64,000 bases of DNA from Amphirosellinia nigrospora. Taxonomy: Eukaryota; Ascomycota; Sordariomycetes; Xylariales; Xylariaceae. Positions 1 through 64,000 of the stretch are shown here, one piece after another. Positions within the stretch are counted from its first letter, which is position 1, and each line of letters opens with the position of its first letter. The stretch spans positions 1,116,001 to 1,180,000 of the forward strand of contig SCHM01000007.1 in NCBI GenBank assembly GCA_004123355.1, in the 5' to 3' direction. The position numbers were made by a program, and so were the translations under genes. The notes under the pieces were generated by a model, which was not told the origin of the DNA, made no database searches, and worked only from the letters and a program-made list of their open reading frames with translations.

Positions 1-3000
1 TTAATTTTAAAAGTATTTAATGATGTTATAAATTTTATTAGTAAAACGTAAAAATTATAATGGAATTCATAGCAACAAACGTTAAAATATAATATAAAGT
101 TAAATATAAACTTCTATAATTTAACGTTAAAAATAAAATCTTTTTATAACTTTATAAGAAATATTATTTATTTAAAAAACTTATTCGTAAATAGTTTATA
201 TAAAAAACCAACCCGTTTACTATATTAATAAAAATAAGCGAGCTAGGGTATAAACTAAACTTTTATATTAAAAAATATATAAAGTAATATTTAGAGTATA
301 ATTATATTTAGTACTAAAAAAAGTCGACTTTTTTAAAAATAAAAACTAATGCTAAAATATATTTTTATCAAAAATAATAATAATAAATAAATATTGTATA
401 AAATCGATAATATTTTCGTTAAAAAAATTAATTGTTTGAAGAAACGTTTATTATTAAAATACTTAATTAAATAAAGAAGTTTTAAAACTTAATATAATAA
501 TATTTAAAAGTATTATTAATAAAAAACGTTACCGATTTAATATAAAAATATAATAAAAAATTTAATAAAGCTTAAAAAGCTTAAATTAAAACATTAATTG
601 ATCAAAAATAAAGCTAAAAATAATAGTATAGCTATAAAAAAGTTAAAAATTAAAAAACTATAAATATAATACCGAAAATAACTATATAGATTCTATTAAA
701 AACACTATCGGCGTAAAAAATAAACATATATTTGTATTTAATATAACTATCCTTTACTAAAAAATAATATTTATAACAGTACTATCGCTAAACTTTATTA
801 AAATATTATTTTTATATTTTATAATACCGCGTACTTTTATATTTATATAATACTACGTAGTACTTTTATACTTGTATAGTATATATATAGTATATATATA
901 ATAATACTATTATTATAAACAATATAATTATAATAATAATATTATTATTATGTTTAAATACTATAAGTATAAACAAATAACATATTTTATCAATAAGCGT
1001 TAAAAACAATTAAATATTATAATTATTATTTTATATATTAATAATAATTAAACATTATAATTATAACTTTTATTAACTAAAATTAATTATATAAATAAAC
1101 CCGCATTTTAACTATAATATAATTAATTTTTTATTAAAACAAAGAATTCTAGAACTAACTTTTAATTATAACAAAAAAATCCGTTTAACGTATATAAAAT
1201 ATAAACAACAGGTTAAAAAAACGAGCTAAAAAAAAAGCATATCATAACTATATAGCCGCTATTAAAAATTTCGCAAAAAATTCTAAAATAAAAAGCCAAA
1301 TTTATTGTTAAAACAAACTATTATTATATAAAATATAAACATTATTACTAAATATAATACTATAAAGCTACTAAAAGCTAGTATTTTTAAAATATTTAAT
1401 TTAATTAAGCAATAATATTTAAAAAATAGTTAGCAATTTAGCTTAAATCGCTCGCAGCTAATAGCTATTAAAATCTAAAATTTATTTAAAAGTTAAAAAA
1501 AAGTTAGAAAATATTATAACTTATCGTTGAAATATATTAATATATAAAAAATTAAATTTTTTATATATTTAGTAAATAATTTATAAATTTAACACTTGAC
1601 TAAATATAATAAAATACTTTTTAATTAAAACTAGTTTAATATAATTATAAAGTTCTAAAATATTAATTTTAATATTTAAAAATAATAACTATAAATAATA
1701 AATTAGTTAAAATTAGTTATAAAAATAAATTAACTACTAACTATAAGCGATTATAAATTTATCGAACCCTTTAATAATAGTACTAAAAAATGTTTTATTT
1801 TAAATTTTAACTAATTTATTGCTTAATAATAATAAAAATAATATTTTATTTACCTCGAATAATATTATATGTAAAGTTCGTAATAATAATACAATTGTTT
1901 TTAATAAATATAAAAATAATAAAGGTTTAACAAAATAATATATAAAAAAAAAAAAAAAGTTAAAGCTATAAACTAAATGATATTAAATTAAAAATATACT
2001 ATATAATACTAAATATTAAAATTAATAAATATATTATTAAAATAATAATAAAAAAGCCAGTGAAAACGAAATAAAAACTAATATTTTAAATAAAAAAATA
2101 ATAAACATAATTAAAATATAAAATTGAAAAATTTAAATAATAAAATTATTAACTAATGCGATTATTTAAAAATACAATTAAGATTTCGATTTACTAAATA
2201 ATTATATAATTAGTTTTTATTAAAACTAATATTATTTAAAAATAATTTATTAATAACACAACTAAAATAACTATTATAGCTTAATATTAAAACGGACGCT
2301 ATAACGTAAGCTATAACCTAACTAATTATTAACGTTATATTAATTAAATAAACTATAAAAATATTATTTTACTAAAATTAATAATAATAATAATATTAAA
2401 ACTAACAAAACTATAAAAAAAAAAAAAACTATCGATAATAATAACGCCAAACAAGCGTACTATTAAAATGATAACTAAGCACTATTATAAATCATTAAAT
2501 AAAAAGAATAATAATAATAACAATAATTTATTAATAGTAATAAAAACTATTATATTATTATTATTTGTTTAAAAATAATTACGCTATAAAATATGTATAT
2601 TAAATAAAAATAAATAATATATTTCACGAAATGTTTTTTAATTGTTTTTTTCAAGTTTATAAATTCTTTTTGAGGTTTACAGACATTTTAATCGATATTT
2701 CGGACTAGTCTTATTAAACTAATATTTTTTGTAATAATAATAATATTTATTTATATTTTTGTTTTTATTTTATAAATAAAAATAAGATTTTTATTTGCGG
2801 ACTAATACGCTTTAGATAATAACGATCTTTATTAATATTCTGTTTTTTACCTTTTAAATAGACCGATATATTTAAACCATAACGATTTTTATTAATATTT
2901 TTACTTTTACCCTTTAAATGAACCGATATATGTTAAACAATGACGATTTTTATTAATATTCTTGCTTTTATTTTTTAAACAAATATAAGTTTTATATAGC

Positions 3001-3474
3001 TATGGAGTTTTTATTAATAAAAATATAAATAATAATAATAATAAATTGTGATAATAAAAAACAAAAAAAATAATAATAAGAATAATAATAACATTAAAAA
3101 ACAAAAATAATAATAACAACAAAAAAATAAGGTCAAAAATAATGCTAAAAAATAAAAGTTATAGTAATAAAAAGAATAATATAAATAATAGCTCGATCGA
3201 GGAAAAATATAGCGGTAGTAATAACAAAAATGTTGTCTTGTTTTTTAAGGGGAAAATAGATATAACTTTATTTTAAAAACATTATTTTTAAAATAGTATT
3301 TAATAAGCTAGATATTATTTTTAAAACGTTGTTTTTAAGACAACGTGTTATATACATTTAAGTCAGTTAAGTAATAACTTCAAAATCACTAAACTATACG
3401 CTATTATTTTATATAAATAATAATATAACTATTAAAAAATAAAAAAATATTTTTACTATTAAAATTATTATAGC
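1..3474. repeat. RIP-degraded AT-rich repeat tract (left end)
   Basis: Almost pure A/T with CpG and GC-rich words nearly absent, and no open frame of useful length on either strand. This is the look of DNA hit by repeat-induced point mutation. About 100-720 is a diverged copy, in inverted orientation, of about 11,640-12,110: the two share a long run of alignable words, for example around the TTTAATAAAGCTTAAAAAGC word near 560. I cannot name the original element. Confidence 0.75.
2821..3000. repeat. Tandem repeat, three units of about 60 bp
   Basis: Three head-to-tail units begin at about 2,821, 2,881 and 2,942. Each starts with (A/G)ACGAT-TTTATTAATAT, and the first two also share TTAAAT-GACCGATATAT. 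The third unit decays after about 40 bases. It lies inside the AT-rich tract and has no coding potential. Confidence 0.7.
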
Positions 3475-3585
3475 AGAAAGAAGGAGCGAGGGAGAAGTGG
3501 TTGTTGTATTGAAGGTGCGTAGCACCTGTTTGTCCTGTCTAGATATGCCTGGCTGCAGCTGTGATCGGGCCGACGGCCCATCTTA
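3475..3585 (+). repeat. Short GC-rich dispersed repeat, copy 1 (about 107 bp)
   Basis: A sharply bounded GC-rich island in RIP-degraded DNA. It starts AGAAAGAAGGAGCGAGGG and ends with a hairpin GGGCC-GAC-GGCCC. A second hairpin (GGTGCGTAGCACC) lies in the middle. A copy with only a handful of differences is at 13,883-13,989. It has no open frame. It could be a MITE, a SINE remnant or the end of a longer element; the flanking DNA of the two copies is unrelated, so it moved as a unit. Confidence 0.6.
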
Positions 3586-3589
3586 TACA

Positions 3590-4600
3590 TATTTAATATA
3601 TATATAAAAATTATAACGTAAAAATATTAAAAATATAATAAAATTAACCGATTTTTTTACATGTAAAATAAAGCTAAAAAAAGTAATTTATAAAATAAAT
3701 TAGCTTAATAATTTTAATCATATTTAAATTTATATTAACTATATATTTCAATTAAATAAGATATTAATATAAATATATTTACATTTATTATTATAGCTAA
3801 TAAAAAAATTTTAAACTAAATAGTTATATTAGTTCTAATTAAAAAAAAAAATATGATAATATAAAAACTATAAAAAAGCTCCGATTTATATTAAACTATA
3901 ATAAAATAAAACAAAACTTTCCCAATATTAGCTTTTGTTGTTTATAAACGTATATAAAAAACTAAATATTTTTACTAGTAATTTATATTATAAGTTTAAT
4001 TTAAATATAAATACTAATTAATTATAATATATTTAAATTATTATTATATATTAATATTTAAAATATTTAAATTTTTTAATTAAACCTTATAAAAATATTA
4101 TAAAATATTTAATTGGCTATGTATTGTATATTAAAAATAATAAAAATTATATTTAAATTTATATTTAACTTTTAACCCGAATTATTTTTTATTATTTTAA
4201 AAGTTTTTTTATATTATAAAATATTAATAATATATTTAGCTTATACAAAATAGTTAAAAAATAACTAAAATAAATCGAATATTATTTTTTGTTAAAAATA
4301 TTATAATTAAAACAAAAACTATGATTTAAAAAAATATTAATTATATATAATAAAATAAAAGCTTTAAAAATAGTTGATAAATCTGTAATAAAATAGCTAT
4401 TAAAAAAATAAAACTAAACATTTTTAAAACTAATTAATATTAAAAAATCAAATAAAAATAAAAAATTTTATAAAAGCTAGAAACTTTACGCATAAGTAAA
4501 AAAAAAATTTTTTAAAATAATTTAACTTTTAATATATTTGAAAAAAATATATTATAAAAAAAGCAAAAAAGAAATAATTATTATATAAAAATATAAAGCA
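3590..4600 (+). repeat. RIP-degraded repeat family R2, copy A
   Basis: Aligns by eye with the reverse complement of about 5,760-6,720 and with about 15,260-16,150. Shared words include ATAAAATTAACCG-like blocks near 3,640 and a block near 3,860-3,900 containing TATAAAAACTATAAAAAAGC. The original element class cannot be read because coding content is destroyed. Confidence 0.6.
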
Positions 4601-5759
4601 TTTATTTATTTTATTTAAATATATTTAGCTATAGCTAGCTATGGTAGCTATAAATAACTTATTAAACCAACGGCCTAGCTAGCCCGGAGTAAATACTAGC
4701 GCGCTTTTATGTTTTTTTAAATATTTAAATCTATTTAGGGTTATATAAATTATTTTAAAAATTATATATATTTTTTATTTTTTTTGTTTATAAAAAATTA
4801 TTTTTGGTATAAATAGCTTTAATGAATTTTTATAAAACTTAGTTTTTTTTATAACTTTTAATTTATTTAAGTGTTTTAGTATATAATTTATTTATTTATT
4901 TATAATATAAGCTTAAATAGGTTTTTTTCATTTAAGTTTTAATTTCGGCTATTTTTTGTTTTAATAAATAAAAACTAGGTTCTTAACTTTCAATTGTAAT
5001 TTATAATTATAAAAAGCTTATTCTTTTGCTTAAACGTTTTTATGTATTTATTTAATTTTTTTTAAATTAGTATTAAAACTAGCTAATATATTAAATAATA
5101 TATTATATTACGCTTTATATGTTTTTGTAAATGATTTAATTAATTTTATAGTTTTATTAAACGTTATAATATATATCTTATATAATTCATTAATAAACGC
5201 CTTTTTTTTCATAAATTATATATTTAATAATATTTATTAATATTTCCTTACCTTTTTTTTTAATTTTATTTTTTTAAATTTTTATTAATATTTTTATAAT
5301 ATAATAAATTATTTAAACAATTATTTAAAAAAAGATAATATATAATGATACATTTATTACTTTATTTTTACGCTTATAATATAAATAATAAACCTTAAAA
5401 AATTATAGTTTATTTGCTTAGTTTATATAAATATTTTGATATTTAATAATATTAGAAAAAATTTAGTTCATAATTTATATTAATAATAAATATATTTTTA
5501 AATTTAAAATATTTTTTATATTTATAGCAAACTTTCATAATAATATATAATTCTTTTTTATAAATAGAAATATTTTTATATTAAAATAAATAAAAAACTA
5601 TTATATAATATAAGTTTAAAAACTTTTTTTAATATTATAAAATATAATTTTTTTTATAAATAAATATATTAAAATGTATATTAATAAGCTTATTTATAAT
5701 ATAATTATATATTTTATAGTAATAGTTGCTCATAAGCTTAATAATGCGAAAGCCAATAC
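4601..5759. repeat. AT-rich tract between R2 copies, with terminus-like repeat R4
   Basis: About 4,620-4,760 holds a less damaged patch (GCCTAGCTAGCCCGG, then AGCGCGCTTTTA). Its reverse complement is repeated at about 18,640-18,810 and, more decayed, at about 12,130-12,230. It may be the end of a repeat family. The rest of the interval shows only AT-rich sequence with no gene. Confidence 0.45.
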
Positions 5760-6720
5760 TTTAATAAGTTTTGATTATTATTATATATTTTATTGAAAAT
5801 ATATTAAAAATTAAACTATTTTAAAATAAATTTTTATTTCTTTATAAATAAAGCTTATAGTTTTTATAAACTTTTTTATTTTTATTTAGTTTTTTAATAT
5901 TAGCTAGCTTTAAAAATATTCGATTTTATTTTTTTTAATTATTATTTTATTATATTTAATAAATACTTTTTTAAATAATGGTTTAATTTTAATTATAATA
6001 TTTTTAATAAAAATATTATTTAATCTATTTAAATTGTTTTATTTTATGTTATATAAACTAAATATATTATTCATATACTTTATGATATAAAAAGAAACAC
6101 GTTTAAAGCTTTTAAAACTATAAAAATAGTTTAAATTAAAAATTAAATATAAATCTAAACATAATTTTTATTATTTTTAATATAAAATTTATAGCTAATG
6201 AAATATTCTATAGCATTTTTATAAATTATAGCTAAAAAAACTTAAATATTTAAAATATTAACATATATAATTTAAATATACTATGATTAATTAGTATTTA
6301 TATTTGAAATTAAACTTATAATATAAACTAATAGAAAAAATCTTTAATTTTTTATATATATTTATAAATAAATCAAAACTACTATTTAAAAAGTTTTATT
6401 TTATTTTATTATAATTTTTATACTATACTATCTCTATTTTTATTAATTAAAACTAATATAGCTATTTAGTTTAAAAAACCTTTATTAGCTATAATAATAA
6501 ATTTAAATATATTTATATTAATATAGTATTTCATTAAAATATTTAGCTAATATAAATTTAAATATAATTCAAATTATTTAGCTAATTTATTTCATAGTTT
6601 CTTTTTTTTTTTTCATATATAAAAAAATCGGTTAGCTTTATTATATTTTAATATTTATTACGTTATAATTTTATATATATATTAAACGTGTATATAATAT
6701 TTTATTATTTATTTTAGTAT
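5760..6720 (-). repeat. RIP-degraded repeat family R2, copy B (inverted)
   Basis: The reverse complement follows copy A for most of its length, including the block at about 6,610-6,700 that mirrors 3,590-3,670. With copy A it forms a loose inverted pair about 1.1 kb apart. Confidence 0.6.
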
Positions 6721-8399
6721 TAAAAAGCTAAACCGCGGTTTTATAAATAACTACTATTTATATACTACTTATTAAATATTCTCTTTTTAATAGCATACAT
6801 TTTAATAATTTCAAGATTATTAATTTATTAAGTCAAGTTTATATAAAACGTTGTTTTAAAACAACGTTTGGAGGATAATGTGTAGCGTATTAAACACTAT
6901 TTTAAAAAGCGTCTTTTTAAAATAGCGTTATATTTTTAATATAATTAATCGACGCGTTATTTTTCGATTAGTAAAAATTTAACTGCTAGTTTTTTTTTAC
7001 GCGTTATATAATTTGGTTTTTTTTTAACGTAATAAACTAATCTAAAAATAGTATATTAAAAACCAATATAATTAAAAAACTATAAAGCTATTTCTATATT
7101 TATTTTTTTAAATATATCATATTCAGACGTAATATATACTTTTAACTAAGTATAATTTAAAAAATAAATAATATTTTTATATTTATTAATTGAATAACCT
7201 AGTTAAATTAAAGCTAATAATTTAATTTAATAATTTGCGTTTCAAATATTTTAAATTTATATAATTTTTACTGCTATTATTATTTTTTATATTAAATTTC
7301 AATATTTTTTATATATTTTTTATAATATTAATATTTTTTTATATAAAAATTTAGTTTATAAATATTTTTGAATAATATTACTAGCTTTTTTAATATTATT
7401 AGCTGTTTTTTAGTACTAAAGTTTCTATAAAAAGAAAAAAGCTGCGGATATTAAATAATACTATAACGTGTTAAAACTATAATAATTTTGATAATAAAAA
7501 TTTTATTTTTTATTTTTTAAAAATTATATTATTATTATATAAATAAATAATATTTCTAATTATTATATTGAATATTATAAATATAATAATTTTTACGGTT
7601 TATTTATTTAAATTTAATAAAATCGCAAATTATATTTTATAATAAATAATTAATAAAAAAATAAATAAAATTAATATCATTTTTTAATTTATTTAACTTA
7701 AGTTTTTTTCTATAATATTTATTATAATTTTTTTAAAATAATAAACGTAACAAATAAAATTATTCTATATATATTTAATAATATAATAAATAACGTTTTT
7801 ATTATTAAAATGATAGTTTTTTTTTTAATATATTTTTAGCTACATTTTTAGTTTTTTTTTTAATTTATATCGATAAATATTTAAAATAACGAATAAAATT
7901 TAGATTTAATTAAAAAAAGTTTATAAAAAATATAAATATTTTAGTTTATTATAAAAAATTTTTATAGTTTATTATATTTTTCTTTCTAGCTTTTGAGTTT
8001 TTTAATAATTATAATAATATATTTAAATTATAGATTTTATGCGGTTTAAATATAGGGTTAATTATTTTATTATCCGCTAAATTTATAACTAAAACGCTAT
8101 TTAACGCTTCATATTTTTAATAGCTAGTTTGATTATAATATTAAATATAGTTTAAAATATAGCTATAAAATTTTATAAATTTTATTTTAACCTTATATTA
8201 TCATTTATTATTTTTATATAATAAATAGCTTAATGGTTAAAAGAAAATTACTACATTGAAATTATTATAAATATTAAACGTTTTATATATATTAAATATA
8301 TTATTAGGCTATTTTTTTATACAAAAAACAACGGCGGAATTTTTCACAAAAAAAACTATTATAAATTTATTTACAGAAAAAAAGAACAACCGCGGATTT
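6721..8399. repeat. AT-rich RIP tract without recognisable gene
   Basis: About 6,840-6,930 contains palindromic words (AACGTTGTTTTAAAACAACG and a sister block AAAAAGCGTCTTTTTAAAAT), related to words at about 3,265-3,345. They may be the ends of a degraded transposon. Nothing else is recognisable. Confidence 0.5.
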
Positions 8400-9905
8400 A
8401 TTAGCTATAATTAGTTTATTTATTAATCTAAAAAAATAGAGTTTTTTGTTCAGCGAAAACTAGCTTTAGTAATAATAAATCTAAAATAATTTAAACTAAT
8501 TATTATTAATAATTTAAAGCTAGTTATTAAACTAATTATTAAATAAAAAATTAGAATAACAATACTTTTAATTATAGCTATTTTTATATTTTCGCTTGTA
8601 ATAGCGATTTTCAACTATTTAAATTTAAAAATATACTAAATATTAAAATTATTATATAAAAAAACAATAATCCTCTGAAACATATTCATATTTTAAAAAA
8701 TTACTATGATTTAATATATAAGGTTATATTCTATTTAATATAAAGTTAAATACAAAAATATATAATAATGAAGCTAATTTCCAAAAAAATTTAATAATAA
8801 ATTTAACTAGAAACACAAAAAAATATATAATTTATATAAAAAATAACTTTCTATAAGTTAAAAAAATTAATATTATTATAAAAAACTTTAAAACTTTTAA
8901 TAAAAATAAATATAATAGAAACGTAAAATATGTTTTATTTATTTTATTATTTTTATAACATATATTTTTAAAAAAAATTAATTATATATAAAAAATTTAT
9001 TTAAATAAATATATTGTAAAAAATAGCTATTATAAATCTTAATATTTAATAACGTAGGTTTTTTTATAAATAAAAAAAAGCTTTATAGAATATATTAATT
9101 TGAAAAAGATTATGAAAATTTGCGATAAGTATAATAAACGAAATTAAAACGTTAAAAAAATTATCACTTAAATTATTATTAAAAAAAATAGAAATAATTT
9201 TTAAAATTCGAAATAAATTAATTTTTCTTATTATTAGTTATATTATTTTAATACTAAAAATTTAATATAAATACTTAAATGTACTATAAATATTAATATT
9301 GAACTTAAAAAATAGAATATTTTTTTGTTTTATTTATAATCGAGCTAAAATTAAAAAATATTTTTTAAAAAAAGCTATTAAAAAAACTAATTATTTAAAA
9401 AGATTTTTAAATAAACTTTAGTTAAATTAAACTATTTTTAAATAAAAAAATATAAATATTCTTCATTTATAATAAATAATAATAATAAATATTATATTTT
9501 TAAAATATATATAATAAAAAATAAGATAAAAAATATTATTAAAATATCTTTATAATAAATAAATAAAAAGTTAATATTTTAAATATTTTCATTTAATAAA
9601 GACTATTAAAACATATTATATTTATATATAAATAAAAACAAAAAGTTCGGTATAAAAAATTTAAAAAAACTTTATAATAAAATAAAAATAATTATTATCA
9701 TTTTATTATTTATAAATTAATATTAAAACAGTATAATTAAAAAATCGATAAATTTTATTTAAAATAAAACTAAAGCTTTCTTTTTATAAACTAAATTATT
9801 AATTATATTTTAAATATACCGAGCTTTAATAACTATATATATTTTTAATAAAACTAGTAAATTTATAATAAAAAGAATAATTTTAGCTAAAAAATATTCT
9901 AATTG
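8400..9905 (+). repeat. RIP-degraded repeat family R3, copy 1
   Basis: Aligns with about 23,130-23,675. Landmarks are AAAACAAAAAGTTCGGTATA near 9,640 (also near 23,490) and TTTATAAACTAAATTATTAA near 9,790 (also near 23,600). The second copy is shorter, lacking a middle part present here. Element class unknown. A 70-codon open frame at 9,903-10,115 is compositional noise. Confidence 0.6.
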
Positions 9906-10874
9906 CTTAAATTAAAAAAAAACCTAAAAGCTAAAAAAACTAATATTATATTTATAAAGTATAAAAATATATTAATTATTTACTTTAACTCATTAAGAAT
10001 AATAAATATCATACATATTATATATAATTTTTATAAAAATATTAAAAATATAAATAACGATTATAATTTTAAAAATAATATATATTGTATTACACGAAAT
10101 ATAGTATTAATATAAATAGTATTATGAAAAAATGAAAACTTTACTTAAATATAAAACTATAATTATAATATTATCAAAAATAATATTATAAATAATAAAA
10201 ACGAACTAAAAAAACGTAGCTAACGTAAAAACTAAACTATTAAACTAATTTTATTATTAAACGTAATAATTTTTTTTTTGGAAAATCTAATTAAAAGTTT
10301 ATATTTATAATATTACTTAACATTTTTATAATAATTTTTAATTTAAATTACATTAATAAAGTTTTTCATTAAATATAAATTATTACTTTTAATTTTAAAT
10401 ATAACTATTTTTTATTTTTAATTTCAAATATAACTATAAACTATGTATTATGAAATATATTAATTTTTATCAATATTAAACTATTATTTCTTTCGAAAAA
10501 AACCTAAACTTATTAATAAGTTTAAAAAAACCTTATAAACTAATTAAAACGTTAAAAAAAAAAAACCTCGGCAATTTAAAAAAAAAGTTTATTACGATTA
10601 ATTTAAAGCTTTAAAAATTATAATCGATTTAAAGCTTTGAAATTTTTAAAACTTTAAAACTTTAAAAACTTAAAATTTTCGGAAACTTAAAAACTATATT
10701 TATTATAATTAATTCAAAGTTTTGTTATATTTATTTATAATATATAAGTATTAGCTTACAAAACTTAAATATAAAATATTAAAAAAGAAATTATTAAATG
10801 AATTATAAATGAAGTTTTTAGTAAAAAAATTATTGTATTCAGTATATTAATATAATAGCTAATTTTATAATAAT
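9906..10874. repeat. AT-rich RIP tract without recognisable gene
   Basis: Nothing beyond low-complexity A/T sequence and short internal repeats such as TTTAAAGCTTT near 10,600 and 10,630. Confidence 0.6.
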
Positions 10875-11031
10875 AGTTACGGAGTACCCCAGCCTAGACC
10901 TGCGGCTGGTCTCCGTAATCTATATAGTCCACTATAGGAAGCCAGGACTCCACCTTGGTTATTCCACGTTCCTTTTGCCCGGAAGGACCTTAGCGCAGTG
11001 GGGTAGTGGCCAATGTTGGTTAAGTGTGACA
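10875..11031 (+). mobile_element. Short GC-normal element with 5-bp flanking repeat
   Basis: Starts AGTTACGGAGTACC and ends GGTTAAGTGTGACA, so the ends fit the xGTxACG theme imperfectly. It is flanked by ATAAT on both sides (10,870-74 and 11,032-36). A hairpin (GTTACGGAG ... CTCCGTAA) occupies the left end. The right part (CACCTTGGTTATTCC, CCTTTTGCCCGG) is repeated at 24,174-24,310. It is inserted in AT-rich DNA and not itself degraded. The A/T flank makes a chance match possible. Confidence 0.55.
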
Positions 11032-13882
11032 ATAATTATAGTTTTTTTAAAAAATAGCTTAATAAAAGTTATATTTAAATAGAATTTATAATATAATATT
11101 AGTTTATAATATAAAAATGATAAATATTTTAATTAAAATTAAAGTAAAATAACAAAAAAATAAAATAATTCTAAATATATTAAACAAATAAATATTAAAT
11201 AATTAAATTTAATACAATAAATAATTATTAAACATTAAGATTAATATAATTTATAATTATTGAATAATTAAGTTCAAAATAATTTCTAACTATTAAATAC
11301 TTAAAATTAATAAAATATAAAATTATTAAATACTTAAATTTAATATAATTTATAATAAATAATAAATAATAAATGAATAAAAAACATTATAATTATATTT
11401 ATATTATATTATTAATTGTAATATAGATATTTAATTTCAAACTGGATTATTAAATTTATAATTATTTACATAATAAGAATTAAAAACTGAAAACTAAATA
11501 TATATTATAAGAAATAAAAATAAAATTTTGTTTTTTAAAATATAAAAATAAAAAAACTTTTTTTTTAGTTATTTTTTTTATAAAACTTGAGTATCTAGTT
11601 TTCATATTAATAATGTTTTAAATAAAATTTATATTCTTATTTTTAGTATTATATTTATAGTTTTTTATTTTTAATTTTTTCCTAGTTATATTAGTATTTT
11701 TAGCTTTTTTTTATGTAACTAATATTTTGATTTTAGCTTTTTAAGCTTTATTAAATATTTTATTTATTATATTAACTTTTAAACTTTTTTATTTAATTAA
11801 ATATTTTCATAATAGATATTTTTTAAATAATTAACTTTTTTAATAAAATATTATCGATTTTATATAATATTTATATATTATTATTTTTTTTTTAAAAATA
11901 TATTTAAGTATTAGTTTTTATTTTTTAAAAAGTTAATTTTTTATAGTATTAAATTTTATAAACTATTTAATATTATAAAAGGTTTAGTTCATATATTAGA
12001 TTATTTATTTTCGTTAATATAATCAACAGTCCGGTTTTTATACAAACTAAATATAAATAAGGTTTTTAAATAAATAATACTTTTTACAAAGGTAGAAAAA
12101 AACTTTATTTTTAATATTAAATTATATGAAATTATATTTAACGTTATAGCTAAACTATCGATTTAATAATAGCTATTATTAGCTAGCATAACTAATTATC
12201 ACTAAACATATGTAAATAAAACAAACAAATATTATATATTTTTAATAAAGTATATATATTTTTGGGTTTTTGTAATAATAAAAAGAAAATATGAAATTTC
12301 TTTTATTTTTTATAAATAGTAAATATATTTAAAAATTAAAATTTAATAGTTTTGTATTAAAATTTTTTATATAATATTAATACTATTATATATATTTTAC
12401 ATATTAATTATTCATTTAATTAAAATAAATAAAACTTAAAATAATTATTTATAAATATTTTTTAAAACTTCATTTTTAAACAATATTATTTTTATTTAGA
12501 TATTCATATTATTAATGTATTTTATATTAAAAAAGCCGTTATTTTGATAAATTTAAATATGAAACTATAAAAGATTATGAAAAATATATAAATACTATTA
12601 TTAGAATAAAAAAATTATTAAAACTATAATAATTTTTTAAAAATAAATATTTAAACTATTTAATAAATAATAAAATTTATAAAATTAAAAATTCTATATA
12701 TATTAACTAAAAAAAAACAAATTTTTTATTTAATATTGTAATTATATTTCAAAAACTATTAAATAATAAAACTACTATTAAATTTTTAATAAAAATTAGT
12801 TTTTCAAAAATAATTCTCTTTAAATTTATTAATAGTTTTAAAAACTATAATTTATATGAAAAAGGTTTATTATAAAAAACTATTAAAATTAAAACGTTAA
12901 AAATATGTTAAAATCATTTAGAACATATTAACAATAATTATTAATAAAACTAGAATAAAAACTAAATAAATAAAATAATAAAAAGTCAAAACATATTATA
13001 AAATTTTATATAAAACTTTAAGTATTTTTATTAAATAAACTATTAAAAGTTTTAACGATTTTCCTTTTTATAAAATAAATAATTTAACTATTTTGATTAA
13101 TTATTTTATCTTTATTTTTAACTGTTTTTAATATTTTATCTTTATTTTTAACTGTTTTTAATTAATTATATTTAAAATCGCTGTTTTAATTATTATAATA
13201 TATTTTATATAAAAATAAATATATTTAAAAAATCAAACAAATTAATTAATTATTAAATATTATAATTATTATTAAATAAAATATATATTCAAAAACTATT
13301 TTTATATATATTAATTAAAACTTAATAAACGCTAATAAACTCATTTATATAATAAGAATAATAATAATAGCTACAAAATAGCTATATAAATAAAAGAAAT
13401 ATATAAATTATAATTTATATAGTTAATTAAAAAAAATTATTAAAGTTATAAAAAGGTGATTTTAAGATACTTATTATTTATAAAATTATTAAATTATTTA
13501 TTACTTAATAGTTTTAAATCATTAGAAAAATGAAAATGTTTATTTTTGTGACAATAAAAAAAGTTATATATAATTATAATATATATTACAATAAAATAAA
13601 TAGCTATATTAATAAACATAAACTTATTTAAAAATAAAAATAGTATTAATATATAAATTTATATTTATAAAATCTCATTTTTAAAAAGTCTAGTTTAAAT
13701 TAGCTGAATTATATTACAATATATTTATTAAAGAAATAAAAAACATATTTATTTTATAAATAATATATTTAATATATATAGTTAAAGTATTTTAATATTT
13801 AGAATAATTTAAATATAATAAATTTCTTTAAAAAATATTAAACTATTTATTATATAAAAATTATAAAAATAATATACTTTTT
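11032..13882. repeat. AT-rich RIP tract with inverted R1 copy
   Basis: About 11,640-12,110 is the inverted partner of 100-720. About 12,130-12,230 resembles the R4 patch. At about 13,105-13,165 a 31-base unit is duplicated in tandem (ATTTTATCTTTATTTTTAAC). No gene is recognisable. Confidence 0.55.
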
Positions 13883-13989
13883 AGAAAGAAGGAGCGAGGG
13901 AGAAGTGGTTGTTGTATTGAAGGTGCGAAGCACCTGTTTGTCCTGTCTAGATATGCCTGGCCGCAGCTGTTGTCGGGCCGACGGCCCAG
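13883..13989 (+). repeat. Short GC-rich dispersed repeat, copy 2 (about 107 bp)
   Basis: Near-identical to 3,475-3,581, with both hairpins kept (GGTGCGAAGCACC and GGGCCGACGGCCC). The flanks here are CTTTTT on both sides (13,877-82 and 13,990-95), a possible target duplication in low-complexity DNA. Confidence 0.6.
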
Positions 13990-16294
13990 CTTTTTTATAT
14001 AAAATTTATAAAATTTTAATGCTATATTTTAAACTGTATTCAATATTATAATAAAACTAACTATTAAAAATATAAAACTTTAAAAAAGGTTTTAATTATA
14101 AATTTAATAAATAATAAAATACCCGAATATATAATTTAAAGATATTATTATAACTATTAAAAAATTAAAAACTAATAAAAAAAGTATAATAACCTATAAA
14201 ACTTCTTTATAATAAATTAAAATATTTATGTTTTTTATAAACTTTTTTTAATTAAATCTAAATTTTATTTATAATTTCAAATATTTATTAGCGCAAATTA
14301 AAAAGAAAACTAAAAATATAACTTAAAAAAATATTTAAAAAAAATTTTAATTTTAACAATAAAAATATTAATTATTATACTATTAAATATATATAAAATA
14401 ATTTTAACTATTAAATTTATTATGAAAAAAAAGTTGTAATAAATATTATTTAAAAGAAATTGAAATTAAATAAGAAGAAAATAACGTTAATTTTATTCAT
14501 TTTAATATTATTAAAAACTTTAATATTTTAGTATATAAATTATTTATTATAAAATAAAATGTACTATTTTATTAAAGTTAAATGAATAAACTATAAGAAT
14601 TAATAAATTTATAATATTTAATATGTTAAGTTTATATAAATATTATTTATTTTATATAAATAATAATATAATTATTAAAAAAAAAAGACTTTTTGCTATT
14701 AAAATTATCATAGCTTTGAAACGTTATAATATTATTTAATATTTAAAGTTGTTTTCTATAAAAAATTTTAGCGTTGAAAAAAAGCTAATAATATTATTAG
14801 AAAATATTTATAAATTAAGTTTTTATACGAAAAAAATACTAATATTCTAAAGAACTACATAAAAACATATTAAAATTTAATATAAAAAATAATAATAGCA
14901 GCAAAAATTATATAAATGTAAAATATTTTAAATATAAATTATTAAACGAAATTATTAGCTTTAATTTAGCCGGGTTATTAAATCGGCTAATAGAAAAATA
15001 TTATTTATTTTTTCGGATAATATTTAATTAAACATATAAATGTTATATTTAAATATAATATATTTAAAAAGATAAATATATAAATAGCTTTATAGTTTAT
15101 TATAGTAAAGAAATTTTGAATATAATAATAATAAAAATAAACTAAAAGTTCAATTTTCTATTAATTAAAAAATAATATGTACCTTAATTATATTCAAAAG
15201 AAATATTTATTAAAATAATATATAAATAATAATTATTTATAAAATTATAGTTCGGTTTTTTATACTAAAATAAATAATAAAATATTACAGATATATAAAG
15301 ATTATAATAATAAATATGAAAAATATAATAAAATTAATTAATGTTTTATATATAAAAAAAAACTAAAATAAAAAAAAACTATAAAATAAATTAGCTGAAT
15401 AAGTTTAATTATATTTAAATATATATTAGCTAAATGTTTTAACTAAATAATATATTAATATTAATATATTCAACTTTGTTATTATTAATAAAAGTTTTTA
15501 AAAGTAAATAGCTATATTAACATTAATTAGTAAAAATAAAAATATTAGAATATAAAAACTATAAAAAAGCTTTAGTTTATATTAAATTATAATAAAATAC
15601 AATAAAACCTTTTAAATATTAATTTTTATTTCTTATAAATATATATAAAAATCTAAATTTTTTATAATCATTTATATTAAAAATAATAAAAAGTATGCTT
15701 AAATTTATATTTAACTTTTAACCCGAATCAGTTTTTGTAGCTTTAAAAGTTTTAAACTGTTTTTTTTATTATAAAATATATTAACGATATATTTAACTTA
15801 TATAAAAGAATAAAAAAATAATTAAATTTAACCCAATATTATTTTTTATTAAAAATATTATAGTTAAAATCAAAATGATTATTTAAAAAAAGTATTTACT
15901 AAATATAATGAAATAAAAACTTTCAAAATAGTTTATAAATAATAATAAAACAATAAGTAAAGAAAATAAAAATAAACGATTTTCAAACTAATTAATATTA
16001 AAAAACTAAATAAAAATAAAAAAGCTGATAAAAGCTATAAATTTTATTTATACATAAATAAAAAATCATTTTAAAATAGTTTAATCTTTAATATATCTTA
16101 AAAAAAATATATTAAAATAAGAAAAGCTTAACGAAATATTAATTTTTTAAATTATTAACCTTATATTATTAATAGCTATTATTATAAAATATATAATTAT
16201 ATTATAAATTAACTTGTTCAATGATACTTTAGTACATCTATTTATAAAAAAATATTACATTTTATAGTATTAAAAAGTTTTTAAACTTGAATTA
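13990..16294. repeat. AT-rich RIP tract with R2 copy C
   Basis: About 15,260-16,150 aligns with R2 copies A and B. About 14,655-14,717 matches the DNA just left of the GC-rich repeat at 3,410-3,474. No gene is recognisable. Confidence 0.55.
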
Positions 16295-16507
16295 AGTCAC
16301 GGGTGGCTGACCAGATACAGTGGATACAGTGGGTGGTCCTGCGGGACCCACCTAGAGTCACATGACCAGCCCCACCGTGCACACACACAAAATCCTATAG
16401 ATAGAATTAGCCGCTAGATCCTAGATCTAGCTTAGTATCTCTCGATCAATATACAAATGGGACCCCAACTAGGAGCTTTGCCTCTGTAAAGGACACCAAT
16501 CGTGACA
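16295..16507 (+). mobile_element. Short element with GTCACG inverted ends (about 212 bp)
   Basis: The left end reads GTCACGGGTGG and the right end, reversed, GTCACGATTGG, giving a short imperfect terminal inverted repeat of the same type as the other xGTxACG elements here. Its base composition is normal and it sits in RIP-degraded DNA. A hairpin (GGTCCTGCGGGACC) lies near 16,342. I could not find a clean target duplication. Confidence 0.5.
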
Positions 16508-16807
16508 TAGCGTTAATATATAAAGCTAAAAACTTTAAAATATAAAATAGTTAGCTAGAATATTATTTTAAAAACTATTAAAAATAATATTTTATATAAA
16601 AAGAAATATCGCAGGTATCATAATAAATATATAATTTGTTGACCTATTGTTATATTTTAATTGTTTAAAAAAATAAACTAATTAATATATTAGTTTATTA
16701 TGATTATAAATATTATTCAATATATATTAAAATATTTCTAATATGTTATTTTATTTAAAAAAAAACAATATTTAATTTATTTATTATTACATACGAACTA
16801 TTTTAAA
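16508..16807. repeat. AT-rich RIP tract
   Basis: No feature seen beyond AT-rich degraded sequence. Confidence 0.5.
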
Positions 16808-17413
16808 GGCAATTGATACGGGGGCATGAAGAATTGATACGGGGGCATGACCTTAGGGGGGCATGACTTTTATAACCCTTGTATTAGCTATTTAAAAATT
16901 CCGAAAAATATAGACAAAATACTCGAATTTTTGTCATTTTCTGCTCTATATAATGGTATAGCTTAGGGTTTTATAGCCCTAAGTGTAGCTGAGCTATACT
17001 TTAATCTATATTAAAATTTTGCTAAAAGTATAGTTTTTTGCAGTTTAGCCACAATTTAAGCCACTACTTAAAAGATATAAAAACATACATATTTTTGTTA
17101 TTTTCCGGGCTATATAACAATATATAGCCCTAAGCTCTAGCCACAAAGGTGGCTGAGATATATCATGTTATGCAACATGATGTAATTAACCGATTTTTTG
17201 CTTCAAGTTGTATATAATAGGTAATATCTCAGCCACACTTAGGGCTAGGGCTACAGACTTTATACCATAAAAAAGAGCAAAAGATAACAAAAATTAAGGT
17301 GTTTTAACTTTAATTTTATGATTTCTTATGTGGCTGATATGTGGCTAAGTAAAAGTCATGCCCCCCAAGGTCATGCCCCCGTATCAATTCTTCATGCCCC
17401 TGTATCAATTGCC
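16808..17413. mobile_element. Foldback MITE, 606 bp, long inverted repeats, 8-bp target duplication
   Basis: The two ends are inverted copies for about 65 bases, starting GGCAATTGATAC, and inverted similarity continues inward, so most of the element can fold on itself. The end contains an iterated subterminal unit: AATTGATACGGGGGCATGA occurs twice, followed by a third GGGGGGCATGAC. It is flanked by ATTTTAAA on both sides (16,800-07 and 17,414-21). There is no transposase frame. An 8-bp duplication fits hAT or a related superfamily, but the ends are not typical hAT ends. Confidence 0.85.
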
Positions 17414-18269
17414 ATTTTAAATTATAATAATAAATTTTTGAAATTTTTTTTTGAATATTTATATTAAAAAATTAATATATTTATTGTATAACTAGTGAAC
17501 TATTTTAATTAATATACCTAATATTATTTTAGGATTAGTTATACAGCTAAAATAATATTCATTAAAACGAAACGCTAAATTAATAAAATATGCATTTATT
17601 CTTAATATATACTAATCTAAAAACGTTTTTATTTTATAAGATTTTCAAACAATATAAAAAACGAAAAAATAAAAATAATTAATGCTTTATAAGCTTTATA
17701 TTCAATATTAAATTAGTAAAATATTTAATAAAATAATATAAATAATATTTAATAAAATAATATAAATAATATTTAATAAAATAATTTATTTTATAGCTTA
17801 AATAAATAATTTAAAATATAAAAATTTTTTTTAATAAAACATTTAAACTTGAAATATATAAAAATTATTAAATAATTTTATTAAAATATTATATAAATAT
17901 TATTTATAAAAAATATTCGAACAAATATATTTATTTAAAACTAATAAACTAAACCTATTTTTATTTATAAATAAGTTTAAATTATTAAATAATAAACTAT
18001 AAATAAAGTTAGTAATATAATATATTAGTTAACTAAGTTTAATATTAGCTAAAAAGAATTAAATAAATATATAAAACGTTCGAACAAAAAAACAAACTTT
18101 TTATAGCTATAAATTATAATCTAAAATTGAAATTTTAGTTTTTATTTATTAAAAAAAAAGCTAAAATTAAGACTTAAATAAAAAAGCTACTTAAATTTAC
18201 GTTATAAATTCAAAAAATTTATATATTAAAAAATTTAAATACATCAAAAGTTATAAAAACAATAAAAAG
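17414..18269. repeat. AT-rich RIP tract with short tandem repeat
   Basis: At about 17,715-17,785 a 22-23-base unit, ATATTTAATAAAATAATATA, is repeated three times head to tail. The rest is featureless AT-rich sequence. Confidence 0.55.
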
Positions 18270-18562
18270 AGTTACGCTTCACACACTCGAAGAGACAAGG
18301 CTCCAGCATATGTGGTATATTGCATATAAAATCTACAGATAAAGTAGGAAGGAAGGAAGGTCTAAGTCTACGTTACAGGCAGCTGCTTAAATACTCGCGG
18401 GGCAGCTGCATTCACTGCCAGTGCTTGCTTTCATTCACTGCACTGCATTCACTACGAATGGCAGTCACGCATTCACTGCGAGTGGCAGTTACTGCAAGTA
18501 GACATTACGGGTGCTGTGGCTAGTGGTGGGGCACAGCCACCAGAGCCTGCAGATCCGTAACT
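18270..18562 (+). mobile_element. AGTTACG-ended element, short form (293 bp)
   Basis: Starts AGTTACGCTTCACACAC and ends GCAGATCCGTAACT, giving short inverted ends AGTTACG(C/G). The flanking duplication is AAAAG (18,265-69 and 18,563-67). It holds a TATA-like word (CATATAAAATCTACAGA) and an array of CATTCACTGC words at 18,410-18,490. A longer relative is at 27,457-28,050 and an end fragment is near 55,630. A 67-codon frame inside is not a convincing gene. Confidence 0.8.
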
Positions 18563-19796
18563 AAAAGTTATAAAATTTTATTAAAACTATTTATATTAAA
18601 AAATAGTTGTTTATAAACGAAAAAAAAATAAAAAACCTATATTATTTTTAAAACAATTTATATATAAATTTAAATAAATTTAAATATTTAAAAAAAAAAG
18701 CGAAAAAGCGCGCTAGTACTTATTCAAAACTAGCTAAGCCGTTAGCTTAATAATAGCTATTAATAGCTAGCAAAGCTAACTATAGCTAAATATATTTAAA
18801 TAGGATAAATCAATATTACTTACTGTTAATATAACAATATAATTTTTTTGGTTTTTGTTCGTTTAAAATAAATAGTTTTTTTTTTAAATAACTAAGATAT
18901 CGGCGTTAAAAAAAAAATTCTATATGATTTTCTAAAAACATTTTTAAAAAAACACTTTTTATTTATAAAATATATAATAATAACTAATAAACTTATATTA
19001 TTTATATTAGTTTTATTTAAATAAAAATGAACCTATATTTATCAATAAATATAAACTCTATCATATAAATTATAAAATATTCAAACTTAAAAAAAAAAGT
19101 TTTAGCGTAATATATTATTAAATCTAATAAAAAGCAATTTAAACTATAAACTTAGCTTTCCGATTATATTTTTAAAATTACAAATATATTATATTTAATA
19201 CATTATTTTTAATACTAAATATAACCATAATATAATTATTAGAAAAAAGGGTTTTAATTATAGCTTTTTATAAACTCAAAAGATTATTATGTAACAATAT
19301 TTGAAGCTTATTATTTTGAAATATGTATATAAGTTGATAACTATTAATAAACTAAAAAACTATTAGCGTTTTTTTTTATAACATAATAAAAAATATAGCT
19401 TAATATATATATTATTATTACTGTTCTAATGTTTTTCCTTTTATTTTTATAACCTTCAATAATATATTTTAAAATATTTAAAAGGTTTCTCGTAATAATT
19501 TTACGGTTTATTTTAAAATTAAAACGAATAATAATATTTCTATTATTTTATTAAATATAAATATCGACTTTAAATATAAAAAACGATTATTAAAAAAATT
19601 TATATTATTAAAGTCGATGTAGCTTAATTATTTATTTTATTTAAATAGCTATATAAAATTGTTAGTATATAGAATTTAAATAATAGAATAATTTATTTTA
19701 TAATTAAAGTAAAATAGCATAATATAAATATATGTATTTAATTAACTATATATTATATATATATAAATATATTAGTTTTTAATATACATCGAATTA
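18563..19796. repeat. AT-rich RIP tract with R4 patch
   Basis: About 18,640-18,810 matches the reverse complement of about 4,620-4,760 (AGCGCGCTAGTA, AGCTAAGCCGTTAGC). No gene seen. Confidence 0.5.
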
Positions 19797-19990
19797 AATA
19801 TTTTATTAATATTCGTAAATGCTTGAGTTTTATGAAGGAGGTACGACTGAGTGAAAGGAAGGTTTTCTTGTCGATAAAAAATTTTTTGTCTCTTATATCC
19901 TAAATAGGAAATTCTTTTACCCGAATTGGGAACCCCCCTGTTTTTACCTACCATCGTATATACTCGGTCCTCGGCATTTATTCTCTATTA
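19797..19990. other. Moderate-GC island of unknown origin
   Basis: An about 190-base patch of near-normal composition in the AT-rich tract (contains GGAGGTACGACTGAGTG and GGAACCCCCCTG). I see no terminal repeats and no second copy. The 60-codon minus-strand frame across it is not convincing. It could be a captured fragment, for example organellar, or a remnant that escaped RIP. Confidence 0.35.
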
Positions 19991-20104
19991 TACGGATAAC
20001 TATAAATTTAATAAAATAATTCAAGGTTAAATACTTATATTAAAGGTAATGGTATATATATAAATAAATTATAAGGTCTTATTCCTGATTTTTTTCTTGT
20101 TATA

Positions 20105-20225
20105 AAGTTGTACTAAATCTGATTTTGTACTAAATCTGATTATTCAATAGTTATACGTTCCATTAAACCCGATTATTCAATAGTTATGCGTTGCACTAAA
20201 CGCGATTATTCAATATTATTCGTCC
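20105..20225 (+). repeat. Tandem repeat, about 37-bp unit
   Basis: Three to four diverged units of the type ACTAAA-C(C/G)CGATTATTCAATA-GTTAT-CGTT, partly degenerate at the left. It directly precedes the GC-normal island at 20,230-20,606. Confidence 0.65.
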
Positions 20226-20229
20226 AATT

Positions 20230-20606
20230 ATGTGCGTGCTTGTCAACCTATATTGAGTAACCTACGGGGCCTTCACTATTGCGGTTTGGGCTATGTAGAT
20301 CAGGTCTCAATATACTAGGTTGGTTGATTAAGTAAAGGCTAAGTCTAGTTTCTGTGGTGGGCTAAATACTTATAGCTGTGGGGTGGGGCTGGCTTGCAGT
20401 GCCCGCCAGGGCTCTGCCAGTCGCCACCCTGGAGCCACAACCCCACCTACGTGGGGTAGGTCACCTGACCACTGGCTACAGCCCACGTATATAAGGTGGG
20501 TGTGGTGGCCGCGGGCCACCACCACTACCTTTATACCACCACCAGACTTACAGATACCAATATATACACTCTCCTACCCAGGCTATTTGTGTTAGTAGTA
20601 CGCGTA
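20230..20606 (+). mobile_element. GC-normal island with TATA-like word, possible element end
   Basis: A sharply bounded region of about 375 bp in AT-rich DNA with a TATA-like box (CGTATATAAGGTGG, about 20,488) followed by CACCACCACT-rich sequence and a CT-rich stretch. The left end TGTGCGTGCTTG and the right end reversed, TACGCGTACTA, are loosely similar. I found no target duplication. It could be a solo terminal repeat or a non-autonomous element; there is no reliable reading frame. Confidence 0.4.
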
Positions 20607-21034
20607 AAAAGAGCTTTTTTACGCAAAAATAAAAAAAAATATTAAGCTACTATAGCTATTTAAGTAGATTTTTTATATTTAAAAAAAATAACTTATCTAG
20701 TTTATAACTAAAAACTAAAATATATAATAACATAAATATATTAATTAAACTAATTAGTTTAATATTATTTTAAATATTAATATTATTTTTATATAATAAT
20801 TAACGTGATTCTATAATTAATCGATTTTTAAAAAGCTTAATTAATATATTTTAACTATTTTAAATTATTAATTTAGTTATTTGTTTAATAAATATCAAGT
20901 AAACAAAGTTAATAAAAATTATAGCTAATTTAAAAATTAAAATACTAAAATATTAGTATTTATTTAATAAAATAATTAACTAATAAATTAACGCTTAATA
21001 ATAATTAAAAAATATTAATAATTTTAAATTATAT
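20607..21034. repeat. AT-rich RIP tract
   Basis: No gene or structured element seen. Confidence 0.5.
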
Positions 21035-21195
21035 TGGTAAAGGATACCTTGGGTAATGTGTGAAAGTCATGATAAATCTACGTAGTGGAGTGAATACACA
21101 CAATGGTCAATGGGCCATTGTGTGTTATATACCCACCCATAGGGTGGGGTGGGTCCCATGACTCATAGCGCTCCATGCCCCACTGTGTCATATAT
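21035..21195. mobile_element. Hairpin-rich GC-normal island (about 160 bp)
   Basis: Contains two strong inverted repeats: ACACACAATGG ... CCATTGTGTGT (about 21,098-21,126) and ACCCACCC ... GGGTGGGT (about 21,132-21,154). Its borders are abrupt against AT-rich DNA. No second copy and no clean target duplication were found, so the element call is an inference from structure. Confidence 0.4.
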
Positions 21196-21961
21196 AAAAC
21201 TAAAAATATAAAAAATAAAAAATATAATGAAATTAGTAAAAAACTTAAAAAAACTTTAAAATTGAAAAAACTTTAAAAAAAATTATAAAATAAACTATTA
21301 ATTATAAATAAAAAATAAAACTTATAAAAATAAGTTTAATTATATTAGTAATTTAAAAAAGTTAAGTAAATTAAATAAAAATTTAAATTTAATTAATTTA
21401 ATCGATTTAACTAATAAAGCTAAAATAGATAATTTAATTATAAAAATAATTAGCTAGTATTTAATTAATTAAACGATTAAAAAATATTAAACTTTTTAAA
21501 TAAAATAGCAAAAAAAAAAAATAAGTTTTTTAAAAAGTTTAAATCGATCGATTTTTTTAAAAAAAAACCTAAAGCGTAATTTTATTAAAAAAAATCCAAA
21601 AATAAAAAAAAACAAAAATTATTTTTATTTTTATTTTAATTTTAAATTTATTAAACTTATTATTATTTTTATTATTAAGTTTAAATATTATTTATTATAA
21701 AAAACTTTAAAAAAAGTTTTTATTTGTAAAGAAACTAAATTAAAATAATATAAATTTAAACTAAAGTTTAATAAAAAAAGTATTTAAAAAAAATTAAACT
21801 AGTTAATATATTAAAATAATTTATATTTTATTATAAAATCTATTAAATATACTTTCAAAAACTTTATTAGTTTATATAATAAACTAATATTAATATCAAT
21901 AATTGTTAATATATTGAAACTAGTTTTTTTAACGTTAATTAAAAATATTAAAAGAAAATTA
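21196..21961. repeat. AT-rich RIP tract
   Basis: No gene or structured element seen. Confidence 0.5.
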
Positions 21962-22133
21962 TGTGATGGGTTGTAGTCATGTGACTGGGGAACATGCTGT
22001 GAATTAAAATACGTAGGGAAGAAAGAAAGAAGCAGCTTGGTAGCAGCGAACCAACGGCTATATATACACGAATTGACTGGCACCCTTGGTCCTAGACTTC
22101 AGGGATATAGGTCTCACGACCTAGCCCGTAACA
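21962..22133 (+). mobile_element. TGTxA-ended short element, 172 bp, TSD AATTA
   Basis: Starts TGTGATGGGTTG and ends TAGCCCGTAACA, so the ends fit TGT(G/T)A(T/C)GGG. The 5-bp flank AATTA is present on both sides (21,957-61 and 22,134-38). It carries a purine-rich GAAGAAAGAAAGAAG stretch and a TATATATACACG word. It is GC-normal inside the RIP desert. Confidence 0.7.
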
Positions 22134-22610
22134 AATTATATATATTTAAAATTTTTAATAAAATTTATAATATAATAAGCCAACTATATTAAAAAAGCAT
22201 ATGAAATAATATTAATATAAATATAAATAAAAAAAGTCCTATATTTTTATATTCGAATTTTTTAAAAATATAACATAACATAAAAAACTAAAAAATAAAT
22301 AAATATAAACTAATAAATTATAATATTTAGAGCTATCATAAAAAACATAATGTAATATATATTATTATTAAAATTCTAAAATATAAAAAATATTATATTT
22401 AAAATTGAATTAATAATTTTAATAATAATTTTAAAACTATATAAAAAAAGGCGAATTAAAAAACTCTAAAAGAAATCTAGCAATAATATTAGTTAAAAAA
22501 AATTTTTAATTAAAAAAAAAGTTTAAATATTTTAAATATTGCTAATAAAGTTATATTATTAACAATTGTTTTGATAAAAATAATAATAATTAAAACTAAA
22601 ACTTCAAACG
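22134..22610. repeat. AT-rich RIP tract
   Basis: No gene or structured element seen. Confidence 0.5.
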
Positions 22611-22832
22611 TGATATGGTGAAGTATGGGTAGAATTTGTATATTGAAAAGAGATGGAGACGAAGTCTCCAGATCTATGGGAATTCTACAGGTCTAGATAA
22701 TATTTGTGTGTGCAGGTGTGTGTGTGTGGCGAAGCCACACGCACAGACCAGGCGCCAGCCACGCTGTGGCTGGTGCGCGCCCGCCAGGGCGAGTGTGTGC
22801 GCGTACGCGCACACCCTTGCCCGCGCGTATCA
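22611..22832. mobile_element. GT-rich hairpin element with short inverted ends
   Basis: Starts TGATATGG and ends GCGTATCA; the bases AACG flank it on both sides. The interior is full of hairpins: GAGACGAAGTCTC, TGTGTGGCGAAGCCACACG and GTGTGTGCGCGTACGCGCAC. The 71-codon frame through it is a by-product of the repeats. Probably a small non-autonomous element. Confidence 0.5.
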
Positions 22833-23676
22833 AACGATTAAAAAACCATGATATTTATAATAAACTTATTAAAAATTAAAAACTATTTATAAGTTTTAAA
22901 AATAATTTTAGTTATTTTATTTATATAAATATAAATATTTTATTAAGTTTAATAAATTTTTATAACTATAAAATATTAACTTCTTTTTTTCTTTTTTAGT
23001 TTATGATATTTTATTTTAAATAACTATAATACTATAAATTATAGTTTTAACTACTATAAACTTCTTTATAAAAAAACTATAATAAACTTTTTTATAATAA
23101 AAAAACTATTATAAACATATTTATTATAGTTAGCTCATTTATGAATAAAAAAATAATAGACTGTTTTATTGAATAAAAACTAATTTTAGTAATAATAAAT
23201 TTATAAATAATTTAAAGTCGATTATTTAGGATAATTTAAAACTAATTTTATATTTAACTAAAAAAACCAAAAATATATAGTTTATATAAATAATAAACTT
23301 CTATAAATTTAAAAAATTAATATTATTATAAAATTTTTAAAAATTTTCATAAAATATATATAATAGAAAATAAATAAAAAATACTATGAAAATATATTTA
23401 TAATAAATAAATAAATAATTAATATTTTAAATATTTTAATTTAATAAAAACTATTAAAAAATACTACGTTTTATATATAAATAAAAACAAAAAGTTCGGT
23501 ATAAAAAATTAAAAAATATTTTTATTTATAAACTAATATTAAAATAATATAATTAAAAAATTAATAAATTTTATTTAAAATAAATTAAAGCTTTATTTTT
23601 ATAAACTAAATTATTAATTATATATATTTTTAATAAAATTAATTAATTTATAATAAAAATTTTAATTTTAGCTAAA
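22833..23676. repeat. AT-rich RIP tract with R3 copy 2; right edge of the desert
   Basis: About 23,130-23,675 is a shortened copy of 8,400-9,905. At about 23,677 the composition changes within a few bases to normal GC, marking the border of the RIP desert. Confidence 0.6.
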
Positions 23677-24172
23677 TGTCACAGCCCCATTCTTTTGACC
23701 CACTTTTACCATTCTGGGGCTGTGGCTGCAATGTGGCTGCCCCACAGGGAATGTGTGGCAGTGGCAGTACTGGGCTAGGGCGGTGTGTGGCGGCAGGACT
23801 GGGCGGTGTGGGGCACATACCCACAGATACTTATTGCCACCTGCAGGTCAATGTACTAGTACTTCCTTTCTGTCACGTATTTGTGGATACGATCTAGCAT
23901 AGGAAGTGAACCAGTGCACTCTCCAGAGGGGCTCAAGTAAAGTGTATTCAGATGATCTAAAGTAGAAGTTCTATATACTTGGGATAAGTGTGTCAAGATC
24001 CAATATATAGTAAACGATCACTCGGACTATAGTTAGGGCGAGCCCCAGTCCCTAGAGCTCACCATAGACCCACTTATCCGTGACACTTTCTTTCTTCCAT
24101 AAGTAGAATATTAGCTTCCAATATAGGGTAAATTAGGTGTCTGAACCTTCTGCCTGTGTTGCATCCATCACA
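23677..24172 (+). mobile_element. TCACAGCCCC element, copy 1, split by a nested insertion
   Basis: Starts TCACAGCCCCATTC and ends GCATCCATCACA. A second copy is at 43,044-43,329. The left part is rich in GGCTGTGGCTG-like words. Without the nested 215-bp insertion the length is about 275 bp. Its own target duplication could not be fixed. No open frame of note. Confidence 0.65.
23871..24085 (+). mobile_element. TGTCACG-ended short element, 215 bp, TSD CTTTC
   Basis: Starts TGTCACGTATTTGTGG and ends CCACTTATCCGTGACA; 13 of the first 16 bases of the two ends match when one is reversed. CTTTC flanks it on both sides. The second copy of the host repeat (around 43,250) lacks it, giving an empty site. 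A sister copy is at 35,501-35,723. TGT...ACA ends with a 5-bp duplication would also fit a solo LTR of a small LTR element, so I leave MITE versus solo LTR open. Confidence 0.85.
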
Positions 24173-24173
24173 T

Positions 24174-24310
24174 AGTGACGCAGGGGGTTGTCATAGCCTA
24201 TAGCACTGCGGGCTGTAGCTGTGGACTATATACAGTAGCTTAGTAACCAAAGCTGCCACCTTAGTTATTCTGATCCCTTTTGGCAGATGACCCAACTGGT
24301 TAGGTGTGCG
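24174..24310 (+). mobile_element. Relative of the 10,875-11,031 element
   Basis: Starts AGTGACGCAGGGGG. Its right part carries GACTATATACAGTAG, CCACCTTAGTTATTC and CCCTTTTGG, all matched in the element at 10,875-11,031, and it ends GGTTAGGTGTG. It abuts the preceding repeat directly. End points are approximate. Confidence 0.45.
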
Positions 24311-24371
24311 CGCCCGGCAGATCTAGCAGGCTACTCTAGATTTCGTCCTGTTACAAACACCCACTTCTCCC

Positions 24372-25127
24372 TCGAACCTTCTTTCTCTATCAGCAACCTT
24401 ATTTTCAACCTTCAAAAGGAAACCGGAGTTAATATTTTTGCGACTTCGAGATTTATACTCGAAATCGAAGACCAATTTCGAGGAGATTTGTTGATAGAGA
24501 TCCGTGCAACTAAAGATAACATCAATAGATATCTGCAAGGACATGTATCCGAACTTCCTAAGATTGTTACCAGTCAACCTGAGCTTCAAAATGAGATTAC
24601 GACAAGCATATTAGAAGCCGTTGATGGCATATATGTATACTCTAAGAACAATATAGATCATGCTAAATTGCTTAGGTCTTTTCTTGCGCAACTTTATTTG
24701 ACTCATTGATTGGCAAAGATACACCAAAAGCTATACGGAAAGCGCTACAAAAGCTTGCAACTGGATCAAATGCCTATGGCACTTCATATGAGTACGCCAT
24801 GGAATAGATCGGCGGACAAGTTTAACAGCAGGTACAACGCGCGAAGCAAGTTCTATCGTGAATAACTTGTGCGAAAAGGCCACTGACAAAAGTAGAACTC
24901 CAACATGACTTGTAGTAAAATCGATGAGCTAGAACTTAATCAAGACAATCTCCCACAGATCGAAGACGTGGTTTCTGTATGCGCTGGACTAGTAACGGTT
25001 GATGAAGAAAGCAGTATTGCTCGACTAGTCCACTATACCACACAAGACTATTTCACACACACCCAGAGTAAATGGTTTCCGGACGCACAGCTTTCTATTA
25101 CAGCAGTCTGTTGTCGCGTAGAAGTGG
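24372..25127 (+). pseudogene. NACHT-ankyrin type NLR, broken fragment
   Basis: Fungal NLR-like proteins of this kind have a NACHT NTPase followed by a helical region and ankyrin repeats, and act in self/non-self recognition. What survives is the C-terminal part of the NACHT module and the helical region: NIFATSRFILEIEDQF, IRATKDNINRYLQGH, ELQNEITTSILEAVDG, then in another frame DTPKAIRKALQKLATG and YEYAMERIGG-like sequence, and at 24,905-25,110 LNQDNLPQIEDVVSVCAG and VHYTTQDYF. The P-loop part and the ankyrin repeats are missing. A piece at about 24,626-24,682 begins GCATATG and ends TTAG, like a decayed or GC-AG intron. At least one frameshift and several stops follow, so it is not functional. 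Match to the family is from memory of its typical wording. Confidence 0.75.
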
Positions 25128-25135
25128 ATACATAT

Positions 25136-25165
25136 ACCGTTAATACTCTCTCGGAGTATTAACGG
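25136..25165. repeat. Perfect hairpin, 12-base arms
   Basis: CCGTTAATACTC and GAGTATTAACGG are exact inverted partners separated by about five bases, right where the NLR similarity stops. It could mark a small insertion or a deletion junction. Confidence 0.6.
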
Positions 25166-25582
25166 CGTCGTTTTTATCCCGTGAGATAAATGCATTGACA
25201 AAGTGAACTTTGGCGTTTGAAATTTCAAACGTTGAGTAAGCCCACTATAGCCCATTAAAAAATTAGAGACCGTGAGTACGTAGGTACTTGTGGCTGTTCT
25301 ATTGTTACTCTGGCTCTACGACAAATTACGACTATTGAAACTTATAGTGCAGTGCGGGAAATCAAGAACTTAGGTTTTTCTCTATTTGCTAGGTACCTGC
25401 AGAACTAACAAAAACACCGAAAACATATAATACAAGATGATGTCGTATAGACATCTTCTAGGAGACAGTGTCTTGAAGACAGTGTCACCTTTTTTGTCGA
25501 CTGATAGGACTCCCGAGGGTCCCCTCAAGACATGGTCTCAATCAATGTAAACCTATTCGGTCTGGTAATCTGCTAACCTTTT
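25166..25582. other. Intergenic, no gene seen
   Basis: Contains a perfect 18-base palindrome CGTTTGAAATTTCAAACG (about 25,211-25,228) and a near-duplicated AGACAGTGTC word (about 25,463 and 25,477). Otherwise nothing recognisable. Confidence 0.5.
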
Positions 25583-26790
25583 CTATCCTTCCTTTCGCCG
25601 CATGCCTTCCTTGTGTAGCAGATCAGCTAGGCGATCGCGCTCAGTTCGATTAGCGTCAGTAGGCTGGGCGAAGTACCGTTTCGACGCAGCAGTGTACTCG
25701 GCTAAGAAAGATGCTGGCGTATTTGGTACAGTGTCCTGCGCATTGTTGATGGGCTGAGGCTGACCCTCATCTTGGATCCGGGCTGGGGCTGAATATTCTT
25801 GATGGTGCAAGGAGATGTTGGATAATGTCGGGCCTGCGAATCTCAGAGGTGGGTTGGTTGTCGCTCTCGCGCTAGTGTGTGGAGCTGTGCAAAAGGCAGG
25901 GCTACTTGGTTGTCTAACTTCTACCCGAGAGAAATGCGACGTTGGCGATGATGTTAGGTCTATGGATGGCGTTGGCTGGCTCGAGAGTGATATGCTCGAA
26001 TGTGAGGAGGGAGTGGCAGCCGAAGACCGCAAAAACGCCGGAGAGAGTTGCATTCCGCGGAATGACGGGGAATAGGTATCCGCGTTGGCGGAATTTATCA
26101 CGGTGGGCGTAGGAGCTATTTAATTGTTCTGTGGCTGCTCGAAGGTGTCTGATCGTGCCGAAATCGAGAAGGCAATGAGTGTGCTGGTAGTTCGACCGGA
26201 GGGCTTGAGCTGAGATGGTGTGTTCCTATCTTGGATGTTGGCACAAACCTCCAGTCATAAGAAAAGAGGATACGAAGGAGCAACGCCAAACATACAGGAA
26301 AGTTGTAATTATGATTGTGAAAGAATCTTAACTAACCTCGGCGCTGTGGAGTCTGCGCACGCAGAGAAGACCAAGACGAGATATCAGGAGATAGGTTCCG
26401 CGCCTGGAGCCAATTGGAAACCTGTGTGGTGGTCATTGGAGTCTCCGGGCGAGAAATATCCGCCGGCCAATGTCGAATACCGAAATTATTGACGTCGTAC
26501 AGGCTCGCGATATCGGCATACTTCACCACATCATATACCTTAGTACGCAGGAGGTTGAGTAAATGCCCATGTCCGATGTCAATGGCGTCTTGGATTTCGA
26601 GAGCTATGATCAACGGCTTGACGAAAGCATTGGAGGTCGTGAAGTTGTCCAGAAGGACTAGGGTATCAGGCGAGATGTCTAAGCCAGCTATAACCCGGAG
26701 AGTGGTAAGAGAGCAATCAGAACACCATTTGACGTCTCGAAATGCAGGCTGACCACAAACCATGCTAGCCGTGTTTTTCGAATGAACCAT
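25583..26790 (-). CDS. Hypothetical protein, two exons, 328 aa
   Basis: Exon 1 runs 26,790-26,337 and exon 2 runs 26,115-25,583; joined they give 987 bases, exactly 329 codons including the stop. The start ATG has a good fungal context (CAAAATGG). The intron begins GTTAGT at 26,336 and ends AATAG at 26,116; at 221 bases it is long for a fungus, so a further small exon cannot be excluded. The N-terminal half looks globular (WCSDCSLTTLRVIAGLD, LLDNFTTSNAFVKPLI, HGHLLNLLRTKVYDVV). After PQRR the C-terminal half is low-complexity, rich in Ser, Pro and Thr, and ends in a charged stretch (ERDRLADLLHKEGMRRKEG). I do not recognise a family. No stop interrupts the model, which is unusual in this window. 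Confidence 0.6.
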
Positions 26791-26797
26791 TTTGAGT

Positions 26798-26935
26798 TAT
26801 CAAAATTCAGTGGTCCGGGATTGGTGATGTGAGAGGTAGGGAAGTGAATACTCTTCTGTGACGATCTGGTTATCAAAATTCGGTGGTCAGGGATTTGTGA
26901 TATGAGAGACAGGGGAGAAGAAGTGACTCGTACAT
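26798..26935. repeat. Tandem duplication upstream of the hypothetical gene
   Basis: Two units of about 70 bases, each containing GTTATCAAAATTC-GTGGTC and GATATGAGAGACAGGG or its variant, lie just 5' of the start codon at 26,790. They fall in the likely promoter or 5' leader of that minus-strand gene. Confidence 0.65.
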
Positions 26936-27245
26936 AGAATGCAATTTAAAACCAAGCCTAATGCAAGGATGCCTGAGGGAGTTTTGACAAACGTATTAGG
27001 TTGTTCTGCCATTCTGCTGATGTCACATAATCATTTACGACGGCCTCATCGAGGTGAATTGAATATAAAGAGCAACTAAGAAAAGCAGTTTCAATGTCTC
27101 GATCCTTTACGAGCTGTTGCATAAAAGCGGTAAAATGTCTGTTTGCAAGGTAGCTTCAATATAAGCCTGATGCCTCGTTTTGCCCTCACAGTTCACAGGA
27201 GGATTTTGCGATCGAAGTAAAAGCGCCCGGTGGCACCTGTTAGTA
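26936..27245. other. Intergenic, no gene seen
   Basis: Normal base composition, with no open frame or repeat that I can support. Confidence 0.4.
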
Positions 27246-27456
27246 AGATAAGTGGGTGGGCTACGGGCCGACCCCTCACGGGCCGGCTTTTATATGGGAA
27301 ATCTACTAGTTCAACACCTTGTATAAAAGTGGACATTGTTACTAAAAATAAGGGGCTAGTATATTAAATTATAGAAAAATCAGGACTTTAAAAAAAAAAG
27401 TTTATTATTTATTTATTTTTAAATAATTGTCAGGAAATCACTGTATATAGCACATA

Positions 27457-28050
27457 AGTTACGCTTCACACACTCGAAGAGACAAGGCTCCAGCATAGTG
27501 GTATATTGCATATGAAATCTACAGATAAAGTAGGAAGGAAGGAAGGTCTAAGTCTACGTTACAAGTGTGCCTGCTGGTTCCTACCTAGTGGTGATCCGTG
27601 GCTTAGTCAATTACTGATGTAAGCTGCAGATCTGGTACTAGGTATGGTGTTGTATTGTGGACAAAGGGTTTCGGTGCCCTGTGTCCTGTGGCTATGTATT
27701 TATACACCTAATTACAGTGGGGCAAGTCATGGTGCAAAGACCTGTCAGAATTAACCACTAGACCAAATAACCAAAAGATTGGCTGCAGTACTGCTTATTT
27801 GATTGATTCCAATTAACTGTATATATCTAACAAGACCTGCTTGCCGGGCAACCATTCACTGTGGCGCCCATTACCTGGGTGCCACACAGGTGCCACACAA
27901 GCAGCTGCTTAAATACTCGCGTGCAGTGGGGCAGGTGCATTCACTGCGAGTGCCTGCCTTCATTCACTGCAAGTGGCAGTTACTGCAAGTGGAGATTACG
28001 GGTGCTGTGGCTAGTGGGGCACAGCCACCAGAGCCTGCAGATCCGTAACT
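27457..28050 (+). mobile_element. AGTTACG-ended element, long form (594 bp), TSD ACATA
   Basis: Starts AGTTACGCTTCACACAC and ends GCAGATCCGTAACT, like 18,270-18,562, with perfect flanks ACATA (27,452-56 and 28,051-55). Its first about 115 and last about 150 bases match the short form. The middle about 325 bases (27,572-27,897) are absent from the short form, so either this copy gained a segment or the other lost one. It is nested inside the TA-flanked element. Confidence 0.8.
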
Positions 28051-28437
28051 ACATATACGACACTGGTCAGGTATAGCAGCGAAAATGGACCGTTACGGTC
28101 ACGAAACCAGCAATACTCCTATATCGAGAAGTTGATAACTTGAGGAAGAAAAGCCACCTCTGCAGCCCTTTCTTCTACAGTGATGTCAGATATTAACGAT
28201 GTCATGCAGTAGTGTGTAGATTGTGTTGTATTGATGTTCTTCTTGTGTAGCGAAGACGCGTGTTCTCTGCAGAATTGTATGGGGGACCCAGTCTTCCTGA
28301 CATGGGGCCTACATAGTGCCCCCATATGGTCACTATATCGGCTAACCTCATATCCCTTATATTTGACAACAGCCACAGGAATTGCGGGTGTGTGCACAGC
28401 CACTTGGCTGGCCACCTGATAGAACCCCAAGGGGTCT

Positions 28438-28575
28438 GTGTTGCCAGGTGCTTCCCCCTGCGCTCCGCGCAGGGAAGCCACTGGCAACACCTGTATCTAG
28501 ATAGACAGCTGGCACACTGCCAGTCAGAGAATCTATCATTAGATCCACTGCGTGGATCTAATGATAGATTCTCTT
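28438..28575. repeat. Two strong hairpins, including a perfect 23-base-arm palindrome
   Basis: At 28,526-28,574 two 23-base arms (AGAGAATCTATC...) are exact inverted copies around a 3-base loop TGC. Just upstream, about 28,438-28,489, GTTGCCAG ... CTGGCAAC encloses a second hairpin CCCTGCGC ... GCGCAGGG. The sequence right of the palindrome (CTCTTCCTTC-AATCAAGCTTT) is repeated at about 55,712-55,760. Confidence 0.8.
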
Positions 28576-28992
28576 CCTTCTTAATCAAGCTTTACTTTAC
28601 AACCCATATTATTCTTCTCACCACCACCCGTAACTATAGCTTAAAAAATATAATTTAAAAAAATAAAATTCAATTTAAAAATAAAGAAATTATAAATATA
28701 ATTTTACTATTTTTTTATTTAAAGCCCCGGTTCTTTCATAATTTAATATACTAGCCCCTTATTTTTAGTAACAATGTCCACTTTTATACAAGGGTGTTGA
28801 ACTAGTAGATTTCCCATATAAAAAGCCGGCCCGTGAGGGTCGGCCCGTAGCCCACCCACTTATCTTAGATGCCAATGATTCTATTGCATTTCAATGTATG
28901 ATTGGTGCTCTAAGATAATGCAACTAGCTAGTAACAAAATACCTAACCTTGCCTAACTTACTCCTAAACTTAATTACCTCTTAGCTGCTGTA

Positions 28993-29244
28993 GGTTTGTA
29001 CAGGTCTCCAGGATGATAATCGTGTAGCGCGGCGCTAGGGCTTGTACTGGCAGGGAATTTTTGGTAGGAATTTTGCTATGTCTACTTATCGACCAGGGGC
29101 TATGAAGTGGCAAAAGGCTTCGAGACTGATCAACAGCTATGTTTCTACTTGAATTCATATAACAGCCTCGTGAGTAGCAGTACTCTTGCTCTTCTAGTTT
29201 TAGCATGGCGCTACACGATTATCATCCTGGGGACCTGTACAAAC
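28993..29244. mobile_element. Foldback MITE, 252 bp, TA flanks
   Basis: The ends are inverted copies for about 45 bases: GGTTTGTACAGGTCTCC at the left, GTTTGTACAGGTCCCC reversed from the right, continuing through GATGATAATCGTGTAGCG. TA is on both sides (28,991-92 and 29,245-46). There is no coding content. It fits a Tc1/mariner-type non-autonomous element. Confidence 0.75.
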
Positions 29245-29246
29245 TA

Positions 29247-30352
29247 GGTTCGGATCCGTCACGTTCCTAAAACTCGATACATAACAACATTAGGGCGAGG
29301 GGGGTGTCCTAGAAGACGATCCCGTGACTGTCGCGAACTTGGGACTCGAATAGCCATGACAGTCTTAGAGCCCCGTAACGGTTTCTAAATTTCTGAGATC
29401 GTCTAGATTTATGTCACCATGTTGGCTATTCGAGACCGCTTTTGGCCCCCCTGCCTCAGCAGCGCACCGGCAAGTTTTACTAGTGTTCGCGGCGGTGGCA
29501 CATGCATGGATCGGCGTTGCCAAGCCGCCCAATCCAAGCTTACTGCCTCTAGGGCTTATCCGGTTCCGAAGCGTTGGGACGGCTCGTGCAATCACAGATT
29601 AGCGCATATGCAACCCTGCGTGATCTTGCATGCCAACGTTTTCGTGTGACTTGTGTATGACTTAGTTTACTTTCAGGGCGAATCATCTACGCTAAACATC
29701 TGTTGGCAGCACCACGGCTTGGAGGCAAAGGTATGGGAAACAGGCGGGCCGAATTACCCATTGTAGGTACCCTAGTGCTAACTTCGTCCGCCACTCCATG
29801 CAGACACCAGTTCAACACTAGTCAGTGGAGTAGTGGTGTTAAGGGAGATTGAGAAACCAATAGAAACCTCCTTTCTAGCATGCTAGCAGGCCGGCCTATG
29901 CCTGCTTTTGACATCGGTGCGGCATTTTCCTCACTTTATAAACCTGGGTATTTTATCTGGCTGCGTGTTCTTGATTTGCTGGGGTATCGGCGATCTTTGC
30001 TGCTTTATAATAGGATATTGGTACGGACCTGCTATACATCCCCTGAGAGGTATGGTTAGTACGTAGAAGGGGGTTTTTTGATTTGCCGATCACAATAGGA
30101 TGATCAGCAGGTATTCGTTAGGGAGGCTTGCGAATGCTCCCACCACTATGCAGAGATAGACGTCCAAATAGTAATCGACTAATAATAACTGAGGAACTAG
30201 ACCGGACGAGTGACTACTTAAGATACAGAGGATATTTATTGTTATATAGACATAGCGAGAGGAAGAGTGTCCGCTCTTGGTCATGAGACTGGATCCATAG
30301 GATCTAAGAGATAATAGGATATAAAATGCTCGAACCTTATACTTTTCCACTG
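29247..30352. other. No recognisable gene
   Basis: Several open frames of 60-86 codons overlap on both strands (for example 29,365-29,602), but none shows motifs or a family I know. Probably relic DNA. Confidence 0.4.
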
Positions 30353-31520
30353 CTACTGCTGTCCTATCTCATACGACTTTTGTGTCATTTGAACTTTCCT
30401 TCGTCTTAAGCATTTTCGCATTTTGTGCTCATAGACAACTTTAGCCTGTGGATAAAACTTGACCCGGGATTTTTTCCTTCTTTCTTGAGTATGTTTGTAG
30501 AGGTGATCGAGCCAGTTATGTCGGCGATTGAATGATTTGTTGCAGAAATACAGAGAAAGCAAACTCGGCGAGGCCATGGCATCTATGAGTTTGTTTAGTC
30601 AAGGCTGTTAAAAAACGGTAGGGCACAATCAATACATTGATAGATGTCGGATTAAATGCTCTGGTCTTGCCCATCCAAGCCTGTTACACTTAGGGTCGAG
30701 GCAATTGAACTGCTTCTGGGACGATGAACTCTCCTGGTTATAGTTTAGGGCGTGTTCCGGTCTAGACGGCGGTGAAAAGTCCATGTACTCCACGGATCTG
30801 TCGAGGCACTCTCTCTACCTGGAACAGTTGTCTCAACACTTGATGCCATATCTACCTCAAAATTTTGCTTGAAGTTGCGGGGAAATCCTGCAGGCTCTGC
30901 AGGCTCTGCAGCTTCTGCTATATCGTTCTACAACAAGGCAGGTTAGCCCAACCCATTGATGTTATGCCAACTGTAGTATGCAAGTGACGCAACCTGGTAT
31001 TTACGTTATACAAGAGAGCTGCTGCTGCTAATGAGTCCAAGGTCGCTCTTTTGAGATCCGCTCTCGGAACTGATGGCGTAATGGGTTCTTATATACCATC
31101 TCTACTAATATAGAGTAGCGCCTGATTGTGTTGATCGTAGTCCTCTCCTTCACGGCTCGCCTCCTGTAGCTTATATACGTCAGCAACAAACATATACGTA
31201 AACATCCTTTCGGCAACTTACAAGGTGGAGCATGTCGGTAGGTGGTATGTTTCTCAGGTGCATCTTCAAACGTGCCCAGAACAATTGCCGGTTTTCTTTT
31301 ATCGCAGTCTCATGATCTTGCAATTGCTGCATCTCACTCTGAATGTCTCTGTAGTCTTAAGATGAAGGCAATTTTGCCTGATTAGTACGCTGCGACTCAA
31401 TATTTTCAAGCTCCGTCACCCACCGTATCCAATCTTCGCAATAGCCCTCGAACGTGACCCTGTCCGGTGGGAAGGAACATCGTGTTCCCGCCATTTTTAG
31501 GGTTTAACAGAGTAGAGCAC
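30353..31520 (-). pseudogene. Unidentified gene relic with a C2H2 finger-like patch
   Basis: Minus-strand reading gives coding-like stretches: about 31,480-31,220 reads FEGYCEDWIRWVTELENI, then QQLQDHETAIKENRQLFW and LKMHLRNIPPTDMLH. Further on, 30,577-30,353 reads CNKSFNRRHNWLDHLYKHT, which has the Cys-x12-His-x3-His spacing of a C2H2 zinc finger but lacks the first Cys. The pieces lie in different frames with stops between them, so this is at best a broken gene, and the two pieces may not belong together. Family not recognised. Confidence 0.35.
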
Positions 31521-31759
31521 TGGATAACATACACGCTTGGGTTCTGCCTAGGATTTTCCATCGAGACGAAAATCCAAAACCTATGAATAGAAACCATACG
31601 TCTTTAAATACAGGCCGGTCCTATGAACTCAGTTTGCCGAAATAAGGGAGGAAGGAAGGGTAGAATACGGACAATCCCTCATAGATTATACTTTCTCTTG
31701 TAGAGTGGCGTGTTTCCGTAGGTGTCCTACCTTTGTCGCCCGTCATCGACAATGACAAT

Positions 31760-31933
31760 TGTCACGGAGATCTGCAGGGGTTAAAAAGCCATATATTGTG
31801 TGTGTGGGCGCAGAGCAGTCTGACTGCCCTGTGCCCTCTATATACAACCTAACCTCCGAAGATCCACCATATGGGTCTATATACCCCTTGGGAATAGCTT
31901 CATCTAGGGGGCAGTATCCACTTTACCGTGATA
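31760..31933 (+). mobile_element. TGTCACGG-ended short element, 174 bp, TSD ACAAT
   Basis: Starts TGTCACGGAGATCTGCAGG and ends CCACTTTACCGTGA-A. ACAAT is on both sides (31,755-59 and 31,934-38). The same family is at 58,892-59,035, which lacks a middle segment present here. A word GGTCTATATACCCC lies near the centre-right. MITE or small solo LTR. Confidence 0.8.
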
Positions 31934-32600
31934 ACAATAGCCGGCACAATAACTCTCACTTTGGAACATATACTATTATGTGTATTTGGATCAACCAGCA
32001 TCGACCTTATTCTTTTTCAGAATAGGACTCTAGGAAGTAGTTTTATAACTATTAAGAGTATTTGGAAAACACCTAAATTTGTTTCTATTTCATCTTTATT
32101 ATGCTAACTATTGTAGTAAACCTTGATCTAAAGGTATATTTTGGGGATGTAGATGCAATTGCGAAATCCTGCTGTAGCAGTGTTGCCTGGTGGGGGGAAT
32201 ACAGCGCAAGAGGGGGCCCGTCGCGCTCAAGAATCCTCAGGTACCTACGGATTGTAGCCGCAATTACGGCGGTGATAGTCGGACTGATTGAGGAGGAGTC
32301 CTAGAACTACACGACCTCTATACTCTTGTGTGCTGCAATGATGGCTTAACGGCAAGCGTACACGACGCACAATACACAGATAGATTGATATAGTTATTGA
32401 TAGTAACGTAGTTCTCACAACGTCACTCTAGCTATTTGTAGAAAGATCCTTCATCCTCGAGAGAAACCATTCATAGGATATACCAAGCGGGCATTGGTGA
32501 AGGCGTCTTAATCCTGGCTCTATGCTCCGTAGCCGGAAGAGCCGATTCTGCCGACTTTTTTCGGACTGATGCGAAACAACGACCTCTTCTTTAGTAGCTA
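31934..32600. other. No recognisable gene
   Basis: Open frames of 67-90 codons on both strands, none recognisable. The minus-strand ones may be the decayed tail of the polyketide synthase relic that follows. Confidence 0.4.
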
Positions 32601-32639
32601 ACAAGGGATGTATAGAATCAATGCTAGAGCTTGTATCCC

Positions 32640-35230
32640 TATAGTACGATACAGATAGTTCTGTCGATAACGTCACCGAGCTCAAAAATGTGGCACACAT
32701 TCAAGGTCAAGTTTTCAAAGGTTACCTCAAGATCTTCTAGAGAAAAGGTCTGTGAATGAAACGACCGGAGTAGACAGTTTGGGTCCCTTAATGTATCAGG
32801 GATCTCCGACACATCTCCACCAAATGCTAGTATCATATAGCCACAAATATTGTCTAGTTAACAGCCGATAACCACAGTCTGAAGACCATAAGATAAGACC
32901 TTGCTAATCCAGGAGTCGTTTTTGAAAATTGTTGTCCAAAGTCTGATATGCTGTAGCTGTCGGGGTGTGAAGGCTCCACTGGCGCCCTTATGCGTGACTA
33001 AGAAGCTGATCTATCGTGTGCATTCTTCAGCAAAGCCTCGTTCAATTACCAGTAGCTAACAAGAGAAATTCATCAAAGTCTTGCCGATTATCGACCATTC
33101 ACAACAAACACTAGTTAGCGCCTGGCCAGACTTCATGATACTCTCCTCAAACTTCCGGTAACATAGCAAACCTAGTCGCATTCTAGAATATTGCGCTCCC
33201 CGTCCGGTGAAGATGAAAGCCAAGCCCAGCTTCTCCGAGGAACATTGGTGGGGCTTTCAACTGGTATTGAGACAGACTCGTCTTTTGTGATCACATCGCT
33301 CAAGGGTTCTATAACGGCATACGTACGTCAAGGCAATTGGGCTCGGCGTGCGGCCAAGGTATAAGCAAGCCGATCAAGGTTTTCGCTGCTAATACCAACA
33401 ACCCCCTCACGGTAATAATAAATCTGGTAAGAATCAGTCATTCAGGGTAGCGCAACCTTGTCACTGGTGCTAAATAGGGGCAGCTCAAGAAATTGCAACT
33501 ACCCATTTGTTTTATAGCCATGGGTGTCACAAGACTTCTTAGGTGGCTTATCAGGCGTAGCCACATTGTGGTGATGATTCGTAAGGCCCCGGCTTTGTAC
33601 GTAAGAGAAGGCATCATCGAGAATGACGTGGGAGTTAGTGCCCCCAGACCCGAAAGAATTGATTGAAGCTCGACGAACTCCTGACGTTGGCCATCAGATG
33701 CATTTCATGGGCACTTATTTGTCTATTAAAACTAAACATTGCTAAGTACCCAATATAGTACCAGGATCTAATTATCGGCAGAGGGTATGACATTGACTCA
33801 TCATTGATCCCGGCTTTACCGTGCCTTTGCTTCCCTCAATGTCAAAGAAACTTGCATCAATATCGGGGTCAGTCTTTCGAACGGAGCATTTGGTGAGATT
33901 ACTCCTTTCTCAAGAACCAGGACGGAATTGAAACTGCCAGCTAGGCTACTGGCTGCTTCAAGGTGGCTGATGTTTGCTTTGATTGAAACCCTACGCCATA
34001 TTTATAAGCCGATTGCAAAATAACTAAGGTTAGTACTTACACATAAATAGGCCTTTGAGGAGACCGAAACTTGCGAAACACACTGCGACAGCTTTTATTT
34101 AGATGGGGTCTCTGACCGGGGTCCTAGTTCCTACTTTGCGAGTCAGAACAACTGCCGTGTGGCTATAATTAATACTCACCATGTGCCTCGAAGTATCCAG
34201 CCCGATCGACCCGAGCCCTACTTTCCCGTAGAGATGACGGATAAAGCTACCTTGGGCCTCAACACTGGACTGAATTATGCCGAGAGTTATACTGTCTTGG
34301 TTGGACGCTCTGTTGGATCGCATCACTAAGAGGCTTGGTGAAGAAGGCAACAATACCTTCGCCACGCATAACTGTTAGCTCTAGTATCGAAGCTATAACA
34401 AAGGCCGTCAGGAGATAATGCATTGATGTTGGACATCAACATAGTAAATTCTAGAGTGAGGAGCACGTCGGTCTCCAAAATAAGACCCTATTAGGCAAAA
34501 TAAATCGGCTATAGAAAAGAAAATGACCTATTCGGCTAACTAACTACTATAGCATCTTATAACATCTGGTTCGACATTGCTTGAATTGCGATATCGAGGG
34601 CCGAGTCACTATAAACGCTTGGACCTTTCGATTTGAAATGCCAGCTAATTCTGTTGGCCAAAATAGAGCATGCAATGCCTGTCACCGCTTGTCGGAATGC
34701 TATAATTATCTATGACTTTCGCCACCATACCCTGATAGTCATCTGAGAAAAATGATGCATGTTATACCGCAGTGCGACTGCCCCGGCTATCTTCAATAGG
34801 CACACCGGACATCTCGTTAGAGATGCGGGCTTCAAGAAGGCTTAGCTTTTGTACAGTGGTTCTCACTATACTTTCTCAAGGGTATGATAAACAGTTTTTT
34901 AAGCCAACGATGCTGCGGGTCCATTGCTTTAGCCTCCTTGAGGGAGGTAGAGAAGAAAGGTGCATTAAAGGCACCGGGGTTATCTTATATGAAGAAGCTA
35001 GATACTAACTAGGTTTGGTTTCGCCACGCTCATGAAACGGATCGAGATTAATGCAAGTCTCAGGCTATTTGGTCATCAAATTCTTTTGATGTTCCAGGGT
35101 AGACCGCAAGTCGGACTCATTAATTGCTTTCCTACGATAACAAAGTTCCCGTGCCCATCGTGAGCGGCTTGATCTGGGTCACCGTCAAAACAGCCGTCGC
35201 AAATAGAGTATTGTGGGCGAGGTGGTGTCA
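32640..35230 (-). pseudogene. Type I (highly reducing type) polyketide synthase relic, KS and AT parts
   Basis: Type I polyketide synthases are large multidomain enzymes that build polyketides from acyl-CoA units. On the minus strand, pieces of the ketosynthase appear in the right order from about 35,100 downward: GAFNAPFFSTSLKEAKAM and DPQHRW (about 34,900-34,980), DYQGMVAKVIDNY (about 34,730), a part ending PVRDPI (34,100), SIKANISHLEAASSLAGS and EKGVISPNAPFER (about 33,880-33,990), and [18 protein letters not shown] (about 33,610-33,680). The linker LAYTLAARRAQLP (about 33,340) and a decayed start of the acyltransferase follow near 33,200. Later domains are not recognised. The gene is broken by many interruptions and is a fossil. 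No other cluster gene was recognised beside it. Confidence 0.8.
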
Positions 35231-35500
35231 GGGTATTTGGTCATAGTGACCCCATGGGTAGATCTAGTAGACCTTCGTATATATATGACTGTAACCCCCT
35301 TATATTGGGAGGTTCAGGAATTAATAGATCACTCTATTAAGCCCTAACTACGTCCCTGGTTGCGAGCAGGTCTCTCTATTCACACTGGAGCACAGTCACC
35401 TGACAGATGGACACGTATACGCCCGCCGGATAAGCTCGCCACAAATACAACACTACACAGACAAGTCCTCCACTTAGCCAACAACTAAGAGTTTACTTGC
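35231..35500. other. No recognisable gene
   Basis: Lies between the polyketide synthase relic and the short element at 35,501; no feature seen. Confidence 0.4.
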
Positions 35501-35723
35501 TGTCACGTATTTATGGATACGATCTAGCATAGGAAGAGAACCAGTGCACTCTCCAGAGGGGCTCAAGTAAAATGTATTCAGATGATCTCAAATAGAAGTT
35601 CTATATACGTGGGATAAGTGTGTCATGATCCTATATATACCTAACAGGTAAGTGATCATTCGGACTATAGTTAGGGCGAGCCCCAGTCCCTGGGGCTCAC
35701 CGTAGACTCACTTATCCGTGACA
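35501..35723 (+). mobile_element. TGTCACG-ended short element, 223 bp, TSD CTTGC
   Basis: A close copy of 23,871-24,085: starts TGTCACGTATTTATGG and ends ACTTATCCGTGACA, with perfect flanks CTTGC (35,496-35,500 and 35,724-28). Confidence 0.85.
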
Positions 35724-35817
35724 CTTGCTAAGTCTGTCGCTAGTCCTAACTCCCATCTCTTATCACGGTTGTGTCTTAGCCGGTTTCCTTCTTCATCAAA
35801 TTGGAAGTAGCATAACA

Positions 35818-36790
35818 CTATGTAACGTCGAGCTCAAAGCCTAGGCCGTATGCCGAAAACGGGCCGTTTAAAACAAGGTCGGGTTGGTCAATGAAGAGGG
35901 GTCGAAGGCGCTGCGTGTCGTGTTTTTTCGGTCGGACGAAGCGTGTGATAGCAGGATTTCGGTAATCTGTCGGGTCGCATACGAGGCTGAATTTGACGCC
36001 TATAGAGGGAGGGACTTCATAGGTAAAGCCAGACAATTTAACGCAATCCTTTTTGCCTATTAGCATGCTGAGCCTCTTTTCTTTGGGGACTGGACATCTG
36101 ATAAGTATTAATTTACTGAGGAGAACTTCAGCACGCGAACTCGGCACCAACTCTGTCTCTTCAGCACCATACCGGATCGTCTGCAGTGCTATCATGACGT
36201 ATTGACACTTTGAGCTGGCAAAGGGTCTCGTATGGTATATACAGCACTGCTGCCTGCGACGGTAGAGGCCAGGCAGAGTCATGCTCTGCCAGGAATACAT
36301 AACGGACTTTGGCAGGCCGTTCCCGCTTGATCCCCTGTATATTTGACAATTCCACAAATTCACTGACTACACGCCGAAGCCGAGGACTAAGATAGCTACC
36401 GCCGCAAAAAGTAACGGCAACGTTCTTCCCTAGTAGTACTAACCGCCGGATCTTTATCCAGAACACTTCTAAACTTCGCATGAAAGCGGTCTGGAAAGCC
36501 CGACGAAAGTGTTCGGGCATAATAAGGCCGGATTTGCGGCAATCTGTTCCCTATCAATTCCAGCGGTTTCGGCACCCCATCGGGATCTAGCAGCATGTTG
36601 TCTGGGGTCAAGGTAAGGCTTCTTTTCTTCAAAGACCTTAATGAAATGGTCAGTTTCCTCGGGCAACCAACATTGCGTTAAGTCATTTCAGATTAGCATT
36701 CCGATGGCTTCGTTGGATGAATGGCTGCCACCTAAAGGCCCTGATGACAAGTTAACACACGTTAGCAATTGACTCCGGTGCACAAGGTCG
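35818..36790 (-). pseudogene. Unidentified coding relic
   Basis: A 181-codon minus-strand frame (36,363-35,818) ends VLNGPFSAYGLGFELDVT. Overlapping frames upstream (about 36,666-36,160) read LPEETDHFIKVFEEKKPYL, then IRPYYARTLSSGFPDRF and EFVELSNIQGIKRERPAK. The coding-like pieces shift frame, so the gene is broken or has introns I cannot place. It abuts the LINE at about 36,790. I do not recognise the family. Confidence 0.4.
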
Positions 36791-36791
36791 G

Positions 36792-39250
36792 CTAAAGGAT
36801 GATAGGATTGGCTATGTCATCAGCGTATCCAAAACGCCTTTTCGTGTCTGCTTGGAGGATTTCCGTCATGTACAGTAGAAAGAGGACAGGGGAGGTGGGT
36901 GACCCTTGTGGGAGGCTGCACTCTAGTGGGAAGGTTCTGTAGTGTGGTCCTCTAGTCTGATCCTCGCTGCGCGCCCAATGAGGAAGGACCGGGTGAAATT
37001 GATCATGGGTGGCGGCCATCCCTGCTGGGTCATTCGTAGGAGTAGCCTCGGGCAGCACTGCGTCGAAAACGCCCTGAACGTCGTTGTGACTAAGTGGCTA
37101 CTTGGCCGCTCTCTAGAGCGTGTTCAATATCGTGTGTCATGCACGCGAGCAGGCCTACGGCCGACCTTTTTGGTAGGGCGCGGCCTGCTGTGGGCTAAGG
37201 ACTTTGTGAACTAGCGATGTCCGGGTTATCCTCCTGGCAAAGAGTCTTTCGAGGCCCTTACCGAGGCAGGAGAGGAGTGAGATAGGTCGCCCTAACTTAA
37301 CGTCTGTGCATCTTTCTTGTTGGGCTTTCGTAGCATAACAATCTCCGCGGTCTTGTATATCCTCGGGAAGTGTCCTGTCCTTAGACACCCCGTGAAGGGG
37401 CTCCGTACATGTTCTTTGATATGTTCCCAGCTTAGCTTGATCAGCTTGACGGAACAGGCGTCGATACCCGGGCAGTGTTCTTGGGCTTTATCGTCGCCGC
37501 CTCTACTTCTTCCATTGAGATATAAGGGTCCCAGGGCAGGTAATCCCTCAGGACCGTCGGTACATCTGTGGGTTCATAGTCGAGGTCGTCTTCCGCTGAG
37601 AAGCGGCCTAGAAGCGCCCTGCGTAGAGCTTGTGCCATGTCCGCAACGTACTCTACCACGAGGCCGTCCACGTTCAGTGGGGTGTTTTCAGATCGGGTTG
37701 CAGTTTGCGCCAACTCATGATCTTGTACATGTCCTGGTCCGATTTGGCCTCGTCGATAAGGAATTGCCAGTAGTTTCTCTTCGCTCTTCTGGCCACTGCC
37801 CTAAAGGCATGTGCTTCTTCGCGGCAGAAGCGTCCCAGGGTCCTCTGGGCGTTCCTGTACGTCCCTAGTGCCTCTGCGCACTCTCCGTTCCACCAGACTG
37901 CATTGTATCCTGTGTTCCGGTTCTCTTTGCCGGCAGCCGCTGGGGCATTGTTTAGCAGGTCTGCTGGCTTCTGCGCCAGCTTGTCGAGTTCGTCCGCCAG
38001 GGAGTGTTCTAATTGTGGGTAGGGCCGGAGTGCCCATTGCAATAGTTTCTTTGAGGTGTGGTTCCTTTAGGTATGGTATCGTCATCTTAAATTGGTCTGG
38101 GGGCGTGTCCTCTCTCGTGGGTAGGACTGTCAAGATTGCTGCGTGGTCGGTCTCGTAGTGTAGCGCGTCATATACTTTCGCCGTAGCAAATGGGATGTTG
38201 GAGAAGGTTATGTCTAATACATTTCCGTCCTGGTGTGTCGGTACCCCGACTTCGCCTATGTAGGCTAGCTTGTGCGTATTCGCCCACCGGAGGATGTCTT
38301 TGCTACCGTTCAGGTGGCCGACGACTCCGGGCTGCTAGACAACGCTTTTGGCGTTCACGTCTCCAGCTATCATGCACTTTGGGTGGGTTGTATCCGGTAA
38401 GGATACGTGTGGTGTCTGAGCCGTCTAGCTCCCTGGGTTGTCTGTAGACGTTCACCGTCATGATGCCATTTACCGACACCCATGTTATGCCCCTTGTGGG
38501 TTTCAGTCTATTCTGTTTGGCCTGCAGCGTGGGGATTTCCTCACGTATGTCATGGCCCTAGGTTTGTCCTCTCCGGTTTCCCAGTTGTCTAGTGGTACAT
38601 ATGGTGTATATCGCGGATGGTTTACTTAGCTTGTTCTCCCCATTCCTTCCGCACCAGGGTTCCTGGATTGGGGCAACGTCGATCTTGTTCTTGTCGCACA
38701 GTTGTAGGAATATGCTAACTGCTTCGGCAGCTCTGGCGCAGTTAGTCTGCGCCACCCAGAGAGTGGCCGGTTGGCCATGCTCTCGGCGACGCCGGTGGCG
38801 TCTATTGGGCCTGCTGGCGTTCTGAATATGCGGCTGTGAGGTCATCAAAGGCGTGGGCGTATGTGTAGTCGGGGTTCGTTAGGCTCCGCCTTGGGCGACT
38901 AGTCACTTGAACCGATGTATCACTGTCTCTCGAGCTGTTCGACGTCTCAAAGTCCATGTCGTCTGTCTGGCTTTCGTCACCGGCCTTTTGGGTGCCATTG
39001 GCGTTCTTCGTTCTGACGGCTAGCCTTTTCCCTTTGCGGGAAGCGGTATTGGACTGCATGCCGGGCCTCGTGCTCGGCTGCAGGCTAGTGTCCTGTGTGG
39101 GTTTTAGGGTGGGGGATGGCGAGGTCTCAGGGCCTGAGGGTTGTCCGGCTGTCCCGTGTGTTGCGATGATCGTGTCCAGCGCCTGGTAGATGTCGTTGTC
39201 GTGCTTTGTTCCGGCATGACTGGTGTCGAGGGGGAGGGGGTATCTTGGAA
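36792..39250 (-). mobile_element. Tad1-type LINE, degraded, 3' part missing
   Basis: A non-LTR retrotransposon on the minus strand. From high to low coordinate: an ORF1-like Ser/Thr-rich region (about 39,240-38,802; DDMDFETSNSSRDSDTS); an apurinic-type endonuclease starting TNCARAAEAVSIFLQLC and IDVAPIQEPWCG (about 38,750-38,650), with GDVNAKSVV and YETDHAAIL (about 38,370-38,140); the linker WWNGECAEALGTYRNAQR (about 37,900); and reverse transcriptase blocks RPISLLSCLGKGLERLF (about 37,250), LPQGSPTSPVLFLLYM and FGYADDIA (about 36,830). Right after the YADD block the similarity ends, so the rest of RT and any RNase H are absent. ORF1 zinc knuckles are also not seen, and ORF1 runs almost straight into the endonuclease, which suggests an internal deletion. 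Stops (for example after GDVNAKSVV) and frameshifts show it is dead. Plus-strand frames such as 37,317-37,868 are antisense shadows. Confidence 0.85.
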
Positions 39251-41050
39251 TTCGTCTAAGTACAACTCCCGTCCTTTCCTCCGCTGCCACCAGCAGGAGT
39301 GCAAACCCACAACCCATTGCCTCAGGCCAGATGTAAAGATGTAAGGCAGCAACCAGCACACCATGTGATCCATCACATACCCAAGCTGCTGGATCAGCAT
39401 CAACAAAACAGCGCCGGCACAATGCAGCCACCTGCACAGTGATGTTGCAGAAGGTCAATTTCAAGGGCCATTGAGACATAATTGAATGAAATCTGCCGGA
39501 TTTCAGAGAATGCAATGCTGGGAATTCCAGTGTCAAGGGTATTCCGTTCATCTCGTGGGATTGGAAAGGTAACTTGGAGTCCTCTCAACAGCAGATGTAT
39601 GCTGACTTTAGCACCTCTGGGCCACCACCACCAAACGGCACCACGTCCGGTTCCTTCCAACTGGTGCTCACATGCAGCAATCCAGGGTACAGCTAGATCG
39701 GTTCAAGGTCATCCCCGATGACTCAAAGGTCACCCCATCTGCTTTGCAGAAAATGATCTACGAGCAGTGCTATTGGTGTGCCCGCTCGACTCTCGATGTC
39801 TTGCCTTGCGCGAAAGCTCACGAAAATATTCACATGAGCCAGAGAGAGTATGTGAGTATCCAAATGAAAACTTTCAAGGCAAGGGAGGACATCTGAGACG
39901 CACTTCGAGGTTAGGGAGCCAAGCTAAACATTGCTCAGTCACAGGCTCGTTCGACGCACTCAACTCCTTATTATCTGTACCGACTCCTTGCTTCCACAAC
40001 ACGGCTTGTCCGACAGCCTCATCGGCTCACTCCGATGTCAGAAAGCTGAGAGAACCATTGCCGCTATTACCCATGAAGGCCAAAGACATCCCATCTGATC
40101 GATGGGGCTGAAGGTATCCCATCCTCGGAATCAGGATCACTACGACGACGCCGACTTAGTTTCTCTCAGCTTTCTGATTGAGTGTCCCCTGTGCTGAAGT
40201 TCAAGCCCGAAGATGGAGTTGAAGCCCAGGGCAAGGGACAATCTATCTCAGTTCCGCCGGGGGACTACGCCCAAGCAGAGCAACATTCCTCTGCTTCATC
40301 TTTGCATATCTCCGAGCTTTGAGCTGAGTTTTGGCAGTGGTCCTGGTAGCCCAGTGCTTTAGAGCCTTAGTCCCATCTGGACTAATTTGGAACAAGTCTA
40401 TGAGACTCAGCTTGACTTCAACTCTTTTAGCTTAGCGTTTCTAACCCAAGGGACCTTCTCCTAAGCGACTATGAATTTCTCTCAGAGGCCCAGGGGGACT
40501 TCTGCTCTTCTTTCGGGTCTCATGATTCCTCTCCTTACCAGAGTCCGCGTTAATAAGGTCATGAATCGGTATGCCTCCTCTCTCGTGTTTTCGCTTCTTG
40601 TGGGTTGCTCAGCAGCGGAGACCAGGGGGGATCTGAGATACATGGCCTCAGCAGCCAGGTCCATCTCATCTTCATCGCTCGAGTTTTCCCGCTGCTCTAG
40701 GCTCTCCTGAGTTCTATATCTTGAGGTCAGTGGTGGAATCCTTTGTAGCTAGATTGCTGGACCCGAATTTTAGAGTAGAGGCAGTTGATAAGGGAGCTAA
40801 TACTAAATAAACCCTCTAGGAATGCCTAGAAGCCGCCCAGAATAGTTAGCGGGTGTTGAAGTCCAAGGCAGCTTTACAAAAGCAAACTCAGGAGAAGCTG
40901 AGAGCTGAGATACTAGAGAAACTTGCCACTGAAAACTTCGGGCTTCCAGTGGGTCAGGCCCTCCAAAAGTCCTACCCCAATCTGGACACAGGCATGACTT
41001 CCTTTTCGCTTCCCTACTATATGCTCCCGAGACTCCTGATAGGCATACTT
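39251..41050. other. Unresolved relic DNA
   Basis: Many mid-size open frames on both strands but no family I can support. Coding-like stretches include 39,660-39,400 minus (FPIPRDERNTLDTGIP), 40,664-40,482 minus (RSENTREEAYRFMTLL) and 40,853-40,990 plus (a possible short coiled coil, LQKQTQEKLRAEILEKL). Some may belong to the upstream part of the LINE or to the LTR fossil next door. Confidence 0.35.
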
Positions 41051-41299
41051 ACCTCTTCCATAGCTTCCTCCGTGGCATCCTCAGGGACAGGAGGTGCTTG
41101 TATTTGTAGAGGGGTTCCTGCTGATGGTGGAATCTCAACTGGTACAGTCGGAGCTTGTCCTCCCCAGTAAGGGAAAGGGGAAGACTGATATTGCCTATAG
41201 CCAGTCTCATGGCTGTCGTGGCTGTAGGATGAGGACTGAGGTACAATCCTATACTCATCGTTATATGATTTGGTCATAATACAGCTGAGCAGCTCGGGT

Positions 41300-42780
41300 A
41301 GGCATGTGCTCAGTTGGTCTAGCGTTTCTCTTGGCCTCCATTGAAGGGAAAAACATGCTTTTTAGATAGGCCTGCTCCCAAGGCTCCAACCAGTCACTCT
41401 GAGGAGTATTGCAATGTGGCGATATGTGTGTTCTCTTGCCGCATTTGAAGCATGCCTTGGGGTACCGGGGAGTAGAGCTTCTCTACCATTTATAAGGGGT
41501 GTTTGGATTGCTCTCGAGGTGGCATAGGATTCACTGAGGTTATTCTCCAATGATTGCGGTTGGTAGGCGGGGGGCTGAGCTTGAGTCGCCGCAGGAGGTT
41601 ATCAGGGATACCCTCGGTTCTGAGCTGATGGGGTTGCTTGCAGGGGCAAAAGTCTTTGGGGTGTAGGTAAACCAGGCCGAGAGTTTGTAAGCAATGAACC
41701 ATATGACTAAGGTCAGGCTGTGGATTGTTGAGTGTACGAGGTGCATCTCTAGGCCCGATTCGTTTCAAAAGGCCTTGAGTATAAGTATAATAAGTAGCAA
41801 GGCCCTCATCCTTGCCTTGTGTTAGACGCTTCAGCTCATCAGTGGGCTGATACACCTCTTCGTCCACCAATTGTGCGGGGTATCGATCAGCCAGCAACTG
41901 CTCAAGCTTCCAGGTCACGTCCATGAACCTAGATCTCTCAATGATGTTGCAAACTTTCGCTGTGCTGTCAATGAATGAACGAGGCTGCTCTGCCCTCGCA
42001 CAGCATGTCGATGGCTTGAATCACCTGAGAGACATGAGACATCACCCAGTATACCCAGCCCAAGTGAACTCCTATCCGAGTCTCGACAGCCAGCGAGCTG
42101 CTGAACCCTCTCCTGAGAATTTCCCACAATGACTCAAGTCCGGCACAATCATATCTGTGTGACGGCCAGGAAGGTTAGAAGCATTGTTCAGATTAGGGTG
42201 AGGAGGGGTTCAGTGTAGGCGTCCGCTGCATTGTTCACGGGTGGTTGACTAACGTGAGGAAAGGTGCCCTGAGCTCCTGTGGGTGGAAAACCAGCTCCAT
42301 GCGGTGGTGGCGGAGGCATGCTACCCCAAGAATACTGTGACATTGCATAAGTCTCAGGTCTGTTGTAGGGGTTTAGGTACACACCTAGCCAAGAGACAGG
42401 GCCAGTATCCTAGGTGTATAATGGCCAGAAAGGGCTAGGGCATGGATCTGAGGTCTGGTAGCAGGACGAGTCTGTGGTCGAGCCAGTAGAGGAGAACCAG
42501 CATCAGCAGCCACATGCTTAGAGAGTTGACCACGCCGTCCAGTGGGGTGTTCAGGTAACTTGTCAGCAGCCAGGCTGCCTGTCTCAGCTTGGTGTCGTTT
42601 AGGAGGAGACTTGGATGAATCGGCTTGAGCTTCTTTTGTCGGTGGCATCTCATTGGTCATAATAACGCGTGGGTCTAGGTGTATAACGTCAGAGGGAGTG
42701 TCGGGGTCATGTCGACTCAACAATTTGAGGAAGCCGCTCTTCTGCACGGTGGGTTCGAGGGAACGCCTAAAAGTCTCAGT
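41300..42780 (-). mobile_element. LTR retrotransposon fossil, gag region
   Basis: Minus-strand pieces of a Gag protein: a proline-rich N-terminal part (PPPPPHGAGFPPTGAQ, about 42,300), a capsid-like helical part (DVTWKLEQLLADRYPAQL, LKRLTQGKDEGLATYY, about 41,920-41,780) and a CCHC zinc knuckle (CFKCGKRTHISPHC, about 41,430). A Pro/Gln-rich stretch follows toward 41,050. The element is broken in several places. No protease, reverse transcriptase, integrase or flanking LTR was recognised, so copia versus gypsy cannot be decided. Confidence 0.65.
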
Positions 42781-43043
42781 TAAGTTAGAGAAAGTAAGCT
42801 ACACAGAAAGATGCTTGGATTGGTGATCCTCATGTGGAATGCTCAACGAGGACAGCCACTTAGCCAGACGTAACGTATCAGCTTCCAAAGTTTCAGTTGC
42901 TGGTGGACGAGGGGGGGAAGTGACCGAAGTGACCGAACGTGGCTAGTTTGATGTTTATCTACCAAAAGATGATGTCCGCGAATCTGACCTGACTCAATAC
43001 AGGACACTCCTCACCTGGATGATCTATGTTACACTTAACACAC

Positions 43044-43329
43044 TCACAGCCCCACTTTCTCGACCCACCTTTACCTATTCTGTGGCTGTGGCTGTAGTGG
43101 CTGGGATGTGTGGCAGCAGCGCAGTGGCAGTACTGGGCTAGGGCGGTACTAGGCGGTGTGGTGCACAAACCACTTGGTGGGGCACACACAGGTACTTAAT
43201 TAGGTATTACCTGTACGGAGTAGGCCAATGTACTAGTACTTCCTTCTTTCTTTCCTCAAGTAGAATATTAGCTTCCAATATAGGGTAAATTAGGTGTCTG
43301 GACCTTCTGCCTGTGTTGTATCCATCACA
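43044..43329 (+). mobile_element. TCACAGCCCC element, copy 2 (uninterrupted)
   Basis: Matches 23,677-24,172 from TCACAGCCCCA to ATCCATCACA but lacks the nested TGTCACG element. At the equivalent point (about 43,245) it reads ACTTCCTTCTTTC, a natural empty site. Confidence 0.7.
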
Positions 43330-43612
43330 GTGCTTATAAAATCTACAGACACAGAAAGCTAAATTCACTCTGCAGGCAATTGCCTAAGTACTCGCGATTT
43401 AATGGGGTGGGGGACGAGATCTGTGCAGGTGGTCTGTGTGTGGCACTTCATCATCGCAACCCATTTTTTCACCAACCAACCATTCAACACCAACTACCTA
43501 ATTTGCCCTCTGCTTTTCCCCGTCAATCGGCACCAATCCTGAGCCTGGGCATCTCACCACTCTACTACTGCCGGTCAGTTTCACGATAATTAGCACCATA
43601 TCCCCTTACCTC
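43330..43612. other. Repeat-like DNA with TATA-like word
   Basis: Begins GCTTATAAAATCTACAGAC and continues to CAGGCAATTGCCTAAGTACT. The same layout (TATAAAATCTACAGA ... CAGCTGCTTAAATACTCGCG) occurs inside the AGTTACG-ended elements, so this is probably a distant relative without clear ends. No gene. Confidence 0.4.
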
Positions 43613-43614
43613 TA

Positions 43615-43972
43615 CGGAGGTCTGTGTCACTATTGATCATGATCCTTGGCAATGGTGTAAAGTGCAAATGGGGGAGCTCATACACGGTGTAACGGCTTGG
43701 CAAGCAGTGTGTCGGGCCGGCAGTAGTCTATAAAGTCACAGACCACTAACTACGCTATACCGTTAATGCAGATGGACATATCAATCGTTAGCTAGAGCGG
43801 AGTTTAGGGCTTAGCCTAGTAAAGTAAATACCTAGCTAACTTTCTGTTGAGACTGTCGGACTGCTAGCGGCCCGATGAGCTGGTTGCCAAGCCGTCACAC
43901 CGTGTGTGAACTCCCCCATTTGCACTTTACACCATTGCCAAGGATCATGATCAATAGTGACACAAACCTCCG
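43615..43972. mobile_element. Foldback element, about 358 bp, TA flanks
   Basis: Arms of about 90 bases are inverted copies: CGGAGGT-TGTGTCACTATT, GATCATGATCCTTGGC, AAAGTGCAAATGGGGGAG, then TGT(A/G)ACGGCTTGGCAA at the inner end. TA is on both sides. The inner part has no coding content. The inner TGTxACGG word resembles the ends of the 5-bp-duplication elements in this window. Confidence 0.75.
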
Positions 43973-44153
43973 TACCAAGAAGAACATTCGAGAAGAATGC
44001 CCCCTTGCCCCGCGACAGCTCGTCGCCAGCTGACCCAAACCTCTCGTTTCCTTCTACTCGGTCATTACTCTATCCAATCATAATTCCATTACGACTACTC
44101 TATCAGTGCTTCCATGCCATAGCGCCGTACTCCCTGAGTACTCCTTTGCTATC

Positions 44154-45182
44154 ATGGCAAGATCGGCAAAGGCTAAAGGCGGGGAATACCCAGAACAGAG
44201 TGGGTACACCAAAACACTACACTTTTACCCCCAGCCTCTTAGACTCTATGATTTTGCAGTCGATTCAAACAGACAAATAAAATCTTAAAATTAAGGGAAA
44301 AAACACAAACTGTTATTTAGGTGTTATATATTATAGAAACATATTTCAATTTATTTCAATCATTGTATTTGACTGTTTGAATCGACTGCAGAGTAGCAGC
44401 ATTTAAGAGGGCCGGGGTATGTGTGTGGTGTTTTGGTGTACCCACTCTGCCCAGAAGCCTTCAATTATACAGAAATGGTAAGTACTATGTATAATCGCAC
44501 GATCTACTTTATGAGTACTCGGTCTGTGTTAAATACCAACTTGGTCTAGCCTGAGTGGACAGCATATGCAGGCCTCAGCACAGACCTCAGCAAACGCCCG
44601 GGAGGATTGCCGCCGTTCGATGTGGAGGCAAGCTAAATGCGGGGGTGTGCTCGGTAAGTACTCGCTAACTATCTATAGGATAGTATCGTATACATTCCGG
44701 TTGGCGAATGTTTTTGCCGCGTGAAGCTCGATAAGGATGAAGATACTGGCGAAGATATTCTATGTGGCACTACGGTATGTTCTACGATCACTACTCACTG
44801 TACACTACATGAATACTCACGAACGGTTTAAAAAAAAACTTTAGAGCTGCAGGATGGAACAACTTTATTCGCCATGTCGCAAGTCACAAGACTGCTGAAG
44901 GTGACCATCTCATAGTGCCTGGGGTTATGGGAGGCCCCGATGCGGCGGCCCGGCTTGGCGCATGCAGTAAGCAGTAATCTAGGTGGTGCGCTCGCTTTAT
45001 ACTCGATGAGCACTTACCACGTCTTAGAATATTGGCGTGCGCTTGATGCTCATATGAAGGACCCCGAGAACCATGATGCTCCAAAGATCCCTCGTCGCAC
45101 GACAAAGCCTGCTAAGCCTGACTTACAAGAACTGCCTTGGGGTTATCCTCCAGGATATAAAAGTGGCAAGAAAGTTGTATGA
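44154..45182 (+). pseudogene. Candidate multi-exon gene split by a hAT-like MITE
   Basis: With the insertion left out, 44,154-44,477 gives a 21-codon first exon (MARSAKAKGGEYPEAFNYTEM) followed at 44,478 by a 5' splice site GTAAGT. Later coding-like pieces read YIPVGECFCRVKLDKDED and EDILCGTT (44,705-44,777), then after a GTATGT...TTTAG intron WNNFIRHVASHKTAEGDH (44,845-44,900). The Cys-x12-His-x3-His spacing across that junction resembles a zinc finger. Finally EYWRALDAHMKDPENHDA to YPPGYKSGKKV (about 45,025-45,180). I could not join the exons in one frame, so the gene is either broken or mis-modelled. It may be the 5' part of the gene at 45,397. Palindromes GAGTACTC recur in it. Family not recognised. 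Confidence 0.4.
44196..44449. mobile_element. hAT-like MITE, 254 bp, in a candidate exon
   Basis: Ends are inverted copies starting CAGAGTGGGTACACCAAA, with similarity continuing for about 80 bases to GTCGATTCAAACAG. The flanking duplication CCCAGAA is at 44,189-95 and 44,450-56 (7 bp, with the eighth base differing). CAG-GTGGG ends with a 7-8-bp duplication are typical of hAT elements. No transposase. It sits in the middle of a 21-codon candidate first exon. Confidence 0.85.
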
Positions 45183-45396
45183 TTTACGATGTCTATTAGT
45201 GAGCCAAACCTTGCTAAGATGCGTACAATCGCGAGGACACCCGAAGTTTGCAAGCACCGCAAACGTAATAGCTTGGACGGCAAGAAACCTGTGGTTTACT
45301 CTCCGAGTACTTGCTAACTATCGTACTAGTTTGTACTCGAACTCGAAATGAAGAATGCTTGATGTGGGTGAAGTTCAAACCGAGTACTCGTGAACA

Positions 45397-45886
45397 ATGG
45401 GCGAGAAATATTGGGACAACCCTGAGGCTTGGGCAAACTTGGAGGCTACTAGCAGTGCCCCAAAACGCCGAACCACAAACGCGCCGGCCGGTAAGAAAGA
45501 AGCGGAGAAAATGGGCGTGTCCTCATCGAGTACTCACCCTTGTGCACCTAAAGAACGAACTGCCCAACATCCGAAGCCCAACGAAACTATCACCATCACT
45601 GACGATAACACTGGCAATGATACTGATGCTAGTCAGAATACGCATGTGTCCTTAGAGAGCACTCAGCTAGACGGAGCTGAAACCCGCAATTGGAGCCAGA
45701 TCGCTATGCGTTATAGAGAGAAAGGCATGTCCGAGCAAGATGTTATTGACATGTAAGCTGATTTCCATATATCTGCTCACTGAGTACTCACCCAGGGTTT
45801 ATTTTAGTTTTAGAGAACCCGTTGACTCAGACGAACCGACTGAACCAGCACGCAAGGTTCGCAAGACCAGTCAGTACCAAATCTAG
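45397..45886 (+). CDS. Hypothetical protein, two exons, 144 aa
   Basis: Exon 1 is 45,397-45,752, the intron 45,753-45,807 (GTAAGCT ... ATTTTAG, 55 bases, typical for a fungus) and exon 2 45,808-45,886; joined they give 435 bases, exactly 145 codons. The protein starts MGEKYWDNPEAWANLE, has a Lys/Arg-rich then Ser/Thr/Asp-rich acidic middle (ITITDDNTGNDTDASQN), and ends with MRYREKGMSEQDVIDM and a basic tail (PARKVRKTSQYQI). The N-terminus loosely repeats the EYWRALDAHMKD stretch about 370 bases upstream, so it may be the 3' half of one longer gene. GAGTACTC lies in the exon (45,528) and in the intron (45,782). No known family. Confidence 0.5.
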
Positions 45887-46520
45887 ATAGAAAGGGATAT
45901 CTACTCCCTGAGTACTGGCCTTGCAGTATTATCATGAAAATCTAGAATTCGAACAAAAAACCTTCCGAATTGGAAGAATCAACATGCGTAATGTACTATT
46001 AGAGGACTCATTGAGGAGTTGCACTTCGAACTTAGCTATAGTGCATCGCCTAGGTTTTTATGACTCGATGTTTTGAAGGCACGTCAATATCGAGAGAAAA
46101 AACGTTTGAGGTGGATTATGATGGAAACGTGGTATCTACTCGCAGAGCACTCGGCCGGATCTCCCAGCTAAGACTTAGCTTTGTATCGAGTAAATCTGTC
46201 ATGTACTGACCGATTAATCTCTATTATCGTTGTCATTGACTTCAATACTCGTCACGTGTATCTTACACATATATTTCCTATGCATTACGCGTGTATTCCT
46301 AGCTACGGCTAAATGGTTTATCATACATCAATCTATGTACATGCATAAGCGCGGCAATCAAATGTCTCGGAGAGATATCTGGGTATTCTACTAACGTCGC
46401 TCTAAACGCCTCTTCATCGGCATTGACGCCTCCTAGTAGTAGTCTAAGAAAGCCGATATAGAAGGTGACAGCCCGGTATGAGTAGCATTCGTACACCTTT
46501 TATCCCATCCCATGGGTGGC
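45887..46520. other. No recognisable gene
   Basis: Contains two further GAGTACTC-like words (45,910 and 46,145). A 65-codon minus-strand frame (46,496-46,299) reads YPDISPRHLIAALMHVHR but has no recognised family. Confidence 0.4.
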
Positions 46521-46529
46521 TAGCAGTGG

Positions 46530-48888
46530 AGGGTAAGGTAGCCTGTTTTCCCCGGTGCTAGCGCCGGTGCTAGGAATGTGGCTTTTGTCATCGCTGTCTT
46601 CAAGATCTCGAGGTCGCGCTGTATCTCCAACTCTCTAGCTTTGGATCCTGCCCTGAGCTGGTTTATGGCGGCCGCAGTACCTTTGTTACCAGAGTTGATC
46701 TGTTCCCTTGTACTCGCTGCGATGTCTTCTAACAGGGCTTCTCGAATGTCCTGGATTGTCTGATCCGCCGTCTCAGTGGTCGTAAGAACTTCCAGCCGCT
46801 GGCTGCCGACTTTGAGCTCTGCCCTCAGTGTTTCAATTAAGTGCTAATTCTCGGCTTCAGACTTCGCCAGATCATCCTTGACATCCTGACTCCTTCCGTG
46901 AGCCGCTGGTTATGAGGCTTGAGGTCCTCCTTTATGTTGGCTATACGCTCTGCCAGCCGAAGATCGCCAGCTTGGCGTTCGGCTTGGCGTTGGGAGGTGA
47001 GTTCGGTTTTCAGCTTGTCTCTATTCTCACAAAGCTCTTCTGATAGGTCGTCTTTTGACATGTTACCAAGCTTTGGCTTTTTATGCTGCATTATATCAAA
47101 TAGACAAGACTTCCGCTTAGTCCCCCGACTATACGTTGTCCCAGTGAAGAAGTCATCGTCTATTTCGTTGTCAATAGTCCCAGCGGGCGTATCTAGGATG
47201 TCTGCCGATTCTGTTGGATCTTTAGGGGCCGGTGGAAGGTCTTGTCGCTTTCCGTGTAATAACTGCAACTGGTGTAGTGCGGGCGACGAAGGGAGCGGAA
47301 TATTACCAAAAAGCATACTAGGAGCTCTTTGTACATCGCTATCGCCGGTTGCTCCTTCAGGGGCAATAGGGAAGTGATTAGAATAATCAGCGGTGTTATT
47401 GATCTCACCGACGTCGCTCAAGGCCGCAGTTATCTGTCGTAAGATGCTAGATTGAACATCTGTAAGCGCGGCTGTCAAGGTGGAAGGCACGTCGACGAAT
47501 AGCATCTGCCGCTGCCATGTCGTAAGCTTGAGGCTTTCGCCCGTCTTCGAATTGAACAGGTTCTTGTAGTGAGGACTGTGTAGAGCCGGAGCCGGAGACG
47601 GACCATTCTCGCGCTCGCGGACCATTTCCAGCAAGAAGCGATTGCGAAGCTCATCAAGTGAGATCATGCTCAAAGCATATTGCGTAAGGTCCCTATCTTT
47701 TAGGGTGTCTAGAAAGCAGGTGGCCATACGTGACGAATTCGCTTTGATAAAGCTGCTAGCCGGCTTGTAGCTCTCCTCCAGGCGACTCAGCTCATTTACA
47801 GTACTCATACAGGACTCAAAGGCCTACATCTCACCAAGTCGTCCAATTGCAATATTCGCGTTACTCGCCACGTAGTCTTGTAGTCCGACGTCCTCCATGT
47901 CGAGAAGCATATACGCTTCCGGAGTCGCAAAGTCCACCAACTTGCCTAGCCTGTAGATGTTACAAAGACGATGGATTCTGGCTAAGAACAATGACCGGAT
48001 AATGAGCTGTCCTTAGAGATGCTTAGCGCTAGCAACTCGATTGGCCCAGTGCTCACACCATCTCCAGAGGACTCCTTTCTTATCGAGCAGGAGGGACTGT
48101 AGCCATATCCTCGACTGCTGAGGCGCCTCGCTTCCGTCCGGGTCGAAGTACCGACGCAGGACATCACCCGACACCAGCACAGGGGCCTCGCTTTCGGGCA
48201 CACCGGGCCCTCACTGGCTTTTCTATCCCTGCCATTGTCCCCGTCATTGCCCATAAGTCCACTGACATCATGCCCTCCACCGCTGGCACCGTGATCATCG
48301 TCAGGGTCCGTTTTTTTTATCCCGACTAGCACTACGATCATGCGGCGTCGTTATGGCACCAGCGGGCAGCGGGGTGCGCCGCAAGGTAAGGCCTTGGGCC
48401 CATTCTGGCAGGTATGGCTTCATGTCCTGTCGGCACTGGGGAAATTCCTTACCGAAAAGTCTGTCGTAGTCTGCGAGTGCTAGTGGGAGTTCCGTTCTGC
48501 GATGCTCCTCTGGCAAAAGGCATGACTCGAGGTTTGTACTATTTATGCATTCAGAGTAGCGCGAGGACCGGTCATCCAACTGATCTGTAACTCGTCGATT
48601 CGAGCCGAGACCTTCGACAGCTTATCAGGATAGCTGATAGCCAGCATGGCGAGTATCCCGCAGGGGTAAGCAGTCAAGGTGCGCTCCAATGTCGACAAGT
48701 CGGCTATCGTCTTGCAATTCGTCCGATTCGACGAATCTGGCCAGCAATGGGTCCCAAGCTCTCATGCATAGGTATTTCTCAGTAAGGTATGTGCTTCGAA
48801 TTGGCGCGAAGTAGACGGACCACCACACTAACATGCGCAAGGATGCGGTAATCTCCCCTCCACCGTGCACGAAGTCGCTCGTCCTCAA
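46530..48888 (-). pseudogene. Large unidentified gene with C-terminal coiled coil, broken
   Basis: Minus-strand coding runs from about 48,888: a piece with LVWWSVYFAPIRSTYLTEKY and SRLVDIGAHLDCLPL, then LALADYDRLFGKEFPQC and MKPYLPEWAQGL, then RYFDPDGSEAPQQSRIWL and VLWRWCEHWANRVASAKHL. From about 48,201 one frame continues to 46,837 interrupted by two in-frame stops (about 48,013 and 47,824); its last open part is 323 codons (47,808-46,837). That part holds a basic patch (GTKRKSC ... QHKKPKLG), a possible nuclear signal, and a long charged helix (ENRDKLKTELTSQRQAE). After a frameshift near 46,885 the coiled coil goes on as DDLAKSEAEN, a stop, then HLIETLRAELKVGSQRL and REQINSGNKGTAAAINQL to about 46,530. 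The stops are of the kind CAA or CAG to TAA or TAG. Family not recognised. Confidence 0.6.
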
Positions 48889-49319
48889 CTCGCCAGATTC
48901 CGACTGGTATGTAACTCAAACAAAAGTAGGTAGGCTATTTGGTAATTATTGCTCCTAGAATATGCTGTCAGGATTATGCCACCTTCGCAACGTCGCAAGG
49001 ACCCGTGATATCCCAAGCCGTAACTTAAGTAGCCATTGGGGAGGGGCAACGGATACCAACGTCATGCTCGTGAGGGTTGATACTCAATTTCTTTCCGGAG
49101 TAGATAGTAACGCAATATAACGCCGCCGATAATATGCTTTGGCGAAATACCAAATATGATTTCTCATATTTCGGCGCAAAGGATGATTAGACTTCAAAAT
49201 GATTGAAGGGAAGAGCTGTAGACTTACCTCCTAGGTACCTAATAAGTACCTACCAAATTTGGACATCATGTCTGCTGAATATGCATAGAGATTACACACA
49301 AAATAAAATCTATGCCGTT
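48889..49319. other. No recognisable gene
   Basis: Nothing supported beyond scattered short frames. The word CTAGGTACCTAATAAGTACC near 49,230 is a short local repeat. Confidence 0.4.
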
Positions 49320-49573
49320 TAATTATACATACCAAGCACCGAAAGGATTGCTACAGCCATGTCGGCTAGACATAGCAAAAAAATCAAAAGGGGCGGCCAC
49401 CTGCTTTGCGGCAGGTGTAGGGGTGTGGAGTACTCATAGGCCCAAATAGAATATGCACCCTTGTCCTTCGGGACTAAACACATTGCTACAACCACTTGGT
49501 ACAGCCAGGACTTGAACACTAAACCTTAAGCCGTAAGAGTACTAGCATACAGCGAAAGTCCGCTATGCCATAT
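49320..49573 (-). mobile_element. SINE-like element with tRNA-type pol III promoter
   Basis: On the minus strand the head contains an A-box-like word TGGCATAGCGG (49,570-49,560) and a B-box-like word GTTCAAGTCC (49,517-49,508) at tRNA-like spacing, followed by CTGGCTGTACCA, like a tRNA 3' end. The cloverleaf stems do not close well, so it is not a working tRNA gene. The body runs to about 49,320 and holds a hairpin (GTCCCGAAGGAC) and an AT-rich end (TGTATAATTAAAC). No second copy is in the window, so the call rests on promoter words only. Confidence 0.4.
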
Positions 49574-50270
49574 AGAAGTTAGTTATCAATACACCCCCGG
49601 GGCGGGTTAGCCGCAAGGGCAACCCGCCAGTCAATTACAGTGCCCTAAAGTGAGTGCCCTATAGTGCCCTATAGTAGCCGTACCCTAATTATTAGGACAT
49701 GATGTCGGAACTGGACATGGTCTCTATTTACTGGACATGGTCTCTATTCTACGTAAGACGGTCGATTTCTTAAGGGTGTCTAAAAATACTAGGATTTCAT
49801 ACACAAAAGCCTTGCAGCAATAGTAAAAGCAGAACAAATTTTTATGTATAATTGCAGAGACCTTTACAGCCATTGACCGCCTTGCTGCAATCATGTCCTA
49901 CACCCCGGCCCCCGCGGGGCGCTATGGTACCTACAGTAGGTAGGTACTTAGATAGTTACGCGCTTGTTGGTGTAAGCGGGGGCTTCAGTGTATATCTACT
50001 TACATATAGGAATTAATGCTGTAAGATTCAAATTCTGGACCCGGTTGTCGAGGCCGAGAGATACAACACATTGATCTAGTATCTATTACGCTTGACATAT
50101 CATCAACTCGCCAATACACACTAAATAAGGCGTAATGTGATCTCACTTGCAAGAATTAACTGATCATGGCTGATAGTAGTATCATGATGCTGTTGTTCTT
50201 ATTTATTGGATGGCCCCATCTGATTAGTCCTCGTTGCCTTTCTCGCTTGCCTAGATAGCAAGCTGCCCCG
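49574..50270. other. Intergenic with hairpin and short tandem repeats
   Basis: About 49,602-49,631 forms a strong hairpin (GGCGGGTT ... AACCCGCC, inner GCC-GCAA-GGC). GTGCCCTATA is repeated near 49,650-49,675 and ACTGGACATGGTCTCTATT is repeated in tandem at about 49,712-49,757. CCCCGGCCCCCGCGGGG near 49,902 is another GC-rich palindrome. No gene. Confidence 0.5.
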
Positions 50271-50279
50271 AGAGCTTTA

Positions 50280-51870
50280 AAATCAAGTCGGGCTGTACGT
50301 TAACCCCTTGCGTTGGTTTTACCACTTGCATAGGTACTACCGAAGTCTTCTTTGTTACATGTGGTAAACCAGCAAGCTTAGAGATCATCTCCGCTCCGAA
50401 AAGTCCTTTCGTGTTAATCTGGGAAGCTTTATATTGTTGGGATATGCGGCTTCTTGGCATCCGTGCCAACTTCTCAAGCTTATCACGCGGTGAGGTATCT
50501 ACTGACCACTATCTCTTTGAATGCCGCTTCGGCAGAGTGACTTTCAAAGGAAGCTTGGCTCGTAGATCATTTCTGGGATTTAGAACGTCTTGGACGCCTT
50601 CGGGCCCAGGTACCGTTTGGTAAACTTAAGTGTAAATCGGATCAGTAGCGGTCTCGGATCTTTAATAGGGTCTGTAGGATCCCGTCGTAGGGCCACCTCG
50701 ATATCTCCGAAGCGTATTTGTAGGATCGACGCTGGTCGAGAGCCAGCCGGCGCCAGCAGGAGGAGGAACAGGATTGCTAAAATGCGTTGCTCACTGAGCT
50801 TGAAGGTCTTTTCTGTCGTACGTAGGGTCGTGTCGAGCTGAAGGGCAATTTTCTGTTTCGCCGCTCGTTCAAAGGCAATTCGGAAAGCGCACTAGAACGT
50901 CACAAGAGAGCTCCGCTTGCGAAATCCTTGTTTCGCTTTGCCGGTGATACTCTTCTCCTGACAGAGCCTCCAGTCGAAGAAGCAATAGATGACTCTGGGT
51001 GAAACACCACGATAGATTGACTTGAGATCTTCCTTGCGTAGAACCTTTGCGCAGAATCTACCACTGTTAGCTTGTCGGATACGCGCGAGCGACAGGGCAG
51101 TATGACACACAACTCCCATTCCTTTTCGGCATTGCGAATCAGTCTTTCCGTCCCAGCAGAGTACTCCTTGCGTGTGAAGGGCTCTTCATCCAGGTTCATA
51201 ACTAATTGTTTCCATTCCTTGACAGGATGGGTGTTGCCATTACACAGGACTTCTTCGTCATCTATAGTCTGGTCCGGTAGCTGTACATCGTCCGCGGCAT
51301 GGCCTTCGAGGTCAGTAGCTGCATCGCGGACAGATAGTGCGTTGGTAGCGCGAGCAAGGTCCAAGTGGTCCTCGTCGAGATTATCTTCCCAGTTACCATT
51401 CCTTCGTCGTCGAGGTATTCACCCCAAGCTGTAGTGCTACAGTGGAGGATTTGATAAAATCATGCTGCTCGATGACTTCGTCGTCGTCATTGTTATTATT
51501 GTCGGATTCTGGAGTAGCGATGTATTCGGATTCAGTGTCATTGTTAAATTCCGATTCCTGACATTCCTTCGGATTTGCCACCCTGCGTTGGGACATACGC
51601 GATGATGGACGTGGAGTTCCTACAGGAGATACGGGCGTTTGTTTTTGAGAGTGACGAAGTCGAGACCGTCGGAGTCGAGACTTCCAGTCTTGGCTGATGA
51701 CATAGTGTTCAGGGTTCGGCACTATTGCTGTTGTTGTCGTTAATTTTGTGCTATTTCTGTCTGTGGTTCTGTTTGTGTTGTTCTTGTTCTTATTTTTGCT
51801 TGTATTGGTGTTATCCTTGCTGTTCTTATTACCGCTGTTGCCAATTCTGATCCACTGCTTGCAAAGGAGG
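50280..51870 (-). pseudogene. DUF3435-type tyrosine recombinase relic (Starship captain family)
   Basis: DUF3435 proteins are fungal tyrosine recombinases that include the captains mobilising Starship giant elements and related standalone genes. The minus strand reads an Asn-rich low-complexity N-terminus (about 51,845-51,730), VPNPEHYVISQDWKSRL and an acidic stretch (51,722-51,393), then in another frame NTHPVKEWKQLVMNLDEEP and RKEYSAGTERLIRNAEKEWE (51,364-51,100). After another shift come KEDLKSIYRGVSPRVI, FFDWRLCQEKSITGKAKQG and FRKRSSLVTFW (about 51,030-50,890), then SEQRILAILFLLLLAPAG, SRPASILQIRFGDIEV and FTLKFTKRYLGPKASKTF (about 50,800-50,590) and IPEMIYEPSF. The Arg in GSRPASIL fits the first catalytic Arg of the family. 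The C-terminal His-x-x-Arg and Tyr region was not found. Frameshifts and stops show it is dead. No element ends could be assigned to it. Confidence 0.75.
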
Positions 51871-52426
51871 CAAAGGAGGCACGCTAGGATAAATCAAAGA
51901 CGGAGGGCAATCGCAGCCTCAACGTAGCACATGCTTCGAGACGTCTACGTGCACGCTGCAAAGGAACATAGGTAGGTACCCACACATAGTTAGCAAGGGC
52001 CTGGTACCTAAGGTACCTTATCTTACCTAAGTAAGTACCTACTTGTTTCCCAGGCTCCTTCTTCACCTTGCAACCCACGAGGTCAAACTTTACTACGCAA
52101 AACGCCCTCCACGCCCAGTTCGCGATCTTCTTCTTCAACCCAATTTGAGATTTACATGCAGCTGTCGCCTTGGGTGTCTACGGTATCTACTGTATCAGTC
52201 GGGCGCACAGCAGCTGTTGTCACTGGAACACAACGCCGCGACCTGCCGCGATTGCTTATACATTTCATCTCCCGCTGGAGCTGCGCTTCATTTGATCACA
52301 CTTCATTTTCTCATTTACGCCTCTTGTACGCATATTCCCAGAGAGCTGGCATATAGCGCCAAATCCCAGATCTTGTACCCACTCCAGATACCATACGAAC
52401 GGATCCCAGTTATATATCTGCCCAAG

Positions 52427-53606
52427 ATGGCCATCAACGATGAGGTCCCCGGGCTTGAGGTCTTCGTGCGCTGCAACGGGCAAACACTAGCAGAATACGA
52501 AGATCCGCACGCCGACGACAATAACGACGTAGCTGCTTGTCCGATGACAACCAAGTATATTGAGTGTATCGATGATGCCGAGTTTGAGGTCACTATTCGC
52601 ATCCACTCCGACTACCAGTGGGGATATCGCAACCATGTCGTTGGTGCTGCAACTTATGTAGATGGACAGTTCATCCAGCATCCTGTCTTCCGCAACGATA
52701 AGATACGTGCTAGCGGATATGCAGAATGCCATATTCGTGGACCTGAACGATATTCTGACAGCAACGGCTCTTGGTTGCTACAGAAATTTAAGTTTGCCGC
52801 CGTGAAGACAAGTGCGTGCCCCAATCCAAGTCCCAGTCCTTCTTTATTAACCAGCGTGACAGTTGATGATACCCGAAAAGAGCGCGTGGAGAGCGAACTT
52901 GAAGTCGCAGAAAACCTTGGTACTATCGAGGTTGAATTCAAAAGAATCATCGAGGTCGGTCCCCAGCGGTGATGGCACTCGTGCTGCCAATTCAAGCTCT
53001 TTGGAACTAGCAGAAAGGTCCTTGAAAGGGAAAGAAGTTTCGCATGGCACATCGTAAGCGCTCGACGACTACCCTTTTTTTCGAGTAACAATTCAGCTTA
53101 CATCATTTAGATACGGTGCCGGCCAAGTAATCAAGGCCCCAATTTTATTAGTAGTTACGATATAGAGGAGGACAATGGCCCTATTCTCATCATTAGATTT
53201 ATTTATCGGTCTAGAGGTGTGTTTACACCCGCACATAGGCGTCACAGCCTCAACTAACAACAAAATATCACAGATGCTCTCAAGCGCGAGTTCATCATTC
53301 CACGTACCCCGTCCGTCTCGCCCAGTCTTGATGATTTGACACCCGCCGAGAGAGATCGTCTAGCCAGAGAACGACTAGACCAACTACGGGTAAGTCACGC
53401 TCTCTTGTTCGTGCATAAAATTCGTTATCTCATAACACTTGTTTTAGGAGATGAAGATCAAACAAGAGAACATAGTCCCCACGATCAAACGCGAGTTCGG
53501 CGAAATCGTTGACCTAACGACAGAGGCCCCGGCGCCTCCGGCTACAAAGAAAACACGTCTCAGCGATGGCAGACAAGTGGATGTGATAGATCTGACAGAC
53601 GATTGA
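52427..53606 (+). CDS. DUF7918 family protein, at least four exons
   Basis: DUF7918 proteins are common fungal proteins of unknown function. The start is placed at MAINDEVPGLEVFVRCNG (context CCAAGATGG); an open frame extends 128 codons further upstream but looks like leader. The beta-rich domain follows: YIECIDDAEFEVTIRIH, AATYVDGQFIQHPVF, WLLQKFKFAAV, LGTIEVEFKRI. Then, in another frame, ANSSSLELAERSLKGKEVSH (to about 53,057) and, after an intron, SSYDIEEDNGPILIIRFI. Two introns are clear: 53,217-53,273 (GTGTGT ... CTAAC ... CACAG) and 53,390-53,447 (GTAAGT ... TTTTAG). They join RSR-DALKREFIIPRTPS to LDQLR-EMKIKQENI. The protein ends VDVIDLTDD at 53,606. Near 52,950, and again around the first intron (about 53,052-53,110), the frame does not join cleanly, so the gene has either one or two frameshifts or a splice I cannot see. 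Confidence 0.65.
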
Positions 53607-54079
53607 GAGAGGCAAGTCGCCAAGTTGCAACAAGATGGTTTTATATCTCGGGATCCAGTATTTTCTGCTTTGATGTTTTCTACGTATCACTATGCTAGAA
53701 GCCGGTTTGCTATGTGTAATGACTGGTCTATGAGGCCGCCGCCGTAAGGGATAGTTTTGTTGTCTTAGATTAAGACAATACAAGTCACGCACTCTCGTAT
53801 TCTGTGGCGTAGACAAAGCCACGTGTCAGTTGGGGCGGGCGATTGACAGGGTTTGATAGACCTTGAGTAACTTTATTCATTGCCGAGATAGTGGGATATA
53901 TAATTGAAATGCGCCAGCCGTTTTTATGAGCAAACCAAGCCTCACAATAGCACGAATTGGTCTGCGCACAGTACTTGTGAGGCTCCCTCGAGGTTACTAA
54001 GCGGGCAGCCCACCTGGAGGTGAACGACTATCACGTTCGATAGATACACGTCGGTTAATTACAGGTAGGATTTACATAT
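53607..54079. other. No recognisable gene
   Basis: Downstream of the DUF7918 gene; no frame, repeat or RNA gene I can support. Confidence 0.4.
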
Positions 54080-54150
54080 TGTGACGGACAAAACGACGCC
54101 GTTGTCGCCATCTGGCTATAACGGTATATAGACTCCACATCTCCGCGACA
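54080..54150 (+). mobile_element. 71-bp element, TSD CATAT
   Basis: Starts TGTGACGGACAAAACG and ends CACATCTCCGCGACA, with CATAT on both sides (54,075-79 and 54,151-55). A copy of the same length with five differences lies at 58,779-58,849 with its own duplication. It belongs by its ends to the xGTxACG group and is the smallest member. Confidence 0.85.
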
Positions 54151-54499
54151 CATATTACTCCTAGAGATATATTATGCAAGAAGTTACTACTTTTAACTGC
54201 TACTGAACGGAAGCGAGGAGCTGCCGGAGGTTTCTATCCTTCTACATAGGCTCCGTAGTAACGTGTGTAACATTTAGCCTCGCGATTTTAGAACTCAAGA
54301 ACCCTCATTTTAGATATATAGCGGGCAATCATGTCCCATCACTTGGTGGTTATTTGACGACCGGGCATAAAGCAAATATATCTACCACCACTATGCCATT
54401 ACCGTACTTACTTACCCTTCGCCTCGTCCTCTGGCCACTCACCATGATAAATGGCTGGAAGCGTAGCCTCAGGGGAACCTAGAATGCCCTTCTAGGCCC
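54151..54499. other. No recognisable gene
   Basis: No feature supported. Confidence 0.4.
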
Positions 54500-55180
54500 T
54501 TGACTCGGAATCCAACGCAATGGAAACTGATACAAATTTCCCCAGCGGTGCCTACTATTATGGTGCCACCCGGCGGCGAAGTGTTCATTCACATTACAAA
54601 GAATTACACTCACATCACGGTGTCTGTGACAAGGGCTTGTGTCCAAGTGCTTGTAAATTGGAGTTCAATTCAACTAAGAATATCTTTGGGGTCTCTAGGG
54701 GCTCTGGTTGCCAAATTGTGACTTGAATGTAACCTCGCATATGCCGTCAATTTACAGACAAATTCTAGGACCTTGTTCTCCTCGCAGGCCTCCGCGGGTA
54801 TGACTCCTCGAGAATGCTATTCTGCCACTATGCTCATGTCTCGACCCACGATAATGATCAGAGTGAAATTGGCCTCCTAGACTCTCCAGAATTCTATGTG
54901 GTTCCTGTGGCCATGTCCTATGACTGGTCCGTGTGTCAGTGTTGACAAACACAGACTAGGTGAAGGCTGGCTCTCCACGACCGCGCCCGTGCTTCAAGGT
55001 GTACATATGCAATCCACGGATGAAGGTGTTATGATTACCGCAACAAACCCCGGCCGTCGCCCGAGAACCATGAATATCCACACGAATAGGCGAGTTCGTG
55101 TTGGTCCAGGAAAGAATTTTCAACACATGTGTCTCCCCATAATTCTATTTATTGCCCTCGCTGGTCTGTTTAACGGTTGA
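54500..55180 (+). other. Possible coding relic, unrecognised
   Basis: Overlapping plus-strand frames give coding-like pieces: SGAYYYGATRRRSVHSHY and GVCDKGLCPSACKLEFNS (54,520-54,726), and WFLWPCPMTGPCVSVDKH with GEGWLSTTAPVLQGVHMQ (54,896-55,180). They do not join in one frame and I do not recognise a family. It may be a small cysteine-containing protein gene that has decayed, or a chance open region. Confidence 0.25.
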
Positions 55181-55629
55181 CTTGTCAGATGATAGATCCT
55201 CACATGACGTAGATACAGTACGTTCAACAAGCTTACACACGATGGTAAATTATAAGTCGCAAAGGTTTACATCGACCACATTCATATGTAAGAACAAAAG
55301 TGCTAAGAAGGTTGGGGCAAGGGGAATGTTTTCATTGATGTCAGCATTTTGATTTATTTCGATTGAGTTATAAAGGTTGAAGTACCTACTGGAGACAGCC
55401 CTGAGGTTTGGGTACCTAGTAACCGATTTATGAATAAAGCCTTATCGATAGGTAAATTAAAGGTAGTATTTAGGTACTAGGTAGGTAGGTAGACAGCAGC
55501 TGCGTTTATGACCTTTCAGCCCTCATAGCTAACTCGCGCATGCACTTTCAGCACTTATCATCACACATATGTTGGATTTGTCTTATAGAACGAAATTGAA
55601 TGATATAAGTTTTCACCAGCTTCGTGCAG
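55181..55629. other. No recognisable gene
   Basis: A short direct repeat, GTAGGTAGGTAG, near 55,480; nothing else. Confidence 0.4.
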
Positions 55630-55765
55630 CTGAGGCTGGATCTGCAGGCGCTGGTGGCTGCGCCCCACCACTAGCCACAGCCACACCATGCACAGGTGGA
55701 TCTATTAACAAACTCTCTTCCTTTCAATCAAGCTTTTATTTACAACCCATAATATTCTTCTTAAA
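55630..55765 (-). mobile_element. Fragment of the AGTTACG element joined to a palindrome-flank repeat
   Basis: About 55,635-55,690 is an inverted fragment of the AGTTACG-ended element (GGATCTGCAGGC, CCCCACCACTAGCCACAG). About 55,692-55,762 matches the sequence right of the palindrome at 28,552-28,620 (GTGGATCT, TCTCTTCCTTTCAATCAAGC, TTACAACCCATA). The same two sequence families therefore meet here and in the composite element at 27,246-28,865. Confidence 0.6.
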
Positions 55766-56330
55766 GCGGTGCCTCGCCATGCAGTTCTATTGCAGACACC
55801 ATACCATACCAAAACCATCGTCTTTAGATCTCTTGAGGTCAAGAGACACCTTTCCTGTGGTGGCAATCAACGCGCGCGCCATCTACACGACTACAGCGAA
55901 GCCAAGCCCTTAGCGCCGATTCCTCTTGGACTCTTCTTACCCTTGCACCCTCGCGAAGACTCTGAGTAGGTAAGCTAGCGTTTCTTAGCCCTGAAAATCA
56001 CCTCCGTATCCTAGACGTACCCAGTCTCCAAGGCAGTTGCTGAAGTTACTGTGAAGTCGCAGACGTTGCGGATTCCCTTACTGTGAAGTTCTTGAATGCC
56101 CCAGTTCGCTGTTGACGTTCATGAATGTACCAGCTCTATTGTTGAAATTACGGTCATGATTTACACATACCCTATCCTATCCCCCCGCATAGTTCATCTT
56201 GTCCCCGATTTATTCATTTATGACGTAGCGAAAGGACGACGAATCCCAGGACAATCACGATCAAGAAGATAGCCTACCTCACGCGCCCGGGCCTGCCCGA
56301 GCACTTACCTGACCAAACACTCGACCTTCA
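55766..56330. other. No recognisable gene
   Basis: A locally repeated ACTGTGAAGT word (56,049 and 56,080) and a similar GTTGACGTTCATGAATG word; possibly the decayed 5' side of the chromovirus fossil. Confidence 0.4.
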
Positions 56331-58700
56331 TTTCAATCGTCAGCGCAGCTGTTTAAGCGACCGATACTCCCGTTGCCCAATACGTCTAGACGAAGCAAGA
56401 ACAAAGGGGTGGCAGGAGCCCCAGACTCAGCCGACACCGACCCCTTCACTGGTAGGGCTCGATCATCAACCATGAGTACAGAACCCGCGAGATCCTCGTC
56501 TGCAACGGACTGACAGCCAGGATTTAACGCAGAGACAATGAATGTAATTTTGAAGCAGCAGCAAAGCTCCGACTCTAGACGGAACAGGATCGAGCAAGGC
56601 GTAGACGACCTACAGAAAGATGTCAAAGAAATCGACGACAAGCTGGGTCGAATAGTGGAGATGAACAAGAATCTCAGTGCGTTCATAGGGTTCCAGAGAC
56701 ACCAATACACCACATCCCTGCTGGTGCCCCACTCACATCCGCGTCGGACTAGAGGGCCTTCCAGAACACACGACATCTACCTCTGGTACACCGGCCGTAG
56801 TCGTGACGGGCGCGACTGGAGCGTCATCACTCATGTCCCCGCCCCCGCCCAACCGGTCTACGGACAAGGAAGATGCGGGGAATACAGGCGTACGAACATC
56901 AATCGAGGAGGAAGGAAACAACATGGGAGATGGCAACAACGCACCGCCGGGTGGCCCCGACGATCCAGGTTCATCAGGCGGCGACGACGGCGGCGACGGT
57001 CGTAGCCATGGCATGGGCCGACTTCATGAGGACAGTGGAGTTCTGAACCCCGAAGATAGAGGACTCGTCGCCGACGGTAAGGGCATTATCTATACGGATG
57101 CGCACATGTTCACTTGACGCATCCAAGCTATGTGTGAGCTCGAAGATACCGAGGCGTCAAACAATAGCCAGGTCCTTGCGCTGTTCGATCATCTTCTCTC
57201 AGGCTCCGCCCTCCTATGGTGGAACGATGAGGCCAAGCCATCCGATCGCCGCATTTAGCGAAGAGCAGGCCTCAGCTCAATCCCCGAGAAGCTAGAAGAG
57301 CGATTCAAGATGCGCTCCAGGTACGCCACAAAGAAATTCTTCGAAGACACCTACAACATCACACGAAACAAGAATGCACTTACCCAGTTCGTCCGACGCA
57401 AGTTGTGATACGCCCGTGGAAATGGAATCTTGAAACGGCACAACTCCAATTGGCAAGGTGTCATGGAAAACATCCGCGACCGGTGGGTCGAATTTATCGT
57501 CGACCATATCCGCCTACCAAAGACCAAGGATACCCTAGACAAGTACATGGAGAAAATCGACGAAGCACGTCACGGATTAGAGCGGAAGGCAGAGCCGCGA
57601 TTCCCTAACGCTCGACCTCTTCGCGACTACCCAAAGGACAGTCGTTCGTCACGACCCAAGCGCGACGAGCGCGACTATTCCCATCGCAGTCGCCGATCAG
57701 GTAACGAATACCGACCCCGTCGAGGACATCGAAGTCAGTACTACTATGCCGATTGCAGTAGGCGACGTGGCGAATATCGTGAAAAGGAACGTAGCTACGA
57801 TAAAGAAGGTGACTCAAAGAGCAACAAGGAAGGTGACAATAAACAGGATAAGAAACGCGATAGTAGTTGTGATGGCAGCTGCGACCGTAGCCGCGACTAT
57901 GGCAATGATCACCTACGACAAGACGCCAAGTTGGCCATGGACTTCGCCACAGCTGAGGCAAAACGGCACTATGACAGTAAGCACCGATCACTGGAATTCT
58001 CCCCAGGCGACAAGGTTCTCCTCCGCCTACATGATGGCTATCACCTACCCGGTGACCCCTCAGGAAGTACTCCCAGCAACGTGTTGGACCCTGGGTTGTC
58101 AAGCGCAAGGTTGCCGATTTAGCCTACCAAATATCCTCGATCACTACCGTATACACCCCGTCATTTCTGTCGCCCAGTTGCGACCGTGCAAGAGTGACGA
58201 GGACCCTTTCAAGCGAACGGTACCACCACAAGGGTCTGTCGAAGCCGACTAGCACTCCGACGATGATACAGATGCAGATGGTGACGTCTACGAAGTGGAA
58301 GTCGTACTTAAGCATCGTCCCAGCCGAAAGAAGGACAACTTCGACTATCTGATCAAGTGGAAAGGATGGGGTCATGAACACAATCGCTGGCACTCGGCAC
58401 ACCACCTCCGTCACTCACAGGATCTCTTTGACGCGTACTGGGCCAGACACGGTCCCTGCCCGGCACTGCCAAAGAAGGTATCTACGAAGACGGAGAAAGC
58501 CTCTAAAGTGGCGGAAGCACCTGTTTGACGCCATCGTGGGAGATCTCGCAAGGGCTCCGGCAGCTGTTACACCCGCTGAAGTTTAAGCCACTACACCTGC
58601 ACCTGCACCCGTGTTGCCTCCTGTGTCCTCCGTGCCTCTGAGTGAGTCACCTGCCGAGCTTCCCTCGCGGCGAAGTTCTAGATTACAAAAACCTGTGAGT
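56330..58700 (+). mobile_element. Ty3/gypsy chromovirus fossil (gag and chromodomain parts)
   Basis: Plus-strand parts in order: a coiled-coil-like N-terminal Gag stretch (about 56,540-56,690), a Gly/Asp-rich linker (about 56,900-57,000), the conserved Gag helical part (FDHLLSGSALLWWNDE, KLEERFKMRSRYATKKFFED, about 57,180-57,350; then NWQGVMENIRDRWVEFIV), an Arg/Ser/Tyr-rich stretch (57,600-57,900), a C-terminal integrase part (RSLEFSPGDKVLLRLHDG, HPVISVAQLRPCKSD) and a chromodomain (VYEVEVVLKHRPSRKKDN, YLIKWKGWGHEHNRWH; 58,285-58,460). Chromodomains of this clade direct insertion to heterochromatin. I do not recognise protease, reverse transcriptase or RNase H, and no LTR pair was found. The copy is broken in several places and is an old non-autonomous derivative. 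Confidence 0.8.
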
Positions 58701-58778
58701 GATGTGGTGGGCTTTATTTCTTTTTAATATTAATATTTAGTACAGCCTCAAATTATTTAACACGCTTTATCTAAAATA

Positions 58779-58849
58779 TGTGACGAACAAAACGACGCCG
58801 ATGTCGCCATTTGGCTACAACGGTATATAGACTCCACATCTCCGCAACA
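58779..58849 (+). mobile_element. 71-bp element, second copy, TSD AAATA
   Basis: Same 71-bp layout as 54,080-54,150, five bases different, with AAATA on both sides (58,774-78 and 58,850-54). It lies in a short AT-rich patch just after the chromovirus fossil. Confidence 0.85.
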
Positions 58850-58891
58850 AAATAACATTTTTTTAATTTACCTTACATTGAAATGTTTTGA

Positions 58892-59035
58892 TGTCACGGA
58901 GATCTGCAGGGGTAAAAAAACCATATATTGTGTGTACGCGATCACGTGACCTAACCTCCAAAGATCCCCCATACGGGTCTATATACCCCTTGGGAATAGC
59001 TTCATCTAGGGGGCAGTATCCACTTTACCGTGACA
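58892..59035 (+). mobile_element. TGTCACGG-ended short element, 144 bp, TSD TTTGA
   Basis: Starts TGTCACGGAGATCTGCAGG and ends CCACTTTACCGTGACA, with TTTGA on both sides (58,887-91 and 59,036-40). The same family as 31,760-31,933, about 30 bases shorter in the middle. Only 42 bases separate it from the 71-bp element. Confidence 0.85.
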
Positions 59036-59230
59036 TTTGATATATTCGTTGTTGAGGCAGTTAGGTGAGTTTTGGCGTAAGTGATGTGGATATGGCGTGA
59101 CCTTTGGGGGCAATCAAACCTGGCACATACTAGGAGTATTATGCCGTTGGTCATATTGCCATTCAATAGGAGCTTGACTAGTGTAATGACAGCCATGTTT
59201 GGTTACAGAACACCTAAATTCCCTCAATGA

Positions 59231-59482
59231 ATGTCTTTGTCTAGGTCGCCGAGATATAAAAACTTTATGGACCTTCAAGCATTAGTTGTAGTCTTTGAAG
59301 CTGAAGATACTGGCGTAAAAACCACTTGCTACCCTTTACCGAATATTTGGGTTCGCCAGTTACTCAAAACTACCGACCCTTTTTCGCAGATTGATATGAA
59401 ACTGTCAGCATATATGCGCCAATTCCTAGATCAATCGACAAGCCGTCCGGGCGGTGGTCTCTCTTTTGACAGAAACCCATAA
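59231..59482 (+). CDS. Hypothetical open frame, 83 codons
   Basis: Reads MSLSRSPRYKNFMDLQAL, VVVFEAEDTGVKTTCYPL and LDQSTSRPGGGLSFDRNP. The residue mix is protein-like, but there is no family match, no intron support and no neighbour evidence. It could be an exon or a relic. Confidence 0.25.
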   Translation: MSLSRSPRYKNFMDLQALVVVFEAEDTGVKTTCYPLPNIWVRQLLKTTDPFSQIDMKLSAYMRQFLDQSTSRPGGGLSFDRNP

Positions 59483-60250
59483 TGACATCATGTTATAGCG
59501 TCCATCCTCCTTGTCACCAGTGGATACTGGCTCTGGCTCATTCGCAAGACAGCTGGTAAAGCTACGCGATCATAACAGGCCTGGGACTCTTACTAGCTTA
59601 ATCTCCTGAAGCTAATTCGTAGACAAGCCGCCAAGTTTCCGCTCGAGCCTCTCCCATAATATGCTTTGTGGAGTTTTGTGGTCTCCAAATAATGTCTAGC
59701 TGTTATCCAGGTGAAGCTTGCCCATTAGTAATTGTATATAATACAGGTTGAGCATGAAGGGATGCACCTCCGCTTCTGTCTAACAGGTCGGTTCGTCGGC
59801 CATGATGTTGGAGGGGCCAGGATCTTGGTGGAGGCGAACCATGAACAGAGAGACATGATGCTTTCGTTTGAGTCGACACATATTTGAATGATAGGTTGGA
59901 ATCGCGAGGGAAGTGCAGAGCGCGACAGGGTTAAGTAAACTCCCTGATACCCTATGTCTCAAGTTATTTGCGGTATTTCGGGCTAATGGGATGAGCGCTT
60001 TCCCAAGATAATGCCATAAAGCGATGGACTTAGTCAGCTATTGCCGGGCTGGTTCATGCATAATGGCCCGGGTACGTAGGTTTACGCGGAGCTAGGTCGA
60101 CAGAGCCTTGTATGCGTAGGTTGGTGTAGCTGTGTGCGTGGGCATTCGCGGTCTGTGTAGGTTTTGCGTAGGTAGATCCCAGCCCCTTCGCCAGCCCTTT
60201 GACTACTCCGCACGCGTAGGTTTTAGTCCATATATATATTTATAGATCTA
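59483..60250. other. No recognisable gene
   Basis: A recurrent GCGTAGGTT word (60,113, 60,168, 60,207) is the only pattern seen. Confidence 0.4.
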
Positions 60251-61216
60251 ACGTAGGACACAAGCATCCTGGCCACACAAGTATCCTGGCCACCTAGGCT
60301 TGGCATTTTGCTAAAATTATAATAACTTAACGGAACTAAGCTTAATCGGGAAATAGTTTATAGGGTTTATATATAACTATATTTAGTATATAAATATAAT
60401 TTTTTTAAAATAAATACTAAGCTTAGGTTAAAAAAGTCGAAAAAAATATATATAGTATACAAAGACGTACTAAATCTAATTTTAATTTTTATTAAATTTT
60501 ACTAAAATTATACGCTAGTACTAACTAGGGTTTTATTTTAGTTTTATTTTAGCGTATTTAGAAACCGGGGTTTACAGCCTTATTAAGCTAGCGTAAAAAA
60601 TTAAAAAAATATATTTATATACTAAATATAGTATATATAAACCCTATAAATTATTTCCCGATTAAGCTTAGTTCCGTTAAGTTATTATAATTTAGCAAAA
60701 TGCCAAGCCTAGGTGGCCAGGATACTTGTGTGGCCTGGATGCCAGGTCTAATTTACGCAGCTGAATTTCTACTATCCAGCTCTGAAACTAGCCCTATCTA
60801 GTAATCTGCTCCACTATATCTATTGATTACGGGAAATAATTGGCTATTGGCTAATCGCAGAGGCCAAGGGTTACATCTAATATAGACGGTCGGGGTCGGT
60901 CGCTTCGATGTAAATATTAACACACGATTATATGTTCTATTATTGTAATCACCTAACATATCAATCTTGTTAATTTTAAAATAATGTAAAAGAGTTTAAA
61001 AAATAATAAAAATATTTATCCTTTGGATTTATTTTTTAGATTTTTATTTTGTTTAATTATTATGTTATTGATCTGTTCGATGTAACAGCGCGGGTAAGGT
61101 AGACTGTGTTTCTCAATTTACAGCCAGGTTGGCTGCTGAATACGGCTAGTTTCAGAGTTAGATAGTAAAACTTCAGCTGCGTAAATCAGACCTGCCAGGA
61201 TGCTTGTGTCCTACGT
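60251..61216. mobile_element. Outer foldback element, TA flanks, carrying a nested element
   Basis: The outermost 22 bases are perfect inverted copies (starting ACGTAGGACACAAGCATC), with TA on both sides (60,249-50 and 61,217-18). Past the nested insertion the inverted similarity resumes at about 60,747-60,796 (CTAATTTACGCAGCTGAA, CTCTGAAACTAGCC) and its partner at about 61,135-61,195. Without the insertion it is about 500 bp. No transposase. The TA duplication fits Tc1/mariner-type non-autonomous elements. Confidence 0.8.
60273..60733. mobile_element. Inner foldback element, 461 bp, flanked by CCTGG
   Basis: Arms of about 135 bases are near-identical inverted copies, starting CCACACAAGTATCCTGGC and including AACGGAACTAAGCTTAATCG. 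CCTGG is on both sides (60,268-72 and 60,734-38). Its end resembles the end of the host element (ACACAAG-ATCCTGG). The centre is AT-rich and has no frame. Confidence 0.8.
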
Positions 61217-61490
61217 TATACAAGATTATACATAAGTTTCCTCTAACGCGCGGCACGTTGGGACCGGCCGATGGTTTAGCATGTCAGTGAAAGTCTTGCC
61301 GCCAACCGGCCAACGATTCAGTAAAATGTAACCGTAAGAGCAAGTACGTACTCTTAGGAAACGTTTTAAAAACAAGCGCATATCTCTTTTATTATTCTTT
61401 ATTTTATTTGCACCAATAATCCAGAAATGATTGGAAAGATGCCGTTAGCCTATCGCCTTACTGTGTTGTACTAACGATATATTACTAGCC
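61217..61490. other. No recognisable gene
   Basis: No feature supported. Confidence 0.4.
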
Positions 61491-61494
61491 CAGC

Positions 61495-62470
61495 GACGCT
61501 AACTCGTCTTGGATTTGGCCATGATATGAAGCGTTGTCTTCATAACGAAGAAGACAAGCAACAATTACGCAATGCTGTCGAGCGTTGGATTGATGAAAAT
61601 GAACGAGTTACGTCTGAAATGCATGACATGGGCCGAAATACGTTCCATTCGTATATTCGCCAAAACAAATGCCAGGTCCTGGCCGAGATGAACTGAGGAC
61701 TATCTACCTCAATCGATGGCTTGATGCAGGGCTCACCGAAGAGAACTCTGGTCGTTTCGAAAAAAGAAATTCTTTGTGCCTGGAGTCAACTTTATGTGGA
61801 GTCTTGATGGTTATCTTAAGCTTCGAAAGCTTGGATTCGAAATCTACGCTTGCATAGAGGCGTGCTCCCGTTACATCATATTTTGTGCAATATAAGCAGA
61901 TCTATCAGTATGCCTTCGGTTATATTGTGGAGTTATCACCAAGCTGTGAACCGACTTGGATTTCGTCCATGGTTTACCACAGATCAGAAATCGTCCTATG
62001 GGCATCAGCACAGCAACCTCGCCAGCATTACTAAACCTACCATGACACCTGAGGCTAAACCTAGAAAGGGAGAGTGCTGTCAATAACTGGGCTGTTCACA
62101 TCGACGCCGATCCTCGGCTTCGTGATGCCCTAATCATGTGAGGGTACTCTTGTTTCAGTTTGACTTCAAGAGTTTTCTGAGCTCTTCAACACAGCATATT
62201 TGCAATGAGTGGCTGGTCCGCAATCCCTTATAGATAATTCTAGTGAAATGGAAGGTATACGAGCGTACTATTCAGCTACTTGACTATGGTGGAGTAGGTG
62301 GGATGACCTGTTTATATACATGGTGGATGCCTTATGCCCTTGTACAGTACCTGTGGTGACTCCTTAACCTAGTACCACTTCAGCAAATTCAAGTGGACAG
62401 CGGGCGGGCGCCCGCATTTACAATCCTATATTGCTTTACGGCAATTCTTAACAGATTATGTGGAAAGAGG
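61495..62470 (+). pseudogene. Integrase-core (DDE) protein relic
   Basis: Plus-strand pieces read TRLGFGHDMKRCLHNEED and RWIDENERVTSEMHDMG (61,510-61,640), then FVPGVNFMWSLDGYLKL and FEIYACIEACSRYIIF (about 61,775-61,890). The latter is the typical first block of the retroviral-integrase-like core domain found in a family of fungal proteins, where WSLDG supplies the first catalytic Asp and ACIEACSRYI is the following strand. Later sequence keeps traces of the rest of the core to about 62,450. The copy is broken in several places. Whether it belonged to a DNA transposon or a domesticated gene cannot be decided; no terminal repeats were found. Confidence 0.55.
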
Positions 62471-63456
62471 AAGCTAACTACTCTTAGCATACAACGTCTT
62501 ACCTCGAGGAGGGTTGGCATGGTATTAACGATATACTTGAGGGCCAGTATCGCAATGTTGCGGATATAATGCTAGATGGACAGCGTTGAGGTCGAGATAA
62601 CCCTGGTGAGTATGATAACTTTCTCTTTGCAGACTTCCAACACGATGGCGACAGAGGTGATAGCTGGATTAGAGGTTATAATTGAATATAAAATACTCTG
62701 TAGCGTCATCCTGTTACTGAAATAGAAAGCTTTGCTGGTAAAGCATTAGCACTTCAAGTGATTTTCCCAGGGGTTCCCCCTGGCCTCTACGGCGGTAGGG
62801 CAAAGACCACTCCTTAGGTAAAAGCTTTAGTAAAGTTTATCATCGAATCAATGGAGGCTCACGCTTAGATGAAGAGACCAACCTACGATACCTACAGTAT
62901 ATATTACAAGGTCAAATGGTAGACTATGATAAATGTACCCAGGAACTGGCAACCCAACTGTAACACGATGTTCTTGGGCTACTGTAGGATTATCATACTC
63001 GTACACGCACCGAGGCACATTACCTCACGGCTGTTCCCTACACTCTTTTCTCTATCCTCTCAGGCATGGGACTTTTGATTAATGAATAATGTCTCCTCGG
63101 ACAATTGCGGTCTGATTCACCGCCTGGTATGTCGGTTTAGGCAGAAGGTTTATCGCCCAATGAAATCACCTTGTATTTAAAGAATCCATTTTACTTTCAT
63201 GGTTATTAAGTGAGTTTAAATATAACAAATCCTTCACACTTGTATTTCGAGCAACCAGGCTGTTCGGTTACCTTAGGTGTAGAAAGAGATAAGGGAGTGC
63301 GGCACCTAGGCGGACAACTACTTATCGCGCCAGCACTTAGGCCAACTTCAACCTGCTGAGATTATAAGTACTAACGATTAAGTCATATATTAGTTAAAGT
63401 AAAGAATTAAGTAAGTCTCAGCATAGTACAGTGAGGTAGTACCTCATATATAATAG
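62471..63456. other. No recognisable gene
   Basis: No frame or repeat that I can support. Confidence 0.4.
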
Positions 63457-63667
63457 ATGTGTACAAGGCGAAATACCCAGCCATCGGCTTTATCAGTCCC
63501 CCTAATTTTAACCCAGCCAAACTCTACTTCATACTCTGTCTCTTACACCTCACGCCCTCAGCATCAATACCTCTCTGCCCCTTCGTTGAGCAACGCAGTC
63601 TCATTCACTGCCTGGCTCGTCAGAATAGATGCAAGGTGAATGTCTATTGTAATTACTTATCACGATT

Positions 63668-63967
63668 TTGATCTCCTTGATAACAGGGATTTCGACTACT
63701 TGGCTCGTAACCAAACGCAGCGATAAGTTTCTAGGTAATTTCACTATGCCTTTCAGGTCTACAATTCCCATAGCTATCCATTTATGGCCCGGCAACAGAC
63801 TTAAAATCGAATTCCAAGATGTTGAGTTCGTTTCTCACAAGATGCGTGTCAACCAGCAGTCTCGGGAGGAGACCGCTAACATTGTCCACAAACACTTCAA
63901 GGCTGCCGAACCTCGAGCCCAGGACTTCAAGAGGTCTATAACTCATAAACTAGCTATCATAGATTAA
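63668..63967 (+). CDS. Hypothetical open frame, 99 codons
   Basis: Reads PIAIHLWPGNRLKIEFQD, VEFVSHKMRVNQQSREET and HKHFKAAEPRAQDFKRSI. Protein-like composition, overlapping a less convincing frame at 63,457-63,671. No family recognised. It could be the last exon of a gene or a relic. Confidence 0.3.
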   Translation: MISLITGISTTWLVTKRSDKFLGNFTMPFRSTIPIAIHLWPGNRLKIEFQDVEFVSHKMRVNQQSREETANIVHKHFKAAEPRAQDFKRSITHKLAIID

Positions 63968-64000
63968 GCATTGAACTACGTTGGCAGACAAGATAAACCA

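Follow-up and report, generated by a model that had tools for sequence, protein, structure and literature searches.

The short elements with xGTxACG-type ends and 5-bp target duplications in the window (the whole 64,000-nucleotide stretch analysed here) are very probably solo LTRs, left by integrase-placed LTR retrotransposons that have lost all but one LTR at most of their insertions. Their family A (AGTTACG...CGTAACT) consists of LTRs from a Ty3/gypsy chromovirus, of which a full-length copy is present in the same genome.

Nine intervals proposed in an earlier note on this DNA were checked by reading their ends and 5-bp flanks from the sequence. The ends were as claimed at all nine, the copy at 31760 terminating in CGTGATA, and every interval carried an exact 5-bp flanking duplication (9/9, Table 1). 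The interval 27457-28050 had been taken for one element and proved to be an A LTR split by a nested repeat (27566-27897), which itself carries an 87-bp insertion. The nested repeat stands outside the 5-bp group, and of 6 further copies examined 5 also had a 4-bp target site duplication (TSD). Its insertion is hAT-MITE-like, as judged by the length of its TSD alone. Two elements had been overlooked, an E2 copy (25112-25186) in which the TSD is not intact, with 3 of 5 positions mismatched, and the LTR of a second gypsy family (20231-20439), which is without a 5-bp TSD and by eye adjoins a sequence resembling a polypurine tract (PPT). As the note had also reported for an autonomous partner, no parent of families A to E was recognised in the window, only solo or fragmentary LTRs.

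Table 1. Repeats in the window, with positions, strand and target site duplication (TSD)
Feature	Positions	Strand	Remarks
Family A solo LTR, AGTTACG...CGTAACT	18270..18562	-	TSD AAAAG; strand is the coding sense inferred from L049
LTR of second gypsy family, TGTGGCT...GCACA	20231..20439	-	long copies L050-L054
Family B solo LTR-like element, TGTGATG...CGTAACA	21962..22133	.	TSD AATTA; 7 genome matches
Family C solo LTR (Ty1/copia type)	23871..24085	-	TSD CTTTC
Family E2 solo LTR	25112..25186	+	TCTCACG...CGCGACA on the minus strand; TG...GA in coding sense
Family A solo LTR, split by nested repeat	27457..28050	-	TSD ACATA
Nested TGTGCC...GGTGCCACA repeat, outside the 5-bp group	27566..27897	.	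4-bp TSD CAAG
87-bp insertion within nested repeat	27745..27831	.	flanked by 8-bp duplication AAGACCTG, 27737-27744 and 27832-27839
Family D solo LTR-like element	31760..31933	.	TSD ACAAT; near-end resemblance to C by eye
Family C solo LTR	35501..35723	-	TSD CTTGC
Family E solo LTR, 71 bp	54080..54150	-	TSD CATAT
Family E solo LTR, 71 bp	58779..58849	-	TSD AAATA
Family D solo LTR-like element	58892..59035	.	TSD TTTGA

Genome copies spanning both ends were fetched, duplicates were removed, and random re-pairing of the flanks served as a control. Exact 5-bp TSDs were found in 19/27 copies of A, 2/2 of B, 17/23 of C, 11/23 of D, 10/18 of E and 17/21 of E2. Re-paired flanks gave on average 0.98 (A), 0.95 (B), 0.77 (C), 0.49 (D) and 0.55 (E) exact matches, so that the observed counts were far above the control in A, C, D and E, the control being uninformative in B (n = 2).

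The full-length family A element (L049) was the only one found in the genome. It is 6,848 bp long, with two identical 296-bp A LTRs as direct repeats, a single 5-bp TSD (TAAAT/TAAAT) outside both of them and a PPT, ...GAGGGGGGT, directly 5′ of the 3′ LTR. Its interior has the Pfam domains RVT_1, RT_RNaseH, Integrase_H2C2, rve and a C-terminal Chromo in chromovirus order, all above cut-offs, and among solved structures the top sequence match was Ty3 Gag-Pol (E 5e-60). An integrase-bearing relative with the same ends, which the earlier note had proposed to look for, is thereby present in the same genome with its integrase frame open. Since pol is divided between two overlapping open frames, L049 may not itself be autonomous. 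At another locus (L055) the integrase is 95% identical to that of family A, and in the 9.9 kb fetched neither an A LTR nor a repeat of at least 60 bp was detected. With a Ka/Ks of 0.045 between L049 and L055, the integrase-bearing protein is under purifying selection. A scan of IMG/VR with the family A pol returned no match.

The AGTTACG family had been thought to resemble a DNA transposon, and it, perhaps with others, would then consist of small non-autonomous elements (MITEs) with TIRs and 5-bp TSDs. Short inverted ends, exact 5-bp TSDs and the many short copies against few long ones are compatible with this, and Ginger 1 DNA transposons are described as combining TIRs that start TGTNR with a related integrase (PMC3601003). 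For family A, however, the MITE reading is already refuted by L049, where the 296-bp unit forms identical direct repeats around reverse transcriptase, RNase H, integrase and chromodomain, with one TSD outside. In addition, the LTRs of A, C and E2 are adjoined by PPT and primer site in the correct order. The terminal match of 13 out of 16 bases cited for a TIR is found, by eye, in family C, whereas the inverted match of family A is just 7 bp. We therefore regard MITEs as a very improbable explanation and return to LTRs.

Family A is an otherwise ordinary-looking retrotransposon, and the AG...CT ends are its unusual feature. TG...CA ends are usual in Ty3/gypsy chromoviruses, though not strictly defining. 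In family A they occurred in 0 of 27 copies, 21 of which end exactly in AGTTACG...CGTAACT, and the difference from the TG...CA form lies solely in the outermost base pair at both LTR ends. No AG...CT-type ends were found for a fungal chromovirus in a literature search. The CA-3′ dinucleotide has been termed invariant for retroviral integrases (PMC6784120), and the reason for the retention of TG...CA in LTR retrotransposons has been termed poorly understood (PMC5659011). Across the catalytic loop the A integrase aligned without gaps to those of Ty3 and foamy virus, reading HHETVGQAEI against HPQTDGQSER in Ty3, with changes of Pro to His, Gln to Glu, Asp to Val and Arg to Ile. At the loop positions that correspond to Pro214-Gly218 of foamy virus, where these residues separate the strands and stack against the terminal adenine, it reads His, Glu, Thr, Val and Gly, and Ile replaces the Arg that follows the catalytic Glu. 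We tentatively suggest that family A might represent an integrase lineage re-specified from CA-3′ to CT-3′ ends, independently of the AGTTA-ended insect errantiviruses, although we are inclined to doubt it. Family A, with both ends CT-3′, identical LTRs and an integrase frame that is open, in a genome that also contains TG...CA families, provides a natural experiment on the residues that read the last base pair.

Errantiviruses of the Zam clade are not known to have a chromodomain, and they have a 4-bp TSD and an env gene. Family A, in contrast, has a chromodomain and a 5-bp TSD, and the approximately 217 bp between its pol frame and the 3′ LTR are too little for env. Ends of the AG...CT type occur in insect errantiviruses, where the Zam clade has AGTTAYRK...TAAYT (PMC3601003), and the AGTTACGG of family A fits the 5′ motif and its ...TAACT the 3′ motif. 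This likeness looks like convergence and not membership. Changeable terminal dinucleotides are also on record for plant LTR elements, where Tos17 is given as TG-GA and TARE1 as TA-CA, along with TGTT and AACA; E2, in coding sense TG...GA, resembles Tos17, and none of the plant elements described in that part of the source is AG...CT (PMC5659011).

Family A shares its pol order, the chromodomain at the C terminus and the PPT with the Sushi/Tf1 chromoviruses (Ty3/gypsy, Metaviridae), and its 5′ LTR is followed by a site that may serve in self-priming, as in Tf1, a self-priming chromovirus. Self-priming is described in the literature (PMC2864245). The Sushi ends, TGTYANR...CNTNACA (PMC3601003), differ from those of A. 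The first 10 nt 3′ of the 5′ LTR are complementary to positions 226-235 of the A LTR. Equal complementarity was reached by 35 of 20,000 Markov-resampled LTRs, the other families tested had 4-6 nt, and of 26 copies of the A LTR, 23 have the motif. Reverse transcription in family A may therefore be self-primed through this 10-nt complement.

Family C is best read as the LTR of 7-kb Ty1/copia elements with a half-tRNA primer site. A C LTR adjoins a PPT, CACCCCCAG, and an RVT_2 frame on the matching strand lies 1.8 kb further in. The primer-site sequence GAACCGG.CT.ATAA. stands beside C LTRs in L009, L010, L011 and L088. In L009-L011 paired C LTRs surround the interior of 7-kb elements, all of them RIPped. 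No single copy showed both the RVT_2 frame and the primer site, which came from different copies, and L088, described below, is proof that mixed structures occur. Family C resembles Drosophila copia and Ty5, which use half-tRNA primers, in the similar primer site beside its LTRs and in the RVT_2 near one of them; it differs in that the two-LTR copies are RIPped and none found combines two C LTRs with a readable copia pol. Because A is a gypsy chromovirus and C a Ty1/copia-type LTR, the xGTxACG end rule and the 5-bp TSD are common to two superfamilies.

The LTRs of families E and E2 are 71-73 bp long. A complete E2 copy (C7:158866-159236) measures 371 bp and has two LTRs, a primer site, a PPT and the TSD ATCCC; with all of these in less than 500 bp, E2 is the LTR of a TRIM, which has to borrow proteins. 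Another copy, in C4, has a 32-bp deletion across the primer site and the LTR start. Both primer site and PPT are the same as in family C, and the primer site, directly beside the E2 LTR, matches over 13 nt the anticodon arm in a tRNA-Met(CAT) gene found by prediction, a likeness to Drosophila copia and Ty5. The fungal TRIM Helenus has a tRNA-like sequence within its LTR. E2 was not assigned to Helenus because its LTRs are 73 bp and ARAGORN predicted no tRNA at the E2-bearing loci L109 and L110 or at the E-bearing L088. Family E shares the E2 polypurine tract; its link to the TRIM comes from E2 and from a single E copy, in L088, that adjoins a PPT, and covers the PPT side only. L088 is a mixed structure consisting of an E LTR, PPT, 274 bp, primer site and C LTR, without a TSD, and its 274-bp interior had no other match in the genome save for the 45-bp primer-site end, in two places. 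A candidate long copia copy (L113) was rejected, since the adjacent DNA is AT-rich (GC 0.11 overall), has no frame above 150 aa and contains only a short E2 element.

The reading as solo LTRs, raised in the earlier note, held for A, C and E/E2, and B and D are likely solo LTRs of the same general kind. No proven full-length parent was found for either. In B, a single pair of matches on the same strand, 1.4 kb from each other, was present in AT-rich DNA (C10, L021), as a 291-bp repeat at 73.5%. Family D is called an LTR from its ends, its TSDs and its resemblance to C, with about half of the copies tested being without an exact TSD. No same-strand pair within 15 kb occurred among the 42 D matches listed. 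CACCCC stands alongside one D copy, which is without a TSD and adjoins an Argonaute gene; L066/L112 was rejected as a long D copy, as the adjacent frames are pieces of the Argonaute gene.

The 7-kb C copies differ from solo copies almost only by RIP-type changes. Together with the genome size of 48 Mb, the RIP pattern suggests that the host is a fungus. Compared with a solo C copy, the six LTRs of L009-L011 had 36-48 C>T/G>A changes, 0-1 reverse transitions and 1-2 transversions, and six solo C copies had 0-5 C>T/G>A. In a near-complete, 339-bp E2 copy 21 of 23 interior differences were of RIP type. The short solos tested thus carry no or hardly any RIP-type change, unlike the long C copies and the near-complete E2 copy, and therefore keep end sequences that RIP has blurred elsewhere. 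Shortness is incomplete protection, since the A solos L029 (19 C>T/G>A) and L035 (30) have changes of RIP type. Where a genome is subject to RIP, a family with long copies reduced to AT-rich debris can still have its ends preserved, little mutated, in short solo LTRs, and tools that require TG...CA ends or readable interiors may miss such solos or class them as MITEs.

For solo LTRs, integrase would join both cDNA ends to a staggered cut, leaving the 5-bp duplication, and LTR-LTR recombination, probably before RIP, would remove the rest. LTRs of 71-73 bp are poor recombination substrates, and the E/E2 single copies, which far outnumber two-LTR copies, are at odds with this. Conceivably, one-LTR DNA from reverse transcription integrates directly, the 71-296-bp unit never having been longer at its site. 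Judging from coordinates, no two-LTR copy of E was present among the 34 matches listed, and an E pair 1.4 kb apart (C7:756895/758352) was rejected as one element, as each has its own exact TSD (TCAAC, AACGC). Among the matches listed, E2 had 26 with a single LTR against 3 clear and 2 partial matches with interior, and the most similar C solos (97-99%) had no equally similar two-LTR copy. However, these ratios are inflated because RIP makes long copies harder to find, and the C copies L018 and L088 (95-96%) retain interior sequence on one side. LTR-LTR recombination leaves the same footprint, and a 73-bp DNA would be sterically hard to accommodate with both its ends in one intasome. We consider direct integration unlikely, and LTR-LTR recombination remains the preferred origin of the solos.

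Descent of A, C, D and E from one ancestral element would account for the shared ends and TSD length, and by eye ACGG..ATCTGCAGG occurs close to one end in both A and D. Yet A carries RVT_1 together with a chromodomain, RVT_2 and a half-tRNA primer site go with C, and interiors and primer sites differ among the families. Moreover, similar motifs are given for more than one clade of Metaviridae, with rGmr1 (TGTNANR...CGTNACA) in addition to Sushi (PMC3601003). Such descent seems highly improbable, and the xGTxACG rule would instead reflect similar integrase end preferences in the two superfamilies.

The families also differed in their surroundings. Taking the flanks of C, D and E as reference, median flank GC was 0.15 in A against 0.46, 0.43 and 0.45, respectively (Mann-Whitney p ~1e-6 each). 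The A chromodomain may bind heterochromatin in this AT-rich DNA; alternatively, the placement could be due to survival bias.

The nine intervals described in the earlier note, each printed with its flanks, had the ends and exact 5-bp direct repeats claimed for them (9/9), and grouping by sequence placed them in five families, A to E (see table). The 5-bp duplications were also found genome-wide (48.1 Mb, 11 contigs; the window is C9:1116001-1180000). The size of the genome and its RIP-type mutations suggest a fungal host. Random re-pairing of left and right flanks served as comparison. Several of the seven family B matches were AT-rich and diverged, and one pair of B copies lay 1.4 kb apart (L021). 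Of the family A pieces listed, 28 are places matching the LTR head. The observation is real and has good support: these short repeats are solo LTRs in a RIP genome, probably so for B and D, and for the most part of an ordinary kind.

Families, genome copies and flanks. Duplications were scored on a part of the matches, mostly the best ones, requiring a match within 4 bases of both ends and leaving out fragments and L001-L008 (which repeat the window or L080-L086); the full-length A element was entered once, by its outer flanks, and copies joined to interior sequence (e.g. L018, L088, L010) were retained as misses. Re-pairing: exact duplications in 1,000 rounds. GC: median, flanks of up to 300 bp.
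Feature	Location	Genome matches	Exact 5 bp	≤1 mismatch	Re-paired mean (maximum)	Flank GC	Remarks
Family A	window 18270, 27457	at least 90 pieces (40 of 155 candidates scored)	19/27	20/27	0.98 (5)	0.15	
Family B	window 21962	7 listed	2/2	2/2	0.95 (2)	0.12 (n=2)	
Family C	window 23871, 35501	at least 41 (40 of 59 candidates scored)	17/23	20/23	0.77 (5)	0.46	
Family D	window 31760, 58892	at least 42 (40 of 52 candidates scored)	11/23	17/23	0.49 (3)	0.43	
Family E	window 54080, 58779	34 listed	10/18	15/18	0.55 (4)	0.45	
E2 copy in window	25112-25186						
Full-length A (L049)	C4:4985500-4995400						LTRs at 2695-2990 and 9247-9542; outer flanks TAAAT/TAAAT
Complete two-LTR E2	C7:158866-159236						371 bp; duplication ATCCC

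The AGTTACG family (A) had been suspected of bearing DNA-transposon TIRs, and looking for a longer element with the same ends had been proposed as a check. Such an element was found at L049, reached by searching the genome with the Pfam models rve (integrase) and RVT_1 (reverse transcriptase). Two A LTRs, identical across 296 bp, enclosed reverse transcriptase- and integrase-bearing frames on the strand opposite to the orientation first reported; in coding sense the LTR started with AGTTACGGATCTGCAGG and ended with GAAGCGTAACT. The frame at the position of gag, 527 aa long, matched no gag model and showed a HeLo match below cut-off. Two pol frames accompanied it: one of 654 aa carried RVT_1, and one of 811 aa carried RNase H, H2C2, rve and a chromodomain. 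All of these exceeded the Pfam cut-offs; a second zinc-finger model stayed below. The split of pol over these two overlapping frames may stem from a programmed shift, from an intron or from damage. A PPT, GAGGGGGGT, directly adjoined the 3′ LTR, and the sequence after the 5′ LTR opened with ATCTACAGAT, complementary to LTR positions 226-235. These features make family A a chromovirus LTR, and what had been suspected to be a TIR is the end that its integrase recognises. The 10-nt complementarity was reached in 35 of 20,000 Markov-resampled LTRs and compares with 4 to 6 nt in the other tested families; the self-complementary motif was present in 23 of 26 A LTR copies. This is the pattern predicted by self-priming, a mechanism described in PMC2864245, and reverse transcription of family A may be self-primed.

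Family A ends read AGTTACG...CGTAACT in 21 of 27 copies and differed by one to three changes in the remaining six; none of the 27 had TG...CA ends. Compared with TGTTACG...CGTAACA, only the outermost base pair differs, at both ends, so that the joined 3′ ends are CT and not CA. In PMC3601003 the insect Zam errantiviruses are listed with the ends AGTTAYRK...TAAYT and, in contrast to family A, Sushi chromoviruses with TGTYANR...CNTNACA; plant exceptions to TG...CA include TG-GA in Tos17 (PMC5659011). Searches of open-licence papers brought up no fungal LTR retrotransposon with AG...CT ends, which is weak evidence of absence, as Repbase and most subscription papers lay beyond their reach.

The family A integrase retained the D, D, E triad in a HMMER alignment to Ty3 and foamy virus. 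Through the catalytic loop, where the alignment has no gaps, the sequence was GHHETVGQAEI, versus NHPQTDGQSER for Ty3 and YHPQSSGKVER for foamy virus, with His and Glu at the foamy-virus Pro214 and Gln215 positions and Ile instead of Arg after the catalytic Glu. In foamy virus, Pro214-Gly218 push between the strands and stack on the adenine (PMC6784120), and in Rous sarcoma virus the residue that corresponds to Gln215 sits on the guanine facing the penultimate cytosine (PMC7955051). A second copy of the integrase, L055, was identical at 394 of 414 residues and had the same loop; the 122 base differences included 97 transitions. Its Ka of 0.022 and Ks of 0.489 (ratio 0.045), together with the shared loop, mean that selection has kept this protein functional. 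The AG...CT chromovirus with its altered loop is an unusual variant, and the loop may be tied to the ends. Counting against such a link, only one full-length A element is known, the ends of the L055 element were not found in its 9.9-kb locus, and L052, from a gypsy family with TG...CA ends, also departs from HPQTDG in its loop (RPRGNGKVEK).

Insertion was of the integrase type, with 5-bp duplications, and the parents were a chromovirus for A, RIPped two-LTR elements for C and a TRIM for E2. Flank GC of family A differed from that of C, D and E each (p ~1e-6). Binding of the chromodomain to heterochromatin on RIPped DNA, which may target insertion, would explain these AT-rich flanks; survival in gene-poor DNA would account for them as well. 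Elements would have been reduced to solo LTRs by recombination, preceding RIP. The 71-73-bp LTRs of E and E2 nearly all stood singly, which sits uneasily with a recombination origin; LTRs of this length are poor recombination substrates.

At L009, L010 and L011, pairs of C LTRs on one strand, about 7 kb apart, formed two-LTR elements with a GC of 0.22-0.25. Relative to the solo copy at window 23871, their six LTRs showed 36-48 changes of the C>T/G>A type and 0-1 of the T>C/A>G type, plus 1-2 transversions, versus 0-5, 2-7 and 1-5, respectively, in six tested solo copies. The long copies thus belong to the same family as the solos, differing almost only by RIP-type change. Such change was concentrated in long copies, but not absolutely so: some A solos (L029, L035) had 19-30 RIP-type changes. 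At L018, a C LTR (837-1051) was succeeded by CACCCCCAGTTTTGAGG. This is the unmutated form of the sequences that adjoin the RIPped LTRs, TATTTTTTAGTTTTAAAG (L009, L011) and TACTTTTTAGTTTTAAAG (L010). An RVT_2 frame (Ty1/copia reverse transcriptase) lay 1.8 kb further inward on the matching strand. On the other side of the LTR, the RIPped C copies and L088 carried GAACCGG.CT.ATAA., the same primer site as in E2; RVT_2 and this site were not seen together in one family C copy. Family D resembled C close to the ends, by eye, and no D interior was found. Argonaute gene pieces (ArgoN, ArgoL1 and Piwi, with PAZ below cut-off) lay about 1 kb from one D copy (L112:1085-4470, minus strand).

E2 was uncovered by genome searches with the L088 interior and then with L113:6270-6680. 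Its 73-bp LTRs read TCTCACG...CGCGACA (TG...GA in coding sense), starting with TC in 18 of 21 copies and TG in one, and exact 5-bp duplications flanked 17 of the 21 tested. A 339-bp copy on C4 kept both outer ends and AATAG, with 32 bp deleted across the primer site and one LTR start; 200 bp of its interior showed 23 differences from L113, of which 21 were RIP-type, against 4 differences in the C7 copy. The primer site, GTTATGAGCCCGG, matched, over 13 nt, the anticodon arm of the predicted tRNA-Met(CAT) at L116. By sequence, E2 priming appears to be of the half-tRNA, copia kind, and in its half-tRNA primer site E2 resembles fungal TRIMs for which such priming is reported (PMC10886601). TRIMs such as E2 may be mobilised by copia proteins. 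A PPT ending in CTGGGGGTG was common to E, E2 and C. The mixed element L088 (C9:931272-931829) consisted of an E LTR, PPT, 274 bp, primer site and C LTR, thus a different LTR at each end. It had no TSD, and is possibly a template-switch or recombination product.

L116 and L117 (C4) held two tRNA-Met(CAT)-like copies, one predicted by ARAGORN and the other, with an altered 3′ end, not predicted. A further short repeat family was represented by a stretch of about 71 bp beside an E2 element (L113:6270-6340, C6), recurring in about 10 other places. Window 24862-25111 and L018:4675-4926 were related pieces (78% identical), and an E or E2 LTR adjoined each of them directly. A nested repeat at window 27566-27897, TGTGCC...GGTGCCACA, represented one more short family with TG...CA ends, a copy of which also lay near L116. 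Its 4-bp duplication, present too in 5 of 6 other copies tested, had a length unlike that of the 5-bp group. Within the window copy, an 87-bp insertion (27745-27831) between two copies of AAGACCTG would be hAT-MITE-like, by TSD length only.

Five gypsy copies with equal-score RT matches (L050-L054; C1, C4) had 211-bp LTRs, TGTGGCT...GCACA. In L052 and L053 pol formed a single open frame (1,012-1,075 aa), whereas it was split in L050 and L051; two copies on C4 were separated by 8.2 kb and had a 78% similar copy next to them. Window 1-24000 was an AT-rich block with many inverted copies of itself, as RIP-degraded repeats would show, and frames of at least 110 aa were absent from it. A degraded reverse-transcriptase piece (RVT_1, 4 internal stops), LINE-like by eye, occupied window 36813-37289 on the minus strand (C9:1152813-1153289).
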